From Herminiimonas arsenicoxydans (lineage in GTDB: Bacteria; Pseudomonadota; Gammaproteobacteria; Burkholderiales; Burkholderiaceae_D), in NCBI GenBank assembly GCA_000026125.1, contig CU207211.1, positions 2,232,001 to 2,296,000 of the forward strand: a stretch of DNA of 64,000 bases. Direction: 5' to 3'. This document shows positions 1 to 64,000 of the stretch, in pieces. Under the pieces are notes generated by a model. It was not told where the DNA came from. It worked only from the letters and a program-made list of their open reading frames with translations, and ran no database searches. The position numbers and the translations under genes are program-made. Position 1 is the first letter of the stretch. Each line of letters begins with the position of its first letter.

Positions 1-2
1 TG

Positions 3-782
3 CTCAAGACCGTTGAAGGCATGGAATTCCGTCGTATGTTCAGCGGCCCTATGGATGCCAACAACTGTTTTATCGATATCCAGGCCGGTGCCGGCGGTAC
101 CGAAGCGCAGGACTGGGCTTCGATGCTGTTGCGCCAATACCTGCGTTACTGCGAACGCAAAGGCTTCAAGGTTGAGATCCTGGAACAATCCGATGGCGAG
201 GTCGCGGGCATTAAAACAGCCACGCTGAAAGTGGAAGGCGAATACGCCTATGGTCTGTTGCGCACCGAAACCGGCGTACATCGCCTGGTACGCAAATCGC
301 CGTTTGATTCGGCCAATGGACGCCACACCTCTTTCTCCAGCTTGTTTGTCTATCCGGAAGTCGATGATTCGATCGAAATCGACATCAACCCGGCCGACGT
401 GCGCATCGATACCTACCGCGCCTCCGGCGCCGGTGGCCAGCACATTAACAAGACCGATTCCGCAGTCCGTCTGACCCACGGTCCATCCGGCATCGTGGTG
501 CAGTGTCAGAACGATCGATCACAGCATCGCAACAAGGCAGAAGCCTGGGATATGCTGAAAGCCAAGCTGTTCGAACTCGAAATGCGCAACCGCATGAGCG
601 AACAACAAAAGCTGGAAGATTCCAAGACCGACGTGGGTTGGGGTCATCAGATCCGTTCCTACGTGCTCGATCAGTCGCGTATCAAGGATTTGCGCACCAA
701 CTTTGAAACCGGCAATACCAAGGCGGTGCTTGACGGCGATCTGGATGATTTCATTGCCGCATCGCTGAAGCAAGGCGTTTAA
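3..782 (+). CDS. prfB: Peptide chain release factor 2 (C-terminal part)
   Basis: The frame is open from the window edge, so the N-terminus, including any programmed +1 frameshift site, lies outside. RF2 recognises UGA and UAA stop codons and triggers peptidyl-tRNA hydrolysis on the ribosome. The stop-codon-reading tripeptide SPF is visible at 297-305 (in VRKSPFDS), which marks RF2 rather than RF1. The universal GGQ catalytic motif lies at 432-440 within [10 protein letters not shown]. The C-terminal end is complete. lysS follows 76 bp downstream in the same direction, the prfB-lysS pairing common in proteobacteria. Identification is very secure; only the 5' end is missing. Confidence 0.96.
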
Positions 783-858
783 TTCACCTTCATCCGCCTT
801 CATCAGCACACTTGCCACCGCTTTACTTTTAATTGCATTCACCTCACAGATTGTTTCC

Positions 859-2394
859 ATGACTACGCACAACGACGACGCTGCAGCATCGCTACCGATA
901 GACGAAAACAAAATCATCGCCGAGCGCCGGGCCAAGCTGAGCGCCTTGCGCGAACAAGGCATCGCCTTCCCTAACGACTTCCGCCCACAGCACAAGGCGG
1001 CGGATCTGCAGGAAAAGTACGGCAGCAAGACGCGCGAAGAACTGGAAGCTGAACCTGTCACCGTGGTGCTGGCAGGCCGCATGATGTTGAAACGTGAGGC
1101 GGGTAAAAAAGCTGCATTCGCTACATTGCAGGACGCATCCGGTTCGAAGGCTGACGGCCGCATCCAGATCTATGTAACGCTGAATCTGACCGGCGAAGCG
1201 GCGATGGCTGCACTGCATCACTACGACCTCGGCGATATCCTGGGTGTCAGCGGCACGCTGTTCAAAACCAAGACCGACGAGTTGACGATCAAGGTGTCCG
1301 AACTGCGCCTGATCACAAAATCGCTGCGCCCGCTGCCGGACAAATTCCACGGTCTCGCCGATCAGGAAACCAAATATCGCCAGCGTTACGTCGATCTGAT
1401 CATGAACGAAGACACGCGCCGCACCTTCAAGGCGCGTACTGCCGCGATCTCGTCGATCCGCCGTTTCATGGAAAGGAACGATTTCATGGAAGTGGAAACG
1501 CCGATGCTGCACACGATTCCAGGCGGTGCTGCAGCCAAGCCTTTCACCACCCATCACAATGCGCTCGACATGGAGATGTTCCTGCGTATCGCGCCTGAGC
1601 TGTATCTGAAACGTCTGGTAGTCGGCGGCTTCGATCGCGTGTTCGAGATCAATCGCAACTTCCGCAACGAAGGCGTATCGATCCGTCACAATCCGGAATT
1701 CACGATGATGGAATTCTATGCGGCCTACACCGATTACAAATGGCTGATGGACTTCACCGAAGCCGTGATTCGCCAGGCGGCAATCGATGCGCACGGTACG
1801 GCAACGCTGACCTACGGCGGTCGTGAGCTGGATCTGGCAAAGCCGTTCCACCGTCTGACCATCGTTGGCGCAATCAATAAATTTGCACCGCAATACACGC
1901 ATGAACAATTGCACGATGCCGAATACATCAAGGCGGAATTGAAGAAGTTCGGCGTAAAACCGCACGCACATTCCGGCCTCGGCGCACTGCAGCTGGCATT
2001 GTTTGAAGAAACCGCCGAAGCGCAGCTGTGGGAACCGACTTACATCATCGATTACCCGGTTGAAGTGTCCCCTTTGGCGCGCGCATCGGATACCGTCGCC
2101 GGTATTACCGAGCGTTTCGAGTTGTTCATGGTCGGCCGCGAAATCGCCAATGGCTTCTCCGAATTGAACGATGCAGAAGATCAGGCCGCACGCTTTCAGG
2201 CGCAGGTTGCAGCCAAGGATGCCGGCGATGAAGAAGCAATGTATTACGACGCCGACTACATACGCGCACTGGAATACGGCATGCCTCCAACCGGCGGTTG
2301 TGGCATCGGTATCGATCGTCTGATGATGATCATCACCGACTCGCCGAATATCCGTGACGTACTGCTGTTTCCGCATCTGCGACGCGAAGATTAA
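859..2394 (+). CDS. lysS: Lysyl-tRNA synthetase, class II
   Basis: The 511-residue length is normal for bacterial LysRS-II, which charges tRNA-Lys with lysine in the cytoplasm. An N-terminal OB-fold anticodon-binding domain occupies roughly residues 60-170, followed by the class II catalytic core. Motif 2 is recognisable in [11 protein letters not shown] and [11 protein letters not shown], and motif 3 in [12 protein letters not shown] near the C-terminus. The ATG at 859 starts the conserved frame, though no strong Shine-Dalgarno is visible. The gene follows prfB and ends just before a strong terminator, so the two probably form one unit. Confidence 0.97.
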
Positions 2395-2404
2395 GTTGCC
2401 GCAA

Positions 2405-2436
2405 GAAAAAAGGACTGCTCAGGCAGTCCTTTTTTT
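2405..2436 (+). terminator. Rho-independent terminator after lysS
   Basis: The stem AGGACTGC / GCAGTCCT with loop TCAG is followed by seven T. It lies 17 bp after the lysS stop and ends the prfB-lysS unit. Confidence 0.9.
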
Positions 2437-2579
2437 ATGGCAACTAATCAAGGCTTACACTACTCCCAGTTACATCAGCTTACATCTGACACAGGTTTGC
2501 GCTTTTTATTTGAGCAAGAGAGCGCAATACTTTACCCACATCAATACAACCGTGGAATTATCCACATCAGGAGTAAGTT

Positions 2580-3260
2580 ATGGAAACCAAGAATAATTCA
2601 AACCGCATTCATCCACTTGTTGCCGCAGCCGCTATCGGCGTCCTGCTGGTCAGCCTGGTAGGTGTTGCCGCCATGACCGGAATGTTGCCGAACTCAAATA
2701 GCGCCAGCGCACAAAAAGAAGCGATTGCAGCCCTCGACAAAGAGGCGGCTGAAAAGGCGGCGGAAGCAAAAGCTGCCGAAGAACGTGCAAACGAAGCACG
2801 GATGGCGGCACAAAAAACAGAGGATGAAAAAGCCCGCCAGGCACGCTTGAAAGAAGAGGATCGCCGCATTGCGGAGCGCGCCAAGGCACGCGAATCAGCG
2901 CCGAGCAAGGTAGCACAGGCGCAAGTCTGTTACGACTGCGGCCGCGTGGAATCAGTGCGCTCGGTACAAACAGCGGCCAAGCCTAGCGGCGTCGGCGTAG
3001 TAGGCGGTGCGGTTGTGGGTGGTTTGCTGGGCAACCAGATAGGCAATGGCAGCGGTCGCAGTCTGGCGACAGTAGCCGGCGCGGTCGGCGGCGGCTTTGC
3101 CGGCAATGAAATCGAAAAACGTACGCGTACTGCAATGACGTATGAAGTACGTGTGCGCATGGAAGATGGCAAGATCCGCACCTTCCCTTACGACAACCAA
3201 CCGAACTGGAGTGCCGGCGACCGTGTTCGCGTAGTCGATGGCTATTTACGCGCACGCTGA
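2580..3260 (+). CDS. Membrane-anchored coiled-coil protein with glycine-zipper 2TM domain
   Basis: A 226-residue envelope protein. Residues about 12-34 form a single hydrophobic signal-anchor. Residues about 42-105 are an Ala/Glu/Lys/Arg-rich coiled coil, followed by a CYDCG motif. A glycine-zipper segment (GVGVVGGAVVGGLLG and a second GAVGGGFAG) occupies about 137-178, and a small beta-rich tail resembling SlyB/17-kDa-antigen family C-termini follows. Such proteins sit in the periplasm or outer membrane and help keep the envelope intact; the exact role here is unknown. It starts just downstream of the lysS terminator and has its own terminator, so it is probably monocistronic. Confidence 0.85.
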   Translation: METKNNSNRIHPLVAAAAIGVLLVSLVGVAAMTGMLPNSNSASAQKEAIAALDKEAAEKAAEAKAAEERANEARMAAQKTEDEKARQARLKEEDRRIAERAKARESAPSKVAQAQVCYDCGRVESVRSVQTAAKPSGVGVVGGAVVGGLLGNQIGNGSGRSLATVAGAVGGGFAGNEIEKRTRTAMTYEVRVRMEDGKIRTFPYDNQPNWSAGDRVRVVDGYLRAR

Positions 3261-3276
3261 TCCAGGCAAGCAAAAC

Positions 3277-3310
3277 AAAAAAGAGCGACCGATGGTCGCT
3301 CTTTTTTTTG
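3277..3310. terminator. Bidirectional terminator between glycine-zipper gene and isc operon
   Basis: The stem AAGAGCGACC / GGTCGCTCTT is flanked by an A-run on the left and a T-run on the right. It can terminate the rightward glycine-zipper gene and the leftward isc operon, whose last gene ends at 3367. Confidence 0.88.
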
Positions 3311-3366
3311 TCTGATCACTGCGCTGATTCGTGCTCAAGCCTGAGCTGAAAAGCGCTGCGTCAGTT

Positions 3367-3561
3367 TTATTGCGCTTCTTCTATCCATGCCATCTGAATC
3401 GCTTCGAGAATTTTCTCGCCCGAATGCGCAGGCAAGTCATCAAAATCTTCCAGCTCGCACACCCACTTGTGCAGATCTGTGAAACGTATCGTCAAGGGAT
3501 CGATATCCGGAAATTTATCATGCAGTTCTTCCGCAATGCGGATCGTGTCTGTCCATTTCAT
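3367..3561 (-). CDS. iscX: IscX, small acidic Fe-S assembly protein
   Basis: The last gene of the isc operon. The 64-residue product [20 protein letters not shown]... matches the compact acidic IscX/YfhJ family. IscX binds IscS and iron and tunes cysteine desulfurase activity. The start at 3561 is supported by a GGAG seven bases upstream; a longer in-frame reading extends into fdx and is not credible. It lies 11 bp after fdx. Confidence 0.93.
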
Positions 3562-3572
3562 CGCAAGGCTCC

Positions 3573-3911
3573 TTAGTGATTTTCGCTGGCGTGATTGATC
3601 GTGTAACGTGGAATCTCCACCACCAGATCTTCGTCCGCCACTATCGCCTGGCATGACAGCCGCGATGCCGCTTCCAGCCCCCATGCCTTGTCCAGCAAAT
3701 CCTCTTCCTTCTCTTCCGCTTCATTGAGCGAACTGAAACCTTCGCGCACAATCACGTGACAGGTGGTGCATGCGCAGGATTTTTCGCACGCGTGTTCGAT
3801 ATCGATATCGTTTTCCAGCAGGACGTCGCATATCGATTTACCCGCAGGCGCATCAATCACAGCGCCATCCGGACACAAGGCATGATGGGGAAGAACAACA
3901 ATTTGCGGCAC
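3573..3911 (-). CDS. fdx: ISC-type [2Fe-2S] ferredoxin
   Basis: The 112-residue adrenodoxin-type ferredoxin supplies electrons for Fe-S cluster assembly on IscU. The cluster ligands are visible as C42, C48 and C51 (C-x5-C-x2-C in [10 protein letters not shown]) plus C87 in the SRLSCQ segment. It sits between hscA and iscX in the standard isc order. Identification is secure. Confidence 0.95.
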
Positions 3912-4019
3912 TTGGTTACCTCGAAAGTTTAAATGTTATTGCCCTGAAAAATCACTCAGGCTGTAGTACATATGTTTGCTGCCAGCAGTCTTGCGCCATA
4001 ACAGGCACAAAACGATACA

Positions 4020-5882
4020 TCAAATTTCATCCAGTTTCTTGCCGGACAGCGCAGACCGCACGCTTCTATCCATTCTACGCGCGGCAAATTCCTCCGTGCC
4101 GTGCGCCAATGCATCGACTGCAGCCTTGATGGCCAGATGATCGGTGCCGCTACCAGCCTGCCTGACGCTATCCAGCAGCGCGACGATATCCTCGCGTTCA
4201 TTATCCGACAGCAAGCTCGCATCCGCATCCAGCGCCGACTGTGTTGCCAGCACGATGCGTTCTGCCTCCACCTGCTCCTCGCGCAATGCGCGTGCAGCCA
4301 TATCGACATCAGCCGACTTGAAGGAATCCTGCAACATCTGCGCAATCTGATCGTCGGCCAAACCATAAGATGGCTTGACGCTGATCGACGCTTCCACACC
4401 CGAGCGCAGCTCGCGCGCAGAGACAGAGAGCAAACCGTCCGCATCGACCTGATAGGTCACGCGTATGCGTGCAGCACCAGCCGCCATAGGCGGAATGCCG
4501 CGCAATTCGAATTTTGCCAGCGAGCGGCAATCCGTTACCAGCTCGCGCTCACCCTGCACAATGTGCACCGCAAGCGCCGTCTGGCCATCCTTGAAGGTGG
4601 TGAATTCCTGCGCGCGTGCGCAGGGAATTGTCGAATTGCGCGGGATGACTTTTTCCACCAGACCGCCCATTGTCTCGATACCCAGCGACAATGGAATCAC
4701 GTCCAGCAACAGCCAGTCATCGCCGGCAGCGCGATTGCCTGCCAACAAGTTGGCCTGCACCGCAGCGCCCAGCGCCACTACTTTATCGGGATCGATATTC
4801 GCCAATGGCGTCGACTGGAAAAAATCACCGACTGCCTTGCGGATGTGCGGCATGCGCGTGGCGCCGCCTACCATCACCACCCCATCCACATCATCCACGC
4901 TCAAGCCAGCGTCGCGCAGTGCCTTTTTGGTTGGCGTAATGGTCTTGGTCACCAGATGTTGCGTCATCTGGATAAAATCTGCCGCGGTCACGGTGACATG
5001 GACTTCTTCGCCGGAAGTCAATACGGCATCGATCAGCGTCTCCGATTTCGACGACAGCAGTTCTTTCGCTTCGCGCGCCTTGACCATCAGCACACTGGTA
5101 TCTATCTCGGAGAGCGGAGCCAGTCCGGCTTGCTCGATGATCCAGCAGAACAGGCGATGATCGAAATCGTCGCCGCCCAGAGCCGAATCGCCGCCGGTAG
5201 ACAATACTTCAAATACGCCCTTGGTCAGTTTCAGGATAGAGACATCGAAGGTGCCGCCGCCCAGGTCGTAGACGGCGAACACGCCTTCCGATCCATTGTC
5301 CAGGCCGTAGGCGATTGCCGCCGCCGTCGGCTCGTTGAGCAAACGCAGCACGTTCAGGCCTGCGAGTTTGGCCGCATCCTTGGTTGCCTGGCGCTGCGCA
5401 TCGTCAAAGTATGCCGGCACGGTAATCACGGCACCGACCAGATCGTCGCCCAGCGCATCTTCAGCCTGCTGGCGCAAGGTGGCGAGAATTTCTGCCGATA
5501 CTTCCACCGGGCTTTTTACGCCGGCGACAGTTTTCAGCTGCACCATGCCGGGCGTATCGAGAAAATCGTAAGGCAGGTTTTCCGCATACGCGATATCTTT
5601 CAAGCCGCGTCCCATGAAGCGCTTGACGGAAACGATCGTATTCTTCGGATCCGTATTTTGCGCGGCCTGCGCCTTGTAACCGATATGCGCACTGCCATTT
5701 TTCAGATAATGCACAACCGACGGCAATAGCGAACGCCCTTCTTCATCGGTCAATATTTCGGGAATGCTGTTGCGTACCGTTGCCACCAGCGAATTGGTGG
5801 TGCCGAGATCGATACCGACCGCCAGTCTATGCTGATGCGGTGCAGTGGACATGCCGGGTTCGGCGATTTGAAGAAGAGCCAT
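4020..5882 (-). CDS. hscA: HscA, Hsp70-type chaperone for Fe-S transfer
   Basis: The 620-residue Hsp70 paralogue begins [10 protein letters not shown] like other HscA proteins, which supports the start at 5882. Its ATPase domain has GIDLGTTNS near residue 24 and the adenosine motif [10 protein letters not shown], followed by the substrate-binding domain and helical lid. With HscB it binds the LPPVK peptide of IscU and drives cluster release. It lies in canonical order between hscB and fdx. Confidence 0.97.
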
Positions 5883-5910
5883 ATTCGTTTGTAACTTATC
5901 TCAAGTAAAT

Positions 5911-5937
5911 CGTTGCCATTTTTCATGCATGGCAACG
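5911..5937. repeat. Inverted repeat between hscB and hscA
   Basis: The 9 bp arms CGTTGCCAT and ATGGCAACG are separated by 9 bases, in the 110 bp hscB-hscA gap. There is no T-run on the operon strand, so it looks like an RNA processing or stabilising hairpin rather than a terminator. Its function is inferred only. Confidence 0.45.
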
Positions 5938-5992
5938 CTCATAGTCTGTGCATGATCACACCCGGATGCCGCAGTTTACAGCACGTCTCTCG

Positions 5993-6508
5993 CTAGTCCG
6001 GCAGCACATCCAGCGCATGTGACACCTCAGCGGAAAATTTTTCCAGAAACATCAGTTGCCGCACCAGGCCGGCAGCACCGGCAAAATCATCGCCATCCAG
6101 CAGTACGCCGATTTCTTCCAGGCTGGTCTTGCGTGCAGTACGGATGGCCGTATCCAGCGCTTCCAGCTCATCTCTATTCTTTCGGGCGCGCGCATCGTCG
6201 AGCGCTTCGCGCCATTCCATCTGCTGCATCAGGAATGCCAGCGGCATCGCCGTATTGGATTCGACTTGCAGATCAACACCGTTCAGTTCGCATAGGTAAG
6301 CAGCACGCTTGAACGGATTTTTCAGTGTCGTGTATGCCTCATTCGCGCGCGTGGCCCATTGCATGGCGACCCGCTTCTCTGCGTCCGGCGCACTGGCAAA
6401 CTTGTCCGGGTGTACCTGATTCTGGACCTCGTGATAAGCCTGGTCGAGCGCACGTGCATCGATTGAAAAACGTTGCGGCAACTGAAAAAGATCAAAGTGA
6501 TTTTGCAT
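5993..6508 (-). CDS. hscB: HscB, J-domain co-chaperone
   Basis: The 171-residue form starting MQNHFDLFQLPQ matches the usual HscB length. An upstream in-frame ATG at 6556 would add 16 non-conserved residues and has no clear ribosome site, so 6508 was chosen. The J-domain HPD motif is present in QVHPDKF, followed by the C-terminal three-helix IscU-binding bundle. It delivers IscU to HscA and stimulates its ATPase. The gene is part of the leftward isc operon. Confidence 0.93.
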   Translation of the reverse strand: MQNHFDLFQLPQRFSIDARALDQAYHEVQNQVHPDKFASAPDAEKRVAMQWATRANEAYTTLKNPFKRAAYLCELNGVDLQVESNTAMPLAFLMQQMEWREALDDARARKNRDELEALDTAIRTARKTSLEEIGVLLDGDDFAGAAGLVRQLMFLEKFSAEVSHALDVLPD

Positions 6509-6662
6509 ACTTGGGCTATCCGTCTGCCATTTTTTTGGCTGCTGTGCAGACGTCATCGCTGCTGGATGTTCGGTGTATCAAATAAAAGAGCCTGCACAAT
6601 TTCGACAGGCTCAATCGGGACATCAATTCTGCTGCCAGCCATTCAGGCCCTGCAGGTATGCG

Positions 6663-6986
6663 TCAAATACGGAAACTCTCACCGCAACCGCATTCGTCCT
6701 TGACGTTGGGGTTGTGGAACTTGAAACCTTCATTCAAGCCTTCGCGTGCGAAATCGAGCTCGGTGCCATCGATATACGGCAGACTTTTCGGATCGACGAA
6801 TACCTTGACGCCATGCGATTCGAACACGCTGTCTTCGCTCGCACTTTCGTCCACATATTCCAGCTTGTAGGCCAGGCCGGAACAACCGGTCGTGCGCACG
6901 CCGAAGCGCAGGCCTATGCCCTTGCCGCGCCGTTCCATATAGCGGTTGATATGTTTCGCCGCTTTTTCAGTCAGTGTAATAGCCAT
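6663..6986 (-). CDS. iscA: IscA, A-type Fe-S carrier
   Basis: The 107-residue A-type carrier has the three expected cysteines: C35 in TTGCSG and C99/C101 in the C-terminal CGCG motif. It accepts iron or [2Fe-2S] clusters and hands them to target proteins. The ATG at 6986 begins [10 protein letters not shown], the normal family start. It lies between iscU and hscB. Confidence 0.96.
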
Positions 6987-7054
6987 AGTCTTCGCTTAAA
7001 CAGATAGTCGTTGAAACACGCAGCCCTGTTGCATGCTGCACGAAGCAAACAAAC

Positions 7055-7459
7055 TCAAACTGCTTTTTCAGCTTCCGCCACGCCATGCTTGGTTTTGTAA
7101 TCCAGCACGGCTGCCTTGATCGCATCTTCTGCCAGAATCGAGCAGTGAATTTTCACCGGCGGCAAAGCCAGCTCTTCGGCAATTTGCGTATTCTTGATCG
7201 ACAGCGCCTGATCCAGCGTCTTGCCCTTGACCCATTCAGTCACCAGCGAAGACGATGCAATCGCCGAACCGCAACCGTAGGTTTTGAATTTTGCATCCTC
7301 GATCACGCCATCGGCGCCGACCTTGATCTGCAATTTCATCACGTCGCCGCAAGCCGGCGCACCGACCATGCCGGTACCGATTGTTTCATCACCCTTGTCA
7401 AACGCGCCTACGTTGCGCGGATTTTCGTAGTGATCGAGAACTTTGTCTGAGTAAGCCAT
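7055..7459 (-). CDS. iscU: IscU, Fe-S cluster scaffold
   Basis: The 134-residue scaffold protein begins MAYSDKVLDHYENPRNVG. Cluster ligands C37, D39, C63, H105 and C106 are all present, and so is the HscA recognition peptide LPPVK (about 99-103). It builds [2Fe-2S] clusters with sulfur from IscS. Sequence and position are fully standard. Confidence 0.98.
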   Translation of the reverse strand: MAYSDKVLDHYENPRNVGAFDKGDETIGTGMVGAPACGDVMKLQIKVGADGVIEDAKFKTYGCGSAIASSSLVTEWVKGKTLDQALSIKNTQIAEELALPPVKIHCSILAEDAIKAAVLDYKTKHGVAEAEKAV

Positions 7460-7517
7460 TTTGATACTCCTTGTTAAGCCTTCTTCCTGCTGCCCAGCAA
7501 CAGGAACGAGAACGATA

Positions 7518-8771
7518 TTAGTGCGCTGCCCATTGGATCGTGCTGATATCGATCCCGTCTTTATACATATCCCACAGCGGCGACAACTCGCGCAGCTTGG
7601 CGACTTTTTCCTTGATCAGCTTGATCGTGAAATCCACGTCCTCTTCCGTCGTGAAGCGACCGAAAGTAAAGCGAATCGAGCTGTGCGCCAATTCATCGCT
7701 GCGACCCAGCGCTCTCAATACATAAGATGGTTCCAGACTGGCCGAAGTACAAGCCGAACCTGAAGAAACAGCCAGATCCTTGATCGCCATGATCAGCGAC
7801 TCGCCTTCAACATAGTTGAAGCTGACGTTCAGGTTGTGCGGTACGCGGTGATCCATATCGCCGTTGATATAGACCTCTTCCATATCCATCAGGCCTTTGG
7901 CCAGACGATCACGCAATGCGGTGATGCGAACGATTTCTTCGTCCATTTCTTCACGCGCGATGCGGAAGGCTTCGCCCATGCCGACGATCTGATGCGTTGC
8001 CAGCGTGCCGGAACGCAAGCCGCGCTCATGGCCACCACCGTGCATTTGCGCTTCGATACGGATGCGCGGTTTGCGGCGCACATACAAGGCGCCTATGCCT
8101 TTCGGGCCGTAGGTTTTGTGCGCGGTAAATGTCATCAGGTCGACTTTGGATTTTTCCAGATCGATCTTCACTTTGCCGGTTGCCTGCGCAGCATCGCAAT
8201 GGAAAATGATGCCCTTGCTGCGGCACAATTCACCGATTTCGTCGATAGGCTGAATCACCCCGATTTCATTGTTGACCAGCATGACCGACACCAGAATCGT
8301 GTCTGGGCGAATTGCTTCAGCCAATTGCTCGATCGTGATCAAGCCATTGTCTTGCGGCTGCAGATACGTTGCTTCAAAACCCTGGCGCTCCAGTTCACGC
8401 ACGGTATCCAGCACGGCCTTGTGCTCAGTCTTCACCGTAATGATGTGCTTGCCCTTGGTCTTATAGAATTGCGCAGCGCCTTTGAGCGCCAGGTTGTTGC
8501 CTTCAGTCGCGCCGGAAGTCCAGATGATTTCGCGCGGATCGGCATTGACCAGCTTGGCAACCTGTTCACGTGCATCTTCTACCGCTTTTTCCGCCGTCCA
8601 GCCATACATATGGCTGCGCGATGCAGGATTACCGAACTGCTCGCGCAGGTACGGAATCATCTTGTCGGCAACCCGTGGATCGATAGGCGTCGTCGCCGAG
8701 TAATCCATGTAAATTGGAAAGTGCGGCGCCTTGATCGTATCAAGCAGACTTTTATCTAACGGGGCATTCAT
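7518..8771 (-). CDS. iscS: IscS cysteine desulfurase
   Basis: The PLP enzyme converts cysteine to alanine and a protein persulfide that feeds Fe-S clusters and thio-modified tRNA. The 417 residues include the PLP-binding lysine K219 ([10 protein letters not shown]) and the active-site loop cysteine C341 in [14 protein letters not shown]. It has about 13 extra N-terminal residues compared with E. coli IscS. The second gene of the operon, it lies 17 bp after iscR. Confidence 0.98.
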
Positions 8772-8788
8772 TTTTTAAACTCCAATAA

Positions 8789-9262
8789 TCAAACGGCGGC
8801 GTGATTACGATGGACAACCACCACGCATTGCTCGGAAACCTTTTGTTTTTGCTGGTCAACCAAATCTTTTAAAGAGACTGAATCGAGATAATCCACCATT
8901 TTCGCATTCAATGTTGCCCACAGGTCATGCGTCATGCAACGACCGCCATGTTCATGCTCAGGGCTGTGGCAATTTTCCTTGCCGCCGCACTGTGTGGCAT
9001 CCAGGGGTTCATCAACTGCAATAATAATGTCGGCCACCGTCACATCTTCAGCCCGACGTGCCAGGTTATAGCCACCGCCCGGCCCGCGTACCGACTCCAC
9101 GATTTCATGGCGACGCAACTTGCCGAACAACTGCTCAAGATACGACAGGGAAATTTCCTGCCGCTGACTGATACCAGCGAGCGTGACAGGACCATTGTCC
9201 TGGCGCAATGCCAAGTCAATCATTGCTGTCACGGCAAAGCGGCCTTTAGTCGTCAATCGCAT
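8789..9262 (-). CDS. iscR: IscR, Rrf2-family Fe-S sensing regulator
   Basis: The 157-residue regulator represses its own operon when it holds a [2Fe-2S] cluster. The winged helix-turn-helix occupies about residues 1-65 (MRLTTKGRFAVTAMIDLAL). Cluster ligands are C92, C98, C109 and H112. The gap between the second and third cysteine is five residues longer than in E. coli IscR and contains an EHEH run. It is the first gene of the operon, with a candidate IscR operator about 40 bp upstream. Confidence 0.96.
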   Translation of the reverse strand: MRLTTKGRFAVTAMIDLALRQDNGPVTLAGISQRQEISLSYLEQLFGKLRRHEIVESVRGPGGGYNLARRAEDVTVADIIIAVDEPLDATQCGGKENCHSPEHEHGGRCMTHDLWATLNAKMVDYLDSVSLKDLVDQQKQKVSEQCVVVVHRNHAAV

Positions 9263-9302
9263 GAAACGCTGCCTCCAGAACCAACCGGGTGGAATAACCC
9301 GA

Positions 9303-9327
9303 GTTGTTGATCAATTTGGTCAAGTAT
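9303..9327 (-). promoter_or_regulatory. Candidate type 1 IscR-binding site upstream of iscR
   Basis: Read on the minus strand, ATACTTGACC followed by AAATTGATCAAC resembles the type 1 IscR box (consensus ATASTTGAC..). It overlaps a TTGACC -35-like element about 45-65 bp before the iscR start. Autorepression of isc through such a site is established in enterobacteria; here it is inferred from sequence and position. Confidence 0.6.
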
Positions 9328-9744
9328 AACAAATTTGACCGAATCTGTCAGATAGTGCTTACCGCAACCCGCATTGACCCGGCGCACAAAGCACACGCCA
9401 TATCTCAATATTTCATTTTATTGGGAAGCTGTCTCATCAGCCTTGACCAGCGTCACCAAGACGAATATTTTTCGCCCGCAGAATAATTGCCGCAAAGGCA
9501 ACAGCTGCAACCCGAGTCCAATAGGCTCGCCTCAATCCGTACCTGCCGCAGCAATAAATTTGAGCGATTGCTCAATCAATTAAATGGATCGGAACACGAC
9601 GATGGAACTCGGGAAGAGAGGCAAATAAAAAATCGGCAAAACACAAAACCATTGCACACCCATGAGACAAACTATGTTTGAGCGAACATTCAATTTATAA
9701 TGGCGTCCTCGTTAATTGACTGAAACTTCGTTTCTCTTATCGTA
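9328..9744. other. Intergenic region between iscR and the TetR gene
   Basis: A divergent intergenic stretch with no convincing gene; short open frames on the + strand lack ribosome sites and family character. A TATAAT hexamer at 9696-9701 is a plausible -10 box for the rightward TetR gene. Nothing else was recognised. Confidence 0.5.
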
Positions 9745-10473
9745 ATGGCCACACGCATTTCCAAGACCCCGCAGTCTCCCACCCAAAAAGCCGATAAAAA
9801 ACGGATCGAAGTTCTCAAGGCCGCAGGTAAATGCTTCCGCAAAACCGGCTTTCATCAAACCTCCATGCAGCAAATTTGCGCCGAAACCGGCCTCGGCCCG
9901 GGTGCCGTCTATCGTTATTTCACAGGCAAGGAAGCCATCATTGAAGCGATGGTGGAAGAAGAACGGCGGCAAGCGCGCGCCATGCTATTGCAAATGCGCG
10001 ATGCCGCATCCATACAACAGGCATTGAGTACAGCCACGCGGCTATTTGCCGAACGCTATCGCGCCGGCAGTGACGCCAGCCTGATGACGGAAGTCTATGC
10101 GGAAGGCATGCGCAGCAAGCGCGTAGGCACAGTGCTGCGCAAGATAGAGGCGGAATGGATCATGGGCTTGAGCAATCTGTTACGCATCGCGCAAGCGCGT
10201 GGACAGATTGACGCGTCGCTGGATGCGGCGCAAACAGCGCTGTTCCTGACGGGAATGTGGGATGGCATGGTGATCCGCCAGCATTTTCATGCGCACGACG
10301 ATCCGCAGGCGTTACCAATTTTTTTTGAAACAATGATTGCGCGACTGCTGGCAAAAGACAACAAGGTCGCCGGCAAACCGCTCACCACACCACCGCTGGA
10401 AAATTCACTGTTTGCCGAGGAACTGAAAAAGCGTGCCGAGTCTGAAGATTTGCGTCAGCTCAGCCTGATTTAA
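9745..10473 (+). CDS. TetR/AcrR-family transcriptional regulator
   Basis: A 242-residue one-component regulator. The N-terminal helix-turn-helix (about residues 20-66: KRIEVLKAAGKCFRKTGF, then QQICAETGLGPGAVYRYF) is typical TetR. The remaining residues form the helical ligand-binding and dimer domain. The ligand and target genes cannot be told from sequence. No partner gene lies beside it in the same direction; it converges with the next gene, overlapping it by 4 bp. Confidence 0.88.
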   Translation: MATRISKTPQSPTQKADKKRIEVLKAAGKCFRKTGFHQTSMQQICAETGLGPGAVYRYFTGKEAIIEAMVEEERRQARAMLLQMRDAASIQQALSTATRLFAERYRAGSDASLMTEVYAEGMRSKRVGTVLRKIEAEWIMGLSNLLRIAQARGQIDASLDAAQTALFLTGMWDGMVIRQHFHAHDDPQALPIFFETMIARLLAKDNKVAGKPLTTPPLENSLFAEELKKRAESEDLRQLSLI

Positions 10474-11264
10474 GCCGAATTCTTTTTCAGTAGCTGCATG
10501 TCACCGAATAAATTCTGCATGACCTGATTGCCGATAAAGCTCAGGTTATACGGGTGCTCGGAAACTTTTTTCGGGAAACGCGCACTCTCGGGAAACGCCT
10601 CCAGTTGCACGGCGATTTTTCCCCACAAGACAAGCGTAGGCGGCGTTTTACCTGCATCTTCAGCGTGATCCGCCAATGCAGCCAGCACCGTTTGCAAAAA
10701 TGGCAACCACGCCCTTGCTTCTTTCACCGGCGGCACATGTGGGCGAAAAACCAGCGCTGCATTCAGCAGCAAAAAACCATGTCGGGTCAGATTGGCCTGC
10801 AACTCGGGCAAGGTTTGTATGATCGATGCAGGCGCCGCCTGCGCCTTGCCGGAGACACCAGCCAGCGCATCGCCTGTCGTCTGCTCTATCGCCAGTTGAC
10901 CGTCAGCCACCAGCAGCATCTTCATGAAATTACGCAACGAGGTCGCACGATTGACCTGCTTGGACAAACCTTTTTCCGACCACAGGGAACTGACTGCGCC
11001 ATCCATGAAACAGACGCCGGTCGCACTGACTGCACGCGGATACGGCCCTTCCCCCACCAGCACATAATCCACCGCATCCAGCGGCTGCGCGAAAGCGGCA
11101 AACAGTCGGCCGCCATTCGGCAAATACTCATCCGCCGCCAATGCCGGCAAATAATCCGGCGAAGTCTTGTGGACTGCATCGAGGCCAGCCCGCAAAATCG
11201 GGCGCCACGATGCATCTGCGGCATCCAGCATGGCAATAAAAGATGGTGGAATAGTGTGCGACAT
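10470..11264 (-). CDS. Uracil-DNA-glycosylase-like protein with altered active site
   Basis: The 264-residue protein (start MSHTIPPSFI at 11264; a longer reading to 11318 is possible) keeps the UDG layout. VLVGEGPYP (about 68-76) sits where Ung has VLGQDPYH. Then come ATGVCF, the NRATSLRNFMKMLL helix, LVLWGK (Ung: LLWG) and a C-terminal EHPYNLSF in place of HPSPLS. The catalytic aspartate of GQDPY is replaced by glycine, so normal uracil excision is doubtful. It may be a degenerate paralogue or a DNA-binding relative. Confidence 0.72.
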   Translation of the reverse strand: MSHTIPPSFIAMLDAADASWRPILRAGLDAVHKTSPDYLPALAADEYLPNGGRLFAAFAQPLDAVDYVLVGEGPYPRAVSATGVCFMDGAVSSLWSEKGLSKQVNRATSLRNFMKMLLVADGQLAIEQTTGDALAGVSGKAQAAPASIIQTLPELQANLTRHGFLLLNAALVFRPHVPPVKEARAWLPFLQTVLAALADHAEDAGKTPPTLVLWGKIAVQLEAFPESARFPKKVSEHPYNLSFIGNQVMQNLFGDMQLLKKNSA

Positions 11265-11355
11265 GGATTTATATGGAAAGGCGAAAGCAGCGATTGTAGC
11301 CGTAACACTGCGCGACACAAGGCAAACGACTGTTCGTCACCACCTTATGCGGCCA

Positions 11356-13440
11356 TCAAGCGGGCACGATATGATCTTCGCCCGGCGCACCGAACAATTG
11401 CTCCTTCAATATCCGCAATTGATCGCGCACTTGCGCCGCCTTTTCGAATTCCAGATTTTTTGCATGGCCGAGCATCTGCTTTTCAAGTCGCTTGATTTCC
11501 TTGCTGACCTGCTTCTCGCTCATCGCCTCATACTTCGCATGCTCCTGCGCCGCATTGAATTCTTCACGCGCATCCTGCTGGCTGTAGACGCCATCGATCA
11601 ACTCGCGAATGTGCTTCTTGATACCGACCGGCGTAATGTTATTTGCAGTATTGAAAGCCATCTGCTTGGCGCGACGACGCTCAGTCTCGTCTATCGCCCG
11701 TCGCATCGAATCGGTCACCTTGTCACCGTAGAGAATGGCCATGCCGTTCAGGTTACGTGCAGCACGGCCTATCGTCTGGATCAGACTGCGCTCGGAACGC
11801 AGGAAACCTTCCTTGTCCGCATCCAAAATCGCCACCAGCGATACCTCCGGCAAATCGAGGCCTTCGCGCAACAAGTTGATGCCGACCAGCACATCAAAGG
11901 TGCCGAGACGCAGATCCCGAATGATTTCCACCCGTTCGACCGTATCGATATCGCTGTGCAGGTAACGCACCTTGATGCCGTTATCGCTGAGAAATTCCGT
12001 CAGTTGTTCCGACATGCGCTTGGTCAGCGTTGTGACCAGCACACGCTCGTGCTTTTTCACGCGATCGGTGATTTCTGTCATCAGATCGTCGACCTGGGTC
12101 GAGGCCGGGCGCACGCTGATCAATGGATCAACCAGGCCCGTTGGCCGCACCACCTGCTCGACCACCTGATCGGCATGCGCATTTTCATAATCGGCCGGCG
12201 TCGCGGACACGAACACCATCTGCCGCATCTTGCCCTCGAACTCGTCAAAGCGTAGCGGCCGGTTATCCAGCGCCGACGGCAGGCGGAATCCGTAATCAAC
12301 CAGATTGGTTTTGCGCGCCCTGTCGCCGTTGTACATGCCGTTGAGCTGTCCCATCAGCACATGCGATTCGTCCATGAACATCAAGGCATCCTGCGGCAGG
12401 TAATCCACCAGCGTTGGCGGCGGATCGCCCGCCTTGGCGCCGCTCAGATGGCGCGAATAGTTTTCGATGCCTTTGGTAAAGCCGATTTCCTGCATCATCT
12501 CCAGATCGAAGCGGGTACGCTGCTCAAGACGCTGCTCTTCAATCAGCTTGTTTTCCTTGCGGAAAAATTCCAGGCGTTCGCGCAATTCATCCTTGATCGT
12601 GTCAATCGCGCGCAGCACGGTGGCACGCGGCGTCACGTAGTGCGAACCGGGATAAACCGTAAAACGCGGAATCTTCTGTTTGACACGGCCGGTCAGCGGG
12701 TCGAACAGCTGCAGGCTTTCAATTTCATCATCGAACATCTCCAGGCGAATTGCCAGTTCGGCATGTTCTGCCGGGAAAATATCGATGGTATCGCCACGCA
12801 CGCGGAAAGTACCGCGACCGAAATCGACTTCATTGCGCGTATATTGCATCGCGATCAGACGCGCGATCACGTCGCGCTGGCTGACCTTGTCCTTGGCGCG
12901 CAAGGTCAGAATCATCTGATGGTATTCGCTCGGATTGCCGATACCGTAGATTGCCGATACCGTTGCAATGATCACCACATCGCGCCGCTCCATCAGGGAT
13001 TTGGTGCAGGACAGGCGCATCTGTTCGATATGCTCGTTGATCGATGAATCTTTCTCGATGAACAAGTCGCGTTGCGGAACGTAGGCTTCCGGCTGGTAAT
13101 AATCGTAATAACTGACGAAATATTCCACCGCATTTTGCGGGAAAAACTCGCGAAATTCGCTGTAAAGCTGGGCCGCCAGTGTCTTGTTCGGCGCAAAGAC
13201 AATCGCCGGCCGGCCCATGCGGGCGATGACATTGGCAACCGTATAAGTCTTGCCTGAACCCGTCACCCCCAGTAAGGTCTGGTAGAACAAACCGTCCTCG
13301 ATCCCTTCAACCAACTTGGCAATAGCCGTCGGTTGATCACCCGCAGGAGGAAAGGGTTGATAAAGACGAAACGGGGAATCCGGGAAGGTGACGATCTTCG
13401 ACTCGTCAATGGAATCAGCAACTTGGGACAAATCAGTCAT
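11356..13440 (-). CDS. uvrB: UvrABC excinuclease subunit B
   Basis: The 694-residue UvrB is the central damage-verifying helicase-like subunit of nucleotide excision repair. Walker A GVTGSGKT sits at about residues 58-65. The damage-probing beta-hairpin [12 protein letters not shown] follows, then the DEAD-like DESH box ([11 protein letters not shown]). The helicase C domain has QTIGRAARN, and a C-terminal UVR motif contacts UvrC. Length and motif order are standard. It is transcribed away from the adjacent aminotransferase gene. Confidence 0.98.
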
Positions 13441-13560
13441 TTATTTCAATCCGACCTTTGGTAAAATAAAGAGTCGTATTTATCGCAAGAAACGCCGTTT
13501 TGCGATACACAACCCTTGCTGCTAAACGACCGCTTGCAGCTAACTTTTCATGTTATCACG

Positions 13561-14775
13561 ATGAACGCACCTATTCCTGCTTCGCTCCTCAACGCCATCG
13601 AAATGGCGCCCCGTGACCCGATTCTTGGCATTACCGAGGCGTTTAACGCCGACAAGAATCCAAATAAGATCAATCTAGGTGTCGGCGTTTACAACGACGA
13701 CAACGGTAAATTGCCGCTGCTGGAATGCGTACGCAAAGCCGAAGCGCAATTGATGGAAAAACTGTCGCCACGCGGCTACCTGCCTATCGACGGTCTGGCT
13801 GCTTACGATAAAGCAGTGCAGGAACTCGTATTTGGTGCCGATAGTTCAGTAGTCAAGGACAAACGTGCAGTGACCGCGCAGGCAATCGGCGGCACAGGCG
13901 CATTGAAGCTCGGCGCTGACTTCCTGAAACGCTTTGCACCTAACGCGCAAGTCTGGATCAGCGATCCAAGTTGGGAAAACCACCGCGCGCTGTTTGAATC
14001 GGCCGGTTTCGTAGTCAACAACTACCCGTACTACGACGCAGCAACCCGCGGCGTGAACTTCGCCGGCATGCTGGACACACTCAAATCGATTCCTAGCGGC
14101 TCGATCGTTCTGTTGCACGCTTGCTGCCACAATCCAACCGGCGCCGATCTGAACGACGCACAATGGCTGGAAGTGTTGAATGTTGTCACGACACGCGGCT
14201 TGATTCCATTCCTCGACATGGCTTACCAGGGTTTTGGCGACGGCATCGAAGCCGACGGCAAAGTCGTACGCCAGTTCGCTGAAGCAGGCGGCCCGGTATT
14301 CGTATCGAACTCCTTCTCCAAATCGTTCTCGCTGTACGGCGAACGCGTTGGCGCATTGAGCATCGTTTCCAGCAACGCAGAAGAAGCATCGCGCGTCCTG
14401 TCGCAATTGAAACGCGTCATCCGCACCAACTACTCCAACCCGCCTATGCACGGCGGTCAAGTCGTCGCAACCGCTCTGGCATCGCCAGAATTGCGCGCAC
14501 TGTGGGAAGAAGAGCTGGCCGGCATGCGCGTACGCATTCGCGAAATGCGTCAAGCGTTTGTACAGAAGCTTAAAGAACAGGCCCCTGCGCACAACTTCGA
14601 TTTCGTCACCAAACAACGCGGCATGTTCTCGTACTCCGGCCTGACCAAACCGCAAGTGGATCGTCTGCGCGATGAGTTCTCGATTTACGCTGTCGACACC
14701 GGCCGCATCTGCGTTGCAGCGCTGAATACAAAAAACATCGATTACGTCATTGCGGCAATCGCGAAAGTTCTTTAA
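13561..14775 (+). CDS. Aspartate/aromatic amino acid aminotransferase (class I)
   Basis: The 404-residue fold-type I PLP enzyme begins MNAPIPASLLNAIEMAPRDP; an earlier in-frame start at 13516 is less likely. It shows INLGVGVYND, CCHNPTGAD and the PLP lysine in SNSFSKSFSLYGERVGAL. It belongs to the AspC/TyrB subgroup that moves the amino group between aspartate or aromatic amino acids and 2-oxoglutarate. Sequence alone does not separate AspC from TyrB, so no symbol is given. Divergent from uvrB. Confidence 0.93.
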   Translation: MNAPIPASLLNAIEMAPRDPILGITEAFNADKNPNKINLGVGVYNDDNGKLPLLECVRKAEAQLMEKLSPRGYLPIDGLAAYDKAVQELVFGADSSVVKDKRAVTAQAIGGTGALKLGADFLKRFAPNAQVWISDPSWENHRALFESAGFVVNNYPYYDAATRGVNFAGMLDTLKSIPSGSIVLLHACCHNPTGADLNDAQWLEVLNVVTTRGLIPFLDMAYQGFGDGIEADGKVVRQFAEAGGPVFVSNSFSKSFSLYGERVGALSIVSSNAEEASRVLSQLKRVIRTNYSNPPMHGGQVVATALASPELRALWEEELAGMRVRIREMRQAFVQKLKEQAPAHNFDFVTKQRGMFSYSGLTKPQVDRLRDEFSIYAVDTGRICVAALNTKNIDYVIAAIAKVL

Positions 14776-14881
14776 TATTCGCCTGCGGTAAATTTCTGCG
14801 GTCACAGTCAAACGGAACAAAGAAATTTATCGCACAAGCTTTGACAAGCGAGTAAGAAACATCTTATAATCTCGCTTCTGT

Positions 14882-14957
14882 TCCCTGATAGCTCAGTTGG
14901 TAGAGCGACGGACTGTTAATCCGCAGGTCCCTGGTTCGAGTCCAGGTCGGGGAGCCA
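14882..14957 (+). tRNA. tRNA-Asn (GTT)
   Basis: A complete 76-base cloverleaf. The acceptor arms TCCCTGA and TCGGGGA pair with one G-T wobble. The D-arm is AGCTCAGTTGGTAGAGC, the anticodon loop CTGTTAA has anticodon GTT, the T-loop is GGTTCGAGTCC, and a genomic CCA is encoded. Its 3' end is partly repeated at 19148-19158, which suggests that it served as an integration site. Confidence 0.97.
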
Positions 14958-14981
14958 TCAGAATTTAGTAGTGGAAAATCA

Positions 14982-15015
14982 AGGGGTTATCGATAAATTC
15001 GATAACCCCTTTTTC
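14982..15015. terminator. Terminator after tRNA-Asn
   Basis: The stem AGGGGTTATC / GATAACCCCT is followed by T(5)CTTT on the right, with A's on the left. It lies between the tRNA and the convergent gene ending at 15022 and can serve both. Confidence 0.85.
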
Positions 15016-15021
15016 TTTGTA

Positions 15022-15360
15022 CTATGAACCATTTCTCTTATCTCTTAACTTTTCTGGCAATGACAACACAAGATAATTCGTTGTCTCTCGCGTTTCAGAA
15101 TTGATTAAGCTGTAATGCTCTATCACCCCTTCCCCCGCATCAAAATCAATACGAACTAACTTAAGAGTTTTCTCTCTTTGGTCTTCTTTGCTAGCGGGTA
15201 TTTCAAGATCAACATATCTAATACCCCTATCACCTTCAAATGCCATGGTGTGATCGAAATCACCATCATAAATTTTTGACGGAATGCCGCGAGGGAAAGC
15301 TTTACACTTCTTTCTCGATAGTTGGTAGTGATTACACTTCAAACACTGCAAACGGGTCAT
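15022..15360 (-). CDS. Small conserved protein with CxxC zinc-like N-terminus
   Basis: The 112-residue product starts at MTRLQCLKCNHYQ (15360); 22 upstream in-frame residues lack conserved character. The N-terminus C6-x2-C9 with a following KKCKAFPRGIP segment suggests a small zinc-binding site. The DGDFDHTMAFEGDRGIRY stretch resembles a family of uncharacterised bacterial proteins. No function can be assigned. It is divergent from the KAP NTPase gene inside the tRNA-Asn island and ends at the tRNA terminator. Confidence 0.7.
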   Translation of the reverse strand: MTRLQCLKCNHYQLSRKKCKAFPRGIPSKIYDGDFDHTMAFEGDRGIRYVDLEIPASKEDQREKTLKLVRIDFDAGEGVIEHYSLINSETRETTNYLVLSLPEKLRDKRNGS

Positions 15361-16214
15361 GCGTAACTCCAAGATGCTGCTACCAGTCAAAAGTAGAAAT
15401 TCAATTCGATGTAAATGCGGCCGCAAAGATAATTAATGCACCGTCATTGTGATCTTACAATAGCTTTTTTAGAGCCCTTACCAAGGATCCTGACTTATGC
15501 CCCAAGTAACAAATACATCATCCTCGGCGCTGAACGGCGATCGAGCACTTCAGCATGGTGACACGGATACTCTTGGGTTTCGCGATGTTGCGTTACAGAT
15601 TGCGACAGCGCTAGCAGATCGTGCTTCGGATGGCGGACTAGTTGTTGGGGTTGAAGGTGCTTGGGGATCAGGTAAATCGAGCTTATTGTTTCTTATTGAG
15701 GAAGAATTAGGAAAACTCCCCAAAGAAATTCGTCCCACGATAATTAATTTTCGGCCATGGTTGGTCGGAAATCGCGACGCACTTTTGAAAAATTTGTTCT
15801 CCTCACTAAGGAAAGCTATTGATCAAGTTGCGTCAGCAGCAGGTGATTCCTCAGGAAAAGTGGATGCAAAAGCTAAGGAGGCTGTAGCAGCACTTCGTAA
15901 GTTTACGGTCGCACTCAGTAAAGCTGGTGCGTTGGTGGAGGTAGCCGGGGATGTCACAGCATTCGCCCCTATGAAGTGGGCAGGAAAAGGTTTAACCGCT
16001 CTACGAAATATCGGGAAGGAAAAACCTGATGAACCCGTCCTCGACGAACTCAAAGAAAAACTGATCAAATCCCTACGGGATTTGGGACATAGGTTCATTG
16101 TCACCATTGATGACGTTGATCGACTCGAACCGAAAGAAGTCATCGAAATCTTGAGGCTGACACGGTCAGTAGCGGATTTCCCTAATGTTATCTATCTGCT
16201 TAGCTATGACAGTG

Positions 16215-16241
16215 TGGCCTGTCCCCAAACTGAAAGACACC
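16215..16241 (+). repeat. IS3-family left terminal inverted repeat
   Basis: A 27 bp end that starts TGGCCTGTCCCC and finishes GAAAGACACC. It matches the complement of the right end at 23 positions; the differences cluster at positions 12-16. Confidence 0.9.
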
Positions 16242-16244
16242 GCA

Positions 16245-17111
16245 TTAAGCTAACTGAGCTTGCTGTTCAAAGTCAATTGGGCTGATATAGCCCAACGTTG
16301 AATGTCTTCGAACCGGATTATAGAAACGTTCGATGTAGTCAAACACTTCTGCCCTGATGTCGTCTCGCGTGCGGAACATCTTTCTGGATAAGCGCTCTGT
16401 CTTCAATGAAGAGAAGAAGCTCTCCATGGCCGAGTTGTCCCACACATTACCCGCACGACTCATGCTGCACGTCACACCCAATTCAAGCAATAGCCGCTGA
16501 AACTGCTCACTCGTATATTGACTTCCACGGTCAGAATGATGCATCACGGATTCCGGCTTACCACGTCGCCATACAGCCATCATTAATGCATCGGCGACGA
16601 GTTGTGCATTCATCTCAGGCTTCATCGACCAGCCAATGACACGCCTGGAATAGAGGTCTAGTACAACAGCGAGGTAAAGCCATCCTTCGGCTGACCAGAT
16701 GTAGGTGAAGTCAGCGACCCATTTCCGGTTCGGTGCACTAGCGTCGAATTGCCGGTCGAGCACGTTGGCTGCAATACCGATGACTGGGCGCTCACCTCGG
16801 TCAATCGGCAAGCTGCGCCGGCGAGGTCGAGCCCGTAACGCTTGAGCCTGCATCAGCCGTTCGACGCGATGCAGCCCGCAACGATAGCCACTTGCCAACA
16901 GGTCGTGCCAGACACGACGTGCTCCATAGGTGCGGTCACTTTGAATAAAACTGTGATGAACGGCGCGACCGAGTTGCTCGTTCTCCGTGCGACGTTTGCA
17001 CGGCGTACGCGTGAGCCATGCATAAAAACCACTGCGCGAGACGCCGAGTGTGTCGCAGGTCAGTGCCACCGGCCAGATTCCTCGGTGCTTCGCCACGAAT
17101 CCAAATTTCAC
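16245..17111 (-). CDS. IS3-family transposase OrfB (DDE integrase domain)
   Basis: The 288-residue frame has an HTH_21-like N-terminal part and an rve catalytic core. The first Asp is in WVADFTYI, the second in HHSDRGSQYTSEQF, and the Glu in NSAMESFFSSLKTE. It has no convincing start of its own (GTG at 17111 overlaps the orfA stop). It is probably made as an OrfAB fusion by -1 frameshifting on the AAAAAAAG run near 17141. It catalyses strand transfer of the element. Confidence 0.93.
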   Translation of the reverse strand: MKFGFVAKHRGIWPVALTCDTLGVSRSGFYAWLTRTPCKRRTENEQLGRAVHHSFIQSDRTYGARRVWHDLLASGYRCGLHRVERLMQAQALRARPRRRSLPIDRGERPVIGIAANVLDRQFDASAPNRKWVADFTYIWSAEGWLYLAVVLDLYSRRVIGWSMKPEMNAQLVADALMMAVWRRGKPESVMHHSDRGSQYTSEQFQRLLLELGVTCSMSRAGNVWDNSAMESFFSSLKTERLSRKMFRTRDDIRAEVFDYIERFYNPVRRHSTLGYISPIDFEQQAQLA

Positions 17112-17401
17112 ATCGATTCCCTGGCGAAGTAGGCGGCGGCTTTTTTTAAAATGTCGCGCTCCATCTTCAGTTTGGCGACTTCTTTGCGCAACCTTGCTAT
17201 CTCAAGTTGCTCTGGTTTGAGTTGACCATGCCCGGGAAAGGCATGCGATGCATCTTCCGATACGGCATGAACCCATTTGCGCAATACGTTCTCGTGCACA
17301 TTGAGGTCTTTGGCGGCCTGCACGATTGAAACACCTCGTTCTTTAACTAGCCTAACCGCCTCTACCTTGAACTCCTTGCTGAACTGTCTACGATTTGCCA
17401 T
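17108..17401 (-). CDS. IS3-family OrfA (transposase helix-turn-helix subunit)
   Basis: The 97-residue protein has an HTH_Tnp_1 domain (RQFSKEFKVEAVRLVKERG, then NVHENVLRKW) and a C-terminal leucine-zipper segment ending KKAAAYFARESM. It binds the terminal repeats. A poly-A slippery run near its 3' end allows fusion to OrfB in the -1 frame, as in other IS3 elements. Confidence 0.92.
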   Translation of the reverse strand: MANRRQFSKEFKVEAVRLVKERGVSIVQAAKDLNVHENVLRKWVHAVSEDASHAFPGHGQLKPEQLEIARLRKEVAKLKMERDILKKAAAYFARESM

Positions 17402-17436
17402 TTATTTCCTCCTGATTGATTAAAACACCTTATCTT

Positions 17437-17463
17437 GGTGTCTTTCAAGTCAGGGACAGGCCA
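17437..17463 (-). repeat. IS3-family right terminal inverted repeat
   Basis: A 27 bp end that reads GGTGTCTTTC...GGGACAGGCCA on the + strand. The GTG target duplication follows at once. Confidence 0.9.
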
Positions 17464-19121
17464 GTGCAGTTTTGGCGCACAATATTGAACAAGCAGCACA
17501 AGTCAAAAACGGCCTCGAGTACCTCGAAAAAATTGTACAACTCTCGATAATGGTGCCAAAACCTGAAGCATTTCAACTGCGACAATGGTTTGGGGAGCAA
17601 TTGCATAATATTGCTACTACAAAAAATGAGGATGAGCTATCCAGACTAAAAACCATCATCGATCATGACGGAGGCCGTTACTTGAACTCACCACGCTCTG
17701 TCGTGAGGGTTTTAGACTCCATTCGTTTCCTTTGGCCTACCCTAAAAAAAGAGCGTGCAGATTTGGCTGACGTTGTTTGGCTCCAATTGATAAAAAATGG
17801 GAACCGAAAACTTTATCGATGGATTGAAGAATATTGTGCAACGGCATCTGTGCTTTCCCTCGGCACAGCATCTATTGACGAAAGCGAGCGATCAAAAGTA
17901 TTGAAAGCATTGATTCAATCAGTTGAGTCAGATTATTTCGACAATAAAACGTATCGCTACTACTTTGCTGAGCAATTACCCGGGTTGAAGGTTAGCTTTG
18001 AAGATGGAGGAGATATTTTCGAATTGCACCAAAGCGTTAGCGAAGCTGATCTGCATACTGCTATTTCAAACGTCAAGCTCGCGAGTCCAGATCATTACCG
18101 ATTATATTTTGCACAGTCGGGACCGTCACACGCATTAACCCATTCCGACTTTGAAACCTTATGGTCTGCTATTGATGCTGGGGTAGCTCGTGCAGAAACA
18201 CTCATTTTAAAATGGCATCAGGAGAATATATCTGGAGAAATGGGGAAGGCTGACCTCTTACTGGAGCGACTCAATAATGTCCCCCCTGATTCCTTGACCC
18301 CGGACAGAGCGCAAATTCTATTGCTCACATTCTCCAATGCATTGGATCAGGCATATCGACTTCGACCTTTTGAGCATGGGTGGGTAAACTCTATCTGGGA
18401 TCGCGCCGAAAAATTAATTCCAATCTATCTAGCCCAATTTGATGCCGTCGAACGGCAAATCATTGTGGAAAAAATGTTCAGTCAAGGCAAGGCAATCAGT
18501 TGGCTAAGTAGTCTATTTCGACGCGAAACCTTTGCGCATGGCCGGTACGGATCAAGACCACGCCCCGAGACCGATTGGCTATTTATTGAGCCCGAGTTTG
18601 AACAGATTACGAAAATTATGCTATCTCGGTACAGCGCCATGAAAGCAGACCAGTTTTTTGCTGAAATTGATGCAACTAACATTCTCTTTGCTTGGCAACA
18701 AGGCGGCGATGCCGACGGTCCGAAGCATTTTGTAGAAAACCTTATAGAAACAAGCGAAGGCTTGATCCAAATTCTAGAAAGGCTAACCTCCATTAATACA
18801 AGCAGTAATCGGGGTAAATACCAGGTATTAAACCGAGAGACTCTTTCTAGTTTTTTAGATTACGAACACGCTTTAACTAGAGTGACTAATTTGACGGCAG
18901 ATGACGTTCTTGGAGAACGCGCCATAATTCTCGCGAGAGCTTTTGCCGATGCGAAAAGGTATTAACTAGTCTTCGCGATCGACCAATGACCGCGTCAAGT
19001 CAAAAACAGGTATTCACCAAGCGTTACTCGAACCAATATTTGCAGTAGCAAATACGGATTTTTGATCAAGCAGCTTGCCGTGCTAAGAGGCGTTTTGGTA
19101 AAAAAATAACCAGCCTTACAA

Positions 19122-19158
19122 GCGGTCTGGTTCGTAGCAAGAAATGTTCGGGGAGCCA
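19122..19158 (+). pseudogene. Decayed tRNA-Asn 3' end (island right boundary)
   Basis: GCGGTCTGGTTCG followed after 13 bases by TCGGGGAGCCA resembles the T-arm and acceptor end of the intact tRNA-Asn at 14.9 kb. Only the acceptor part is exact. It is read as a former attachment site or a degraded tRNA duplicate, and it carries no complete cloverleaf. Confidence 0.55.
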
Positions 19159-19167
19159 CAGAATATG

Positions 19168-19200
19168 AAGGGCCTAGTTGAAAAACTAGGCCCTTTTCTT
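19168..19200. terminator. Terminator at the right end of the tRNA-Asn island
   Basis: The perfect 12 bp stem AAGGGCCTAGTT / AACTAGGCCCTT has a GAAA loop and a T-rich tail TTTTCTTTTG. Confidence 0.85.
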
Positions 19201-19619
19201 TTGTTCTGTTAGACGTCAAGTTAGGCAGTGTCTAACTTGAAACGCATTCGGATGCCTTCCGAACGACAAGAACTAAATCTATTTCCCGCTCACCAGCCGC
19301 CGCGTCTTCTCCCATCGTTCCCGCACTTCGTCTAACTGCAATCCTTTAGACGTATCTGGAAGGCGTTGTCTTCTATCGCGAAAGGAAACAGGCCAGAAGC
19401 AGCCTCTCGGCGGCGTAAAAAAGCGACCATGAGGTCGCCTTTTTCATTTCACGTCGAATTAATGAGAACGCCCACTTCGCCCGAATCGATGCGCTGTGAT
19501 TCAGATAATCCGAACGATCTTCCGCATCGTAGCGAAAACTGATTTCCGTACCGCTTGCCAATAGCCACATCAGGGAATTACTGCCGCATCACTGGATATC
19601 GGCCGACTATTCTTTGCCA
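19201..19619. other. Gene-poor stretch right of the island
   Basis: No convincing gene was found. The stretch holds a GCGACC/GGTCGC hairpin with A- and T-runs at 19417-19445, a good bidirectional terminator. A short open frame on the minus strand (19373-19570) spans that hairpin and is discarded. A reading ending near 19280 on the minus strand may be the tail of a decayed gene, but it could not be identified. Confidence 0.5.
19417..19445. terminator. Bidirectional hairpin terminator
   Basis: The stem GCGACC / GGTCGC with loop ATGA is preceded by six A and followed by CTTTTT. No confident gene ends directly at it, so it probably belonged to a lost neighbour. Confidence 0.7.
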
Positions 19620-19859
19620 TCATGGGAAGTTCAAGTCCAAACCGAGCTTGCTGGCAAGGACGAAGGTGACGAGCGCCAGGCACAGGAGCGATAGCACGAA
19701 AACTACGGCCACCTTGCCGCCCGCGCGTAGCACCGCGCGCTTCTCCTTATCCTTATCCTTCTTCCCTTGATCGTAATGCCACTTAATGGCGAAGAACATG
19801 CCCGTGCCGAGCACGAGAACCTTGAACGTAACGAAGACTATAAGAGTCCAATCCATCAT
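19620..19859 (-). CDS. Small two-span membrane protein
   Basis: The 79-residue product starts MMDWTLIVFV with GGAA nine bases upstream; a GTG at 19889 would add ten residues. One hydrophobic helix spans about residues 3-23. A highly charged Lys/Asp loop (QGKKDKDKEKRA) follows, then a second helix at about 46-68. It is probably an inner-membrane protein of unknown function. No neighbour shares its direction closely enough to suggest an operon. Confidence 0.68.
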   Translation of the reverse strand: MMDWTLIVFVTFKVLVLGTGMFFAIKWHYDQGKKDKDKEKRAVLRAGGKVAVVFVLSLLCLALVTFVLASKLGLDLNFP

Positions 19860-20161
19860 TTTGAGTATTTCCAGGCTATTACTTGACACTATCTATCGTG
19901 AGGAGCACTACCTCAAAACGCTGCATGGCATCTCAATTGAAGTCAGTTTATTGTAGGTTAAGCAAACAGCGATCAACATTGGACATAAAGCCCTAGGACA
20001 TAATGACCTTAGTGCCTTATTAGGCCCTCTGCCTCCCGAACTTGAGGTGCCAGGCCCAATCTCAGACTCACACGAAATGCCCGACTGCAAAATCGTTGTG
20101 CAATTAAAATTCTCGCATAACTCACAATCGAGACGCCAATCAGCGCAACTCCTACACGGAG

Positions 20162-20833
20162 TTAAAACGGACAGTCACTGCGACCGTAAAACCGTTCACC
20201 GCTGATTGGGTGATCGAACTCCACGGTAGTGGCGTGCAACAGAAGTCTGTCGGCCATCTGCTGGCTCTCTGGCGTGCCATAGAGGTCACAACCCAGAATG
20301 GGGTGCCCCACACCGGCACTGTGAATTCTCAACTGATGAGTGCGCCCTGTAAGAGGCGTGAACACTACCCGGGTAGTGTCCGGCCCGCTCTGTCGATCGA
20401 GAACCTGAAAATGGCTGCTGGCAGTCTTGCCTGTCGTCAGACATATTTTTAGTTTCGGAAAATTGACAGGGTCTTTGGCTATCGGCAGTTCGATATCACC
20501 GGCATCCGAATCCATCCGCCCGGCCAGCACAGCCTGATAGGTCTTGACTACAGTACGCAACTGAAATTGGCGATAGATATCCGCAGCGACTGTTTTATTG
20601 AGGGCAACAACCAACAAACCCGAAGTACCAAAATCAAGCCGATGCAACATCAGCGCCGTCGGAAACTGCTGCACCAGACGATAATGCACCGAATCCAGAT
20701 TGAGCGGATTTTTCCCCGACAGAGACAACAGCCCGCTGGGCTTATTGATCAGTAATAACGCTTCATCCTGATAGAGGATTTCAATCTCATCGACACAGGG
20801 CGGTGCCACAAAGGTATCTATACGTGCAGTCAT
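20162..20833 (-). CDS. rluA: RluA-family pseudouridine synthase
   Basis: The 223-residue enzyme isomerises uridine to pseudouridine in RNA. The catalytic aspartate is D67 in LMLHRLDFGTSGLLVVA, the RluA-family HRLD motif. INKPSGLLS and the GRTHQLRIH strand near the C-terminus also fit. Length and absence of an S4 domain match RluA (23S rRNA U746 and tRNA U32 in E. coli) better than RluC or RluD. The exact target is inferred from length and domain content. Confidence 0.85.
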   Translation of the reverse strand: MTARIDTFVAPPCVDEIEILYQDEALLLINKPSGLLSLSGKNPLNLDSVHYRLVQQFPTALMLHRLDFGTSGLLVVALNKTVAADIYRQFQLRTVVKTYQAVLAGRMDSDAGDIELPIAKDPVNFPKLKICLTTGKTASSHFQVLDRQSGPDTTRVVFTPLTGRTHQLRIHSAGVGHPILGCDLYGTPESQQMADRLLLHATTVEFDHPISGERFYGRSDCPF

Positions 20834-21358
20834 TATTTGCGAATCGTTCCTCGATCTGGATTACGTGAAAAACGTAATCCTCTTTTCCTATTTCCCTGTT
20901 TACAAAATAAGCAGCCCCTCACCAAGAGCTGTTACTTTTTCCATTGTCCCGAGTTGATAACAAAGCCTGTGCCGATCAAGCAGGAAGAGACTTTGACTGC
21001 CCTTAATTAAGCAACAGCCATATTCACATCTCCGCTAATTGATCACTACCCCGAATGCAATGGTATCCGCCATGCCGACTAGCCAGGCCATAACTTCTTA
21101 CCGAACTTGTGGATGCTTGATATTGATATGGTCTTCACAGTAGGCATCAACCATAACTCTGAAAAAACGACTTCTGCCTCATTCCGGACTTCAGATCCTA
21201 TGCTTTGTGTATGCGATTACCGGAAGGATTTTTACTCACGCCATATTGTTGGCCTGAAAGGTGTCACGAAGCCAGACAAATTTAACAATGGCAAATCGCT
21301 AATTATCAAAAAGAGTGCCGTATAGTAAGTAGTTGATTAACTGCATCAATTATAAAAA
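20834..21358. other. Intergenic region upstream of rluA
   Basis: A 525 bp stretch without a convincing gene. A 72-codon frame on the + strand (21107-21325) lacks a ribosome site and family features. No tRNA or strong terminator was seen. It should contain the leftward rluA promoter and the rightward lipoprotein promoter. Confidence 0.5.
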
Positions 21359-21586
21359 ATGAAAAAGACAGTTTTGTTTGGACTTTCCGCACTCATGATT
21401 TCCGGTTGTGCTTCCTCCGTACGATATGACTACGTTAAAGAAGGCGCATCAAATCATCAGAAAATAAATGATCTATCCGAATGTGAATACAACATACGCT
21501 TGAATAAAACCAGAGCGATAGAACAGAAGGAACTACTCAATCTTTGCATGCAAGGAAAAGGGTATCGCTATAAGCGAGTAGTTTAA
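21359..21586 (+). CDS. Small lipoprotein
   Basis: The 75-residue protein has a signal peptide (MKKTVLFGLSALMISGC) and a lipobox ISGC, so C17 should be lipidated and the mature part of about 59 residues anchored to a membrane. Mature residues are polar with two further cysteines (SECEYN and LNLCMQGKGYRYK), which might form a disulfide. No Shine-Dalgarno is visible in the A/T-rich leader. Function unknown. Confidence 0.72.
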   Translation: MKKTVLFGLSALMISGCASSVRYDYVKEGASNHQKINDLSECEYNIRLNKTRAIEQKELLNLCMQGKGYRYKRVV

Positions 21587-21678
21587 TTTTTTGTATTTGT
21601 AGCCCCCCGTGTTACTTAAACGGGAAACGAATCATTTTTTTAATTCATTCTAAATTTTGCTCAATAGGATTCAGAGTT

Positions 21679-22272
21679 ATGAAATTACCGATAAAAAAGC
21701 TGATTATTGGAACCGCCTTTTTGATGTTGACTAACGCGTTCGCAGGACCTTTTGGTTTAAATCAAGGAGATTCCGCAGATACTTTGGCAAAAAAGGGAAA
21801 TTTTAAGCCTAGTGAGGAGCCATATACGTATATTGCCCGTAGCCTAACTAATGGACATTCCGGATTTGATCTCTATTCAGTTGTCGTTACACCTCAACAA
21901 GGTCTATGCAAAATAAATGCACTTGGAAAAGACATAGTTACAAGCGTGTATGGAAGCGAATTAACATCAGCTTTTAATAGGCTAGAGCAACAATTATCGG
22001 AAAAATATGGAAAGGCAAAACGCTACGACTTTCTAAGGCAGGGCAGTATCTGGAAAGAGCCTGAGGATTGGACAATGAGCTTGCTAAAGAAAGAACGAAC
22101 TCTAAGTAGTTTTTGGGGAGAGAAAAATCAGCTGGCGGATTCCCTTATGTCTATATCTTTAGAAGCTAAGTCTTTGTCAAACTCAAAAGGATACCTTTTA
22201 TTAAGTTATGAATTTAATAATTTCGATGACTGCTGGAAGGTCTTAAGCAAAAAGGAAAGCGCCAATCTATAA
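21679..22272 (+). CDS. Secreted protein of unknown function
   Basis: The 197-residue protein has a Sec signal peptide ending NAFA|GPFGL. The mature part has two cysteines (QGLCKIN and FDDCWKV) and no recognised domain. The short GPFGLNQGDSADTLAKKG opening recurs in uncharacterised periplasmic proteins of proteobacteria. It is AT-rich compared with the flanking housekeeping genes, as is the preceding lipoprotein gene. Both may be recent acquisitions. Confidence 0.7.
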   Translation: MKLPIKKLIIGTAFLMLTNAFAGPFGLNQGDSADTLAKKGNFKPSEEPYTYIARSLTNGHSGFDLYSVVVTPQQGLCKINALGKDIVTSVYGSELTSAFNRLEQQLSEKYGKAKRYDFLRQGSIWKEPEDWTMSLLKKERTLSSFWGEKNQLADSLMSISLEAKSLSNSKGYLLLSYEFNNFDDCWKVLSKKESANL

Positions 22273-22391
22273 ATTTAAATCGTTTAAAGATGGAAAAAGC
22301 AGTAATTTTTCAGAGTGAAACGATTTACCTATCAAAAAAGAATTGCTAAATTCCAGCTCTCAGAATTGTTCTTATTGGGGAGCTAGATAAT

Positions 22392-22424
22392 AAAAAAGGC
22401 TTACGTGCAAACGTAAGCCTTTTT
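22392..22424. terminator. Bidirectional terminator before ompW
   Basis: AAAAAGGCTTACGT and ACGTAAGCCTTTTT form a near-perfect stem. It lies just after the leftward ompW stop (22445) and beyond the rightward secreted-protein gene. Confidence 0.9.
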
Positions 22425-22444
22425 CTATTTTCTCTTATCGCTTC

Positions 22445-23065
22445 TTAGAAGCGATAACCAACACCCACGCCGATCAGCCAAGGATCGATTTTCACTGCAC
22501 TGAGTTGTCCCGCTGCTGTGCGGACATCGCTTCTGATCTGTACTTTTTTCACATCCAGATTCAATGACCATTTTTTATCGATCTTGAAATCAACGCCTGC
22601 TTGCAATGCCAGGCCGACACTGCTGCTTTCAAGCTGAGCAGCGCCGTTGAGTAGCTTGACGCTGGAAATACGTGTGTAGTTAATGCCGGCACCAACATAC
22701 GGGCTGATCGTTTTTTCCGGCGTGAAGTGGTATTGCATGGTCAGCGTAGGCGGCAAGTGTTTGAAGGTGCCGATTTCTTTACCATCCAGCGATACTCTTT
22801 GTTTTTGCGGATAGGTCAACACCAGTTCTGCTGCCCAGTTCGGCGTGAAGAAGTAGCTGATGTCGAGTTCCGGTATGGTTTTGGAATCGATGGTCAAACG
22901 ATTCGCAGCGCCAGTGCCGCCTACAGGGTCGGATTTATTCGCCGGATCGAGATGGACGGCGCGTACGCGCACCAGCCAGGGGCCTTCTTGTACCTGCTGT
23001 GCAAAAGCTTGCGAACTGAGTGCTGTCAAAGAACATAATGCGAGTGCCAATACTGATTTTTTCAC
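22445..23065 (-). CDS. ompW: OmpW-family outer membrane protein
   Basis: The 206-residue eight-stranded beta-barrel starts at GTG 23065 with GGAG five bases upstream. The signal peptide MKKSVLALALCSLTALSSQAFA is followed by family hallmarks: EGPWLVRVRAVHL, PELDISYFFTPNWAAELVL, TMQYHF, YVGAGINYT and a terminal ...GVGYRF ending in Phe as barrel proteins do. OmpW proteins form narrow hydrophobic channels in the outer membrane. A perfect FNR box lies 59 bp upstream of the start. Confidence 0.92.
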   Translation of the reverse strand: MKKSVLALALCSLTALSSQAFAQQVQEGPWLVRVRAVHLDPANKSDPVGGTGAANRLTIDSKTIPELDISYFFTPNWAAELVLTYPQKQRVSLDGKEIGTFKHLPPTLTMQYHFTPEKTISPYVGAGINYTRISSVKLLNGAAQLESSSVGLALQAGVDFKIDKKWSLNLDVKKVQIRSDVRTAAGQLSAVKIDPWLIGVGVGYRF

Positions 23066-23123
23066 ACATACTCCGAAGTTGATTAGAACGGATACCAAGG
23101 TATCGCATCAACTTTTTCAGAGT

Positions 23124-23137
23124 TTGATCTTGATCAA
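23124..23137. promoter_or_regulatory. FNR/ANR-type binding site upstream of ompW
   Basis: TTGATCTTGATCAA is a perfect match to the FNR consensus TTGAT-N4-ATCAA. It lies 59 bp before the ompW start, so oxygen-dependent control of ompW is likely. FNR control of ompW is known in enterobacteria. Confidence 0.75.
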
Positions 23138-23217
23138 ATCATCAGCATCCAACTGCTCAAATAGTAGGCAGCTCTATGAATATGTGCACAAAGAATAGTC
23201 AATAAAATATGCGCGCA

Positions 23218-24540
23218 TTATGCATATATGTCTTTGCGCGTTAAAGGCACGGCAGGCTCGGCGCCGCCGGGATGGGAAGCGAGTATCTGGTAAATGCCGG
23301 TACCGCCTGCTTCAAATTCCAATGCACAGGCTGCCATATACAAACGCCAGACGCGATAAGCCGATTCGCTGACATACTCCAGCGCTTCTTCGCGGTGCGC
23401 TTCAAGACGGCTGACCCAATGTCTGAGCGTGAGCGCATAGTGCGGACGCAGCGCCTCCACATCATGGATTTCAAAACCCGCTTTTTCCATCCGGCGTTGA
23501 ATATTGCTGACCGTATCCAGCTCGCCATCGGGGAATACATAGCGATTGATGAATTCGGTATCGATCGTGCGTTGCCAGCCTTCTTCATCATGTGTAATGC
23601 CGTGATTGAGGAAAAGCCCGCCGGGGCGCAGGACGCGCTTGATGGTGGCGTTATACAGCGGCAGATTTGCAAGCCCTACATGTTCAAACATGCCTATGCT
23701 GGAGATCTTGTCGTACACGGCCTCGCCTTCCAGATCGCGATAATCGCGCAACTCCACCGTCACCAGATCGCCCATGCCTTCTGCCTGTATGCGCGCCTGT
23801 GCATACTCGTACTGCTTCTGACTCAGGGTGATGCCATGCGCCCGTACGCCGTAGTGGCGCGCAGCCCAGCACACCATCGCGCCCCAGCCGCAGCCGACAT
23901 CAAGGAAGCGCTCGCCGGCCTTCAGACGCAACTTGCGGCAGATATGATCGAGCTTGTGTTCCTGCGCCTGCTCCAGCGTATCGTCCTTCGATTCAAAGTA
24001 GGCGCATGAGTAGACCATCTGCTTATCGAGCCACAATTTATAAAACAGGTTCGACACATCGTAGTGGAATGCGATGGCTGCCTGGTCGCTGCCTTTTGAA
24101 TGGCGATGCGAAAAATCCCCGGCGTCGAATGGCGTGCCCGTCAGGCTTTTCGGTTTGGCCGGCAAACGCCAGGCATCGCGCAACAGTGCCCAACGCACTG
24201 CAAGTGAAAAATCAAATGACTGAAAATATTGTTTCAATCCCAGCGCCGCGTACAGATCTCCTGCCACATCGATCAAGCCGTTGATGTAGGCGTCGGCCAG
24301 CGGCAATGGGCTGCGGCTGAATATCAGCCGGCGCAAGACAACCGTATCCTTGATCAGCAGCGTGAATTGGGGCGTGCTTACTTCAATATGATTGTCAGCC
24401 AGCAGGCGTACGCCGGTCGTGCCGGGGAAATTGCGCAATAGATGTTTCAGAATGCGTAGCGCCGCCTCGGACTGCCCGGCTTCTGCCATGTTCGATGAGG
24501 GGAAGGAACCGGTAACGAGATTATTGTTTCGATCATTCAT
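23218..24540 (-). CDS. cfa: Cyclopropane-fatty-acyl-phospholipid synthase
   Basis: The 440-residue enzyme methylates double bonds of membrane phospholipid acyl chains with S-adenosylmethionine. The N-terminal lipid-binding domain is followed by a Rossmann methyltransferase domain with FLDVGCGWGA (SAM motif I). Other CFA signatures are YSCAYF, ITLSQKQYEYA and SIGMFEHVG, the last holding the conserved Glu of the bicarbonate-binding site. Full length and in-frame. Probably induced in stationary phase as in other bacteria, though no promoter is identified. Confidence 0.95.
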   Translation of the reverse strand: MNDRNNNLVTGSFPSSNMAEAGQSEAALRILKHLLRNFPGTTGVRLLADNHIEVSTPQFTLLIKDTVVLRRLIFSRSPLPLADAYINGLIDVAGDLYAALGLKQYFQSFDFSLAVRWALLRDAWRLPAKPKSLTGTPFDAGDFSHRHSKGSDQAAIAFHYDVSNLFYKLWLDKQMVYSCAYFESKDDTLEQAQEHKLDHICRKLRLKAGERFLDVGCGWGAMVCWAARHYGVRAHGITLSQKQYEYAQARIQAEGMGDLVTVELRDYRDLEGEAVYDKISSIGMFEHVGLANLPLYNATIKRVLRPGGLFLNHGITHDEEGWQRTIDTEFINRYVFPDGELDTVSNIQRRMEKAGFEIHDVEALRPHYALTLRHWVSRLEAHREEALEYVSESAYRVWRLYMAACALEFEAGGTGIYQILASHPGGAEPAVPLTRKDIYA

Positions 24541-24659
24541 TGCTGTCGCCTATCTGAACAATTGCGATGGGTGCCCATATTTGAACGCCGACAGGGCAAG
24601 GATAAAACACTGCAAGCAGCCGCTATCCGATACACACAGGTATCAAGAGGAGCGTCTAC

Positions 24660-24773
24660 ATGAGATCAGAAAACAGATGTGCCGCCGTATGCACAGGCAG
24701 TGGCTGCAAGTATCCTGCCGTTCGCGAAACGCGCAGCAGGTATTGCCGTGAATGCGAATCAGATTTCATGTAA
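24660..24773 (+). CDS. Very small cysteine-rich protein
   Basis: A 37-residue frame with a strong ribosome site (AGGAG, seven bases before ATG). It reads MRSENRCAAVCTGSGC followed by a C-terminal RYCRECESDFM. Five cysteines, including a CxxC-like pair, suggest a small zinc ribbon. It lies alone in a 400 bp gap upstream of cfa and on the opposite strand. It is too short for certain assignment; the ribosome site is the main support. Confidence 0.5.
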   Translation: MRSENRCAAVCTGSGCKYPAVRETRSRYCRECESDFM

Positions 24774-24938
24774 CTTTCCCTCTTGTACAAAGCAGAAAAT
24801 CAGTTACGCCTATCCAAACCGACTGAAAGCACCTTCAGCTAGGTGCCTGAAAATAATGACTACGTCCTGCATGCATACATGATCTTGCAAAGCGAATGCT
24901 CTGTGTATGATCACGCCTGCATGCAGGCCTTGCGAAAA

Positions 24939-25304
24939 TTACTTGCGATTGCTGTCTATATCGGCCAGGCATTCCCGACCTTTTTGCGTAATCTCGAAAC
25001 CGCCGCCGGCCTCGGTCGCAACGATATGACCCTTCTTGCCCAAAAAGGTTGCCACATCGGATTTAAGCACTGCCTGTGTATCGTTGGCAATAGCGCGCAA
25101 GCCTTCAATACAGGCTTTGACAAACAGTGTCTGCTTGCCTTTATCCGTCAGGGCAAGGCTGCCGTCTTTTGCATACGCAATATATTTGAGACCGGTCAGG
25201 CGCTTGGTATTGCGCGCCACGCAAGCCGATGGCCGCCCCTGTCGCGGACCGGCAACTATTTGCGCCAGCGCATCAAATTCATCCGTTGTTAAATCCCCAC
25301 CCAT
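24939..25304 (-). CDS. Conserved small protein, winged-helix-like
   Basis: The 121-residue protein begins MGGDLTTDEFDALAQIV, with a purine-rich GGGAAG upstream. Two segments (RLTGLKYIAYAKDGSLALTD and GHIVATEAGGGFEITQKG) look like the beta-wings of repeated winged-helix units, so a DNA-binding role is possible but not shown. It lies 48 bp downstream of the next leftward gene and may be co-transcribed with it. Confidence 0.68.
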   Translation of the reverse strand: MGGDLTTDEFDALAQIVAGPRQGRPSACVARNTKRLTGLKYIAYAKDGSLALTDKGKQTLFVKACIEGLRAIANDTQAVLKSDVATFLGKKGHIVATEAGGGFEITQKGRECLADIDSNRK

Positions 25305-25352
25305 ACACACTTCCCATCTTCATTCATGTTGACGCCGCCGGATGACGAACGC

Positions 25353-25667
25353 TTAAAATCGCGGCAAATCGGCCAAAGTCCGGCCCGGTACGTCGTGATC
25401 GATCGTATCGATATCTTCAATACCATGCTGATGAATGACAATATGCACTCTAGGTCCCAGCACCATATCGCCCCCTACCCTGAATGCCGTCGCCACTTCA
25501 TCGCCAAAATGCAGTGCATCGACGACCAGATTGACATCTTGCTCTACAGTAACCGCCTCCCAGCCGGGAGAGCCGTCGCCCTTGCGCCGCCCTCGTCCCC
25601 ACCGCACCATTTCCACCCTATCGCCTGCATCGTTAAACCGGACTGCCTCAATCAAATGAACTGACAT
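25353..25667 (-). CDS. Hypothetical protein
   Basis: A 104-residue protein (MSVHLIEAVRFNDAGDRVEM...). No signal peptide, membrane segment or known motif was seen. The composition (acidic, few Lys, alternating hydrophobics) fits a small soluble beta-rich fold. It is probably transcribed together with the downstream winged-helix-like gene. The function is not recognised. Confidence 0.65.
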   Translation of the reverse strand: MSVHLIEAVRFNDAGDRVEMVRWGRGRRKGDGSPGWEAVTVEQDVNLVVDALHFGDEVATAFRVGGDMVLGPRVHIVIHQHGIEDIDTIDHDVPGRTLADLPRF

Positions 25668-26175
25668 CTATCTCTCTCCGTAAAAATATGGGCGACGTTT
25701 CCGCCCTCATGGTACCGCGCCCCGTCAGTTGGCGGCAACAGAGGCGCCTATTCATCCGGCAATTTGTTAAATCAAAAACAAGTGAATCTTGCAATGCGTC
25801 GCATTGCGACGCACGCATGCCATCTCACAGCCAGTAATACATTGCCTAATTACAAGTTTTCTTCTATCTTCTCTTTACGCTGATATACCATATCCATGGG
25901 ATATCAGCGGATGTTGCGAATGACTACACTAGCTGGCCAGTCACAATCCATGGCTGGCATCATGGTTATTCAAAGCAACAGCCAATAATCGTACTCAAAG
26001 AAGTGCATGTTGCGCATATAAAAAAGCTTTCTTTCGATGGTTTCATTGAAACCTTCATTTCAATTCTGAAATTTCACATTACTCACCCAAAATCCATACG
26101 GATTTGCATTTTCAAGCATAGTAGACAGATCTTTTCCCTCTCTGAAAATTTACATTCGCCTACCTATTCATTGCC
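25668..26175. other. Intergenic region before the GGDEF/EAL gene
   Basis: A 508 bp divergent gap with no convincing gene. It is AT-rich on the right half (25850-26150), where promoters for the GGDEF/EAL gene are expected. A palindromic TATCCATGGGATA lies near 25891. No terminator or RNA gene was recognised. Confidence 0.5.
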
Positions 26176-28869
26176 ATGTTCGGGAAAATTTCAGGGGATT
26201 ACCCACAACATAGAATGACAAAGGGCGCTTTCATCAGGCGCAATCTCCGTGTCATTATTCTGTGGCCGCTACTGGCTTTGTTGCTGGCGCTCCTGCTGTG
26301 GAGCATCATGCTCTCCAAACTGGCCAGCGACAAAAAGCAGCTGGAAGAGAATGCGGAAAAACAAGCCATCTCCATTTCAAGCGCTTATGCGCAATACCTG
26401 ACCAGAACCATAGAGCAGCTGGATTTGCTGGCGCAGCAAATCAAATACAGCTGGGAAAGATCCAATGGCTCCCTGAACTTCGAACAAATGAGTCAGAGCG
26501 GTTTACTCAATGTTCCACAATTTGCATCGCTTGCAATTTACAACGAAAACGGCGAACCGGCCACGAGCACGCTGCCCATCACCAGAATATTTACTGTCAG
26601 CGATCGTGAATATTTTCAGTTTCACAAAGAAAACGCATCCAGTGCGCTACGCATCGGCACTCCTGCCATCGGTCGGCTCAGCAACAAAAAAATCATCCAA
26701 GTGACGCGCCGGATTGACAAAGAAGGCGGCGTATTCGGCGGCGTCCTGGTGATGGGTATAACGCCGGAATTTTTCACACTCTTTTCCGATGACAAGGTGC
26801 TTGGACAAAACGGCATCCTCGCCTTTATTGGAGAAGATGGGATTGAACGCATTTCCAAAATCGGCAACGAGCAGCGCACCACCCCTGTTCTGCACATGCC
26901 TGCCATTGCAAATAACAATCTCGATCCCGTCAGCAATAATACGCAGCCATACTTCGATGGCAGGATACGTTTTACCGCAACGCAAAAATTAAATACTTAT
27001 CCATTTTTTGCACTGGTAGGGCTGGATCGTGAAGATATATTCCTGCCGTATGAGCGCAATCTGCACATGTACCGCAACCTTGCCATTGCTGCTAGCGGCC
27101 TGCTGTTTTTGTTTTCCATCATCGCAATGTGGATGTCAATTCGCCTGGCATGGCGCAAACAACAGGCAAAAACCATTCAGGAAACATATCGCCTTGCCAC
27201 GGAAGGTGGCAACGAAGGTTTTTACATATTGCTTTCCGAGCAGGACAGGAAGGGTTTCATTACCGATTTCCAGGTCGTCGATTGCAATGAAAAAGGCGCC
27301 TCCTTTTTCGGCCTTGATAAAGAAAATTTTCTCGCTACAAAAGTATCCGGCTACCACACCGGCGATTCTTTAGAGCGCGTCATGAACACTTACCGTCTCG
27401 CAATGGAAAAAGGATTTTACGAAGACGACTATCGCATCCCGGAAGGAAGCCCGATCAAGGCGGAATGGGTGCGAAGAAAAATCGTTCGCGCCGAAAACGG
27501 CCTGGCCATTACCTTGCGCGATATCAGCGAATCCAAACGTCATGAGCGCGAGATGTCGCGCCTGGCAACTGAAGATGGCCTTACCTGTCTACCCAATCGT
27601 CACTGGCTGCTGAATTATTTACCGACTGCACTGGCGACTGCGCAATCGAACGCTACGCTGCTTGCCATACTCTTCATCGACCTGGATGACTTCAAGAATA
27701 TCAACGACACCCTCGGTCACTCGGCCGGCGATCAATTGCTGTGCGCGGTGGCGGCACGCCTGAAATCCGTGGTACGGGCCAGCGACAAGGTGATCCGGAT
27801 CGGCGGCGATGAATTTACCGTCGTACTGGAAGCCATACACAGCGAAGAAGAAGTGGCTCATATTGCGTATGCCATTAACCAGGTTTTGCAGGAGCCATTC
27901 GATCTTTCCCGCGATGTAACCGCGCAGAAAAACAGGATAGGCGCCTCGATCGGCATCAGCATGTTCCCGCGCGACGGCGGCGATATCGAGACCCTGATCA
28001 AGAATGCGGATATCGCAATGTATGCGGCAAAAACGAATTGCAAGGGACAGTTCCGTTTTTACGATCGCATGCTGTATGAAAGCATCAAGATGCGGCTCAA
28101 TACCGAACAGGAACTGCTACTCGCCCTCAAGGAAGATCAATTCCTGCTTCACTATCAACCGCGTGTTGCTGCATCGTCAGGTACGCTAATCGGCATGGAA
28201 GCCTTGATCAGGTGGCAGCACCCGACGCGCGGCCTGATCGCGGCGCATGATTTTATTGAGCTGGCGGAAGAAACCGGCGTCATCAATGCAATCGGCGCCA
28301 TCGTCATCGACAAGGTGTGTGCAGACCTTGCTGCATGGCGGGCGCAGGGCATCCACGCGGTGCCGGTCTCGGTCAATATATCCGCTCATCAGTTTCACGA
28401 TGGCAAGGTCAAGAATCTGCTTGCTGAACATCTGGCAAAACACGGAATTCCAGCCGCCATGCTGGCAATAGAATTGAGCGAATCGGCCATGATGCGCAAC
28501 GCCGGCGACATTTTTGAAGAACTGTCTGCCATCAGCAGAATGGGCATCAAAATGTCGATCGACGATTTTGGCGCCGGATATTCATCCCTGCCGCTGTTGC
28601 AGAGGCTGGATCTGCATGCGCTCAAAATCGACCAGGCATTTACTGCGCAATTGGGCAGAGGACCGGATGGTGCAACCTTCTTCACTGCAACGCTAGCAAT
28701 GGCGCGGGCACTGGGCTTGCGCGTGGTTGCCGAAGGTGTGGAAACTGCGGAGCAATTGCAGATATTGCAAACACTGGCTTGCGACGAAATCCAGGGCAAC
28801 TATATTGCATTGCCCGTACCCGCTATCGAAGTTGCCGCGTTGATACGCCAACAGAATCTTTTCCCATAA
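26176..28869 (+). CDS. Membrane sensor GGDEF/EAL protein (cyclic-di-GMP turnover)
   Basis: The 897-residue protein could start at 26176 or at the ATG 26215. A membrane span at about 24-46, a periplasmic Cache-like domain (about 47-293) and a second span at about 296-318 form the sensor. A PAS-like segment leads to a GGDEF domain with intact RIGGDEF (about 540-546). The EAL domain has EALIRW near 675, VNIS, ELSES, DDFGAGYS, LKIDQAF and AEGVET. Both catalytic motif sets look intact, so it could make and break cyclic-di-GMP; the net activity cannot be told from sequence. Confidence 0.92.
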   Translation: MFGKISGDYPQHRMTKGAFIRRNLRVIILWPLLALLLALLLWSIMLSKLASDKKQLEENAEKQAISISSAYAQYLTRTIEQLDLLAQQIKYSWERSNGSLNFEQMSQSGLLNVPQFASLAIYNENGEPATSTLPITRIFTVSDREYFQFHKENASSALRIGTPAIGRLSNKKIIQVTRRIDKEGGVFGGVLVMGITPEFFTLFSDDKVLGQNGILAFIGEDGIERISKIGNEQRTTPVLHMPAIANNNLDPVSNNTQPYFDGRIRFTATQKLNTYPFFALVGLDREDIFLPYERNLHMYRNLAIAASGLLFLFSIIAMWMSIRLAWRKQQAKTIQETYRLATEGGNEGFYILLSEQDRKGFITDFQVVDCNEKGASFFGLDKENFLATKVSGYHTGDSLERVMNTYRLAMEKGFYEDDYRIPEGSPIKAEWVRRKIVRAENGLAITLRDISESKRHEREMSRLATEDGLTCLPNRHWLLNYLPTALATAQSNATLLAILFIDLDDFKNINDTLGHSAGDQLLCAVAARLKSVVRASDKVIRIGGDEFTVVLEAIHSEEEVAHIAYAINQVLQEPFDLSRDVTAQKNRIGASIGISMFPRDGGDIETLIKNADIAMYAAKTNCKGQFRFYDRMLYESIKMRLNTEQELLLALKEDQFLLHYQPRVAASSGTLIGMEALIRWQHPTRGLIAAHDFIELAEETGVINAIGAIVIDKVCADLAAWRAQGIHAVPVSVNISAHQFHDGKVKNLLAEHLAKHGIPAAMLAIELSESAMMRNAGDIFEELSAISRMGIKMSIDDFGAGYSSLPLLQRLDLHALKIDQAFTAQLGRGPDGATFFTATLAMARALGLRVVAEGVETAEQLQILQTLACDEIQGNYIALPVPAIEVAALIRQQNLFP

Positions 28870-29036
28870 TTCAGTCGCGCCAGGCCTTGCCGCACAAACC
28901 CCTCATTCCCCTCTGAGCGAGTGGTCGAAGCTATAATGCTCGCTGCAGCGAATATTGCATCACGTTCGCTTGCGCCACTATTTTTTCTGCATCTGCGACC
29001 AGCGATGCATTCCTGTTGAAAGAGTGAATCTGCACC

Positions 29037-29828
29037 ATGAATACTGCCCGTCCTATCGTTCTCTGTCTCTCCGGCCACGACCCTAGCGGTGGTGCCGGCC
29101 TGCAAGCCGACATCGAAGCCATCATGGCGCAAGGCTGCCATGCCGCGCCCACCGTCACTGCACTCACAGTACAAAACTCGGTAGATGTATTGGACTTCCG
29201 TGTACTCGATCCAGAATGGGTGTTTGCGCAAGCACGCGCAGTGACCAGCGACCTGACAATCGCCGCGGTCAAACTCGGGATGCTGGGTTCGCTTGAAATG
29301 GTCGATACCGTTGCGGAAATACTGCGCGGCTTGCCGAATATCCCTATCGTCTGCGATCCGGTATTGCGCGCCGGTGGTGGTGGTGCACTGGGGAAGGATG
29401 AAGTCGGCTATGCGATGCGTGAACGTTTATTGCCGCTGGCAAGCTTCGCCACACCGAATCTGCCGGAAGCCCGCATCCTGGCCGAACTGCCGGAAGGCAC
29501 AGCCGATCAATGCGCAGAAAAACTGCTGCCTTACTGCCAGAACCTGTTGATTACCGGCGGCCACGGCGATGAACAAGAAGTACATAACCGCTTGTATTCC
29601 CGCGATGGCAGCAGCAAAACTTTTACCTGCGACCGCCTGCCCGGCAGTTACCACGGCTCAGGCTGCACCCTCGCCAGCGCACTGGCCGGCCGTCTGGCCT
29701 TAGGCGAAGATGCCGCAACCGCTGTCGAAGCCGCTCTCGCCTACACCTGGCGCACGTTGCGCGATGCGGATCACCCCGGCAAGGGCCAGCACTTCCCTCG
29801 CCGTTTGCCGCTGGATTTTTGCGCTTGA
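29037..29828 (+). CDS. thiD: Hydroxymethylpyrimidine/phosphomethylpyrimidine kinase
   Basis: The 263-residue ribokinase-fold enzyme phosphorylates HMP and HMP-P for thiamine biosynthesis. Hallmarks are LSGHDPSGGAGLQADIEA at the N-terminus, VCDPVLRAGGGG, ATPNLPEA, and the catalytic anion-hole LPGSYHGSGCTLASA near the C-terminus. Full length. No thiamine riboswitch is visible in the 167 bp upstream, and no other thi gene adjoins. Confidence 0.95.
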   Translation: MNTARPIVLCLSGHDPSGGAGLQADIEAIMAQGCHAAPTVTALTVQNSVDVLDFRVLDPEWVFAQARAVTSDLTIAAVKLGMLGSLEMVDTVAEILRGLPNIPIVCDPVLRAGGGGALGKDEVGYAMRERLLPLASFATPNLPEARILAELPEGTADQCAEKLLPYCQNLLITGGHGDEQEVHNRLYSRDGSSKTFTCDRLPGSYHGSGCTLASALAGRLALGEDAATAVEAALAYTWRTLRDADHPGKGQHFPRRLPLDFCA

Positions 29829-29944
29829 ATATAAATTCAACAGTGTTTTACTTGTTGCCTGAAACAAAGAAAAATAATCGGATGAAAAATATAAATTAAA
29901 GGCATCGCGGGGGCCGGGACACCGCATATCAAAGGGGGAATTTG

Positions 29945-30751
29945 ATGGCAGCTATATCAAAAAAGGTACAAGAGCGATTGGTCGCAGGTATTAAAAAATA
30001 TCAGCCAATTCTTGCTGCTGCAAAAGCTCGCGATGTGGGTGAAGCGGACACCGTTACAATTATCAAAGACATGTTGGCTGAAATATTCGGCTACGATAAG
30101 TACACCGAGATCACATCTGAATTTTCTATTAGAGGAACATTCTGTGATCTAGCCATCAAGATTGACGGCGTATTACAAACGCTTATTGAAGTCAAAGCCA
30201 TTGGACACGACTTAAAAGATAGCCACGTAAAACAGGCCATCGACTACGCTGCAAATCAGGGCGTTGATTGGGTATTACTGACCAATGGTACGTGTTGGCG
30301 TGTTTATCATCTTATTTTTGCCAAACCTATCGATCAAGAACTCGTCGTCGATATTGATTTTTGTTCACTAAGCTCGCGTAACGAAGGCGATCTGGAATTG
30401 CTATATCTTTGGTGTAAAGAAGGTTGGCAGCGCTCCGTTCTTGGCGAATACCATACTCAAAAGCAGGCCTTATCACGCTTTTTTGTTGGCGCAATACTTC
30501 AAACAGATCCTGTCATGGATGTAGTCCGGCGAGAACTCAAACGCGTGTCACCTGATGTACGGATAGATAACGAACAGATTAAATCCGTCCTTTTGAATGA
30601 AGTCATCAAGAGAGAAGTGTTGGAAGGAGAAAAGGCTGACGAAGCGCGCAAGAAAATTGCGAAAGCAGCTTCCAAAGCTCTTCGTACAACAACTCTTCGT
30701 ACCGGTGCAAAGAGTATTGAAAGTAATGAGTTATTAAAAATAGACCTCTGA
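29945..30751 (+). CDS. HsdR_N-like PD-(D/E)xK nuclease-domain protein
   Basis: The 268-residue protein matches the type I restriction R-subunit N-terminal domain. It has the catalytic Asp in GTFCDLAIKID (D68) and IEVKA (E82, K84), with KQAIDYAANQGVDWVLLTNG behind it. There is no helicase motor, and no hsdM or hsdS beside it. The C-terminal half is helical and charged. It stands between thiD and the prophage end, with its own terminator. It may be a solitary defence nuclease or a cargo gene; the function is inferred from the domain only. Confidence 0.75.
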   Translation: MAAISKKVQERLVAGIKKYQPILAAAKARDVGEADTVTIIKDMLAEIFGYDKYTEITSEFSIRGTFCDLAIKIDGVLQTLIEVKAIGHDLKDSHVKQAIDYAANQGVDWVLLTNGTCWRVYHLIFAKPIDQELVVDIDFCSLSSRNEGDLELLYLWCKEGWQRSVLGEYHTQKQALSRFFVGAILQTDPVMDVVRRELKRVSPDVRIDNEQIKSVLLNEVIKREVLEGEKADEARKKIAKAASKALRTTTLRTGAKSIESNELLKIDL

Positions 30752-30782
30752 AAGAGGGCCTTTGCTAACGTTCTATGCCAAA

Positions 30783-30820
30783 CAAAAACGCCTGACGGGA
30801 AACCGTCAGGCGTTTTTGTT
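30783..30820. terminator. Strong terminator at the chromosome-prophage border
   Basis: The stem ACGCCTGACGG / CCGTCAGGCGT with a GAAA loop is flanked by A- and T-runs. It ends the HsdR_N-like gene, about 20 bp before the putative attachment site. Confidence 0.92.
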
Positions 30821-30841
30821 TGCAGACCAATACTGGAATTC

Positions 30842-30869
30842 TGGTGGGAAGTACAAGTTTCGAACTTGG
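30842..30869 (-). other. Putative prophage attachment site: tRNA 3'-end fragment
   Basis: Read on the minus strand, a T-arm (CCAAG-TTCGAAA-CTTGT) is followed by ACTTCCC, A and CCA, i.e. the T-arm, 3' acceptor strand, discriminator and CCA of a tRNA. No 5' half accompanies it. Phages that integrate at tRNA genes leave such a partial copy at one end. The other copy would be an intact tRNA at the right end, outside the window. Confidence 0.4.
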
Positions 30870-30979
30870 ATGAGGCAGTTTTTTAGGTAAGCTAGGGGAT
30901 ATAAAGGGGTATAAATCAATGACTTAGGTCGGCGAGGCGAAATCAGATAACCCTCAAATACCCCTCTTTCCCCCTGCAT

Positions 30980-31000
30980 TATCCCTGAAACTATCCCTGA
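30980..31000. repeat. Short direct repeat at prophage end
   Basis: TATCCCTGA occurs twice (30980-30988 and 30992-31000), and GGGGATATAA / GGGGTATAAA lies nearby at 30895-30915. Clusters of such short repeats beside an attachment core are typical of integrase arm-type sites. That role is inferred. Confidence 0.35.
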
Positions 31001-31003
31001 GAT

Positions 31004-31483
31004 TTACTGAAAACACCCCGCCTCATCAGCGCGCCTAACCAGTGTGCGCATATCAGCCGTTATTTCGTCGGCGAAGGCAGCAGCTTGTCGAAGCTCGATT
31101 GTAAAGAATTCTGGAAGAAAAGCGGCGCCGGCAAGGTCTTGTCCATTACTTCCGGACGCGGTGCTTTCGGCTTGTCCGGTAGGTCGGCAGAAACCGGGAT
31201 CGATTGGCACGCGCTTACCAGCATTAGCAATGGCAGTACGCTTAACATCTTCAATTTCTTTTGCATGGTCTTGGCTCGCTTTCTTGGCTTTGTCGTCTAA
31301 TACTTTTCGTTCGGCAGAATTGGATGCAATGCGATCTGTCAGCGCCTTGTTCGTGGCTGTCAGCGTACCGACCAGGACGGCATTGGTCCCGTTTCGGTTG
31401 CCGGCGTTATAGACGTACCAGTGCGAGCCGACCAGCAGCAGGACCAATACCAGGGCGGCAGTAAGTTTTGATGTGAGGCTCAT
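31004..31483 (-). CDS. Rz-like inner-membrane spanin
   Basis: The 159-residue protein begins MSLTSKLTAALVLVLLLVGS (start 31483, in ATGA overlap with the endolysin stop). One N-terminal membrane anchor is followed by a helical periplasmic region rich in Lys/Asp/Glu, as in Rz i-spanins. With the lipoprotein encoded inside it in another frame, it would bridge the inner and outer membranes and disrupt the outer membrane in the last step of lysis. It is the last gene of the leftward late unit. Confidence 0.8.
   Translation of the reverse strand: MSLTSKLTAALVLVLLLVGSHWYVYNAGNRNGTNAVLVGTLTATNKALTDRIASNSAERKVLDDKAKKASQDHAKEIEDVKRTAIANAGKRVPIDPGFCRPTGQAESTASGSNGQDLAGAAFLPEFFTIELRQAAAFADEITADMRTLVRRADEAGCFQ
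31060..31266 (-). CDS. Rz1-like outer-membrane spanin lipoprotein, nested in Rz
   Basis: A 68-residue frame lies wholly inside the Rz gene in a different reading frame. It has a lipoprotein signal peptide with lipobox LVSAC (C20) and a short proline-containing mature part (DLPDKPKAPRPE). This nested arrangement and composition are diagnostic of Rz1 o-spanins. Confidence 0.82.
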   Translation of the reverse strand: MQKKLKMLSVLPLLMLVSACQSIPVSADLPDKPKAPRPEVMDKTLPAPLFFQNSLQSSFDKLLPSPTK

Positions 31484-31923
31484 GTGCCTGCCTTGTATTT
31501 CCATTCGCCAGTACGCATTTGTTCGGCCATGCGCGCAGAACGTTCGGGCGTCTGCTTCGCCCATAAGCTATTAAGCATGCCAATTGCTGCGCCGGCATAG
31601 TCGCCCCGCTCCACCATAGTCAATGTGTTCTTGAACCCGAGAAGGCCATCAACGCCCATCTGGAACGCCATCGAGAGCAATACACCACGACGCGCGTCAT
31701 CTAACTTGCTCCACCATGGAAGGCGATTATCAAGCTCGATGCTTTTCCCCATGATGCGGTTCGATAGCAGATAGGCAGACTCTTCTGGAGTAATGCCACC
31801 ACCCTTGCGCTTGTCAATCAGGATTCCCACCCCAATCGTCCAAAAGCCAAGATGATCCTGATAGGCATGAAGGACTTCGCCCTCGTCGCCGCGTAATAGT
31901 CTGGTAATGTTGGATTCGGTCAT
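31480..31923 (-). CDS. Phage endolysin, T4-lysozyme-type muramidase (GH24)
   Basis: The 147-residue enzyme cleaves peptidoglycan glycan strands. The catalytic triad spacing E14-x8-D23-x5-T29 (DEGEVLHAYQDHLGFWTIGVG) equals that of T4 lysozyme E11/D20/T26. There is no signal peptide or SAR segment, so it needs a holin for export; the candidate holin lies 14 kb away at 45.6 kb. ATG 31923 has no ribosome site and lies where transcription from the upstream late promoter should begin, so the message may be leaderless. Confidence 0.9.
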   Translation of the reverse strand: MTESNITRLLRGDEGEVLHAYQDHLGFWTIGVGILIDKRKGGGITPEESAYLLSNRIMGKSIELDNRLPWWSKLDDARRGVLLSMAFQMGVDGLLGFKNTLTMVERGDYAGAAIGMLNSLWAKQTPERSARMAEQMRTGEWKYKAGT

Positions 31924-31930
31924 GCAATCG

Positions 31931-31968
31931 ATTCTAGGATTGCACGAACGAGTCAAAGCACTTTTGTC
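31931..31968 (-). promoter_or_regulatory. Putative phage late promoter, lysis unit (site C)
   Basis: On the minus strand GACAAAAGTGCTTT (31955-31968) is followed after exactly 18 bp by TAGAAT (31931-31936). The same pair at the same spacing occurs at 49.5 and 55.0 kb. The expected transcription start is at or next to the endolysin ATG. The upstream element overlaps the stop codon of the giant gene. Confidence 0.65.
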
Positions 31969-34900
31969 TAGCGTAGCGCCTTCCTTATTATTTCGAGTCG
32001 GCGCTTTTCAATGTTCTCAAATTTCGATCTTTGGTCCGCGTCATCTGTCTTGTCTGTTTCCAAGCGCCGGCGCTCCTTATTTTCGTATTGCATATCTTCC
32101 TCGGCTTTCTCCCATTTTCTACGAACCGCTTTGCCTTTCTTCAGATCGCCTTCGCCCAGCTCAGTCAATGTGCGCTCTTCCGATGCTCGATCCCCTACCT
32201 TGCTGTACTTCTTGGCCTGTTCCAACGCTTGCTTGACCTTGCGCTGATCCTCGTAGTAAGCGCGTTCCAGCGCGCGCTCTTCTGGTGCTTCGCCATAGAA
32301 TCGGGACAATGCCGGGATCTGGCTCGGCTCTACCCGCTTTCCGGTAGCGGAACGGGTCGCAGTATCGATACTCTTGTCTGCAGTCTGGCTCAGGCCCGGC
32401 ACGGCCCACGATAAGAATATCGTCCTGAGCACTTCTGGCGGAATATCGACGCTACCTGGCTTGATGGTATCTCCACCGCTAACATCGTTCAGCATCTTGG
32501 ATGCCTCCACCCAATGTTCTGCAGTCGCACGGAAATGGCGCGTGTAGGCCGGCCCAATATGGCCTCGATCATCTGCCTCTCGGTATAGTGGCGCTCCTGT
32601 GAACGATTTATTTTCGCTGATCTGCGTCACTGGCTTGAGAACGGACGGCGTAATCAGCTGATTAAATGAGCCATTCGAACCCAGCGGATTGAAAGCGTCT
32701 ACCGTGATGCGGGCAATCGACAGTGCGCGCTCGACAGGGTCGGCCTTTGCGCCAAACACCATATCTGACATCATGCGCCCCATGTTCAATGCAATATGCG
32801 GACCGTATGGCATCGGCACTTTGATGTACTTTCCGCTTGGTGACATGAATATCCAGTTGCGTTCACGCTCCCATTCAGGAATTAGATCGTACTTTTTCCG
32901 GCCGGTTTCATCATCGTCACCACCGATTGCACGGTTCACGGCGTCCAATACAAAGCCAATCCCAACCAAGGCCGCTGCCACGGTCTGCGCCCGGCGGTTG
33001 GTCGCAATGGCAGTCAGAAAGCGAGTGTTGCCTTGTATGCTGGCATTCATAAACATGTACAACGCGTTGAAGCCAGTAGATTGATTTCCGCGCCGGTTGA
33101 AGTTGACTGTGATGTTCTTTGCCATCGAGGCCGATTTGCGGATCGTCATGCCATTATCTCTGCCGGCCTGATACACAGCCAGGCGCACGCCATTTTCGAT
33201 GATGGTGTTGTAGTCATCGATTGCTTCAATCATGCTGCGCGCCAGCTTGCGCGGGTCTGCTTTGCCCTGCTGCATCTGCGCGAGTTGCTTTTCAAGATCG
33301 GCCATGTGATCTTCAGGCGATTCAAATACTTTCACATAACCAGTCTCAGCGCCCGCGCTCTTGAATTCGTTGGCGTAATCTGCCCACTTCCCCTCACCGT
33401 CGCCGCGTGTAATCTTCCAGTAACCGCGCATGGCTGACGGGATATTCTTCATCACCTGCGCTTCCTTGCCCGCAATTGGAGTGTCCTGCAAATTGAAGGC
33501 TGCACCCTGCACGTCGCGCGCAAAGTTGGTAATCCAGAACAACGGGTTCCGGGCGGTAATCCACTGCGCCAGATGCCGCGTCAGCTTGCCCGTGCTTTCA
33601 ATTACCCAAGGCAAGGTTGGCATGTCGAGATTCTTCATGGCCTTCGCTATTTCGACGGCTCTGGCATTCTTCTCGTTAAAGACGATGAAGTGTTCGATTC
33701 CATTTTCTTTTACTACCAGCACGTTATCGGCAACCTTGTAGCGCGGGTCTACCGCAACCTCGACTAACCCGGTTTCCTTGCTGACGGTCTTTTTCTGGGG
33801 CGGCATGTCCACCTTCCAGAATGCATCGTTCGGATGGTTCCGTGCCAGATCAAGCAGTGAGCGCCCGACCTTTGCCTTTTCGCTGCGCATGATACTGCTC
33901 TGCGCCTGGGCGATGATGTTGGCAAGGATGTTGGTAGCTTCCTTGTCGGAGCCCATACGACGCTGCGATTCCTTGCCTTTTACCGCATAGCCTTGGCCGG
34001 TGCCTTGGCGCCCACCCTCAACGTCGCGCATCAATGGCACGTAATGTTTATAGGTGGACTCCCATTGGCGCACCATCTCGGCAGTCTCAAGACCGGATGA
34101 AACTATGCGCCGGCGTGTCTCGGTCGTGATGTTGTCCACCATACCGGCAATGCGCGTCATATCGCCGTTGCCCCGATACTTGCCCATGATTGCGGCGGCT
34201 TTGGCATCCGTCATGCCAGACAGTGCCGTGTTGTTCGGCTGGTCGGCATTCAGTGCGCGCAACTTGGTATTCACGTCATCCAGGCTGACGTGCCGCGCAT
34301 ATAGATATTCGCTGACATCGGCGACAGTGAGCCCGGCCTTGTTGATCGCTTCGAGCATGGGCGTCACACGGCGATCAACCAGCTTATCGATCATGGCGGT
34401 GACTTTGCCGATGTACAGCTCTTCGTTCAGGTAGGCGTCTTGGCCCTCGGTGATGGTCGCGCCGGTTTCGCGGATTGCGTCCTGCACCCGCTTCAAATCG
34501 ATCTTATTGTTTTGCATCGCACGCACCACAGCGTCCAGAGTGCCGGGTTCGGGCGAGTCAAAAGTGGCGCGCGTGCCGAAGTTTAAAGCGTGCTGCGAAC
34601 GAGCGATGCGTGGCGCGCTGGTAGCCATTTGATCCATCTCGGCAGAAGTGCGTGCAAATAGCGAACCCTGCTCATTGAACATATCCACCTGGTCGGCGGT
34701 GACGTTCTTTTCTTTCGGCTTATCGGTCTTCGCCTCGGCTTTGGCTGCGCGTTCGTCGGCACTCTGTTTTGCCAGCACTTCCTCGCGGGTCAATGGTGTG
34801 CCGGATTCCAGTGGCGTCTTCTGCTCACGCGCAAACGCACCGGCAGGCTGGCCGTATTGCATCTCACGGCCTTGCTGACGCAGATAGTTCTGGGCATCGC

Positions 34901-37900
34901 GAAGCAGGCCGGCGATTTCGGCGTCGGTTATGTCTGAATCGATAAAGCCGATTTTCTTCAGGAACGTGCGAATCGCATCATAGACGCGGCGCGTAATACT
35001 GTTCTGGATATTGCGCTCGGCCATGATCGCGATGATTTCTTTGGCGCGGCGCTTCTCGTCAATGTCTGGTTGCGAGCGATCAACCTGAGCGCCTAACTCT
35101 TGAATTAACTTGTTGCCGTCCTGCTCGGCTCGAATCACGCGCTTGACCAGCGCATTCATTGCGCCGGGGTCAGCCGAATCGCTCAACATGTTTTCAAGGC
35201 CGTAGTGACCGATGAGTTCATGCCGTGCTACTTCACGCGCGCGTTCTGGCGAATCAAGATTGCTTGCAATAAGCGCGACCTTGTTCTTCGCCATGTCCCA
35301 ATAACCCTCAACGTCGCCACCACCTTCGCGGCGAGCTTGGATTCGGATGTATTCTGGCGCATCGTCTAGTGTGGCGTACACGTCAACATCGTGGTTGAAC
35401 GAGTCTTTGGCGATCGCCGCGCGGACAGCATCGACGGATAGGCCGGTTTGCTTGCCGTTGCGCTGGAATAACGTGTCTTTGCCTTGGCTATCTAGTTCTG
35501 TCGTGTATTCCTCGACGGCTTTGCGGCGGGCTTCAATGCGGCCTTGTTCCGAGTCGTCATTTGAGTATTCACGATACGGCACACCGGCCTTATCCAATGC
35601 TTCGCGCACCGCTTTTGACGTATCGCTTGGGATAACAGCGCCGGAAAATTCCGACAAACTAACGTCACGAAGAATCTTCGCCTCGAAGTAACCAGTTGGA
35701 AGTTCACGCAACTTCTGCATGAAATCCGATACTTGCCGCTGTAACTCTAGTGGCACATCTTCAAAGCCATTTTCATTTAACGCGCGTGGCACGCCCATCT
35801 TTGCCGCATCAGACATAGTGCCAGTCACAGTATCGGAAAACCCGAATCTGTCACTAGCTGGATGATACGATTCAAGGCTGCGTGTAATTGAATTCAACTC
35901 ATCGTCAATTTCTTTTTTGACCGCGCCAAAAGATTCTTCGCCTACGATTCTTCCTTTGTTCTTTTTTATTTCAGCAATGGATCTGAATTGTGGGGTGACG
36001 GTCGCGCGTATAGATCCGACGCCATAGCTAAAGTTTTCGCCAGCACGCAATTCTTTTTTCAGAATCTTGACGACGTTTTCCAGCGTGTGCGGCGTGTACT
36101 TACGCTTTCCTGCGTTTGTATAGCCTTGGAATATGCGTTCTTCAGCACCTGAATTTAGAACCAGGTCTTTAGCGAATTGATCTACTTGTTTGTATGCTTG
36201 GTTTTCGCTTATTGCATTTGCAATGGCGCGCTCTGTCTTGTATTTATCGACGGCTCCATTTTCCATAACTGGATCGACAACAATTCCCATACTGTCTAGC
36301 GCCGCAGCGCGTACCGAGTTCATGCCTGCCAATTCTCTGACGGCATCATTGTCTAAATCTGTTGGGTATAAGTCACGATTACCATACCGCTCTGTATATG
36401 GTTTGAGTGCTTGATTGATTGATTCCAGCGCGTCACGATCAAACTTATGATTTACCGATGGATAGCGGGGAGAATATATATCAGCGCCAAAAACCTTTGT
36501 GCCGGCATAGCCTTTAGGGTCAGCCATGTTGCGCGATCCGATGAGCGTGATTTCACCAAATCCGTCTAGTGCATTGGATTTTTTTGTTATGGCGAATGAC
36601 GGCACGGCAATGCCGCCCATGCGATTAGCATGTAATAAATTTGCGCCTGTCAGATTGTGCGTGAACATCAAGTCCCGCGTATCGTCTGCACGTGAAAACG
36701 GCACATAGTCAGGATCGTCATTTCGATCAACGCGAGAATCGTTCGCGTCAAAAGGAATATCGCTGTCTGGATCGTTGGAGGTATTGCTGCCAAAAATATC
36801 TTCTTGGCCTTGTGATGCAGCGACATCTGCGGTGCGATCACTACCTGTCAGGGTGAAGCTGCCGCGCTCGGCATCGGCTTGCGTGCGTTGGTCGGATTTA
36901 CGCGCGTCTGCCTCGTCGCGTTGACGGGCTTGTGCTTGGCGGTCAATACGGGATTGCGCTTCCTGTTCGGTTTCGCCGTCCAGCGCAAAATCATCTACGC
37001 TTTCGGATCGAACCCTTCCGGTGCTTTCGCCATCGTCGCCGGCGCGTTGACTTGCTGCTGATGCAGGCGGCGCGCCTTCAGTAGCTTGAGTAACACTTCG
37101 GTTGTTTCCTTCTTCTGCGCTGGCGTCATTGTTGACTTCGCCATTCTCGCCGCCCATGCTTGCGCTGGCGTCATCGGAGTCGATTGTGATTGCGGCTTCT
37201 TCTGGTTCGCTGACTGTTTCGTACTCATCGGTAAATTCCTCAATATTGTCTTGCCCGTCTTCCGGCAGTGCGTCCAATTGCTCTGCAAGCTGCGCATCAA
37301 GCCAGCCCTGTTCATTCATCGCTTGGCCGACCTTTGCATAACCTTGTGGCGTGAAATGCTTATTGCCGCGCAGCTCACCATCAAACAGATCAAACAATTC
37401 ACTCAGATCATGCTTGCCGTTTTCATCATAGGACAGATAGCCCAACTCTGCCAATGCTTCGCCTGCGCGGTCCAGGCTCATGCCGTTGGCGGTACCTACG
37501 CGCTTAATGCCTGCCCCGCGTAGGGATTTGAACTCGGACGGATCAAAGCCCCATTGTTTTGTCAGGTCGTCCATGCGGATACCGCCCAGCTTGGCAATGG
37601 CGGCGAACATGGAGTCGCTTTCAGTATCTACCTGATTGGCGTTGCGCTTGCGACGGCCATGCGCTGCAATCTGCGCTTCTGTCTGCGGTTGATGGCGAAT
37701 TACAAAGCCGCCTGCACCTTTCTTGACTTGCCAGCCTTTACCGGCCAGCTTCTTCTCTTTGTCTGCCGCTGCTTTGGTTGCAAATGGTTTACCGGTAGCA
37801 GCAACGATGTCGCCGGGACGCAAACCTTCGGATGCTGTTTCCAGTTGCGTAGAGCGCTCGGTGATTTGTTCCGGCAGTTCAAACGGACGATCTACTTCAG

Positions 37901-39539
37901 CGGCCATTTCAGGCGCTGTGACTGTCGGCGCAACAATCGGATCTGCTTTTGCTGTCTTTGCCGCTTCCCATGTGTCGGCCTTGCTCAGGCTATTCAAATG
38001 CTCCGCAATTGGCACTGCTTCGTACTTGACGGTATTTAATGCCTCAACCTTTTTAGGGTCGTAGGTTTCCATGACTACATCGCCAGTTGCCTTGTCGCGG
38101 ATAACCCAACTAGCAGTCCTGGCAGTTGCCGGAGTTTCTTGCGTCAGTGCGGTCGGTTGTTCAATGGAAGGTGTTGCAGGATCAGGGATTGCAATACGGG
38201 ATTCATTTTGCACGGGAGCGGCCACGGATTCATTGCCCTGCACTGTAACGGGCTGAACGACGGGCAATTCGGCAGTTGTTGGTAAATCATTAGCTGGTTC
38301 CTTTGCAGGCGCGTCCAGAAAATCATCTGCGGCCTCTATTGGCGTGCGTGGCTTTGGTTTCGGCAAAGGGCTGATGATATTAAGAGCCTGTGATTCATTC
38401 GGCGCAAGACTAGCGCGCGCAACTTGCTCAGCAGGAATTGCATATTCTGCCTTGTCAACGGCCTCATTGATTGCTTTGGCAATCTGTTTATTTGGATTCT
38501 GTGCTTGCGATGCTGCGCTTAATGCCTGTCCGCCTGCGACCATGCCGCCTGATTGCATCAGGGTAGCAAGCGCCGTGTCTTTCATTTGCTTGGCTAGATC
38601 AGCGCCGGTTGCCTCTTGATTTGTACCGACGCCAGGCAGCTTGTCTATGCCGAACTGCAAGGCAGTCGTCAACTCTTCGCCAGGCGTTTCGCGGATGCCG
38701 GACTTGATCATGGCGCGCGCAAGCGGCTCGATTGACTGGCCTTTTACCGCGTCACCAATACCTTTGGACAGTATGCCGAACCCGCCGACTTTCTCACCAG
38801 CGACTTCTGCGGCCCCTGTCAATAACGCATTAATTGCCGCACCGCCACCAGTAACGCCAGAATTGCGTGCGTCACTGTATTGATTTGCTGAAGACTGCCC
38901 GAACATCTGCATTAGGCCAAGCGTCGGATTGCCTGTGGCCGCGCTAATTGCCAATGCTGGCGCGTTAGCGATAACCGAGCTGACAGCACTTGCACCTGCT
39001 TGCGGCAAGTCTTGAATGATCGAGTTTGGCGTGAATCCTTCAATCGGCTGCTTATCAAGAACAGCGCCTTGTGTGAAGTCGCGGATTCTCCCGCCTGATT
39101 GTGATCCGTATGTACTTAGTCGATCGATGCCAGTTATATCGCCAGCGGCTTCAATTGCGCCAGCTGCTGATTGGGCGAGATTGCCAATGCCTTGACGCAA
39201 GCCAAGTACCGGCGCGCTAAGTTTTACTGGCGCGGCTCCAAGCGCATAAGCAGACGATGGTGCATTTGCACGCACTCGCTCTAACTCATTGGCGGATTCC
39301 ATATTGAAAGCACTTGGAATGTCCCGCATGACGCCTAAATCATTAGGATCAGTATTATTCCCCGGTTGGAATATCTTATTCAGCGTGGAATAAAGTTGTT
39401 CTTTTAATGGCTTCTGTGATTTACTTGTTGGCTCTGTCACTACTGGCAATGACGGCGATTCAGGAGATTTTCTATCTAAAAAATCGTCGGCCTTTGAAGT
39501 TAAAGTTAACTTGCCATCAAGAAAATCATCTGCGCGCAT
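31968..39539 (-). CDS. Giant polyvalent ejection protein (2523 residues)
   Basis: The start overlaps the previous stop (TAATG). The motif ADDFLD occurs at residues 3-8, 17-22 and 404-409. A Pro/Ala-rich linker, acidic low-complexity regions (about 780-960) and an HELIGHYGLE zincin-like motif near residue 1440 follow. A hydrophobic C-terminal region (about 1990-2360, e.g. NPLFWITNFARDVQG) resembles the LPD38 domain of large polyvalent phage proteins. Such proteins are packaged and injected with phage DNA, and can protect it from host defences or help it cross the envelope. The HEL motif reads HExxGH rather than HExxH, so protease activity is uncertain. Confidence 0.85.
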   Translation of the reverse strand: MRADDFLDGKLTLTSKADDFLDRKSPESPSLPVVTEPTSKSQKPLKEQLYSTLNKIFQPGNNTDPNDLGVMRDIPSAFNMESANELERVRANAPSSAYALGAAPVKLSAPVLGLRQGIGNLAQSAAGAIEAAGDITGIDRLSTYGSQSGGRIRDFTQGAVLDKQPIEGFTPNSIIQDLPQAGASAVSSVIANAPALAISAATGNPTLGLMQMFGQSSANQYSDARNSGVTGGGAAINALLTGAAEVAGEKVGGFGILSKGIGDAVKGQSIEPLARAMIKSGIRETPGEELTTALQFGIDKLPGVGTNQEATGADLAKQMKDTALATLMQSGGMVAGGQALSAASQAQNPNKQIAKAINEAVDKAEYAIPAEQVARASLAPNESQALNIISPLPKPKPRTPIEAADDFLDAPAKEPANDLPTTAELPVVQPVTVQGNESVAAPVQNESRIAIPDPATPSIEQPTALTQETPATARTASWVIRDKATGDVVMETYDPKKVEALNTVKYEAVPIAEHLNSLSKADTWEAAKTAKADPIVAPTVTAPEMAAEVDRPFELPEQITERSTQLETASEGLRPGDIVAATGKPFATKAAADKEKKLAGKGWQVKKGAGGFVIRHQPQTEAQIAAHGRRKRNANQVDTESDSMFAAIAKLGGIRMDDLTKQWGFDPSEFKSLRGAGIKRVGTANGMSLDRAGEALAELGYLSYDENGKHDLSELFDLFDGELRGNKHFTPQGYAKVGQAMNEQGWLDAQLAEQLDALPEDGQDNIEEFTDEYETVSEPEEAAITIDSDDASASMGGENGEVNNDASAEEGNNRSVTQATEGAPPASAASQRAGDDGESTGRVRSESVDDFALDGETEQEAQSRIDRQAQARQRDEADARKSDQRTQADAERGSFTLTGSDRTADVAASQGQEDIFGSNTSNDPDSDIPFDANDSRVDRNDDPDYVPFSRADDTRDLMFTHNLTGANLLHANRMGGIAVPSFAITKKSNALDGFGEITLIGSRNMADPKGYAGTKVFGADIYSPRYPSVNHKFDRDALESINQALKPYTERYGNRDLYPTDLDNDAVRELAGMNSVRAAALDSMGIVVDPVMENGAVDKYKTERAIANAISENQAYKQVDQFAKDLVLNSGAEERIFQGYTNAGKRKYTPHTLENVVKILKKELRAGENFSYGVGSIRATVTPQFRSIAEIKKNKGRIVGEESFGAVKKEIDDELNSITRSLESYHPASDRFGFSDTVTGTMSDAAKMGVPRALNENGFEDVPLELQRQVSDFMQKLRELPTGYFEAKILRDVSLSEFSGAVIPSDTSKAVREALDKAGVPYREYSNDDSEQGRIEARRKAVEEYTTELDSQGKDTLFQRNGKQTGLSVDAVRAAIAKDSFNHDVDVYATLDDAPEYIRIQARREGGGDVEGYWDMAKNKVALIASNLDSPERAREVARHELIGHYGLENMLSDSADPGAMNALVKRVIRAEQDGNKLIQELGAQVDRSQPDIDEKRRAKEIIAIMAERNIQNSITRRVYDAIRTFLKKIGFIDSDITDAEIAGLLRDAQNYLRQQGREMQYGQPAGAFAREQKTPLESGTPLTREEVLAKQSADERAAKAEAKTDKPKEKNVTADQVDMFNEQGSLFARTSAEMDQMATSAPRIARSQHALNFGTRATFDSPEPGTLDAVVRAMQNNKIDLKRVQDAIRETGATITEGQDAYLNEELYIGKVTAMIDKLVDRRVTPMLEAINKAGLTVADVSEYLYARHVSLDDVNTKLRALNADQPNNTALSGMTDAKAAAIMGKYRGNGDMTRIAGMVDNITTETRRRIVSSGLETAEMVRQWESTYKHYVPLMRDVEGGRQGTGQGYAVKGKESQRRMGSDKEATNILANIIAQAQSSIMRSEKAKVGRSLLDLARNHPNDAFWKVDMPPQKKTVSKETGLVEVAVDPRYKVADNVLVVKENGIEHFIVFNEKNARAVEIAKAMKNLDMPTLPWVIESTGKLTRHLAQWITARNPLFWITNFARDVQGAAFNLQDTPIAGKEAQVMKNIPSAMRGYWKITRGDGEGKWADYANEFKSAGAETGYVKVFESPEDHMADLEKQLAQMQQGKADPRKLARSMIEAIDDYNTIIENGVRLAVYQAGRDNGMTIRKSASMAKNITVNFNRRGNQSTGFNALYMFMNASIQGNTRFLTAIATNRRAQTVAAALVGIGFVLDAVNRAIGGDDDETGRKKYDLIPEWERERNWIFMSPSGKYIKVPMPYGPHIALNMGRMMSDMVFGAKADPVERALSIARITVDAFNPLGSNGSFNQLITPSVLKPVTQISENKSFTGAPLYREADDRGHIGPAYTRHFRATAEHWVEASKMLNDVSGGDTIKPGSVDIPPEVLRTIFLSWAVPGLSQTADKSIDTATRSATGKRVEPSQIPALSRFYGEAPEERALERAYYEDQRKVKQALEQAKKYSKVGDRASEERTLTELGEGDLKKGKAVRRKWEKAEEDMQYENKERRRLETDKTDDADQRSKFENIEKRRLEIIRKALR

Positions 39540-40537
39540 TATTTAATTCCTAATTCTATAAGTTGCTTTCTCGCATCGTCGCGGCTAATTCTTCCAGATT
39601 CAAAACCAGCCCTAATTCTGCCTGCCATCTCTAGCGTTGCGGCATCCATAGTAGGCTCTGCCGCTGGTGCATTTGTACTTTTGGCCCCCTCTTTTGGCGG
39701 ATTGATCATTGCCATGCGAGCTTCTATTTCCGCTGCGCGATTCTCAGGCTCAACACCCTTGTCTTTATAAACCTGCTCAGCCACACGACCACGCGCCTTT
39801 TGAAGAGCAGCATCCGAGCTACCAGATTTTCTATACGGGGCTAAATCATCCAGCACATTCACCTTGCCATTGGTGCCTGCGCGGAAAAGAATCGGGTTGC
39901 CGAACTCATCGGTTCCTGGCTTCACATCGCCCATCTGGATTTCTTTGCGCCGCTCATTCGACAAGCCTGCAGACGCACCGGCAGCGCCAGCCTGGGCGTT
40001 GTTCTCGCCGATTTCCGAGCCTATTTTGCGGTCATAAAGCTTGGCGACTGTAGGATCTAGCACACCGCCAAGTCCGGTCAATCCGTTGATGTTGCGACCG
40101 GTCGATCCCACGGCTTCAAATGGCAACTTGCCGCTTACCGCTGCGTATGCTTGGCCGGTGCGCGTTGGGTCAACACCGCCCTGAATATCAGTGATGGCTT
40201 GCTGCTGCTGGAATTGGCCGGTGGCTTTTGCCATGCGCTCAGCATTATTATCGCCACCGATCCCGAACTGCCGATACATCTTCCGCGCGGCGTCGGTTAG
40301 GTCAGGCATTTGGGTAATGATTTCTTCGATATTCCGACGATTATCATTGGTCATCCGCAAGCCTTCTGCCTCAGCGCCATACTTTTGACCCGCCGACTGT
40401 TGCGCGAACACACGCGCCGCGTTCAACTCTGCCGCATCAGCCGCCTGCTGCTTATACATCGGCGCAGAAGCCAGCACCCGGAATACGCTACCAATGCCCT
40501 GGTTGATGCTATTAACGCCATTGTTTCCGAAGTTCAT
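39539..40537 (-). CDS. Putative internal virion/ejection protein
   Basis: The 332-residue protein starts MNFGNNGVNSINQGIGSVF (40537; an upstream in-frame start is less likely). It is rich in Ala, Gln, Asn and Gly, largely helical, without signal peptide. Its position directly before the giant protein, and its composition, match the ejection proteins of podoviruses. The C-terminus (FESGRISRDDARKQLIELGIK) looks like a small helical hairpin. No enzymatic motif seen. Confidence 0.7.
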   Translation of the reverse strand: MNFGNNGVNSINQGIGSVFRVLASAPMYKQQAADAAELNAARVFAQQSAGQKYGAEAEGLRMTNDNRRNIEEIITQMPDLTDAARKMYRQFGIGGDNNAERMAKATGQFQQQQAITDIQGGVDPTRTGQAYAAVSGKLPFEAVGSTGRNINGLTGLGGVLDPTVAKLYDRKIGSEIGENNAQAGAAGASAGLSNERRKEIQMGDVKPGTDEFGNPILFRAGTNGKVNVLDDLAPYRKSGSSDAALQKARGRVAEQVYKDKGVEPENRAAEIEARMAMINPPKEGAKSTNAPAAEPTMDAATLEMAGRIRAGFESGRISRDDARKQLIELGIK

Positions 40538-40541
40538 ATGT

Positions 40542-41315
40542 TCACCATGTAAAGGATGTTGGGATGGGCTTGCCAACCGCTGAGTTGTTCAAGCCCCAAA
40601 ATCCTGTTCCAAGATTTGAGGTCTGCGGAATGACGGGTGCCGCACCTATGCCAGTAGGAACAGGAGTTTGATACATGCCTGATCCGAGAGCGCCAGCCTC
40701 GCTTGCTGGCTTAGCAGCGCCCCCGAATGCGCCCATCAAGCCCATCGTGCCAACGCCTGATAGCAAGCCACCTGCCAGTTGCATACCAGCATTCGGACGG
40801 GCCGCATTTTGAATGGCGAGCTGATCTACACCCGCCTGACCGCGTGCGAAGTTACCAAGGCGATCTATCCCCGCGGCGGTGTCAGCCATGCGTACTGCCT
40901 CATTCGTCCGCAGGCGACCGGCGCCCGTAGTCTTCGCCATCAAGCCCGCGAGATTGCGTGCGTTCTTCATCACGTTCAGATCGGATGCTGTCTTCGCGTT
41001 GGTGTAATCGTTGGACACATCGCCCTGCGTTGTTGCAACCTGGCTGTTGATCGCCTGCGCAGAATCCACCGGCGCAATAAATTCCTGCGCCAACTGTTGC
41101 TCGATCTGTTGCTGCTCATTCTTACGGTCGTCAATATTGAACTCTTGCGCCTGATCAAGCGCTTTCTTCTCGGCCTTGCGGTTTAACCCATCCTGATTCG
41201 CAAGGGATCGCAACGTCTGTTCTTGCGCGCGCTTTGCCGCATCTGTGTTCGACTTATACTGTATTGCCGTACCAGCAAGCATCGCAATTAAGGCGCCAAT
41301 CTCTAAGCCGGTCAT
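40542..41315 (-). CDS. Putative internal virion/ejection protein with N-terminal hydrophobic helix
   Basis: A 257-residue protein with a hydrophobic N-terminus (GLEIGALIAMLAGTAIQY), then a long Gln/Ala/Lys coiled coil (about 25-85) and a Gly/Ala-rich C-terminal third (GGLLSGVGTMGLMGAFGG). This membrane-active look suits proteins ejected to form a channel through the cell envelope. It lies four bases from its neighbour in the late operon. Exact role unknown. Confidence 0.7.
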   Translation of the reverse strand: MTGLEIGALIAMLAGTAIQYKSNTDAAKRAQEQTLRSLANQDGLNRKAEKKALDQAQEFNIDDRKNEQQQIEQQLAQEFIAPVDSAQAINSQVATTQGDVSNDYTNAKTASDLNVMKNARNLAGLMAKTTGAGRLRTNEAVRMADTAAGIDRLGNFARGQAGVDQLAIQNAARPNAGMQLAGGLLSGVGTMGLMGAFGGAAKPASEAGALGSGMYQTPVPTGIGAAPVIPQTSNLGTGFWGLNNSAVGKPIPTSFTW

Positions 41316-41323
41316 GTCATTCC

Positions 41324-42253
41324 TTATTTATTGATGTAGCCGGAATCGCCAGTGCGCGGATTGGATACGCCATACGACGACGCGCCCATCTGCTTACCTG
41401 CCACCTGCCCGGCACGGATCTGGTTCATCAAATACGCCTGGCTCATATCGCCAAACAAGTTACCAACGGAAGCTCCCGCGCGATCACCAGCTGCGCTCTG
41501 CTGTGTCGCATTCAACTGATTGAGCGCCATTGTTTGGGCGGTGCCAGTATCTATCCCAGACTGAGCCATGCCGATCAGGGACTGGCGACTGCGCTCGTCG
41601 GCCAGTTTCAAATCGGATGCTGCCGAGTCACCCAATCCAGCAGCTTGAATGAGCCCCTTGTTTGTACGCTCCTGCAATTCTGCGTTAGCATCGATGTCCG
41701 CTGATCCGCCGGCCAAGCCAGCGCGGGCCAACCCAAAGCGGTTTTGCCGCTCTGCTTCGCTATACTGTTTATTTACGTCCAGAGCATTGATGTCATACAC
41801 GGCTTTCTTCTGGTCGTCATATAACGCCTGACGCCCGCCCGTGCCGGGAGTTTCTTCCACTCCGGTGAATAAACTGCCGCCCTTGAATAATTCTTGCGAG
41901 CGAAGATAGGCAGGGTCTTGGAGTGCCGCGTTGTTCATTTTCTCGCGGAATCCGCCACCAGCGATTGCGTTACCATCATCGTCTGTCATCCCCAGCAAAT
42001 TTACCGATGGCGCCACATACTCCGAACCGTCAGCCAAGTAGTATTTCTGGCCTTGCTCTAATGAACTTGCTGCACCAACGCCCTTGCGTGTTGGGCTGCC
42101 ATTAAACACTCCATTGATCGTATTTACAGCCGCAGTGATCCGTGCCTGACGATCCTGCTCTTGTGCCTGCGCCGCCGCTGATGGATCGGCTCCTTTGCGG
42201 TATAGGCGGATACCATCGGCGCTATAGCCGCTATATTTATTTGGGATGAGCAT
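41324..42253 (-). CDS. Putative virion protein, Ala/Gln-rich
   Basis: The 309-residue protein begins MLIPNKYSGYSADGIRLYRKG. The middle contains DINALDVNKQYSEAERQNRF and an extended helical region rich in Ala, Gln and Gly. No enzyme motif is visible. It sits between the GNAT-like gene and the ejection proteins, overlapping none and spaced by nine bases or less. This is the usual place for internal core proteins of podoviruses. Confidence 0.68.
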   Translation of the reverse strand: MLIPNKYSGYSADGIRLYRKGADPSAAAQAQEQDRQARITAAVNTINGVFNGSPTRKGVGAASSLEQGQKYYLADGSEYVAPSVNLLGMTDDDGNAIAGGGFREKMNNAALQDPAYLRSQELFKGGSLFTGVEETPGTGGRQALYDDQKKAVYDINALDVNKQYSEAERQNRFGLARAGLAGGSADIDANAELQERTNKGLIQAAGLGDSAASDLKLADERSRQSLIGMAQSGIDTGTAQTMALNQLNATQQSAAGDRAGASVGNLFGDMSQAYLMNQIRAGQVAGKQMGASSYGVSNPRTGDSGYINK

Positions 42254-42664
42254 TTAGGATTCCTCTATCTTTAATCTGACAACTTCGTATTCGTTTGCGA
42301 AACCGATCCGCTTGAGGATTCGCGCCATAGCCCTGCTGCATGAGGCTTCAATTGATGTTGCACCAGCCACGAATGCCCATTTTTTGAAAGTCTCGAACCA
42401 CAGGTCCGCAAGTTCCGCCAACCCCTCGCCGCCGAGCGCGATGATGTTGACCGATACTGATTGCGGGTAATGTCTGAATTCAAATGCGCCGCATATCTCT
42501 GGCGCATACGAAATCCCGATATAGGCGCGGCCATCGCGCGCAAGCTGGATCAGGTCGTCAACCGTAAATTCACCGCGCCCCGCATGCTCAACCACTGGCG
42601 TGAGCAAGCGAATAATCATTCCGCGATGCTCTTCAATGTCGGCGGGAGTGAGTAGGAATTTCAT
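42254..42664 (-). CDS. GNAT-like phage protein
   Basis: A 136-residue protein that abuts the genes on both sides. The layout (N-terminal helices, central GAFEFRHYPQSVSVNIIALGG strands, helix, then RILKRIGFANEYEVVRLKIEE at the end) resembles the GNAT acyltransferase fold, and the IGFANEYEV tail is typical of GNAT C-termini. The acetyl-CoA-binding Q/RxxGxG/A loop is not clear. It may be a structural relative that lost catalysis. Confidence 0.6.
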   Translation of the reverse strand: MKFLLTPADIEEHRGMIIRLLTPVVEHAGRGEFTVDDLIQLARDGRAYIGISYAPEICGAFEFRHYPQSVSVNIIALGGEGLAELADLWFETFKKWAFVAGATSIEASCSRAMARILKRIGFANEYEVVRLKIEES

Positions 42665-44056
42665 TTATACCGGGCCCAAATTTTCGTAATACAAAGTCAA
42701 TGAGTCGAGTCGAAACGGCTTGTTATCAAGATTGCGGAACCGCGGCGAAAACTCTGTGCCGCAGCATTCAATCGGGATCATTCCGCCGCCGCGTGTATTG
42801 CCGATAATCCTAACCTCGTCTGTCAGTGCCAAAGCATTTCTGACATCCCAGCCGAGAGAGAAATAACACTGGCCTTCCATCACGATGTCGATACCGGTAA
42901 TCCGCTTGAGTACGCCGGGCGTCTTGAAATCCATGTAAGGCATTTCCAGCAGCACTTCATATTCCACGCCGTCGTCGGTTTTGATGTCTTCGTCAAAGCG
43001 GTACACGTCGTCACCGCTGCGCAGGTATAGGACGCCCAGGCGTTCGGCAATGGCGTCAACATCGAATGGCATGCGGTAGCGCGACCATGCGGCGATCTTG
43101 GAAGTGCGGGAAAGTGAATAGACGAAGAGCGTGCGGTCGATCGCGCACATGTATTGGCCGGTGCCGTAGTAATACTTGGCGCGCGGTGCGCCTGCCATTC
43201 CGGCGAGGGCGCCTTTTACGAGTGGATCAATAGGCGAGCCGACGTCCACGTCTTCGCGCTTGTCTATCAGGCGGCTGGTAGTAATCGAGCGGAAGCCGAA
43301 ATCTGACAGAAAGAACAGGTCGCCGCCAACGGTGGATAAGCTGTTCGGGTAACTGGTGCCGACGTTTTCCACGTTGTCATCGAATGCCATGTTGGTAGGA
43401 TCAGGATCGATCGTCCATACCTGCGCCCCATCGCGCGCCAGGGCGACCAACTTTTTTTCGTACATGCCGAGCGCTTTGGTTTCGCGGTCACCGGTAGCGT
43501 TCAGGCCGGTGGGCAAAAAGCCGGCATCATTGGCGAGCGTCCAGTCACGCGGCGCACCGGTCTTGCAGTAGCGAACAGTTGTGCCATCGGTGCCCACAGC
43601 GAACATCTTGGATGCGCCTTTAAGTACCGCCGGCGTATGGGGGCAATTTGCATCGGCTATTTCAGGCGCAGGGCCGTCGAAGTAATTGTGCTTTACCGTG
43701 CCGCCAACGTATTCAATTGCTGCGTAGATGAATCCGTTAAAAACGTCCGCATAAGGAACATCTTCGACAACGGTATCCACGCCACCCAATTGCGCCTTAT
43801 TGGCAACAAATAGCGGGTTGGCGTGCGTGACCGTACCTGCGCCATAAAACGTATTGAGCTTGCCCAAGCCAGAAAACAAGCCCTTCGTGCCTGGCTCCAG
43901 CGTTGCTACCTTGACCAAACCGGGGCGCTTCTCAGTGGCCAAGCCGGTCGTGACGTATGCGTTGAGCATGTCGCGCAAACGGTTTGCATCAGATACCGAC
44001 GCGCCTTTGCGCAAGTCAATGCCGAGGTCAAATTTGGAAAAAGTTATGCTTCCCAT
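42665..44056 (-). CDS. P22 gp10-like tail accessory/DNA stabilisation protein
   Basis: The 463-residue protein is rich in beta-strands and Gly/Asp, with WD-like repeats (GTDGTTVRYCKTG, ARDGAQVWTIDPDP, STVGGDLFFLSDFG). Length, composition and place between the connector and ejection proteins match the tail-hub factor that closes the portal after packaging (P22 gp10 and relatives). A homing endonuclease gene lies directly upstream on the other strand. Confidence 0.72.
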   Translation of the reverse strand: MGSITFSKFDLGIDLRKGASVSDANRLRDMLNAYVTTGLATEKRPGLVKVATLEPGTKGLFSGLGKLNTFYGAGTVTHANPLFVANKAQLGGVDTVVEDVPYADVFNGFIYAAIEYVGGTVKHNYFDGPAPEIADANCPHTPAVLKGASKMFAVGTDGTTVRYCKTGAPRDWTLANDAGFLPTGLNATGDRETKALGMYEKKLVALARDGAQVWTIDPDPTNMAFDDNVENVGTSYPNSLSTVGGDLFFLSDFGFRSITTSRLIDKREDVDVGSPIDPLVKGALAGMAGAPRAKYYYGTGQYMCAIDRTLFVYSLSRTSKIAAWSRYRMPFDVDAIAERLGVLYLRSGDDVYRFDEDIKTDDGVEYEVLLEMPYMDFKTPGVLKRITGIDIVMEGQCYFSLGWDVRNALALTDEVRIIGNTRGGGMIPIECCGTEFSPRFRNLDNKPFRLDSLTLYYENLGPV

Positions 44057-44111
44057 ATCACATTCTTTTCAGTATTATACTAGGCATTGATCGTGATTTA
44101 AGGAGAGCGTC

Positions 44112-44909
44112 ATGGGCAAGCCCATCGATCTGATTGGTCAGAAATTTTGCAAATGGACGGTTATATCGAAAGCAGCATCCCCCGCCAGTTACGAGCATCA
44201 GCAGTTTTGGTTGTGCCGTTGCGAGTGCGGAGAAGAGCGCATTAGAAAAGGTGCGCAGTTGCGCTATGCCGAAAAGATGGGCAAGGCTCAAATGTGCAAT
44301 AGCTGCGCAGCCACCTACGGCGGCACCACGCATGGCAAGTCCAAAACGAGCGAATACAAATCTTGGTTCGGTATGACTGCGCGCTGCACTCAACCCGATC
44401 ATGCTGCTTATGCGAACTATGGCGGACGCGGCATTACAGTCTGCGACCACTGGCGATTGTTTGAAAACTTCCTTGCTGACATGGGACCACGCCCAAGCAA
44501 ACAGCATTCGCTGGATCGTATAGACAACAGCAAAGGGTATTCGCCTGAAAATTGCCGCTGGACGACCAGCATTAACCAAAATCGAAACCGGCGCGACAAT
44601 CAACTGCTTACCTTTAATGGCAAGACGCAAACCATTTCTGCGTGGGCTGAAGAAACCGGTATCGGCATGAATACGATTCGCCTGCGCATCAAAAACCATG
44701 GGTGGAGCATCGAACGTGCACTGACCACGTCGCCCACTCATCCGACGGACCGTATAGGCATGCAGTACAAAAACGCACAGCAATATGTGTTTAACGGCCA
44801 ATCGAAAACTCTGCGCGATTGGTGCGCAACCACTGGAATTAGCATGGATCGTCTCCGCTCCCGCCTTAAGCGCGGCTGGAGCATTGATCGTGCATTGACG
44901 CAGGAGTAG
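44112..44909 (+). CDS. HNH homing endonuclease, opposite to the late operon
   Basis: The 265-residue protein starts with a good ribosome site (AAGGAG, seven bases before ATG) and a TATACT -10-like box close upstream. Cysteine pairs (CRCECG, MCNSC) suggest zinc binding. The HNH-like core at about 132-150 reads HSLDRIDN...GYSPENCRW. Two copies of a DNA-binding module (about 164-205 and 223-264, each FNGk..t...W....GI....ir.R.k.gWSI.RALT) make up the C-terminus. It fills the gap between two late genes and is the only gene on this strand in the structural block. Confidence 0.88.
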   Translation: MGKPIDLIGQKFCKWTVISKAASPASYEHQQFWLCRCECGEERIRKGAQLRYAEKMGKAQMCNSCAATYGGTTHGKSKTSEYKSWFGMTARCTQPDHAAYANYGGRGITVCDHWRLFENFLADMGPRPSKQHSLDRIDNSKGYSPENCRWTTSINQNRNRRDNQLLTFNGKTQTISAWAEETGIGMNTIRLRIKNHGWSIERALTTSPTHPTDRIGMQYKNAQQYVFNGQSKTLRDWCATTGISMDRLRSRLKRGWSIDRALTQE

Positions 44910-44914
44910 TCCCA

Positions 44915-45616
44915 TCAGCGCACCGTGAGTTTGTAACCGTCAGGCGTGGAGCGAACCATCTCCGTCGCGCGCTGACCGTCATTAACGATGTAGCGGCGAT
45001 TTTCGTGCTGATCGCCCTGTTCCATCTTCAGCATTTCTGCAAAGGTTGCGCCGGCCGCCTGTGCGTCTGGATGCCGGTAGTGCGCCTTTGCATTGGCAAT
45101 GGCATACAGCAGGATCAGGCGGTCCGGAACGCCAGGGCGATCTGCCGGCTGCGAGAATCGCGGCTGCGGCGCAATGTATTCAATGACCAGCGGATAGATG
45201 CGGTCCGGAATTGGCCAGAGTTCAATCTGCCCATTCAGGTTGTCGTATCGCGTCGGATAGCTGCGCTCAGAAAATTCACGGTCAGCCTCAGATATTCCTT
45301 GCGTCAGCTGGACGCGCTGCACGCCATCGACCAACACCCAGACAGAGCGAACGCTGGCCGGATCAATGTATTCATCCTCGATGTCATTGTGGAAGTCATA
45401 CAGGAACGAGCCAGCCGTGATCGTAATCGTGGCTTTCTTGCGCGCCGGCGTCGGCTTCAGTTTCTTGTAGATGTAGTCATGCCCCTCTTGCAGGAAGGAT
45501 GACAACACGGGATTGTTATTGTTTGACGATGGGCCTTGCGCGACGAATGACAACCGCGCCTTCAACTCAGTCAGGCATTCGCCGAATGTGCGGTTGCGCT
45601 GCTCTAGTCCGTTCAT
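44915..45616 (-). CDS. Head-tail connector (adaptor) protein
   Basis: The 233-residue protein (MNGLEQRNRTFGECLTELKA...) has the mixed helical and beta makeup of P22 gp4/T7 gp11-type adaptors: a helical N-terminus, a YIYKKLKPTPARKK segment, beta-strands, and a helical RLILLYAIANAKAHYR segment. It should sit under the portal and join it to the tail. The start shares ATGA with the holin stop. Confidence 0.7.
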   Translation of the reverse strand: MNGLEQRNRTFGECLTELKARLSFVAQGPSSNNNNPVLSSFLQEGHDYIYKKLKPTPARKKATITITAGSFLYDFHNDIEDEYIDPASVRSVWVLVDGVQRVQLTQGISEADREFSERSYPTRYDNLNGQIELWPIPDRIYPLVIEYIAPQPRFSQPADRPGVPDRLILLYAIANAKAHYRHPDAQAAGATFAEMLKMEQGDQHENRRYIVNDGQRATEMVRSTPDGYKLTVR

Positions 45617-45951
45617 TTTTCTTTCTCCACGCTATTTGTTTCGGCAGGTGGAAACTTGGTGGAAAAAACATTTTCCAATTGGAAGATCGCGCGCGAACCC
45701 ATATGCCCGGCAATGCCAGCAAACGCCACGGTCACCCGAATATCGAAGTTGCTCCAGTCGCACAAGTAGAAGGTGATAAGGCCGGCAAAGGCGGCGGTCA
45801 CGACTTCACCTATGAACTCGGTGATATTCCATGCACGCGCATAGCCTTGCTTCACTTTGCGAATAAATGAAACCGTGCCACCGAGGCAGGCTGTGCCGAC
45901 TACCCACAAGTAAGTGAGCCAGGCTAAATTTTCAGGGGTTCTTTCTGGCAT
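45613..45951 (-). CDS. Putative holin
   Basis: The 112-residue protein starts MPERTPENLAWLTYLWVVG (AGAG six bases upstream). Hydrophobic segments lie at about 10-28, 46-64 and 70-88, with a charged C-terminus (NSVEKEK), the layout of a class I holin. The sequence resembles LydA-type holins (WITEFIGEVVTAAFAGL-like segment). Unusually, it lies 14 kb from the endolysin, in the tail module. It would open the inner membrane so that the signal-less endolysin can act. Confidence 0.75.
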   Translation of the reverse strand: MPERTPENLAWLTYLWVVGTACLGGTVSFIRKVKQGYARAWNITEFIGEVVTAAFAGLITFYLCDWSNFDIRVTVAFAGIAGHMGSRAIFQLENVFSTKFPPAETNSVEKEK

Positions 45952-45959
45952 GGAATTCT

Positions 45960-46274
45960 CTATGGTGTAATCGGATAAACAGGCAACTGCGCCTCTACCT
46001 CTGCCCACGTAGGCTCAGGTCCGCCCGCACGGAAGGCATCGCGTATCTCTGCTGCTTTCTGCCATGTCTCGTAACGCAGCTTAATAAATGCTGCGCCTTC
46101 AGCCTGCCTATATGTTCCAACTGGCTGAAGACCTGTAAGACACGCACTAGCGAGATTGTCGAAATTGACCGATCGAGCAAATGTGTCAAGCCGTTGTTGA
46201 ATCATGGCTTCTAGTGCAGCTTGTTTTTGCGCCGGTGTAGGCTTCTTGATTAGGTTTTCATTGATCGTAATCAT
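45960..46274 (-). CDS. Small phage protein, probable tail-fibre partner
   Basis: The 104-residue protein starts MITINENLIKKPTPAQKQ at 46274, where ATGA overlaps the upstream stop. It is helical and has AEGAAFIKLRYETWQKAAEIRDAF in the middle. Position right after the fibre gene suggests an assembly chaperone or fibre-associated protein. No family was identified with confidence. Confidence 0.62.
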   Translation of the reverse strand: MITINENLIKKPTPAQKQAALEAMIQQRLDTFARSVNFDNLASACLTGLQPVGTYRQAEGAAFIKLRYETWQKAAEIRDAFRAGGPEPTWAEVEAQLPVYPITP

Positions 46275-46516
46275 GCTTGCACCTGCTCTGCGAACCACGC
46301 TTCAGCACCGATTCCGTATCCGTCTGGGGTTGCGAAGTCAGCGTCCCAAGCATGACGGAGTGTACGGTCTGCTGGAATATCCGAATCTTCGACGATGAGA
46401 TATGGAACACCTGCTGGCACATCCTTCTTTGCTACTTCTTCAATCGGAAGTTCGCCGGTTGGGTGGATGATTGCAACACCTGTCGATATTGGGTAGATAA
46501 TTCGTTTGTTTGTCAT
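46271..46516 (-). CDS. Small protein downstream of tail fibre, putative fibre assembly factor
   Basis: The 81-residue protein begins MTNKRIIYPISTGVAIIHPT. IIYPISTGVAIIHPTGE with VPYLIVEDSDIP resembles short proteins next to fibre genes in many podoviruses. It is translated from nine bases after the fibre gene and overlaps the next start by four bases. Confidence 0.65.
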   Translation of the reverse strand: MTNKRIIYPISTGVAIIHPTGELPIEEVAKKDVPAGVPYLIVEDSDIPADRTLRHAWDADFATPDGYGIGAEAWFAEQVQA

Positions 46517-46525
46517 GATGCTCTT

Positions 46526-47773
46526 TCAGCGGAAAAACGCGATATTTACATTGACCAAATCAGCGAGACCTTGCGCAGCAACGCCGGGGATTGACGGTTT
46601 GCCTGTTCTCACTTGGTAGGCTGACGTTGTTTGCGTACTATCTATAGTCCACACAGAAGGCATTTGACCGCCTGTTGTCGAGTCAGTTGAAGCCATACCA
46701 GTTGCGCTGTAATTAGCGTCCGGCATAGCAGCCATAAAGTTCACCACGTAATCACCTACACCAGTATCCGTAATGCTAGACACGTTTCCGCTTCCACGAA
46801 TAGCTACAGTGCCGGTGCCGTTGAAGTTAACCCATGCGCGGCACGCATAGACTGGCGCTGTTCCAGCGGCATTGAATGCTTCACGGATGCCAAGTGGGTC
46901 AACTGATTTACCTTCAACGGTTCCGGCTGCATTTTCTGCTGCTGATGAAAAGTTAGCGGCGACGAATGCTGTACTAGCTGCTTTAGCAGAAGCGTCACCA
47001 ACTGACGGCGTAGGAACTACTGGCGAATCAGCGAAGGTTTTTACACCTGCAATTGATTCAGCACTAGTGCGGTGAACGAGGTTTGCTGGATTGATCGCGG
47101 CTTCGCTTGCGGCAGCGGCAGCGGCAGCAGCTTGTGCGGCAATGCGATCAGCGTCGGCATCTGCGGCCGCTGCAAGAGCAGTTACTTTTGAGGCGTCGGA
47201 AGATGATGCGGAAAGCGCAGCATTTGTGGCATTTGTATCGCTGGCATTTTTGTTTGCCAGAGTGCTTGCTGCATTTGCGTCGGTCGCAAGTTTTGCGGCT
47301 GCAACATCGGAGGCTAGTATAGTTACATTTGCCTCTGCAGCAACGACAGTAGTCTTCGATGCGAGAGCGGCTGCGGCCTCGCTAGTGGCTGTGTTTTTGC
47401 TTGCAAGCGCACTGGCCTCGGATGCTGCCGCGGCAACCTTGAAAGCATTTACCTGAGTTACCGCATCAGCAAGATGCGTTTCAGACAAAGCTGCAGCAGC
47501 GGCGGATGCGGCAGCATCTTCCACGGACGAGCCGACCGCCGCGAGAATGCCCTGCGAAAGATCGTTGCGAACATCTTCGCTGATGGAATCGGTAGTAATG
47601 ACATTCGGATTTAGCTTGCCATCGTCCGCCTGGAGAATGGCAAGGTTGGTGCGAATGTCATTGATGGAGTTCGACGCCTTGTCCAGCTCTGCATTGAGGG
47701 CTGAGTGATCAGTCTCGCTTCCAAAGTCTTCGGTAAAGTCCTTGGTGCGATTGTAGGCTGGTGGTTGCGGCAT
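46526..47773 (-). CDS. Tail fibre protein
   Basis: The 415-residue protein has a short N-terminal anchor region and an Ala/Ser-rich heptad stretch (about 85-225, with repeated ASKNTAT/ALASKTT-like units) that should form a trimeric coiled coil. HRTSAESIAGVKTFADSP is a common fibre motif, followed by a beta-rich distal tip. It should bind the host surface receptor. It follows the small head gene within 12 bp. Long antisense frames over the Ala-rich part are artefacts of codon bias. Confidence 0.85.
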   Translation of the reverse strand: MPQPPAYNRTKDFTEDFGSETDHSALNAELDKASNSINDIRTNLAILQADDGKLNPNVITTDSISEDVRNDLSQGILAAVGSSVEDAAASAAAAALSETHLADAVTQVNAFKVAAAASEASALASKNTATSEAAAALASKTTVVAAEANVTILASDVAAAKLATDANAASTLANKNASDTNATNAALSASSSDASKVTALAAAADADADRIAAQAAAAAAAASEAAINPANLVHRTSAESIAGVKTFADSPVVPTPSVGDASAKAASTAFVAANFSSAAENAAGTVEGKSVDPLGIREAFNAAGTAPVYACRAWVNFNGTGTVAIRGSGNVSSITDTGVGDYVVNFMAAMPDANYSATGMASTDSTTGGQMPSVWTIDSTQTTSAYQVRTGKPSIPGVAAQGLADLVNVNIAFFR

Positions 47774-47784
47774 CGAACTACCCC

Positions 47785-48105
47785 TTACTTGGCTTCAGGT
47801 TTTTTACTTGCTGCTTTCTTGGTTGCCGCCATTGCAGTTTCCAAGCCCTTCGATGCCTTCTTGCCATAGACTTCTTCCACGGCTTCGGAGCCATACTTGG
47901 CACTCAGGCGCGAGAATTCATCTTCTGGATCAGGGACTTCGCCGGATGGCTCACCAATACCAAATTCTTCAACGCTGCGACCGTCTGCGGTCTGCACGTT
48001 TTCTTCGCCAAACAACTCTTGAACGATTGGCAGTTCATGTTCTGGAATATCAACCGGCGTTGTGGTGTGAGCATCACGGCGGATCTTGAATGCAAATAAT
48101 TTCAT
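47785..48105 (-). CDS. Small acidic phage head-region protein
   Basis: The 106-residue protein (MKLFAFKIRRDAHTTTPVDI...) has an acidic middle (EEFGIGEPSGEVPDPEDEF) and a Lys/Ala-rich C-terminus. It lies between the capsid terminator and the tail fibre gene. A role in head completion or decoration is possible from position only. No domain recognised. Confidence 0.62.
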   Translation of the reverse strand: MKLFAFKIRRDAHTTTPVDIPEHELPIVQELFGEENVQTADGRSVEEFGIGEPSGEVPDPEDEFSRLSAKYGSEAVEEVYGKKASKGLETAMAATKKAASKKPEAK

Positions 48106-48133
48106 TTGTTACCTCGTATAGTTTTATTGCTTC

Positions 48134-48165
48134 AAAAAACCCCGCCACCAACGAAGGCAGCGGGG
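48134..48165 (-). terminator. Terminator downstream of major capsid gene
   Basis: On the minus strand CCCCGCTGCC and GGTGGCGGGG pair (two G-U wobbles), with loop TTCGTT and six T after it. It lies 31 bp past the capsid stop. Tail genes follow without an evident new promoter, so read-through is probably partial. Confidence 0.8.
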
Positions 48166-48195
48166 AAGGATTGCCATTGGCAACCGCGAGGAGCT

Positions 48196-49248
48196 TTAAG
48201 CGATAGCCATTACCGAGTGGGCGTTTGCTTTCTTCAGCACCAGAGCCAGGCGCAGATTGATCATCTGGTACAAGGCCAGCACGTTATGCGGACGGGTCGG
48301 CGTGACAATATCCATGTCGTCGTCGCGCAATTCAATGTGCTTGGTGTTGATGAAGTAGCAGCGTTTTTCCCAAGGAATAACCGGTGCATCGAGCGCGTCC
48401 AGCGTTTCGAAGTTCGGGTCCCAAATGATTTCAACGCCCTTGAAGTACAAGCCAGTCGATACACCCGAGCCGACGCCAGCATCCAGGCGTTTCACACTGC
48501 CTGCATCGGTATTCTGTGTAATGCCTTGAATGCCGTATTGGCGGTATGCGTCAATGAATGCAGAGCCTGCCAGGATGAAGTCGGGCATGCCGCCTGTGCG
48601 GATACACTTGCGCCATTGGAGTTCCATCGCTGTAGCCAGCGCGCCGGCAGTAGTCGATGCGATTGCAGTGGTGAAGTTATTGCGCCAGTACACGGCAGTA
48701 GCGCGATCCAGACCGCCGACAATGCCGGTAGCTGGTGCGATAGCAATCAGGCCATCCAGACCGGTGACAGCATCAGTAGATGCAGTGCCGTTGCGGTGCA
48801 ATTCAATGTCCAGCTTTTCCATAAAGCCGAGGCGGAACTGCTCCATGTTTTCGTTCAGCAGATTGACCAGTTGGACTTTTTCGTTCTGCTCCAACTTGTA
48901 TTGGCCACGATCACCTTCACGAACCTTGATGCCGTTACCGAACAGGGTGTCATAGTCGATATAGAAACCATCGACAGCACGACGCCAAGGGAATGCAGCT
49001 TGCTCGCCCTTGTCGCGCTTGTTGAAGCCGACAGTGGTTTCGCCGTATGCCCACGCAAAGTTGGTGTCATACGCTTTACGGATTTGAACGGTGACGTTCT
49101 GCTTTGCGCCCAAGAACAGCTTGCGCTTGGACATGAGTTTTTTTAACAGGGGATGCTCAACACCAATTTGATCCACTGGTGTATTGCGCATGAACTCGTC
49201 GAGGGATACCTTGCCGAGTGCTGCAAGATCGGGTGCTGAAATAGGCAT
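48196..49248 (-). CDS. Major capsid protein
   Basis: The 350-residue form starts MPISAPDLAALGKVSLDEFM with AGGAG eight bases upstream; a longer reading to 49290 lacks support. Composition and size fit an HK97-fold coat protein, and it directly follows the scaffold gene as in other tailed phages. QVNLLNENMEQ-type and GLDGLIAI-type segments resemble coat proteins of Burkholderiales podoviruses. It has its own putative promoter and terminator, consistent with high expression. Confidence 0.82.
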   Translation of the reverse strand: MPISAPDLAALGKVSLDEFMRNTPVDQIGVEHPLLKKLMSKRKLFLGAKQNVTVQIRKAYDTNFAWAYGETTVGFNKRDKGEQAAFPWRRAVDGFYIDYDTLFGNGIKVREGDRGQYKLEQNEKVQLVNLLNENMEQFRLGFMEKLDIELHRNGTASTDAVTGLDGLIAIAPATGIVGGLDRATAVYWRNNFTTAIASTTAGALATAMELQWRKCIRTGGMPDFILAGSAFIDAYRQYGIQGITQNTDAGSVKRLDAGVGSGVSTGLYFKGVEIIWDPNFETLDALDAPVIPWEKRCYFINTKHIELRDDDMDIVTPTRPHNVLALYQMINLRLALVLKKANAHSVMAIA

Positions 49249-49499
49249 GTTTGCCGCTCCTAAATATGAAAGATGAAAGTTCTCTTTCACATCGCGTCCA
49301 CACGCAAACTGGACTATTTAGAGTTTCAGACTGGCCGGCCTGCTACTCAGTGCGCTACCGGGACGCGACCCCCGGCTTGTACAGCGACAAATTTCGATGT
49401 GTTGCTTCTGCTTCGTTTGGCTTCAGGTGCTGGTGCGCGACTTCCAGCATTACGGCTGACCTTCCACTTCTCGAAACAGAAAACGTGTTGCTGGATTGA

Positions 49500-49537
49500 A
49501 TTTTAGGTGCTGCGTCAAGTGGCAAAGCACATTTGTC
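49500..49537 (-). promoter_or_regulatory. Putative phage late promoter, capsid unit (site B)
   Basis: On the minus strand GACAAATGTGCTTT (49524-49537) is followed after 18 bp by TAAAAT (49500-49505). It lies just downstream of the scaffold terminator and about 250 bp before the capsid start. It has the same architecture as the sites at 31.9 and 55.0 kb. Confidence 0.65.
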
Positions 49538-49543
49538 CGCACA

Positions 49544-49570
49544 TTAAAAAGCCCACGTCTAAGGTGGGCT
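49544..49570 (-). terminator. Terminator between scaffold and capsid genes
   Basis: On the minus strand AGCCCAC / GTGGGCT (7 bp stem, 7 base loop) is followed by TTTTTAAT. The 339 bp scaffold-capsid gap otherwise holds late promoter B and a leader of about 245 bases without a convincing gene. Confidence 0.82.
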
Positions 49571-49587
49571 AGTTGGTTGCGAAAAAG

Positions 49588-50640
49588 TTACAATCCGAGG
49601 CTTTCAAGATGCCCCATGATGCGGTCTTCCGTGGATGCATTGGCATTCGTTACTGGTGCGCCATGCGTTGCGCTTCGGCTGCGTAGTGGCTGCGGCGTGT
49701 TGACTGGCTGCGCTGGCGCGACACTCATGTTGTCGTACATGAAACGGAACTGTGCAAACCATTGCTTGGGCTCAAAGTTCTGCACGAACTCCTGCATCTT
49801 CGCTGGATCTTTGAAGTGCTCCTGAATGCGGCGAATCTTTGGGGCAAAGTCTGCTTCATGCTTGCGTGTGTCGAAATATGCTTCAGCGGTTTTGGCGGCA
49901 TCCGCAACGGTGCGCTGGAATTCCTGATCGCCCTGTTGCTGCAACTGCTGCGCTTGTTGCGCTTGCTTTGCTGCCATGTCTTGCCGCTCAAACTTTGCCA
50001 GCTTCAGCGCATGCTCCTTCGTCATTTCCATGTTATCGACGGCCAGCTTCAGGTCGGGGAAGTCGGACAGCGGATCCACGCCAGGCGCTTCAATGCCAAG
50101 CTGCTTGCAAATTGCTTCGCGCTGTTCATCCAGCATCTGCAATGCAATGCGCGCCTGCGATTCGTCACCTGAATTGAGCAAGCGGCCAAACTCCAGCATC
50201 TGCGAGAATTCTTGCGGCTGCATGCCGGTGGACTGCACCATCTCTTTGAATTCGGTAATGTCTTGTTCAAGCTGCTGTTTGACAGATTCTGTTTCCTTCA
50301 GCTTGGCGAATGTTGCCTGGATGCGTTCGCGCCCACGGTCAGACTTGACGCCTTCCAGTGCTTCGGCTTCTTCTTCTTCCAGCGTCTTCGGCTTGGCGGC
50401 TTCGGCATCAGTCGGCTTTGCTGCGGCCTTAGCCTCGTCCTCTTTCGGTGCATTGGGATCTGGCTCGCTGATCGAATCCAGCAAAGCAGTAGCGGCATCG
50501 CCTTCTGTTGGCGCTGGCGCTTCAATGACTTCGGCTTCTGGTGCGTTCTCTGCCTCATTGCTTTCGTCGTGCGTTACTTCGTCATTGTCCGATACGTTGC
50601 CGGTCAATTGATCTAATACGTCCTCGCGTTCTGTTGCCAT
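49588..50640 (-). CDS. Scaffolding protein
   Basis: The 350-residue acidic, low-complexity protein has a Glu/Ala/Asp-rich N-terminus (residues 1-100), a predicted helical coiled coil (about 100-200) and a Gln-rich run (AAKQAQQAQQLQQQGDQEF). A more basic C-terminal end should contact the coat protein. Its place between portal and major capsid genes is the normal place for a scaffold that directs procapsid assembly and is then released. Confidence 0.78.
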   Translation of the reverse strand: MATEREDVLDQLTGNVSDNDEVTHDESNEAENAPEAEVIEAPAPTEGDAATALLDSISEPDPNAPKEDEAKAAAKPTDAEAAKPKTLEEEEAEALEGVKSDRGRERIQATFAKLKETESVKQQLEQDITEFKEMVQSTGMQPQEFSQMLEFGRLLNSGDESQARIALQMLDEQREAICKQLGIEAPGVDPLSDFPDLKLAVDNMEMTKEHALKLAKFERQDMAAKQAQQAQQLQQQGDQEFQRTVADAAKTAEAYFDTRKHEADFAPKIRRIQEHFKDPAKMQEFVQNFEPKQWFAQFRFMYDNMSVAPAQPVNTPQPLRSRSATHGAPVTNANASTEDRIMGHLESLGL

Positions 50641-50658
50641 TTAGTTTTCTCCTGGTGG

Positions 50659-51090
50659 TTATTTTCTATTTCGCTCATCAAATACAATTTTCCCGCTTGG
50701 CAAGGCCAGTTGATCTACCTCATTCCAGCGTGGCGCACCGTTCGTCGCCCATTTACTTTCCGCTGAAAATGATTGATGTGCTGGCGTCTTAAAATAGTCG
50801 GTAAAGTGCATCCGACCATCATTTTCATTGATGCCTGACGAAGCAACTGGCGATCCATCTACTTGAGCTTTATAAAAACCGCGCATGTCATAGTCAGCAT
50901 TTGCCGACGGATCAAACGGCACATTGTTTTTTTGTACCCATCCTTGAAACGCCATTTCACGCAATGGATCGAGCTTGGTCGTGTAGCCGGTCATAACAGG
51001 CGCCGACTTGGCATAGGAAAGCGGCGCTCTTTCTTGCCGTTGCTGACTAGCTGCCTCGATGACGCTCGCAAGAATGTCTTTAATATCCAT
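50659..51090 (-). CDS. Conserved phage virion-region protein
   Basis: A 143-residue protein between portal and scaffold. LDPLREMAFQGWVQKNNVPF, YDMRGFYKAQ, GRMHFTDYFKTPAHQSFS and a final GKIVFDERNR form a pattern shared by uncharacterised proteins at the same locus in other podoviruses (recalled, not searched). Trp/Tyr/Phe-rich and mostly beta. No enzymatic motif seen. Confidence 0.7.
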   Translation of the reverse strand: MDIKDILASVIEAASQQRQERAPLSYAKSAPVMTGYTTKLDPLREMAFQGWVQKNNVPFDPSANADYDMRGFYKAQVDGSPVASSGINENDGRMHFTDYFKTPAHQSFSAESKWATNGAPRWNEVDQLALPSGKIVFDERNRK

Positions 51091-51092
51091 GA

Positions 51093-53042
51093 TTATTGTG
51101 GCGGCATACCTGGTTGCATCGGCATTGGCGGCGGCGGTAACGGTTTTAATTTCGGCATGATCTGCTCCACATCGAGCTTATCGTCAAAGCGCGAAACGGT
51201 TTCCTTGAGCAGCGATTCCAGCGAAGTCGTATCAATCCCTTTTAATTGCAGGTCCATGATTTGCGTGATCAACGGCTGGATGACTGGCATCAGCTTGATC
51301 CAAGTCTCCTGCTGCTCCAACTTGTCCGGCTCTCCGGTAGTGCCTGCGCGGATCTTGATCTGCACCATATCGAAGACTTCTTCGCGGGAGAGCTGCGGCC
51401 AGTCATATGATGGTTCAATCACAACCTGAATTGGCTCTCCTGTGCCTGGGTCAACGGCTGGCACTTCAGATACTGCGCCGGTCAATGGATCTTGCATTGG
51501 TTGCATCATCGGCCCCATCTTGTGCGGTCCCATGATTCGCTCGACTTGTTGCTGCGTCATCTCTTGCAGCAGGATTTCGGCGGCATACTGGTACATGTCA
51601 GTCACGCAATCCTCCACCTGATCGCGCATTTCAGATACGCGGCCGGATAGGCTTTGCTGCATGATCGATGCTTCGGTTGCCGTCTTGGCTTGTACGACTG
51701 ACGAGCGCGCCGCGTCCTGCATGCCAGATACTTGTTCCCAATCGTAGCGAACCTTGCTTGTGTCATAGACAGCAGGATCGATAGCTGGATGTTGTTTTGG
51801 CATGATCATTTGCTGAATGTTCTTACCTTCAGAATCCATAATAGTAATTTCACCCAGCACAGAATCTTCATAGCGCTTGATGGTTTTCTCATTCACATCA
51901 GAGCCAGCAACCCAGCCAGGCTTCACCAGATCGCGATGCGCGTTCTCTTTGTCGCGCGTGTCGTTGTGTTCTTTCTGTAGGCGCTCAGTCAAATCAACCA
52001 GTGACGGGCCGATGAAGTTGCCGTCAACGGTTTGGAATGGCAAAAGGAAGAATGGGTACCAACGCTTGCCGACGCGTGGCGGGCTGTACGGCGGACGCAA
52101 GAAGAATTCGCAGCCCTCAACCAATGTATAGACGCGCTGGCTGCGCTTGTCCCAAATCTCGCAGATGCAGATCATGCAATCGCTGCTATCGGTAGAATCA
52201 CCGCCAGAAAACACTTTGCCGCCTTCATTGGGCGCGGCCATTGTTGGGTCGCTGTACGTCTTCGCCTTATCCAGCTTCATCTTGTAATCGCCTTCCGCCG
52301 TGGATTTCTTGGTCGGAATCAATTGGATGATGTAATCGGCTTGCTTGTAATCCCAAAACTCAGCAACGGATGGATCAACCAGCAAATGTTCAGTCAGCAC
52401 GCGGTCAACGGTAATGCCCTCGCCTGCGACAATCTCGACCTTTTCATTGAGGCCGGCCATTGTTTGCTCTAGCTCTTGCTTGATGGCTTCCTGCTCACCT
52501 TTGGCGCCTGGGTCGTCCAGTTGCAGCATGAGTGCTTCGACTCTGGATATATTGTCCTGGGTGTCTTCAATGCGCGAGCGGATGATTGGATCTTCGGTCC
52601 GCTCACGCTGATAAGTGACTTTCACATTACCGAATGAGCAGGTCATGGCGGCGCGTACCGTGGACTTCATGCGCGTCTTCAGGTCAGCTTCAACCATTTG
52701 GCGGTTGGTAACAGTCTCGATCGTCTTGCACAGCAGCTTGAGATTGCGGCCGGCGTGCGTTGCGCTGACGCTAACTTCAGGATTGCGCGCGTAAATATTC
52801 GGCAAGATGGCTGTGATCGTGCCGTGAATCAGGTTTGCGCGGAGCGTATAGAAGTCTTCGGAGTCCGGATCCTTTGTCCAGTTGAAACCGGCAACCAATT
52901 TGCGATTGTGCTTCACGCGCTTATGGAATTTTTCGTAATGCTTTCGAGCAGCAGTGATGCGCTTGCCCCACTCCTTCGCCAATGGATCGGTTTCCGGCGT
53001 GGCGTATGGGTCTTTTTGCTCTGGAGTAGGTTGATCGCTCAT
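51093..53042 (-). CDS. Portal protein
   Basis: The 649-residue protein starts in ATGA overlap with the terminase stop. Size and order (terminase-portal-scaffold-capsid) fit a podovirus portal, which forms the dodecameric DNA entry channel of the head. It has a helical insert at about 155-200 (coiled coil with RVEALMLQLDD) and a C-terminal proline-rich tail (LKPLPPPPMPMQPGMPPQ). The PFQTVDGNFIGPSLVDLTERLQKEHND region resembles P22-type portals. Confidence 0.85.
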   Translation of the reverse strand: MSDQPTPEQKDPYATPETDPLAKEWGKRITAARKHYEKFHKRVKHNRKLVAGFNWTKDPDSEDFYTLRANLIHGTITAILPNIYARNPEVSVSATHAGRNLKLLCKTIETVTNRQMVEADLKTRMKSTVRAAMTCSFGNVKVTYQRERTEDPIIRSRIEDTQDNISRVEALMLQLDDPGAKGEQEAIKQELEQTMAGLNEKVEIVAGEGITVDRVLTEHLLVDPSVAEFWDYKQADYIIQLIPTKKSTAEGDYKMKLDKAKTYSDPTMAAPNEGGKVFSGGDSTDSSDCMICICEIWDKRSQRVYTLVEGCEFFLRPPYSPPRVGKRWYPFFLLPFQTVDGNFIGPSLVDLTERLQKEHNDTRDKENAHRDLVKPGWVAGSDVNEKTIKRYEDSVLGEITIMDSEGKNIQQMIMPKQHPAIDPAVYDTSKVRYDWEQVSGMQDAARSSVVQAKTATEASIMQQSLSGRVSEMRDQVEDCVTDMYQYAAEILLQEMTQQQVERIMGPHKMGPMMQPMQDPLTGAVSEVPAVDPGTGEPIQVVIEPSYDWPQLSREEVFDMVQIKIRAGTTGEPDKLEQQETWIKLMPVIQPLITQIMDLQLKGIDTTSLESLLKETVSRFDDKLDVEQIMPKLKPLPPPPMPMQPGMPPQ

Positions 53043-54433
53043 GTCTTCAAGAAGTGTTGGTTTCCATCTTTATATACGTCGTCGGGGTAGTCTTCGGACT
53101 TTTGTTCTTCGTCTGGTGCGCGGCGACGACGCATTACCCCATAGCGCAAGGTATCGACTGCATGATCTTCTGCCTTGGTGTCGTACTTCTCTGGATCGTT
53201 ATCGTCGGGACCGATGGCCGGCAGCGTGCGCAACAAGTGCTTGCAGGTGCTGAATATTTTTAGCTTGTCATCGCCCATGAGCCGCATGATTTCCTGCGCG
53301 CCATTGGCAATCGATCCCTTTGCATTCCAGGCTTCCTGCCATTTGACGCCTGCCTTGCGGAAGATCGCACCGATGGTTGTGTTCACGCCGGTATTCGAGA
53401 AGATCGACGGATCAGCCAGGTTCATGCGGTACTCATAGCCCAAGCGCTCGTCCCGCTCTTCTATCGTCCGCACCTTCTTGGCAACTACATCAGCATGCTC
53501 ACGCGATCCCTCACCCACCTTTTCGCCAGCACCGTACAGTTCTCGCCATACATATATGCATCCGTCAGGGTCCATCGCCAGCCACAGGACGCAATACGGC
53601 GCAGCGAAGCCCCAATCCATTGCCTTCCATACTTGCCATGAAGCAGGGATCGGGAACGGATCGACAATATGGCGCTTGGCATCCCATACGCCCTCAAAGA
53701 ATGAACCGACATGAATATCCCAATCGCCCTCGAGCCATGCACGGCGACGGTTTGGATCTTTCAATGCCTCTAGCGTCTTCAGATAATCTGGATCGCTTTC
53801 AAGTAAATGGGTGTTTTCATGGATGGACGAACGGATGCGTACACGCGGCTGCTCACCTTCCAGCCGGATAACCTGCCCTGATGGCGTGCCGCCAGTTCCT
53901 AAGTCGTAGCGCTCTTTAACCCACCCATGGCCACGGCCAAATGGATTGCAAGTTGCGCGTCGTCTGCGCGGCATACCGGGGAAAGATGAACGGCAGGTCG
54001 ATGCCATGGCCTCAAAGAAAGTAGGATCGCGCCAGTTAGTTAGTTCCTCATAGCCCTGCCATGGGTATTCATGGCCGTGATAGTTCCAGTAATCATCCTC
54101 GCTCTCGCCATAACGGAAGAAAAGCTGTTCGCCGGTAGGCCATGTCCAGCAATAATTGGATTCGTTGAATTTGATGCCGGGGAATATCTGGTAATACCAT
54201 CGCTTCGTCTTCGCTACCACGTCGGCGAGTTGCGGATATGTGAGCCTGAACAGAACGCCGCGCCAGTGTTGACCGAATCCACGGCCACAAAACTGCGCGA
54301 AATCCATCACTAGCGTGTCAGTCTTGCCGCCGCCGCGCGTGCCTTCCAGCAAAACTTCATAAATAGGGCAGGACATAAACTGCGTTTGGCTTCCCGGCAA
54401 GGGTTGCCAAATGATGCGTGGCTCGTCAGGCAT
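53039..54433 (-). CDS. Terminase large subunit
   Basis: The 464-residue DNA packaging motor starts MPDEPRIIW at 54433, overlapping the small subunit by eight bases. Walker A EGTRGGGKT covers about residues 30-38. The C-terminal nuclease has acidic residues in AMDWGFAAP, NLADPSIFS and EDHAVDTLRYG. It translocates and cuts concatemeric phage DNA at the portal. Length and motifs are complete. Confidence 0.93.
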   Translation of the reverse strand: MPDEPRIIWQPLPGSQTQFMSCPIYEVLLEGTRGGGKTDTLVMDFAQFCGRGFGQHWRGVLFRLTYPQLADVVAKTKRWYYQIFPGIKFNESNYCWTWPTGEQLFFRYGESEDDYWNYHGHEYPWQGYEELTNWRDPTFFEAMASTCRSSFPGMPRRRRATCNPFGRGHGWVKERYDLGTGGTPSGQVIRLEGEQPRVRIRSSIHENTHLLESDPDYLKTLEALKDPNRRRAWLEGDWDIHVGSFFEGVWDAKRHIVDPFPIPASWQVWKAMDWGFAAPYCVLWLAMDPDGCIYVWRELYGAGEKVGEGSREHADVVAKKVRTIEERDERLGYEYRMNLADPSIFSNTGVNTTIGAIFRKAGVKWQEAWNAKGSIANGAQEIMRLMGDDKLKIFSTCKHLLRTLPAIGPDDNDPEKYDTKAEDHAVDTLRYGVMRRRRAPDEEQKSEDYPDDVYKDGNQHFLKT

Positions 54434-54842
54434 TACTCTGCTTTTCCCAATCAGCCTCACTCATTGCGCTGGGCGCGACCAGTACGCCGGTCGTTTGCAC
54501 CATGTCTTTTCCGTTCGTTGTGTGGTCTATTGCTGCCAAACGCGGATGGACATAAGGCGCAGCGGCACTAGCAGCATCCTTTGCCAGTACCAGCAGCTTG
54601 ATTGAACTCTTGCGCTCGTCGGCATCCTCGCTATTGCTGGCAGTCTCCGCAGCACGCAGGAAGCCGGCCATTACCCGCATCATTACTTCAAGCGGGCTTT
54701 CACCTTCTTTGGCCTCGCTGATCACCTTCTCTGCGATCTCGCGGGTTCTGACGGTCGTGGCGCTTTTCTTGCGGCCAGCATTAGGCCGAGCGCCGCCGCG
54801 TCCGGTTGATTTCTTTTGAATGTTTTGATTATCTTGATTCAT
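54426..54842 (-). CDS. Terminase small subunit
   Basis: The 138-residue protein has the GRGGARPNAGRKK N-terminal motif common in small terminases, followed by helices that would form the DNA-binding and oligomer core. It recognises the packaging site. It overlaps both neighbours (ATGA with the small membrane-protein gene, eight bases with the large subunit). Confidence 0.85.
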   Translation of the reverse strand: MNQDNQNIQKKSTGRGGARPNAGRKKSATTVRTREIAEKVISEAKEGESPLEVMMRVMAGFLRAAETASNSEDADERKSSIKLLVLAKDAASAAAPYVHPRLAAIDHTTNGKDMVQTTGVLVAPSAMSEADWEKQSNA

Positions 54843-54949
54843 TTCAAATCAGGATCACGGCCGAAGGTGAGAATCCCCGTCGTCCACAACAAAGCGATAG
54901 CGACCGTGACCACCAATGCCACCAAGCCGATAATTTCAAGAATGTTCAT
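54839..54949 (-). CDS. Very small membrane protein ahead of terminase
   Basis: A 36-residue frame reads MNILEIIGLVALVVTVAI then a second hydrophobic part and ends TFGRDPDLK. One membrane span is likely. GAGG eight bases before ATG and an ATGA overlap with the terminase small subunit support it. It is the first gene after late promoter A. Function unknown. Confidence 0.62.
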   Translation of the reverse strand: MNILEIIGLVALVVTVAIALLWTTGILTFGRDPDLK

Positions 54950-54979
54950 GCAACCTCGATGCGTTGTGAGCCTCGGCAA

Positions 54980-55017
54980 ATTGTGGCCCGCGTCATCGAA
55001 GTGAAAGCACATTTGTC
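54980..55017 (-). promoter_or_regulatory. Putative phage late promoter, packaging unit (site A)
   Basis: On the minus strand GACAAATGTGCTTT (55004-55017) is followed after 18 bp by CACAAT (54980-54985). Transcription should start near 54973, about 25 bases before the small membrane-protein gene. It has the same arrangement as sites B and C and overlaps the 3' end of the 76-residue gene. Confidence 0.65.
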
Positions 55018-55223
55018 GCTGTGGAATGCCCCTGATTCAATAGTTGAAGCTGGTGCGGCTGAAGCGTGACCAGATCCTTCGCGCCGCCACCAACGTACTG
55101 GCAGACAATCCGATCGAATGCATCCTTCTTACTGGCGCCGGAAAGTATCTTCTTGATCTTAGCCAGGCGGCCTGATGGCGTCAGCACTGCATCATCGACT
55201 TTGAAATCATCGAGTTCGCACAT
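54993..55223 (-). CDS. Small phage protein
   Basis: The 76-residue protein starts MCELDDFKVDDAVLTPSG, with GGGAGAG four bases upstream, which decides for 55223 over the frame start at 55244. A short beta-barrel-like pattern (VDDAVLTPSGRLAKIKKIL, then FDRIVCQYVGG) suggests a small SH3- or KOW-like fold. Its 3' end overlaps late promoter A. Confidence 0.6.
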   Translation of the reverse strand: MCELDDFKVDDAVLTPSGRLAKIKKILSGASKKDAFDRIVCQYVGGGAKDLVTLQPHQLQLLNQGHSTATNVLSLR

Positions 55224-55420
55224 AAGTCTCTCCCAAATTCTCATTGCTTCCTCGTAGTATCAAAGAGCGGTCAGTGCCGCTTTAGGTTGAAAGGGTGACT
55301 GCTTACGTCAGTCAATCGGATCGCCCGCCTAATGCATCTGGGTACTATCTTGAAAGGACGATGCCTGGCGATCTGCTTCCGTTATGTCCCCACGGTTTGC
55401 TCGGGTCATGAAACGACTAC

Positions 55421-55888
55421 TTAAATCACTGCTGCCTTCTGTAACTCTTCCTTGATCTGGAAATCGACAATCATCTGGCGCGCATAGTCGGCGGTCATGG
55501 TCAACGTCTCGCGCTTCATTCGAACAAAGCATTCCCGGCAGGCTTTGGTGTCGGCCTCGAATATCGGCATGTCGTATTCCAACTTCTTCGCCAGCTTGCG
55601 CAGCGGTTCCAGATCCAGATCGATGCCCTTGCGCTCCTGGTGCATCTGGTAGGCATCCACCACGCCCATGATCGCGATAGGCGTTTCGTACCAGTGCCCA
55701 TCGTTGGTATCTTTAAAAATCGGCGTTCCGCCTGTGGTGCAATCCACGGTGCCTTGTTGCTCCAGCTGGTCGATGATGGCTTCCAGTGGGTCGAATACCG
55801 CTTTCACCTTCCAGAGTTGAGTCTTCAGAAGCTGGCTGCCGGCTGGCTTGGGGCGGTATTTCTTGGTTCGTTTTTTGGTCGCGCTCAT
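55421..55888 (-). CDS. Conserved phage protein of unknown function
   Basis: A 155-residue protein with a basic N-terminus (SATKKRTKKYRPKP) and a helical C-terminal half with two cysteines (ADTKACRECFVRM). Basic start and last position in the early unit would allow a DNA- or polymerase-binding regulator of late genes, but this is only a positional guess. The next 197 bp on the left hold a TGACTG...CAGTCA inverted repeat (55293-55311). Confidence 0.65.
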   Translation of the reverse strand: MSATKKRTKKYRPKPAGSQLLKTQLWKVKAVFDPLEAIIDQLEQQGTVDCTTGGTPIFKDTNDGHWYETPIAIMGVVDAYQMHQERKGIDLDLEPLRKLAKKLEYDMPIFEADTKACRECFVRMKRETLTMTADYARQMIVDFQIKEELQKAAVI

Positions 55889-55921
55889 TCCCCCTCCCTC
55901 TCTTTCATCAGTTCGATTGAC

Positions 55922-56359
55922 TTACGGCATCACCAGCATTCCGCGCATCCACGGAATAATCTTGACTTCCATGCCCATGATTTGCGTTGCGCCATCGCGG
56001 CCTTGATGCACTTTCATATTGAACGAAAGCATCTGGTGTATTTCCGGCGATCCCATCAGCTGTTGGAAATCTTGCGCGCCAATCAGCAACACGCGGCCAG
56101 GCTGGTCCAATTCCTTGAAGATGTACTTTCTCTGCATGTACAGCTTTTGCGCGAAGTCGTCAGAATCGATCAGGATGCGCTTGATTTCTGATTGCATTTC
56201 ATTGTGGTACGCGCCGATCTTGTCGAGAACGTAGAAGCAAGCTTTCTGCAACCAGTGATACTTACGGTCTTTGCGGAACTCGAATACGTTCTTACGCTCA
56301 ACCGTGAAATTGTGCACCTTCTGGCGTAACTGGTGGAACTCAAATACTTCCGGTCGCAT
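55922..56359 (-). CDS. Conserved phage protein of unknown function
   Basis: A 145-residue protein (MRPEVFEFHQLRQKVHNFTV...). It is mixed alpha/beta with many aromatic residues and a hydrophobic end (VKIIPWMRGMLVMP). No motif recognised. It lies in the run of small genes between replication and packaging functions. Confidence 0.66.
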   Translation of the reverse strand: MRPEVFEFHQLRQKVHNFTVERKNVFEFRKDRKYHWLQKACFYVLDKIGAYHNEMQSEIKRILIDSDDFAQKLYMQRKYIFKELDQPGRVLLIGAQDFQQLMGSPEIHQMLSFNMKVHQGRDGATQIMGMEVKIIPWMRGMLVMP

Positions 56360-56377
56360 CTCATTTCTCCTTCGTGG

Positions 56378-56569
56378 TTAAAGACTTCGATCAAACGCAA
56401 CGCGCTTGGCTACTATTTCCTCCGGCGCTTGTTTGAACCTCTCGCAGATCGGATGGTTGAAGCTGTAGAACGATCCTGTCGGCGTATTCAGGCAATGGCC
56501 GAAACCTACCTTCGAGTGATTCGGGTATTGCTGAAGGTCTAGTGTTAGGCACTCGAGGCAGGTTTTCAT
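56378..56569 (-). CDS. Small cysteine-containing phage protein
   Basis: The 63-residue protein starts in ATGA overlap with the upstream gene. Cysteines in MKTCLECLTLDLQ, GFGHCLNTP and HPICERFKQ give C-x2-C...C...C, a likely small zinc site. Similar little proteins occur near replication genes of lambdoid and Burkholderia phages. Function unknown. Confidence 0.68.
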   Translation of the reverse strand: MKTCLECLTLDLQQYPNHSKVGFGHCLNTPTGSFYSFNHPICERFKQAPEEIVAKRVAFDRSL

Positions 56570-57321
56570 GAGCGCACCAACGATGCGGCCTGCTCTGCCA
56601 ATTCATTCTTGCGAGCCTGCTCAGCATCGCGCTCTGCTTGTCTGGCCAATTCATATGCAGCCGATTCTTCCTGGCGCTTCTCAACCAGCTTTGCCATTTC
56701 TTCCTTGACGCGCTTTAAGCCTTCAGGGCATTCCGCTATCGTTCCGCCGATAACGCTATTTCCGAGTAGCGCTGTGGCCATCGGTGCCGGCAACAATCCA
56801 GCCGTTGCAGCCTTCTCGATCACCTTTGCTCTGCGCTCCATATCCCAACCCAAGGAGGCGTTCCATTTCGCCGGACTACCCGATTGACGCGAAGCTGCAA
56901 CAAGTCGGTTGTAGGCATCTTTGAATGCCATCCTTGCGCCTACTTTGTCGCCAGTTGCCATCACTGGCTGGCAGATTCCGAATGCTTCGGCTGTTTCTTG
57001 CGTCCATACGACTGTGTCGGCTTCGTCCTGACTGGTCAGCGCAATCGCCCAAGCTTCGTCGTCAGACGGGCGACCATCGCCACCGGTTGCGCCATCTATC
57101 TGTTCGATGATGTCTGCCGGCTTCGGTGTGAAGCGGCCGCGCTGCTTGTCGATGCAGTGACCGTTCAGGCCAAAGCGGAATTGTTCGATGCTGTACTGGC
57201 CAAGTGCTTTGAAGAACAGCGCCTTCGCTTGCGGGCTGATGGTCTTGTTCTGGCCGGATCCGATCAGGTCGTAAGCTGCGTCCAGCAATGCGGAGAACTC
57301 GTCGTAGTCATGTTCACGCAT
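56566..57321 (-). CDS. Phage replication-region protein, possible helicase-loader counterpart
   Basis: The 251-residue protein overlaps the initiator gene end by eight bases. The N-terminal third (SPQAKALFFKALGQYSIEQF, then FTPKPADIIEQI) resembles phage replication-associated proteins found directly after an O-like initiator. The C-terminus is a long charged coiled coil (about 200-250). By position it could load the host helicase, as lambda P does; there is no direct motif for this. Confidence 0.55.
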   Translation of the reverse strand: MREHDYDEFSALLDAAYDLIGSGQNKTISPQAKALFFKALGQYSIEQFRFGLNGHCIDKQRGRFTPKPADIIEQIDGATGGDGRPSDDEAWAIALTSQDEADTVVWTQETAEAFGICQPVMATGDKVGARMAFKDAYNRLVAASRQSGSPAKWNASLGWDMERRAKVIEKAATAGLLPAPMATALLGNSVIGGTIAECPEGLKRVKEEMAKLVEKRQEESAAYELARQAERDAEQARKNELAEQAASLVRS

Positions 57322-58099
57322 TGATCGTCCTCATTTCGCTAGGTGTGCCGAACAACAAACGCTTTGCTTCGGCGTTGTTGCGAGCGTTGATTTCATCTAG
57401 GCTTTCACCGATGTTCTTGACGCCAGCCGATGCGGCAACCGGCTTCCAATCGCTCAGGTAATGCTCGGATGGGCCAAAGAATGTTTCCGGCTGCTTGATG
57501 AACTGCGGCTCAACCTTCATGACGTTGCAGTAGTGCGCATAGCGATCAACGCCCAAGGTAATCTGCGTAAAATCAACACCAGCTTTCAAACGAGCGTTCC
57601 ATGCCTTGTAGGCATTTTTCTTGTTTGCTCCTGGGCGTTCTGGGTAACCATTCCATGCAATCTCGAACTCTGGCGAATACTCAGCCGCAGGCGGTATTCC
57701 TTTCCCTTCCTCTTCCTTTCCTTTCCCTTCCCTTCCCTTAGTGAGGGCTCCGTGAGTCTTCAGTGAGTCATCAATTGCAAGTGGCTTAGGGATGGATGAA
57801 TTCGATGGGCGGTTAATGACCTGATGCTTGGTGAAACCCTTGATGTGCATGTACTTATCGCCATCAACCGAGTACTCAACAAGGACGCCAATTGCCATCA
57901 GTTCTTGGATCAACTCTTCGCAGTCGCAAGATTCAGCCGGGAATATTTGCATCTTCATTTTCTTGGCGGAGCGCGTGAGGTTTCCGTTGTCGTCCGCGAA
58001 GTTCCACATGCCGATGAAGAACAACCGAGCACTCATGGAGCACTCAGTGAGCTTTTCATCCGTCCAAAAATCCGGCTTAATTGTTCTAATGCGAGCCAT
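57314..58099 (-). CDS. Phage replication initiator (O-like)
   Basis: The 261-residue protein starts in TGATG overlap with ninG, with AGAGG upstream. The N-terminal winged-helix (ARIRTIKPDFWTDEKL, then ARLFFIGMWNFADDNGN) is the family signature of phage replication proteins. A Lys/Glu/Gly linker (GREGKGKEEEGKG, about 120-135) separates it from a C-terminal helical domain (WNGYPERPGANKKNAYKAW). The linker DNA holds a pyrimidine tract and three iterons, so the origin probably lies inside the gene as in lambda. Confidence 0.8.
   Translation of the reverse strand: MARIRTIKPDFWTDEKLTECSMSARLFFIGMWNFADDNGNLTRSAKKMKMQIFPAESCDCEELIQELMAIGVLVEYSVDGDKYMHIKGFTKHQVINRPSNSSIPKPLAIDDSLKTHGALTKGREGKGKEEEGKGIPPAAEYSPEFEIAWNGYPERPGANKKNAYKAWNARLKAGVDFTQITLGVDRYAHYCNVMKVEPQFIKQPETFFGPSEHYLSDWKPVAASAGVKNIGESLDEINARNNAEAKRLLFGTPSEMRTINA
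57697..57773. other. Candidate phage replication origin
   Basis: A 43-base uninterrupted pyrimidine tract (57697-57739) is followed by three tandem 11 bp units that start at 57741, 57752 and 57763: GTGAGGGCTCC, GTGAGTCTTCA and GTGAGTCATCA. They lie in the linker-coding part of the initiator gene. Iterons beside a skewed, easily melted tract inside an initiator gene are the layout of lambdoid origins. The role is inferred. Confidence 0.55.
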
Positions 58100-58683
58100 C
58101 ACACCACCTCTTTATCTGCCAACTTAATCAAGCCCTTGTAGCGGGCGATCTCTGCTTGTAATTCTGGAATGCTTATCTTGTTTGTTGCGTGTGGGCCTTC
58201 TAGCCACTCCACACGCTCCACGCCGATTTTCTTTACTAAGGCCACCCGGTACATGATTGCGTTGCTACTGAGCTGGACGTTGCATCTGTGGCACTGCTTG
58301 TGGATGTTGTCCAATACGAAGCGAAGGGTGTTGTTTGCGCCTACTGCTATGTAATGTCCCGCTTCCCACTGAACTGTCTTTGTCGTACCGCATGAGATAC
58401 AAGGCTCGTTCACGTCACGTACTACCCGAACCCATTTATTCACCAGCTTCTGTAAATCACCTTCCCATTCGCCGTGCTTCTTTGCTGCCTGCTTCTTTAC
58501 CCTGTGTGCTGCCCGTTCTTCCTGCTCTCGCTTAGCTGCCTTCTTCAAGTTGTCTAACTCAACCTTCTTCAGCGCACACTCATAGCCGCAAACAGTTGCC
58601 ATAGCTTTAGCAACGCGATTGACCTTGCATACTTTGCATAGGATTAGCTTTGGCTTTGCGTTGCGGAATGGAGAGCGGATCAT
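58099..58683 (-). CDS. ninG: NinG/Rap recombination endonuclease
   Basis: The 194-residue protein starts at 58683, where ATGA overlaps the upstream stop (58695 is an alternative). It has N-terminal cysteines in LCKVCK, a basic helical middle, and the HNH-like zinc region PCISCGTT...AGHYIAVGANNTLRF, DNIHKQCHRCN. NinG/Rap nucleases cut branched DNA in phage recombination. Part of the nin cluster with ninB. Confidence 0.88.
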   Translation of the reverse strand: MIRSPFRNAKPKLILCKVCKVNRVAKAMATVCGYECALKKVELDNLKKAAKREQEERAAHRVKKQAAKKHGEWEGDLQKLVNKWVRVVRDVNEPCISCGTTKTVQWEAGHYIAVGANNTLRFVLDNIHKQCHRCNVQLSSNAIMYRVALVKKIGVERVEWLEGPHATNKISIPELQAEIARYKGLIKLADKEVV

Positions 58684-59294
58684 GCGCGGCCCCATTGGGC
58701 GGCCATAGCATCAGCAATGCCGTTGAATGTCTTGCTGCGAAACTTCCAGCGCAGAGGTCCAGGAGAAGCGCGGTGGATTGCCGACCATGCTTTGTGTTCT
58801 TCTGTGCCTGACTTTGGCGGCGTCAATTTATTTGTTGCGACCAATTCAGGCAGGCCAACCAGTTCAAAGCCCGTTGCCTTGAATGCTTCATCGCCAAACC
58901 ACCACGGTTGAACGATCTGGCGGTTCAACGGCTTGATCAATTCACGAGCGTGGCAATGCATGATTGGGTTTTCAATTGCTTTGAGCGGAATAGGTGCATC
59001 ACGCAGCATCTTGTAGAACTCTGCGCCGGCGAACAGATCAGCCCACATTTGCGCAAGTGTCTTACCCGGCGGAGGGACTTTTAACCAGCGGACGCCGGCA
59101 TTAGTCAGGCGCGTACATTCAGGATGAGCGATCATCATGTCCCATCCCCCCCCGATAACTTCACGGACATCGCCTTGGTAGTGCGGCCCCGGTGCATCAG
59201 TCGGCAACAGATCGCATGACATAGCATCGTGGCCGGCGCGGATAAATGCATCACGGACAGTTCCGCTGTATTCGCAGGCAATAAGGACTCTCAC
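58680..59294 (-). CDS. DNA cytosine methyltransferase-like protein
   Basis: The 204-residue protein opens MRVLIACEYSGTVRDAFIRAG, a SAM-binding start like C5 methylases, then GDVREVIGG and IAHPECTRLTNAGVRWL where C5 enzymes have the catalytic PC motif. It is half the length of a full methylase and lacks an obvious target-recognition domain. Phages often carry this short family; a role in masking phage DNA from restriction is possible. It overlaps ninB and ninG by four bases each. Confidence 0.68.
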   Translation of the reverse strand: MRVLIACEYSGTVRDAFIRAGHDAMSCDLLPTDAPGPHYQGDVREVIGGGWDMMIAHPECTRLTNAGVRWLKVPPPGKTLAQMWADLFAGAEFYKMLRDAPIPLKAIENPIMHCHARELIKPLNRQIVQPWWFGDEAFKATGFELVGLPELVATNKLTPPKSGTEEHKAWSAIHRASPGPLRWKFRSKTFNGIADAMAAQWGRA

Positions 59295-59659
59295 GCGAAC
59301 TCCACCCCATGCTGCGCACCGAATGCATAAATCAATTCGACCAATTCCGAGAAATCAGCCTTGCTCATGGTGCTGGTGCGTTGACCGCATACGACGAATC
59401 CACCGTCAATGCCTGGAACTGCTTTCTGCTTCTTCAGGCTAGCGGTCAATACGTCTTTCCATTCTTCGTCGGTAAGCTTGTTGCCGTACCAATCGACATT
59501 CTTTGATAATGTTTGCAGCAGAGGCCACAGCAAAGCGTTCTGCTCAAGTGAGCGTGTTGCTGGTTTGATCGTGCAGACATAGCCTTCAGGAGCTTGCAGG
59601 ATGGCGTGTTGAGCGCGTTGCTTGATGTGGTTGTCGCGCAGGACGAAGTGGGCATTCAT
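59291..59659 (-). CDS. ninB: NinB recombination mediator
   Basis: The 122-residue protein matches the lambda NinB/Orf family. SLEQNALLWPLLQTLSKNV, NKLTDEEWKDVLTASLKKQ, VPGIDGGFVVCGQRTSTM and DFSELVELIYAFGAQHGV are the conserved blocks. It binds single-stranded DNA and SSB and assists RecA loading during phage recombination. It shares ATGA overlaps with both neighbours. Confidence 0.94.
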   Translation of the reverse strand: MNAHFVLRDNHIKQRAQHAILQAPEGYVCTIKPATRSLEQNALLWPLLQTLSKNVDWYGNKLTDEEWKDVLTASLKKQKAVPGIDGGFVVCGQRTSTMSKADFSELVELIYAFGAQHGVEFA

Positions 59660-59946
59660 TGCTCAACCACCGGCAAACGAATCAACTTTGCCGAATATCC
59701 GGATGCAGTCTTGCCGCCAGCGATTTCTTCCAGGCGACCTTTTTTAATCAGGCTATTGACGCGACCGCCCACGCTAGTTTCTTTCCAGCCCATGTGCTTT
59801 GCCAATGCTTCGCGGGTAATCTCAAGAGGCATATCGCGCATGAAAGCTATAACAAACACGTCCAATACTTCAGACTCTTTCGGCTGAAGAACTGGCTCAA
59901 TTGAACGAAACGCAGCAAGGCTTGTATTGCTCATCTGTGTACGCAT
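59656..59946 (-). CDS. Winged-helix DNA-binding phage protein
   Basis: The 96-residue protein starts MRTQMSNTSLAAF at 59946, chosen because AGGAG lies seven bases upstream. ALAKHMGWKETSVGGRVNSL followed by KKGRLEEI looks like a winged helix-turn-helix with its wing. It sits between regulators and ninB, so an early transcription role is plausible. Confidence 0.7.
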   Translation of the reverse strand: MRTQMSNTSLAAFRSIEPVLQPKESEVLDVFVIAFMRDMPLEITREALAKHMGWKETSVGGRVNSLIKKGRLEEIAGGKTASGYSAKLIRLPVVEQ

Positions 59947-59965
59947 GGTCTGGCTCCTGATTAGA

Positions 59966-60349
59966 TCAAGCTGACTTCGAGAATGGCGCGGCAACGCTTG
60001 GGAACTTGTCGCGGCTCCAATCGCTACCTTCGCGGGTTCCTTTGGTTTTCATGTGCAAACTAGGGTTCAGCACCTTGAGCGCTGGCGCAGCTGCTACCGG
60101 AGCGATGGCATCTTGCAGCTTGCGATATTCCTTGCGCGCTTCAGCAGACAATGCAAAGCCACGATGGCAAAAGTGAACAACTGTTCCGTCGATCAGACCA
60201 GCATCGATTACGCGCTCAAGAGTTGCTTGCGATATAGAGGAGCCGAAATTTTCCTTGATGCTCTTGATCTGGCGACCCATGCGCGGCTGGATGGTGAACA
60301 GGTAGTCCAATACCTTGCGCTCGTAGGTTCCTTGCTTTGGAAGGTTCAT
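59966..60349 (-). CDS. Helix-turn-helix-like phage protein
   Basis: A 127-residue protein with a winged-helix-like N-terminal half (KVLDYLFTIQPRMGRQI, then TLERVIDAGLIDG) and a disordered C-terminal half. It overlaps the upstream regulator gene by four bases. Function unknown. Confidence 0.62.
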   Translation of the reverse strand: MNLPKQGTYERKVLDYLFTIQPRMGRQIKSIKENFGSSISQATLERVIDAGLIDGTVVHFCHRGFALSAEARKEYRKLQDAIAPVAAAPALKVLNPSLHMKTKGTREGSDWSRDKFPSVAAPFSKSA

Positions 60350-60825
60350 GCGAGCACCTTGAATTTACGGGCAATGAATTTGCGTGCAGCACCGAGCAAT
60401 GACAGGCGCGGTGTAACGTCTATTTCATGCCGGCGGCGGAACTGCACGCTGATCGAGCGATCCTGCGGCGCACGCTGCTCGGCAATCTGCGCCTCTAATA
60501 TAGTGAGTTGCGACTGACTGGCAAGCCATTGACTTGCGAAGGAATTGCCGACCGCCTGCTCAAACGCTGGCAGATACTTCGCCGGCATGTCGCGCAGCTC
60601 ACGGCCCCGGCGGTCAAACTCTTGATCGTTCAGGTAATCCGACAAGTGACTTGCCCGCATGCCGGTGCGCTCACACAGCCCTGCCTTGGTCATATTGGAG
60701 ATGGTGCGCATCTGCCACGACACACAGATGGCGCCACGGTATGATTTGATCAGCGCGATCAGCGAGGCCGGCGCCACTGCGGGAGCGTCCGAACGGGGCA
60801 TCAAGGTAATTTTCAGAATAGGCAT
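60346..60825 (-). CDS. Putative phage transcription regulator (position of cII)
   Basis: The 159-residue form starts MPILKITLMPRSD at 60825; a TTG at 60840 would add five residues. A helix-turn-helix is visible in MTKAGLCERTGMRASHLSDYL. It is the first gene after cro on the same strand, where lambda-like phages keep cII. No other CII feature could be checked. Confidence 0.58.
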   Translation of the reverse strand: MPILKITLMPRSDAPAVAPASLIALIKSYRGAICVSWQMRTISNMTKAGLCERTGMRASHLSDYLNDQEFDRRGRELRDMPAKYLPAFEQAVGNSFASQWLASQSQLTILEAQIAEQRAPQDRSISVQFRRRHEIDVTPRLSLLGAARKFIARKFKVLA

Positions 60826-60857
60826 AATAGAAAAATCCAATCAATATTCCAGTGACG

Positions 60858-60878
60858 TTCCCGGTGAACAACCGGGAA
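60858..60878. repeat. Hairpin between cro and the next early gene
   Basis: TTCCCGGT and ACCGGGAA form an 8 bp perfect stem with a five-base loop in the 100 bp leader after cro. There is no T-run, so it may be a rho-dependent stop, an antiterminator target or an operator. The position recalls lambda tR1/nutR. Confidence 0.45.
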
Positions 60879-60925
60879 GATAAAACGCATGAAAATTCAT
60901 GCGCACCTAAACTACTTAAAGCGAC

Positions 60926-61219
60926 TTATTCGCGCAGCTTGCGGGTGTCTGTTACTGGTTTCCGCAGGCCGTTCACTGCTTCGCGTACAACTGCGGCGTC
61001 TATTGGGCGGCCTTCGACCAATGGCTGCGTGCCTGATACCGAACGGAAGTAGTCAGCGAGCTTTTTCACAGTCCAGAACCGAGGATCCGTAACTTCGCCG
61101 TAAGCGACTTTGCGTAGTGTTCCGAGAGGTACGCCCGATTTTTCAGCAACTACGTCCCAATCAGTTGGGCGAATCGCTTCGAGCGCGTTTTTTACAAAAG
61201 TGAGGTCGTTTGTGTCCAT
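60926..61219 (-). CDS. Cro-like repressor
   Basis: The 97-residue protein starts MDTNDLTFVKNALEAIRPTD (61219). The helix-turn-helix (WDVVAEKSGVPLGTLRKVAYGEVTDPRF) is typical of phage Cro/CI-type proteins. It is divergent from the CI-like gene. Its promoter (TTGACA, 16 bp, TAAAAT) carries an operator exactly between the two boxes, so CI or Cro binding would block transcription. It starts the leftward lytic unit. Confidence 0.78.
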   Translation of the reverse strand: MDTNDLTFVKNALEAIRPTDWDVVAEKSGVPLGTLRKVAYGEVTDPRFWTVKKLADYFRSVSGTQPLVEGRPIDAAVVREAVNGLRKPVTDTRKLRE

Positions 61220-61226
61220 GCCAGAG

Positions 61227-61299
61227 ATTTTATCCCATACTCGGGATATGTCAACCCACAAACGGGTTTATTTTTACGGCATAGTCCCATCTATGGGAT
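61227..61299. promoter_or_regulatory. OR-like control region: cro promoter and three operators
   Basis: Three related 16 bp palindromes lie here: ATCCCATACTCGGGAT (61232-61247), AACCCACAAACGGGTT (61253-61268) and GTCCCATCTATGGGAT (61284-61299). On the minus strand TTGACA (61249-61254) and TAAAAT (61227-61232) form the cro promoter with 16 bp spacing. The first operator fills that spacer and the third covers the cI start codon. Confidence 0.8.
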
Positions 61300-61745
61300 T
61301 GCCTATCGAAAAATTACTTGCTGAGAACTTGGGGAAAATATTTGCGCAGCGTGGAATCACAAGTGCCGCGAAAGCTCAAGAGGTGTTGCGAGTACCAAAA
61401 AGCACAATCGATAGGGCGTGGCATTGCCGCTCTATGGCAAGGCTCGACACGCTTGGGGAGGTAGCTGCAGGATTGAAGGTTCAGCCATGGCAGTTGTTGG
61501 TGCCGGACATGGATCCGAAAGAAATGCCAACTTTATCTGGAGAGTCGGCAGCTACTCCGGCGAAGCAAAAACCACCTGCGTCACCCACTACGGTGGGCCA
61601 AGTTGACGCAGACGAACTCATGCAACTAATCAGCGCATTCAGTCACGCAACTGCCCCTGGTCGAGAGCAGATTCTACGGATGGCCAGAAGCGCGCCGAAA
61701 GAAGACGCATCAGTTGGTGTTCGCCCAGCGAGTAACAAGCGCTAG
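61293..61745 (+). CDS. CI-like prophage repressor, short form
   Basis: The 150-residue protein starts MGLPIEKLLAENLGKIFAQRG at 61293. Earlier in-frame starts would place the operators inside the gene and are rejected. The N-terminal helix-turn-helix (GITSAAKAQEVLRVPKSTIDRAW) is followed by a disordered Pro/Ala linker and a short helical end (LMQLISAFSHATAPGREQILRM). No S24 autopeptidase domain is present. It should keep the prophage silent through the five 16 bp operators. With operator three over the start codon it may repress itself. Confidence 0.78.
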   Translation: MGLPIEKLLAENLGKIFAQRGITSAAKAQEVLRVPKSTIDRAWHCRSMARLDTLGEVAAGLKVQPWQLLVPDMDPKEMPTLSGESAATPAKQKPPASPTTVGQVDADELMQLISAFSHATAPGREQILRMARSAPKEDASVGVRPASNKR

Positions 61746-61880
61746 CGGATGGTATTTGATTGGATTTTCACGTACTGATGCCTCCGCAAAGGCGACCAAA
61801 GCTTGTTGGTCAATCAACTGCATTCGCGGCCAAGCGTTTTCGAGGCGGGAATGCAATTCGGTTTCTTGTTGCTTAAACAT
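61710..61880 (-). CDS. Small protein convergent with cI
   Basis: A 56-residue frame that starts MFKQQETELHSRLENAWPRM, with TAGGAG four bases before the ATG, a strong site that decides the start. It runs against cI and overlaps its 3' end by 36 bp. It is soluble, helical and of unknown function; it could act as an antirepressor or, through its antisense transcript, on cI. Confidence 0.58.
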   Translation of the reverse strand: MFKQQETELHSRLENAWPRMQLIDQQALVAFAEASVRENPIKYHPLALVTRWANTN

Positions 61881-62038
61881 GACGCTCCTAATTGTCGGAT
61901 TAAACAACAGTCGCCTTCGTGGTTCGTCTCTCTTCGGAGTTTAGGGGAACGCAGGAATACTGTTTGGGCATCCAGTATAAGACAAGAATTACGAATCAAA
62001 ATGTTAAATTTTTGATGTTTTATCCCATTTAAGACGAA

Positions 62039-62437
62039 ATGAAAACTATGAACATAATGAATAAACTAGTTTTGGTTTTCCTCGTTTTTTTTATTGGGGT
62101 GACGCATGCGCAGCAAGCGCCTTCTTATCGAACATACGTTGATCTATACAACCAGGTAATGACAGGTAAGCGCGAGCTGAATTCGCTGACACAGGTTGAA
62201 AAGTCGGGTGTGATTGCCGTTCACGCAACCATTCACAACTCATGCTCACGGCTTGACGGAGAATGCGCCACAGCGTGCAATGCAGCCAACGCATTGAAAG
62301 ACGCGGCTTCTTATTTGCAGAGCTGCGCTGCGCGACATGATTATGCCGAGGATTGCAGCCGAAAATTCCGCGATGTGCGGCACGCCTTCGATGACTACGA
62401 AACAGCCGTTTCGGCTGCCGCGCACTCTTGTTCCTAG
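62039..62437 (+). CDS. Secreted cysteine-containing prophage cargo protein
   Basis: The 132-residue protein has a signal peptide (MNKLVLVFLVFFIGVTHA|QQ). The mature helical part carries six cysteines (SCSRLDGECATAC, LQSCAARHDYAEDC and the final SCS), probably paired in the periplasm. It lies downstream of cI in a likely lysogenic-conversion position. A half operator (ATCCCATTT, 62015-62023) precedes it. Function unknown. Confidence 0.7.
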   Translation: MKTMNIMNKLVLVFLVFFIGVTHAQQAPSYRTYVDLYNQVMTGKRELNSLTQVEKSGVIAVHATIHNSCSRLDGECATACNAANALKDAASYLQSCAARHDYAEDCSRKFRDVRHAFDDYETAVSAAAHSCS

Positions 62438-62491
62438 TAATTCACCAAGGCGAACCGGCACGCCACTATGCCGATTAATGGAGCAATAAAA

Positions 62492-62623
62492 ATGAAGAAA
62501 ATATCCGCAATTCTCGTCGGACTCATGATGCTAGCCAGCTCAGCAGCTTTCGCCCACCCTGGGGGAACTGACAGCAGCGGGTGCCACCACGACCGCAAAA
62601 ACGGCGGCTATCACTGTCATTAA
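62492..62623 (+). CDS. Tiny secreted YHYH-type protein
   Basis: A 43-residue frame, overlooked at usual length cut-offs. The signal peptide MKKISAILVGLMMLASSAAFA is followed by only 22 mature residues, HPGGTDSSGCHHDRKNGGYHCH. This His/Cys motif is that of YHYH-domain proteins and could bind metal. It is followed by a strong terminator, suggesting an operon with the secreted protein before it. Confidence 0.75.
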   Translation: MKKISAILVGLMMLASSAAFAHPGGTDSSGCHHDRKNGGYHCH

Positions 62624-62640
62624 ATAAGAAGAGTGAACAA

Positions 62641-62677
62641 ATAGCGACGGCGAAACTTTGCCGTCGCTATTTCTTTT
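62641..62677 (+). terminator. Terminator after the YHYH gene
   Basis: The 11 bp perfect stem ATAGCGACGGC / GCCGTCGCTAT is followed by TTCTTTT. Confidence 0.9.
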
Positions 62678-62705
62678 ATGTTTGCAGGTAAAACGGGAGA
62701 ATTAA

Positions 62706-62966
62706 ATGAACGACGACGCCATCCGCAACATTTTTGCAAAATGCCTAGCGCAGAGCGCCGTTATAGATGCGCTTATTGCGACCCATCCAGACCCGGCGGG
62801 ACTCCTCCGGGCGATTCAACACCACTCTGAGCCGATGATTGTTGGCCTGTTGAACACCCAGGTACCGGAGGCGACCCGGGATCGAACGGAGGTAGAGCTA
62901 AACGCCTTTCGTTTATTAGCCGAGAAACACGGTCAAGCTCAGCGCAAAGGGATTCTTCCATCGTAG
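62706..62966 (+). CDS. Hypothetical prophage protein
   Basis: An 86-residue soluble protein (MNDDAIRNIFAKCLAQSAVI...) with GGGAG eight bases upstream. Helical pattern throughout; no known domain. It lies between the secreted cargo genes and the rightward early promoter and may be expressed in the lysogen. Confidence 0.65.
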   Translation: MNDDAIRNIFAKCLAQSAVIDALIATHPDPAGLLRAIQHHSEPMIVGLLNTQVPEATRDRTEVELNAFRLLAEKHGQAQRKGILPS

Positions 62967-63277
62967 CCTCCTTAAAAGCCAGACGATAGCGTGTCGTGGC
63001 ACCGGGGTGGCACTTTCGTTCGGCGCGGACTTGAGTAATTTAGGCGGGCGGGAGTCGGAGTGATCGGTGCCGCATTGGGATTGGCGGAAGGCTTTTTTAC
63101 GCCAGATAGACAAACCAATATGAATTTGCTTTAATACAAGTGGCGCCAGATCGGCGCCATTCCCCTTTTACCCGTCCATGAGGCGGGTATTTTTTTGCCG
63201 CCCGCTTCTGCTGCGCCCGCCTTGAGCGGGATTTTTTTTGCCTGTTGTTTCTAGCGCGGGATTTATTTTTATCTTTT
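62967..63277. other. Gene-free region with terminators before the right early promoter
   Basis: No convincing gene. It holds an inverted repeat TGGCGCC-AGATC-GGCGCCA (63141-63159), a TACCCG/CGGGTA hairpin with seven T (63169-63196) and a CCCGC/GCGGG hairpin with eight T (63216-63239). The two terminators isolate the operator-controlled promoter at 63.3 kb from upstream transcription. Confidence 0.75.
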
Positions 63278-63320
63278 ATCCCGTTTATGGGTTGACATAT
63301 CCCATTTGCGGGATTATTCT
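63278..63320 (+). promoter_or_regulatory. OL-like control region: rightward early promoter with two operators
   Basis: The operators are ATCCCGTTTATGGGTT (63278-63293) and ATCCCATTTGCGGGAT (63299-63314). TTGACA (63292-63297) with TATTCT (63315-63320) gives a 17 bp spacer that contains the second operator. The 15-mer GGGTTGACATATCCC is identical to the cro promoter on the other strand, so both lytic promoters should answer to the same repressor. Confidence 0.8.
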
Positions 63321-63355
63321 CACTCCATCAAATCACCAAACAGATGGAGAAGCAA

Positions 63356-63484
63356 ATGACCGGACACAACCGCATCCCTACCAAAGCACCGCTGATCAGC
63401 GAACGTCGCGCACGCGCCCTGGCTGAAGCAATGATCCTCGGCTTGGCTGTCGCTGCTTTCATCGTCCTGCTGGTGACGGTATGA
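63356..63484 (+). CDS. Small single-span membrane protein, first rightward early gene
   Basis: A 42-residue frame with GGAG seven to eight bases upstream. A basic N-terminus (MTGHNRIPTKAPLISERRAR) is followed by one membrane helix (AMILGLAVAAFIVLLVTV). It is the first gene after the OL-like promoter and overlaps the next start by ATGA. Function unknown; a superinfection or membrane-signalling role is possible. Confidence 0.65.
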   Translation: MTGHNRIPTKAPLISERRARALAEAMILGLAVAAFIVLLVTV

Positions 63485-63837
63485 GCCTCGCCCTCGCCCA
63501 ACGTCAATACGACCGCATGGAGCCTGTCGCGGCAACCGCCGAAGATTGGACGCCACTGGCACGCCGCACTGTTACTGATTCGGATGTGGAGCAGTTCATC
63601 GCCGTCATTGCTGAAGAAGGTACGTATCCGGATTGCCTGGGCATGCACCGCAACGCTGGCTCTGTATATGCCGCCATCGCTCAACAGTGGGTGAAGGACA
63701 AGGAAGCGGTCGGCCAGATCATCGGCCCGGCGTTCTGGCAGTGGGCTAAGTCAGCCGCGCACGTTGCCGAGTTTGGCAAGCCGATTCAGTTGGCTGAACT
63801 GCCTGCGATTTTGCAGAAGCAAGCTGGCTTTAAGTAA
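63481..63837 (+). CDS. Hypothetical early phage protein
   Basis: A 118-residue protein (MSLALAQRQYDRMEPVAATA...) coupled to the preceding gene by an ATGA overlap. Acidic, helical, with WTPLARRTVTDSDVEQFIAV near the start. No domain recognised. Expression should come from the repressor-controlled rightward promoter. Confidence 0.68.
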   Translation: MSLALAQRQYDRMEPVAATAEDWTPLARRTVTDSDVEQFIAVIAEEGTYPDCLGMHRNAGSVYAAIAQQWVKDKEAVGQIIGPAFWQWAKSAAHVAEFGKPIQLAELPAILQKQAGFK

Positions 63838-63853
63838 TTAAACGGGAGACACG

Positions 63854-64000
63854 ATGAGCAAGAACCTTGAACGAATCCTGATTGCAGCCGCCATTGTCGG
63901 GTTGCTTATTGCTTACGGACTTGTCGGCACATCCGACATGCAGGCAGAGCAGGAAGACGCGGCGTACACCGCTGAAATCATGGCAGCAGCGAAGAACGAA
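63854..64000 (+). CDS. Small membrane protein (cut by window edge)
   Basis: Starts MSKNLERILIAAAIVGLLIA with GGGAG seven bases upstream and continues to the last base (49 codons seen). It has one N-terminal membrane helix, then an acidic part (MQAEQEDAAYTAEIM). Third gene of the rightward early unit. Confidence 0.65.
   Translation, partial: MSKNLERILIAAAIVGLLIAYGLVGTSDMQAEQEDAAYTAEIMAAAKNE

Follow-up and report, generated by a model that had tools for sequence, protein, structure and literature searches.

How does the prophage of Herminiimonas arsenicoxydans direct transcription of its late genes? The question goes back to an earlier note on the window, as the whole analysed stretch of 64,000 nucleotides is called here, which proposed three copies of a phage-specific late promoter, each made of a 14-mer, exactly 18 bp and a -10-like hexamer on the minus strand. 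The three 14-mers are indeed present at 55004-55017, 49524-49537 and 31955-31968 (copies C, B and A, respectively), and the spacer to the hexamers CACAAT, TAAAAT and TAGAAT is exactly 18 bp in 3 out of 3. They are the sole matches in the window even when up to two mismatches are allowed, as had been claimed; 1.09 such matches would be expected, and at least three were reached in 10 of 100 shuffles. With the -10 hexamer included, the genome of 3,424,307 bases contains the pattern three times, each time inside the prophage, and the reversed pattern is absent; the concern that the motif might be as frequent elsewhere in the host is not borne out for this full form. The proposed gene context was also correct, with copy C before the terminase genes, copy B before the capsid gene and copy A before the endolysin and Rz genes. 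The set of three was incomplete: copy D (53105-53069), the box of which differs slightly, had been overlooked. No exact TTGACA is present, in agreement with the note; the near-versions TTGACT (copy A) and TTGACG (copy B) stand at unusual spacings to the -10 hexamer, and TTGACN at 16-18 bp from the -10, as in a canonical sigma70 -35 element, was found in none of the four copies. The sites and the flanking genes, the latter identified by PHROG matches to terminase, portal, major head protein, endolysin and Rz-like spanin, are listed below; the bit scores come from a matrix described later in the text, and the offset is counted from the first base of the box to the first base of the hexamer.

54993..55244, minus strand: gene of the 83-aa protein (p83), candidate late regulator, modelled as a Tudor-like small beta-barrel
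55007..55016, minus strand: box of copy C (ACAAATGTGC), overlapping the 3' end of the p83 gene, upstream of the terminase genes; 20.2 bits
54980..54985, minus strand: -10 hexamer of copy C (CACAAT), offset 31
53039..54460, minus strand: terminase large subunit (PHROG match)
53096..53105, minus strand: box of copy D (ACAAAAGTCC), within the terminase large subunit gene, upstream of portal; 24.5 bits
53069..53074, minus strand: -10 hexamer of copy D (TATAAA), offset 31; the portal ATG is at 53042
51093..53042, minus strand: portal protein (PHROG match)
49527..49536, minus strand: box of copy B (ACAAATGTGC), upstream of the major capsid gene; 21.2 bits
49500..49505, minus strand: -10 hexamer of copy B (TAAAAT), offset 31
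48196..49290, minus strand: major capsid protein (PHROG match)
31958..31967, minus strand: box of copy A (ACAAAAGTGC), at the stop codon that ends the 2523-aa gene, upstream of the lysis genes; 20.4 bits
31931..31936, minus strand: -10 hexamer of copy A (TAGAAT), offset 31
31480..31956, minus strand: endolysin ORF in its longest frame (PHROG match), with an inner ATG 7 bp past the -10 of copy A
31004..31564, minus strand: Rz-like spanin (PHROG match)

IMG/VR supplied relatives of both the terminase and the capsid protein, and the long records were scanned. Comparison of the regions upstream of the capsid genes gives an asymmetric 10-bp box, ACAAAWRTSC, as the conserved element. A sigma70-type -10 hexamer begins 31 bases downstream of its first A, leaving a gap of 21 bp, and if the hexamer is taken as -12 to -7 the box spans about -43 to -34. 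Among related phages, for which the earlier note had suggested a motif search, the promoter class is borne out and the TTT tail of the 14-mer is not, the shorter box being what is kept. A non-redundant set was built from the pattern ACAAAWRTBC by dropping sites that shared at least 30 of 37 letters with one already kept, which reduced 144 sites to 55. All 18 capsid sites in this set have a hexamer with at least four of the six TATAAT letters at offset 31, a figure that bears on spacing and not on frequency since the capsid class was selected by box and position. For capsid and other sites together the number is 31 of 38, and any other offset between 11 and 59 gives at most 5 of 38. Terminase sites are weaker: 12 of 17 reach four letters at offset 31, and A2 and T6 occur together in 3 of 17. 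The 18 capsid promoters contain TTGAC 14 times, at offset 10, 18 or 19, which is not the usual -35 spacing. Pairwise identity over 33 sites, 15 of them non-capsid sites selected for A2 and T6 in the -10 hexamer, is 86% in the box, 68% in the -10 hexamer, 32% in the spacer and 27-28% in the flanks. Judged by these alignments, the letters of the spacer drift while its length stays fixed.

The boxes also show a strand bias, with 145 on the late strand and 5 on the opposite strand in 2.09 Mb of redundant loci. Summed by hand over 14 records including the window, the late strand carries 37 boxes against about 3.9 expected from shuffles, and the opposite strand 1 against about 2.8. This sum omits G072 and G073 (0 boxes each) and G005 (one late-strand box, lacking a -10); it includes G063, which has no box spelled ACAAAWRTSC and of which the capsid promoter is AGAAAAATGC (L091). 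Box, spacing, positions and conservation can all be read directly from the DNA. The notion of a phage-specific late promoter is strongly supported by these relatives, and on such comparisons the sites very probably form a promoter class.

A matrix trained on 47 sites of relatives, from which the Herminiimonas phage was excluded, was then used to score the window. The top four scores, 24.5 (53105), 21.2 (49536), 20.4 (31967) and 20.2 bits (55016), belong to the four listed copies; the next-best score is 9.7 if the 32.5-kb prophage stretch is considered and 12.4 over all 64 kb, and 20 shuffles of the prophage stretch gave maxima of 9.1 to 19.2. The top-scoring site is copy D, situated within the 3' end of the terminase gene and 63 bp upstream of the portal ATG. 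A box is present at this position in 35 of 80 terminase loci, and all 35 are among the 38 closer-group loci L004-L041. In the reading frame of the terminase gene the box is CAA-AWR-TCC. Across the 38 closer loci, which are partly redundant, the glutamine codon is CAA in 37 of 37 cases as compared to a usage of 34%, and the serine codon is TCC in 36 of 38 as compared to 24%, both backgrounds being taken from the 35 box-bearing terminase genes. The middle residue is K in 23, I in 10 and M in 5 loci, always with an AWR codon. The three closer-group misses are L029, which has AGAAATATCC (the spelling of the second group discussed below), L026 with TCT and L039 with TCG. Because the box codons are fixed while the middle amino acid varies, the box in the terminase gene is, on the evidence of codon use, selected at the DNA level, with the protein tolerating variation.

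Most closer-group records have the box in two places, upstream of the capsid gene and where terminase meets portal. It further occurs at the 3' end of the p83 gene (G076, L162, L200 and L201), directly past the homologue of the 2523-aa gene in G077, which is the position of copy A, and before or within other late genes in several records. No lysis genes were identified in the box-bearing relatives, and the lysis junction is seen only for the window and, by reading of a translation, for G072. In a second group, the hosts of which include Polynucleobacter, a box spelled with ACAAA precedes the capsid gene in 6 of 18 loci scanned, and most of the remaining loci have A[CG]AAATATYC with AATAAT at offset 31. 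This looser A[CG] spelling was derived from the Polynucleobacter group after inspection and was used for the counts in newly fetched and virus loci as well as for the association with p83 given below. Among 21 new genome loci bearing p83, six reach the capsid gene and all six have the box (A[CG]) with a -10 hexamer, with the caveat that L162 apparently is a phage already sampled and that L178 and L179 are alike; most matches of the looser pattern in the 21 loci lie elsewhere and have no -10. Virus loci with a capsid gene, many of which overlap earlier contigs, carry box and -10 in 22 of 23 cases.

In G072, which has a divergent p83 and a capsid protein of 56% identity, the ACAAA box was not found; ACTTTTTGGC stands before the capsid gene and before genes interpreted as those for lysis, and ACTTTTCGGC lies where terminase meets portal, which gives a box type ACTTTTYGGC at three late junctions. 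The hexamers at offset 31 are GACACT, GACCAT and CACAGT, each with three of the six TATAAT letters. With a box that was chosen post hoc and a third copy found by eye, the divergent G072 appears to have a box of its own with the offset unaltered. The loci L100 and L102, which are alike, have ATTTTTCGGC-N21-GACACT. In the Limnohabitans locus L163, ACGAATGTCC-N21-GACAAT lies directly upstream of p83 and ACGAAAGTCC-N21-AAAAAT follows 529 bp after that site; no terminase or capsid homologue was found in this locus, and the pair may be due to chance since it was drawn from a search of 47 candidates. In distant relatives a capsid-gene box was found in none of six loci judged, and L103-L125 contribute none of the 55 non-redundant sites. 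Sigma70-like promoters were recognized in these distant relatives by rule in L119 and L120 and by eye in L104, L111 and L117.

A structured leader RNA was observed at 49284-49403, between promoter B and the capsid gene. It has 27 pairs, 16 of which show double-sided changes in 18 sequences; the alignment comprises 18 of 36 leaders, with L162 in place of L033. The covariation score is 0.483, whereas shuffles gave 0.208 and sliding of the structure at most 0.101; it is biased upward since the structure was derived from the same alignment. Searches against Rfam gave no match at the leader in the window at E<=1 and none at the gathering score in five relatives. The leader model finds a match before the capsid gene in L103, L106, L107, L121 and L124 (E 0.0002 to 0.0023). 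Since the leader RNA is present in relatives where no box was detected, it appears from these sequences to be older than the box.

In the favoured mechanism, host sigma70 RNA polymerase would read the sites as phage late promoters, with the 10-bp box ACAAAWRTSC taking the place of the absent -35 hexamer. A protein bound to the box would have to meet the polymerase in one fixed geometry, which would account for the rigid 21-bp gap, and this rigidity suggests direct contact with sigma or core polymerase. The combination of a sigma70-like -10, the lack of a usual -35 and a box at -43 to -34 points to a class-II-type activator or to a polymerase-bound co-factor that would replace -35 recognition. 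The four promoters would divide the late genes into one unit each for terminase, portal, capsid/tail and lysis. Whichever protein recognizes the box, or causes polymerase to do so, would most probably be phage-made, and p83, which is encoded just upstream of the first late unit, would be the best candidate. Promoter activity, the timing of expression and the activator are what we infer here, and the reading of the sites as activator-dependent sigma70 late promoters with a box at a fixed distance and a phage-made reader is given a probability of about 0.8. An alternative sigma factor is disfavoured, as the -10 is sigma70-like and the 21-bp gap would be too long for a -35 element.

The regulator suggested earlier, the product encoded near 55.4 kb (55421-55888), did not stand up: it gave no tblastn match in 34 loci, whereas the adjacent p83 is found in 58 of 59 terminase loci that extend more than 1.5 kb upstream of the match. 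With the ORFs of four phages as queries, relatives of p83 occur in 12 of 12 long phage records, and p83 is the only non-structural ORF for which this holds in a survey that set aside ORFs overlapping structural genes or antisense to p83. The runner-up is a single-stranded-DNA-binding protein, which has relatives in 9 of the 12. The SSB of phage N4 activates late genes, yet this candidate was dropped because none was found in the Herminiimonas phage itself. A box-type promoter at the capsid gene was detected in 72 of 79 p83-positive loci (70 by the main rule and 2 by a rule built from those same phages) versus 0 of 6 p83-negative loci, with the loci being redundant and sharing ancestry. Among the seven exceptions, L054 has a near-box, ATAAATATCC-N21-AATAAT, and L027/L182 and L028/L156 are two contigs that were each counted twice. 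The association does not prove a link, since the p83, capsid and terminase genes have one common phylogeny.

No Pfam family or known DNA-binding motif was found in p83, and its weak PHROG match is to a group of unknown function. The family alignment comprises 27 of 32 proteins. None of the 27 p83 members scanned matched PF02559 (CarD_TRCF_RID) at E<=1, and the profile of this family matches one place in the host's own genome, near 1.92 Mb and beyond the window. The AlphaFold model is a small beta barrel with a mean pLDDT of 76, in which blocks within residues 11 to 70 reach 80-92. Fold matches are weak and of Tudor type (best E 0.032, none <=0.001). Some chain of a bacterial transcription activation complex ranks first, and the best 50 structural matches include Mfd, CarD and UvrD Tudor chains as well as chromo and CAP-Gly barrels, the Tudor barrel being a widespread fold. 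Profile comparison with Mfd RID domains of the hosts aligned 65 columns with a probability of 15% and P 0.0018 (6% in global mode). The CarD, Mfd RID and UvrD Tudor domains bind polymerase and have the small Tudor-like barrel in common with the p83 model, but CarD has a second, DNA-contacting domain, as is generally known, for which p83 is too small. The modelled structure of p83 therefore fits a polymerase-binding protein without establishing one. As the best candidate, p83 has about an even chance of being the late regulator. That p83 itself touches the box is a tentative proposal. It is conceivable, though we would not count on it, that p83 represents a new class of activator: a stand-alone Tudor/RID-like mini-protein that would bind host polymerase and let sigma70 use a box at -43/-34 instead of the -35, with the box co-evolving in a lineage-specific manner.

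Other readers of the box have to be weighed. A host-encoded activator instead of a phage protein could be suspected because p83, the sole common non-structural phage protein found, carries none of the domains or motifs sought, and the hosts resemble each other: all but two of 21 record titles name Burkholderiaceae, Quisquiliibacterium, Limnohabitans, Polynucleobacter or Herbaspirillum, the remaining two being an uncultured beta proteobacterium and a Bacteroidetes MAG. However, the box alone, which is not rare in the host genome, is barely enriched there (57 sites versus 45 for the reversed control), the strict form of box plus spacing is confined to the prophage, and the box differs in the divergent phage G072 with the offset unchanged. 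A host activator is therefore considered unlikely. The boxes might also serve as loading sites for a lambda-Q-like antiterminator acting on paused polymerase. Long late units and the structured capsid leader lie downstream, the weak structural matches of p83 include polymerase-binding Tudor-like domains, and p83 occupies the place of Q in the lambdoid gene order as generally known. Q-type promoters retain a functional -35, whereas a -35 at the usual spacing is missing from the four copies, and there are several promoters and not one, which makes this role decidedly improbable. The earlier note had favoured a dimeric phage activator binding at the -35 region to the inverted repeat CAAA-N5-TTTG, which is seen in two of the first three copies. 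This palindrome is not supported, since the TTT half follows the box in 2 of 55 non-redundant sites, both from the Herminiimonas phage (copy A falls outside this set), is lacking in copy D, and the kept box is an asymmetric 10-mer; a dimer on this repeat is very improbable. That the sites are chance matches or by-products of coding without function, as the copy within coding sequence and the shuffles yielding three or more 14-mers might suggest, is scarcely credible in view of the fixed offset, the conserved matching junctions, the prediction on new sequence and the codon-level evidence.

The systems nearest in logic to the activator-dependent sigma70 promoters proposed here are P2 Ogr, Mu C and T4 MotA/AsiA, and no defining DNA element of theirs was found at its expected place in the four copies. 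The C site of Mu is TTAT-N6-ATAA, a dyad that is absent near all four. In P2 and 186, several late promoters before separate morphogenesis operons are served by one phage activator, Ogr, a zinc finger of the type CX2CX22CX4C, and the P2 late element is TGT-N12-ACA; the likeness lies in the multiple late promoters of a temperate phage, and the activator is here a candidate only (PMC3931495). TGT-N12-ACA was found in 0 of 4 copies, each searched down to the -10 beginning 100 bp ahead of the box, and the six frames of 30001-62500 gave no relaxed match to the finger. Mu has four late promoters with non-consensus -35 elements activated by its own protein C, which resembles the present case, where the activator is postulated; in contrast, C binds upstream of the -35, and the box described here lies at about -43 to -34 (PMC4461284). 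T4 middle promoters depend on MotA/AsiA and have a box in place of the -35, need a good -10 and show a fixed geometry, but the MotA box is centred near -30 and the conserved box here near -38.5 (PMC6755090). The letters TGCTT, starting at -36, are present in copies A, B and C and in some relatives, and absent from copy D.

The best capsid matches in a phage collection are at 29.6% identity (a partial match to a fecal-sample record) and 29.2% (Microcystis phage Mae-Yong1326-1), the portal protein matches two records at 23-24%, and nothing was found with one p83 family member. With capsid identities of at most 30% and portal identities of at most 24%, these limited searches are consistent with the earlier view that no described phage family has this element. 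A published description of this promoter was not found in the literature searched, the scope of which did not extend to most subscription journals.

The phage family is represented only by prophages and metagenome contigs in the collections searched, and a promoter grammar with exact geometry would make its late units predictable from sequence. It also names one small protein, p83, as a possible late switch. Should p83 turn out to act with no classical DNA-binding domain, the case would illustrate how small a protein can re-aim bacterial polymerase. Box types that differ at constant spacing may serve as a natural experiment in the co-evolution of a regulator and its site, and if p83 does represent a new class of activator, that class would span a large family of temperate phages.

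The promoters that precede the major capsid gene often carry an additional pentamer, TTGAC, which among 18 non-redundant capsid promoters occurs 11 times at offset 18 or 19 from the start of the 10-bp box (about -25) and three times at offset 10. It was not found in any of the 15 box sites outside the capsid and terminase classes, and its occurrences among the 17 terminase sites are isolated and scattered. The pentamer of the capsid promoters is not a -35 element at the usual spacing. Two features belong to the capsid region of the window phage:

49518-49513, TTGAC in copy B, the box promoter before the major capsid gene
49284-49403, minus strand, structured leader RNA 5' of the major capsid gene, recognized by conservation and covariation

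The conserved leader contains GTCGCG hairpins in repeats, and an Rfam search with it returned no match. The same RNA also precedes the capsid gene in some relatives that lack the box. A weak Rfam match to STnc310 at 30777-30831 (32.3 bits against a gathering score of 40) is sub-threshold on both strands.

A fifth ACAAAAATGC box lies on the late strand at 47253-47244. It reads TGCTGC at offset 31, where no -10 is present, and is probably a chance occurrence. The sole opposite-strand box in 14 records summed, near 31138 of the related phage G060, has a -10-like TAGAGT at that offset and is possibly an antisense promoter. Nine relatives (G060, G061, G068, G069, G074, G076, G077, G078 and G080) have a gene that runs in the reverse direction to the late genes and whose product, by reading of its sequence, would be a single-stranded-DNA-binding protein; a search of the window phage found none.

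In a Limnohabitans genome (L163, 9939-10468) a homologue of p83, the 83-residue Tudor-like candidate late regulator, is located away from the usual terminase setting, and box-like promoter candidates adjoin it. Because an endolysin-frame ATG begins 7 bp past the end of the -10 of copy A (window 31936-31920), the message from this promoter may be leaderless.
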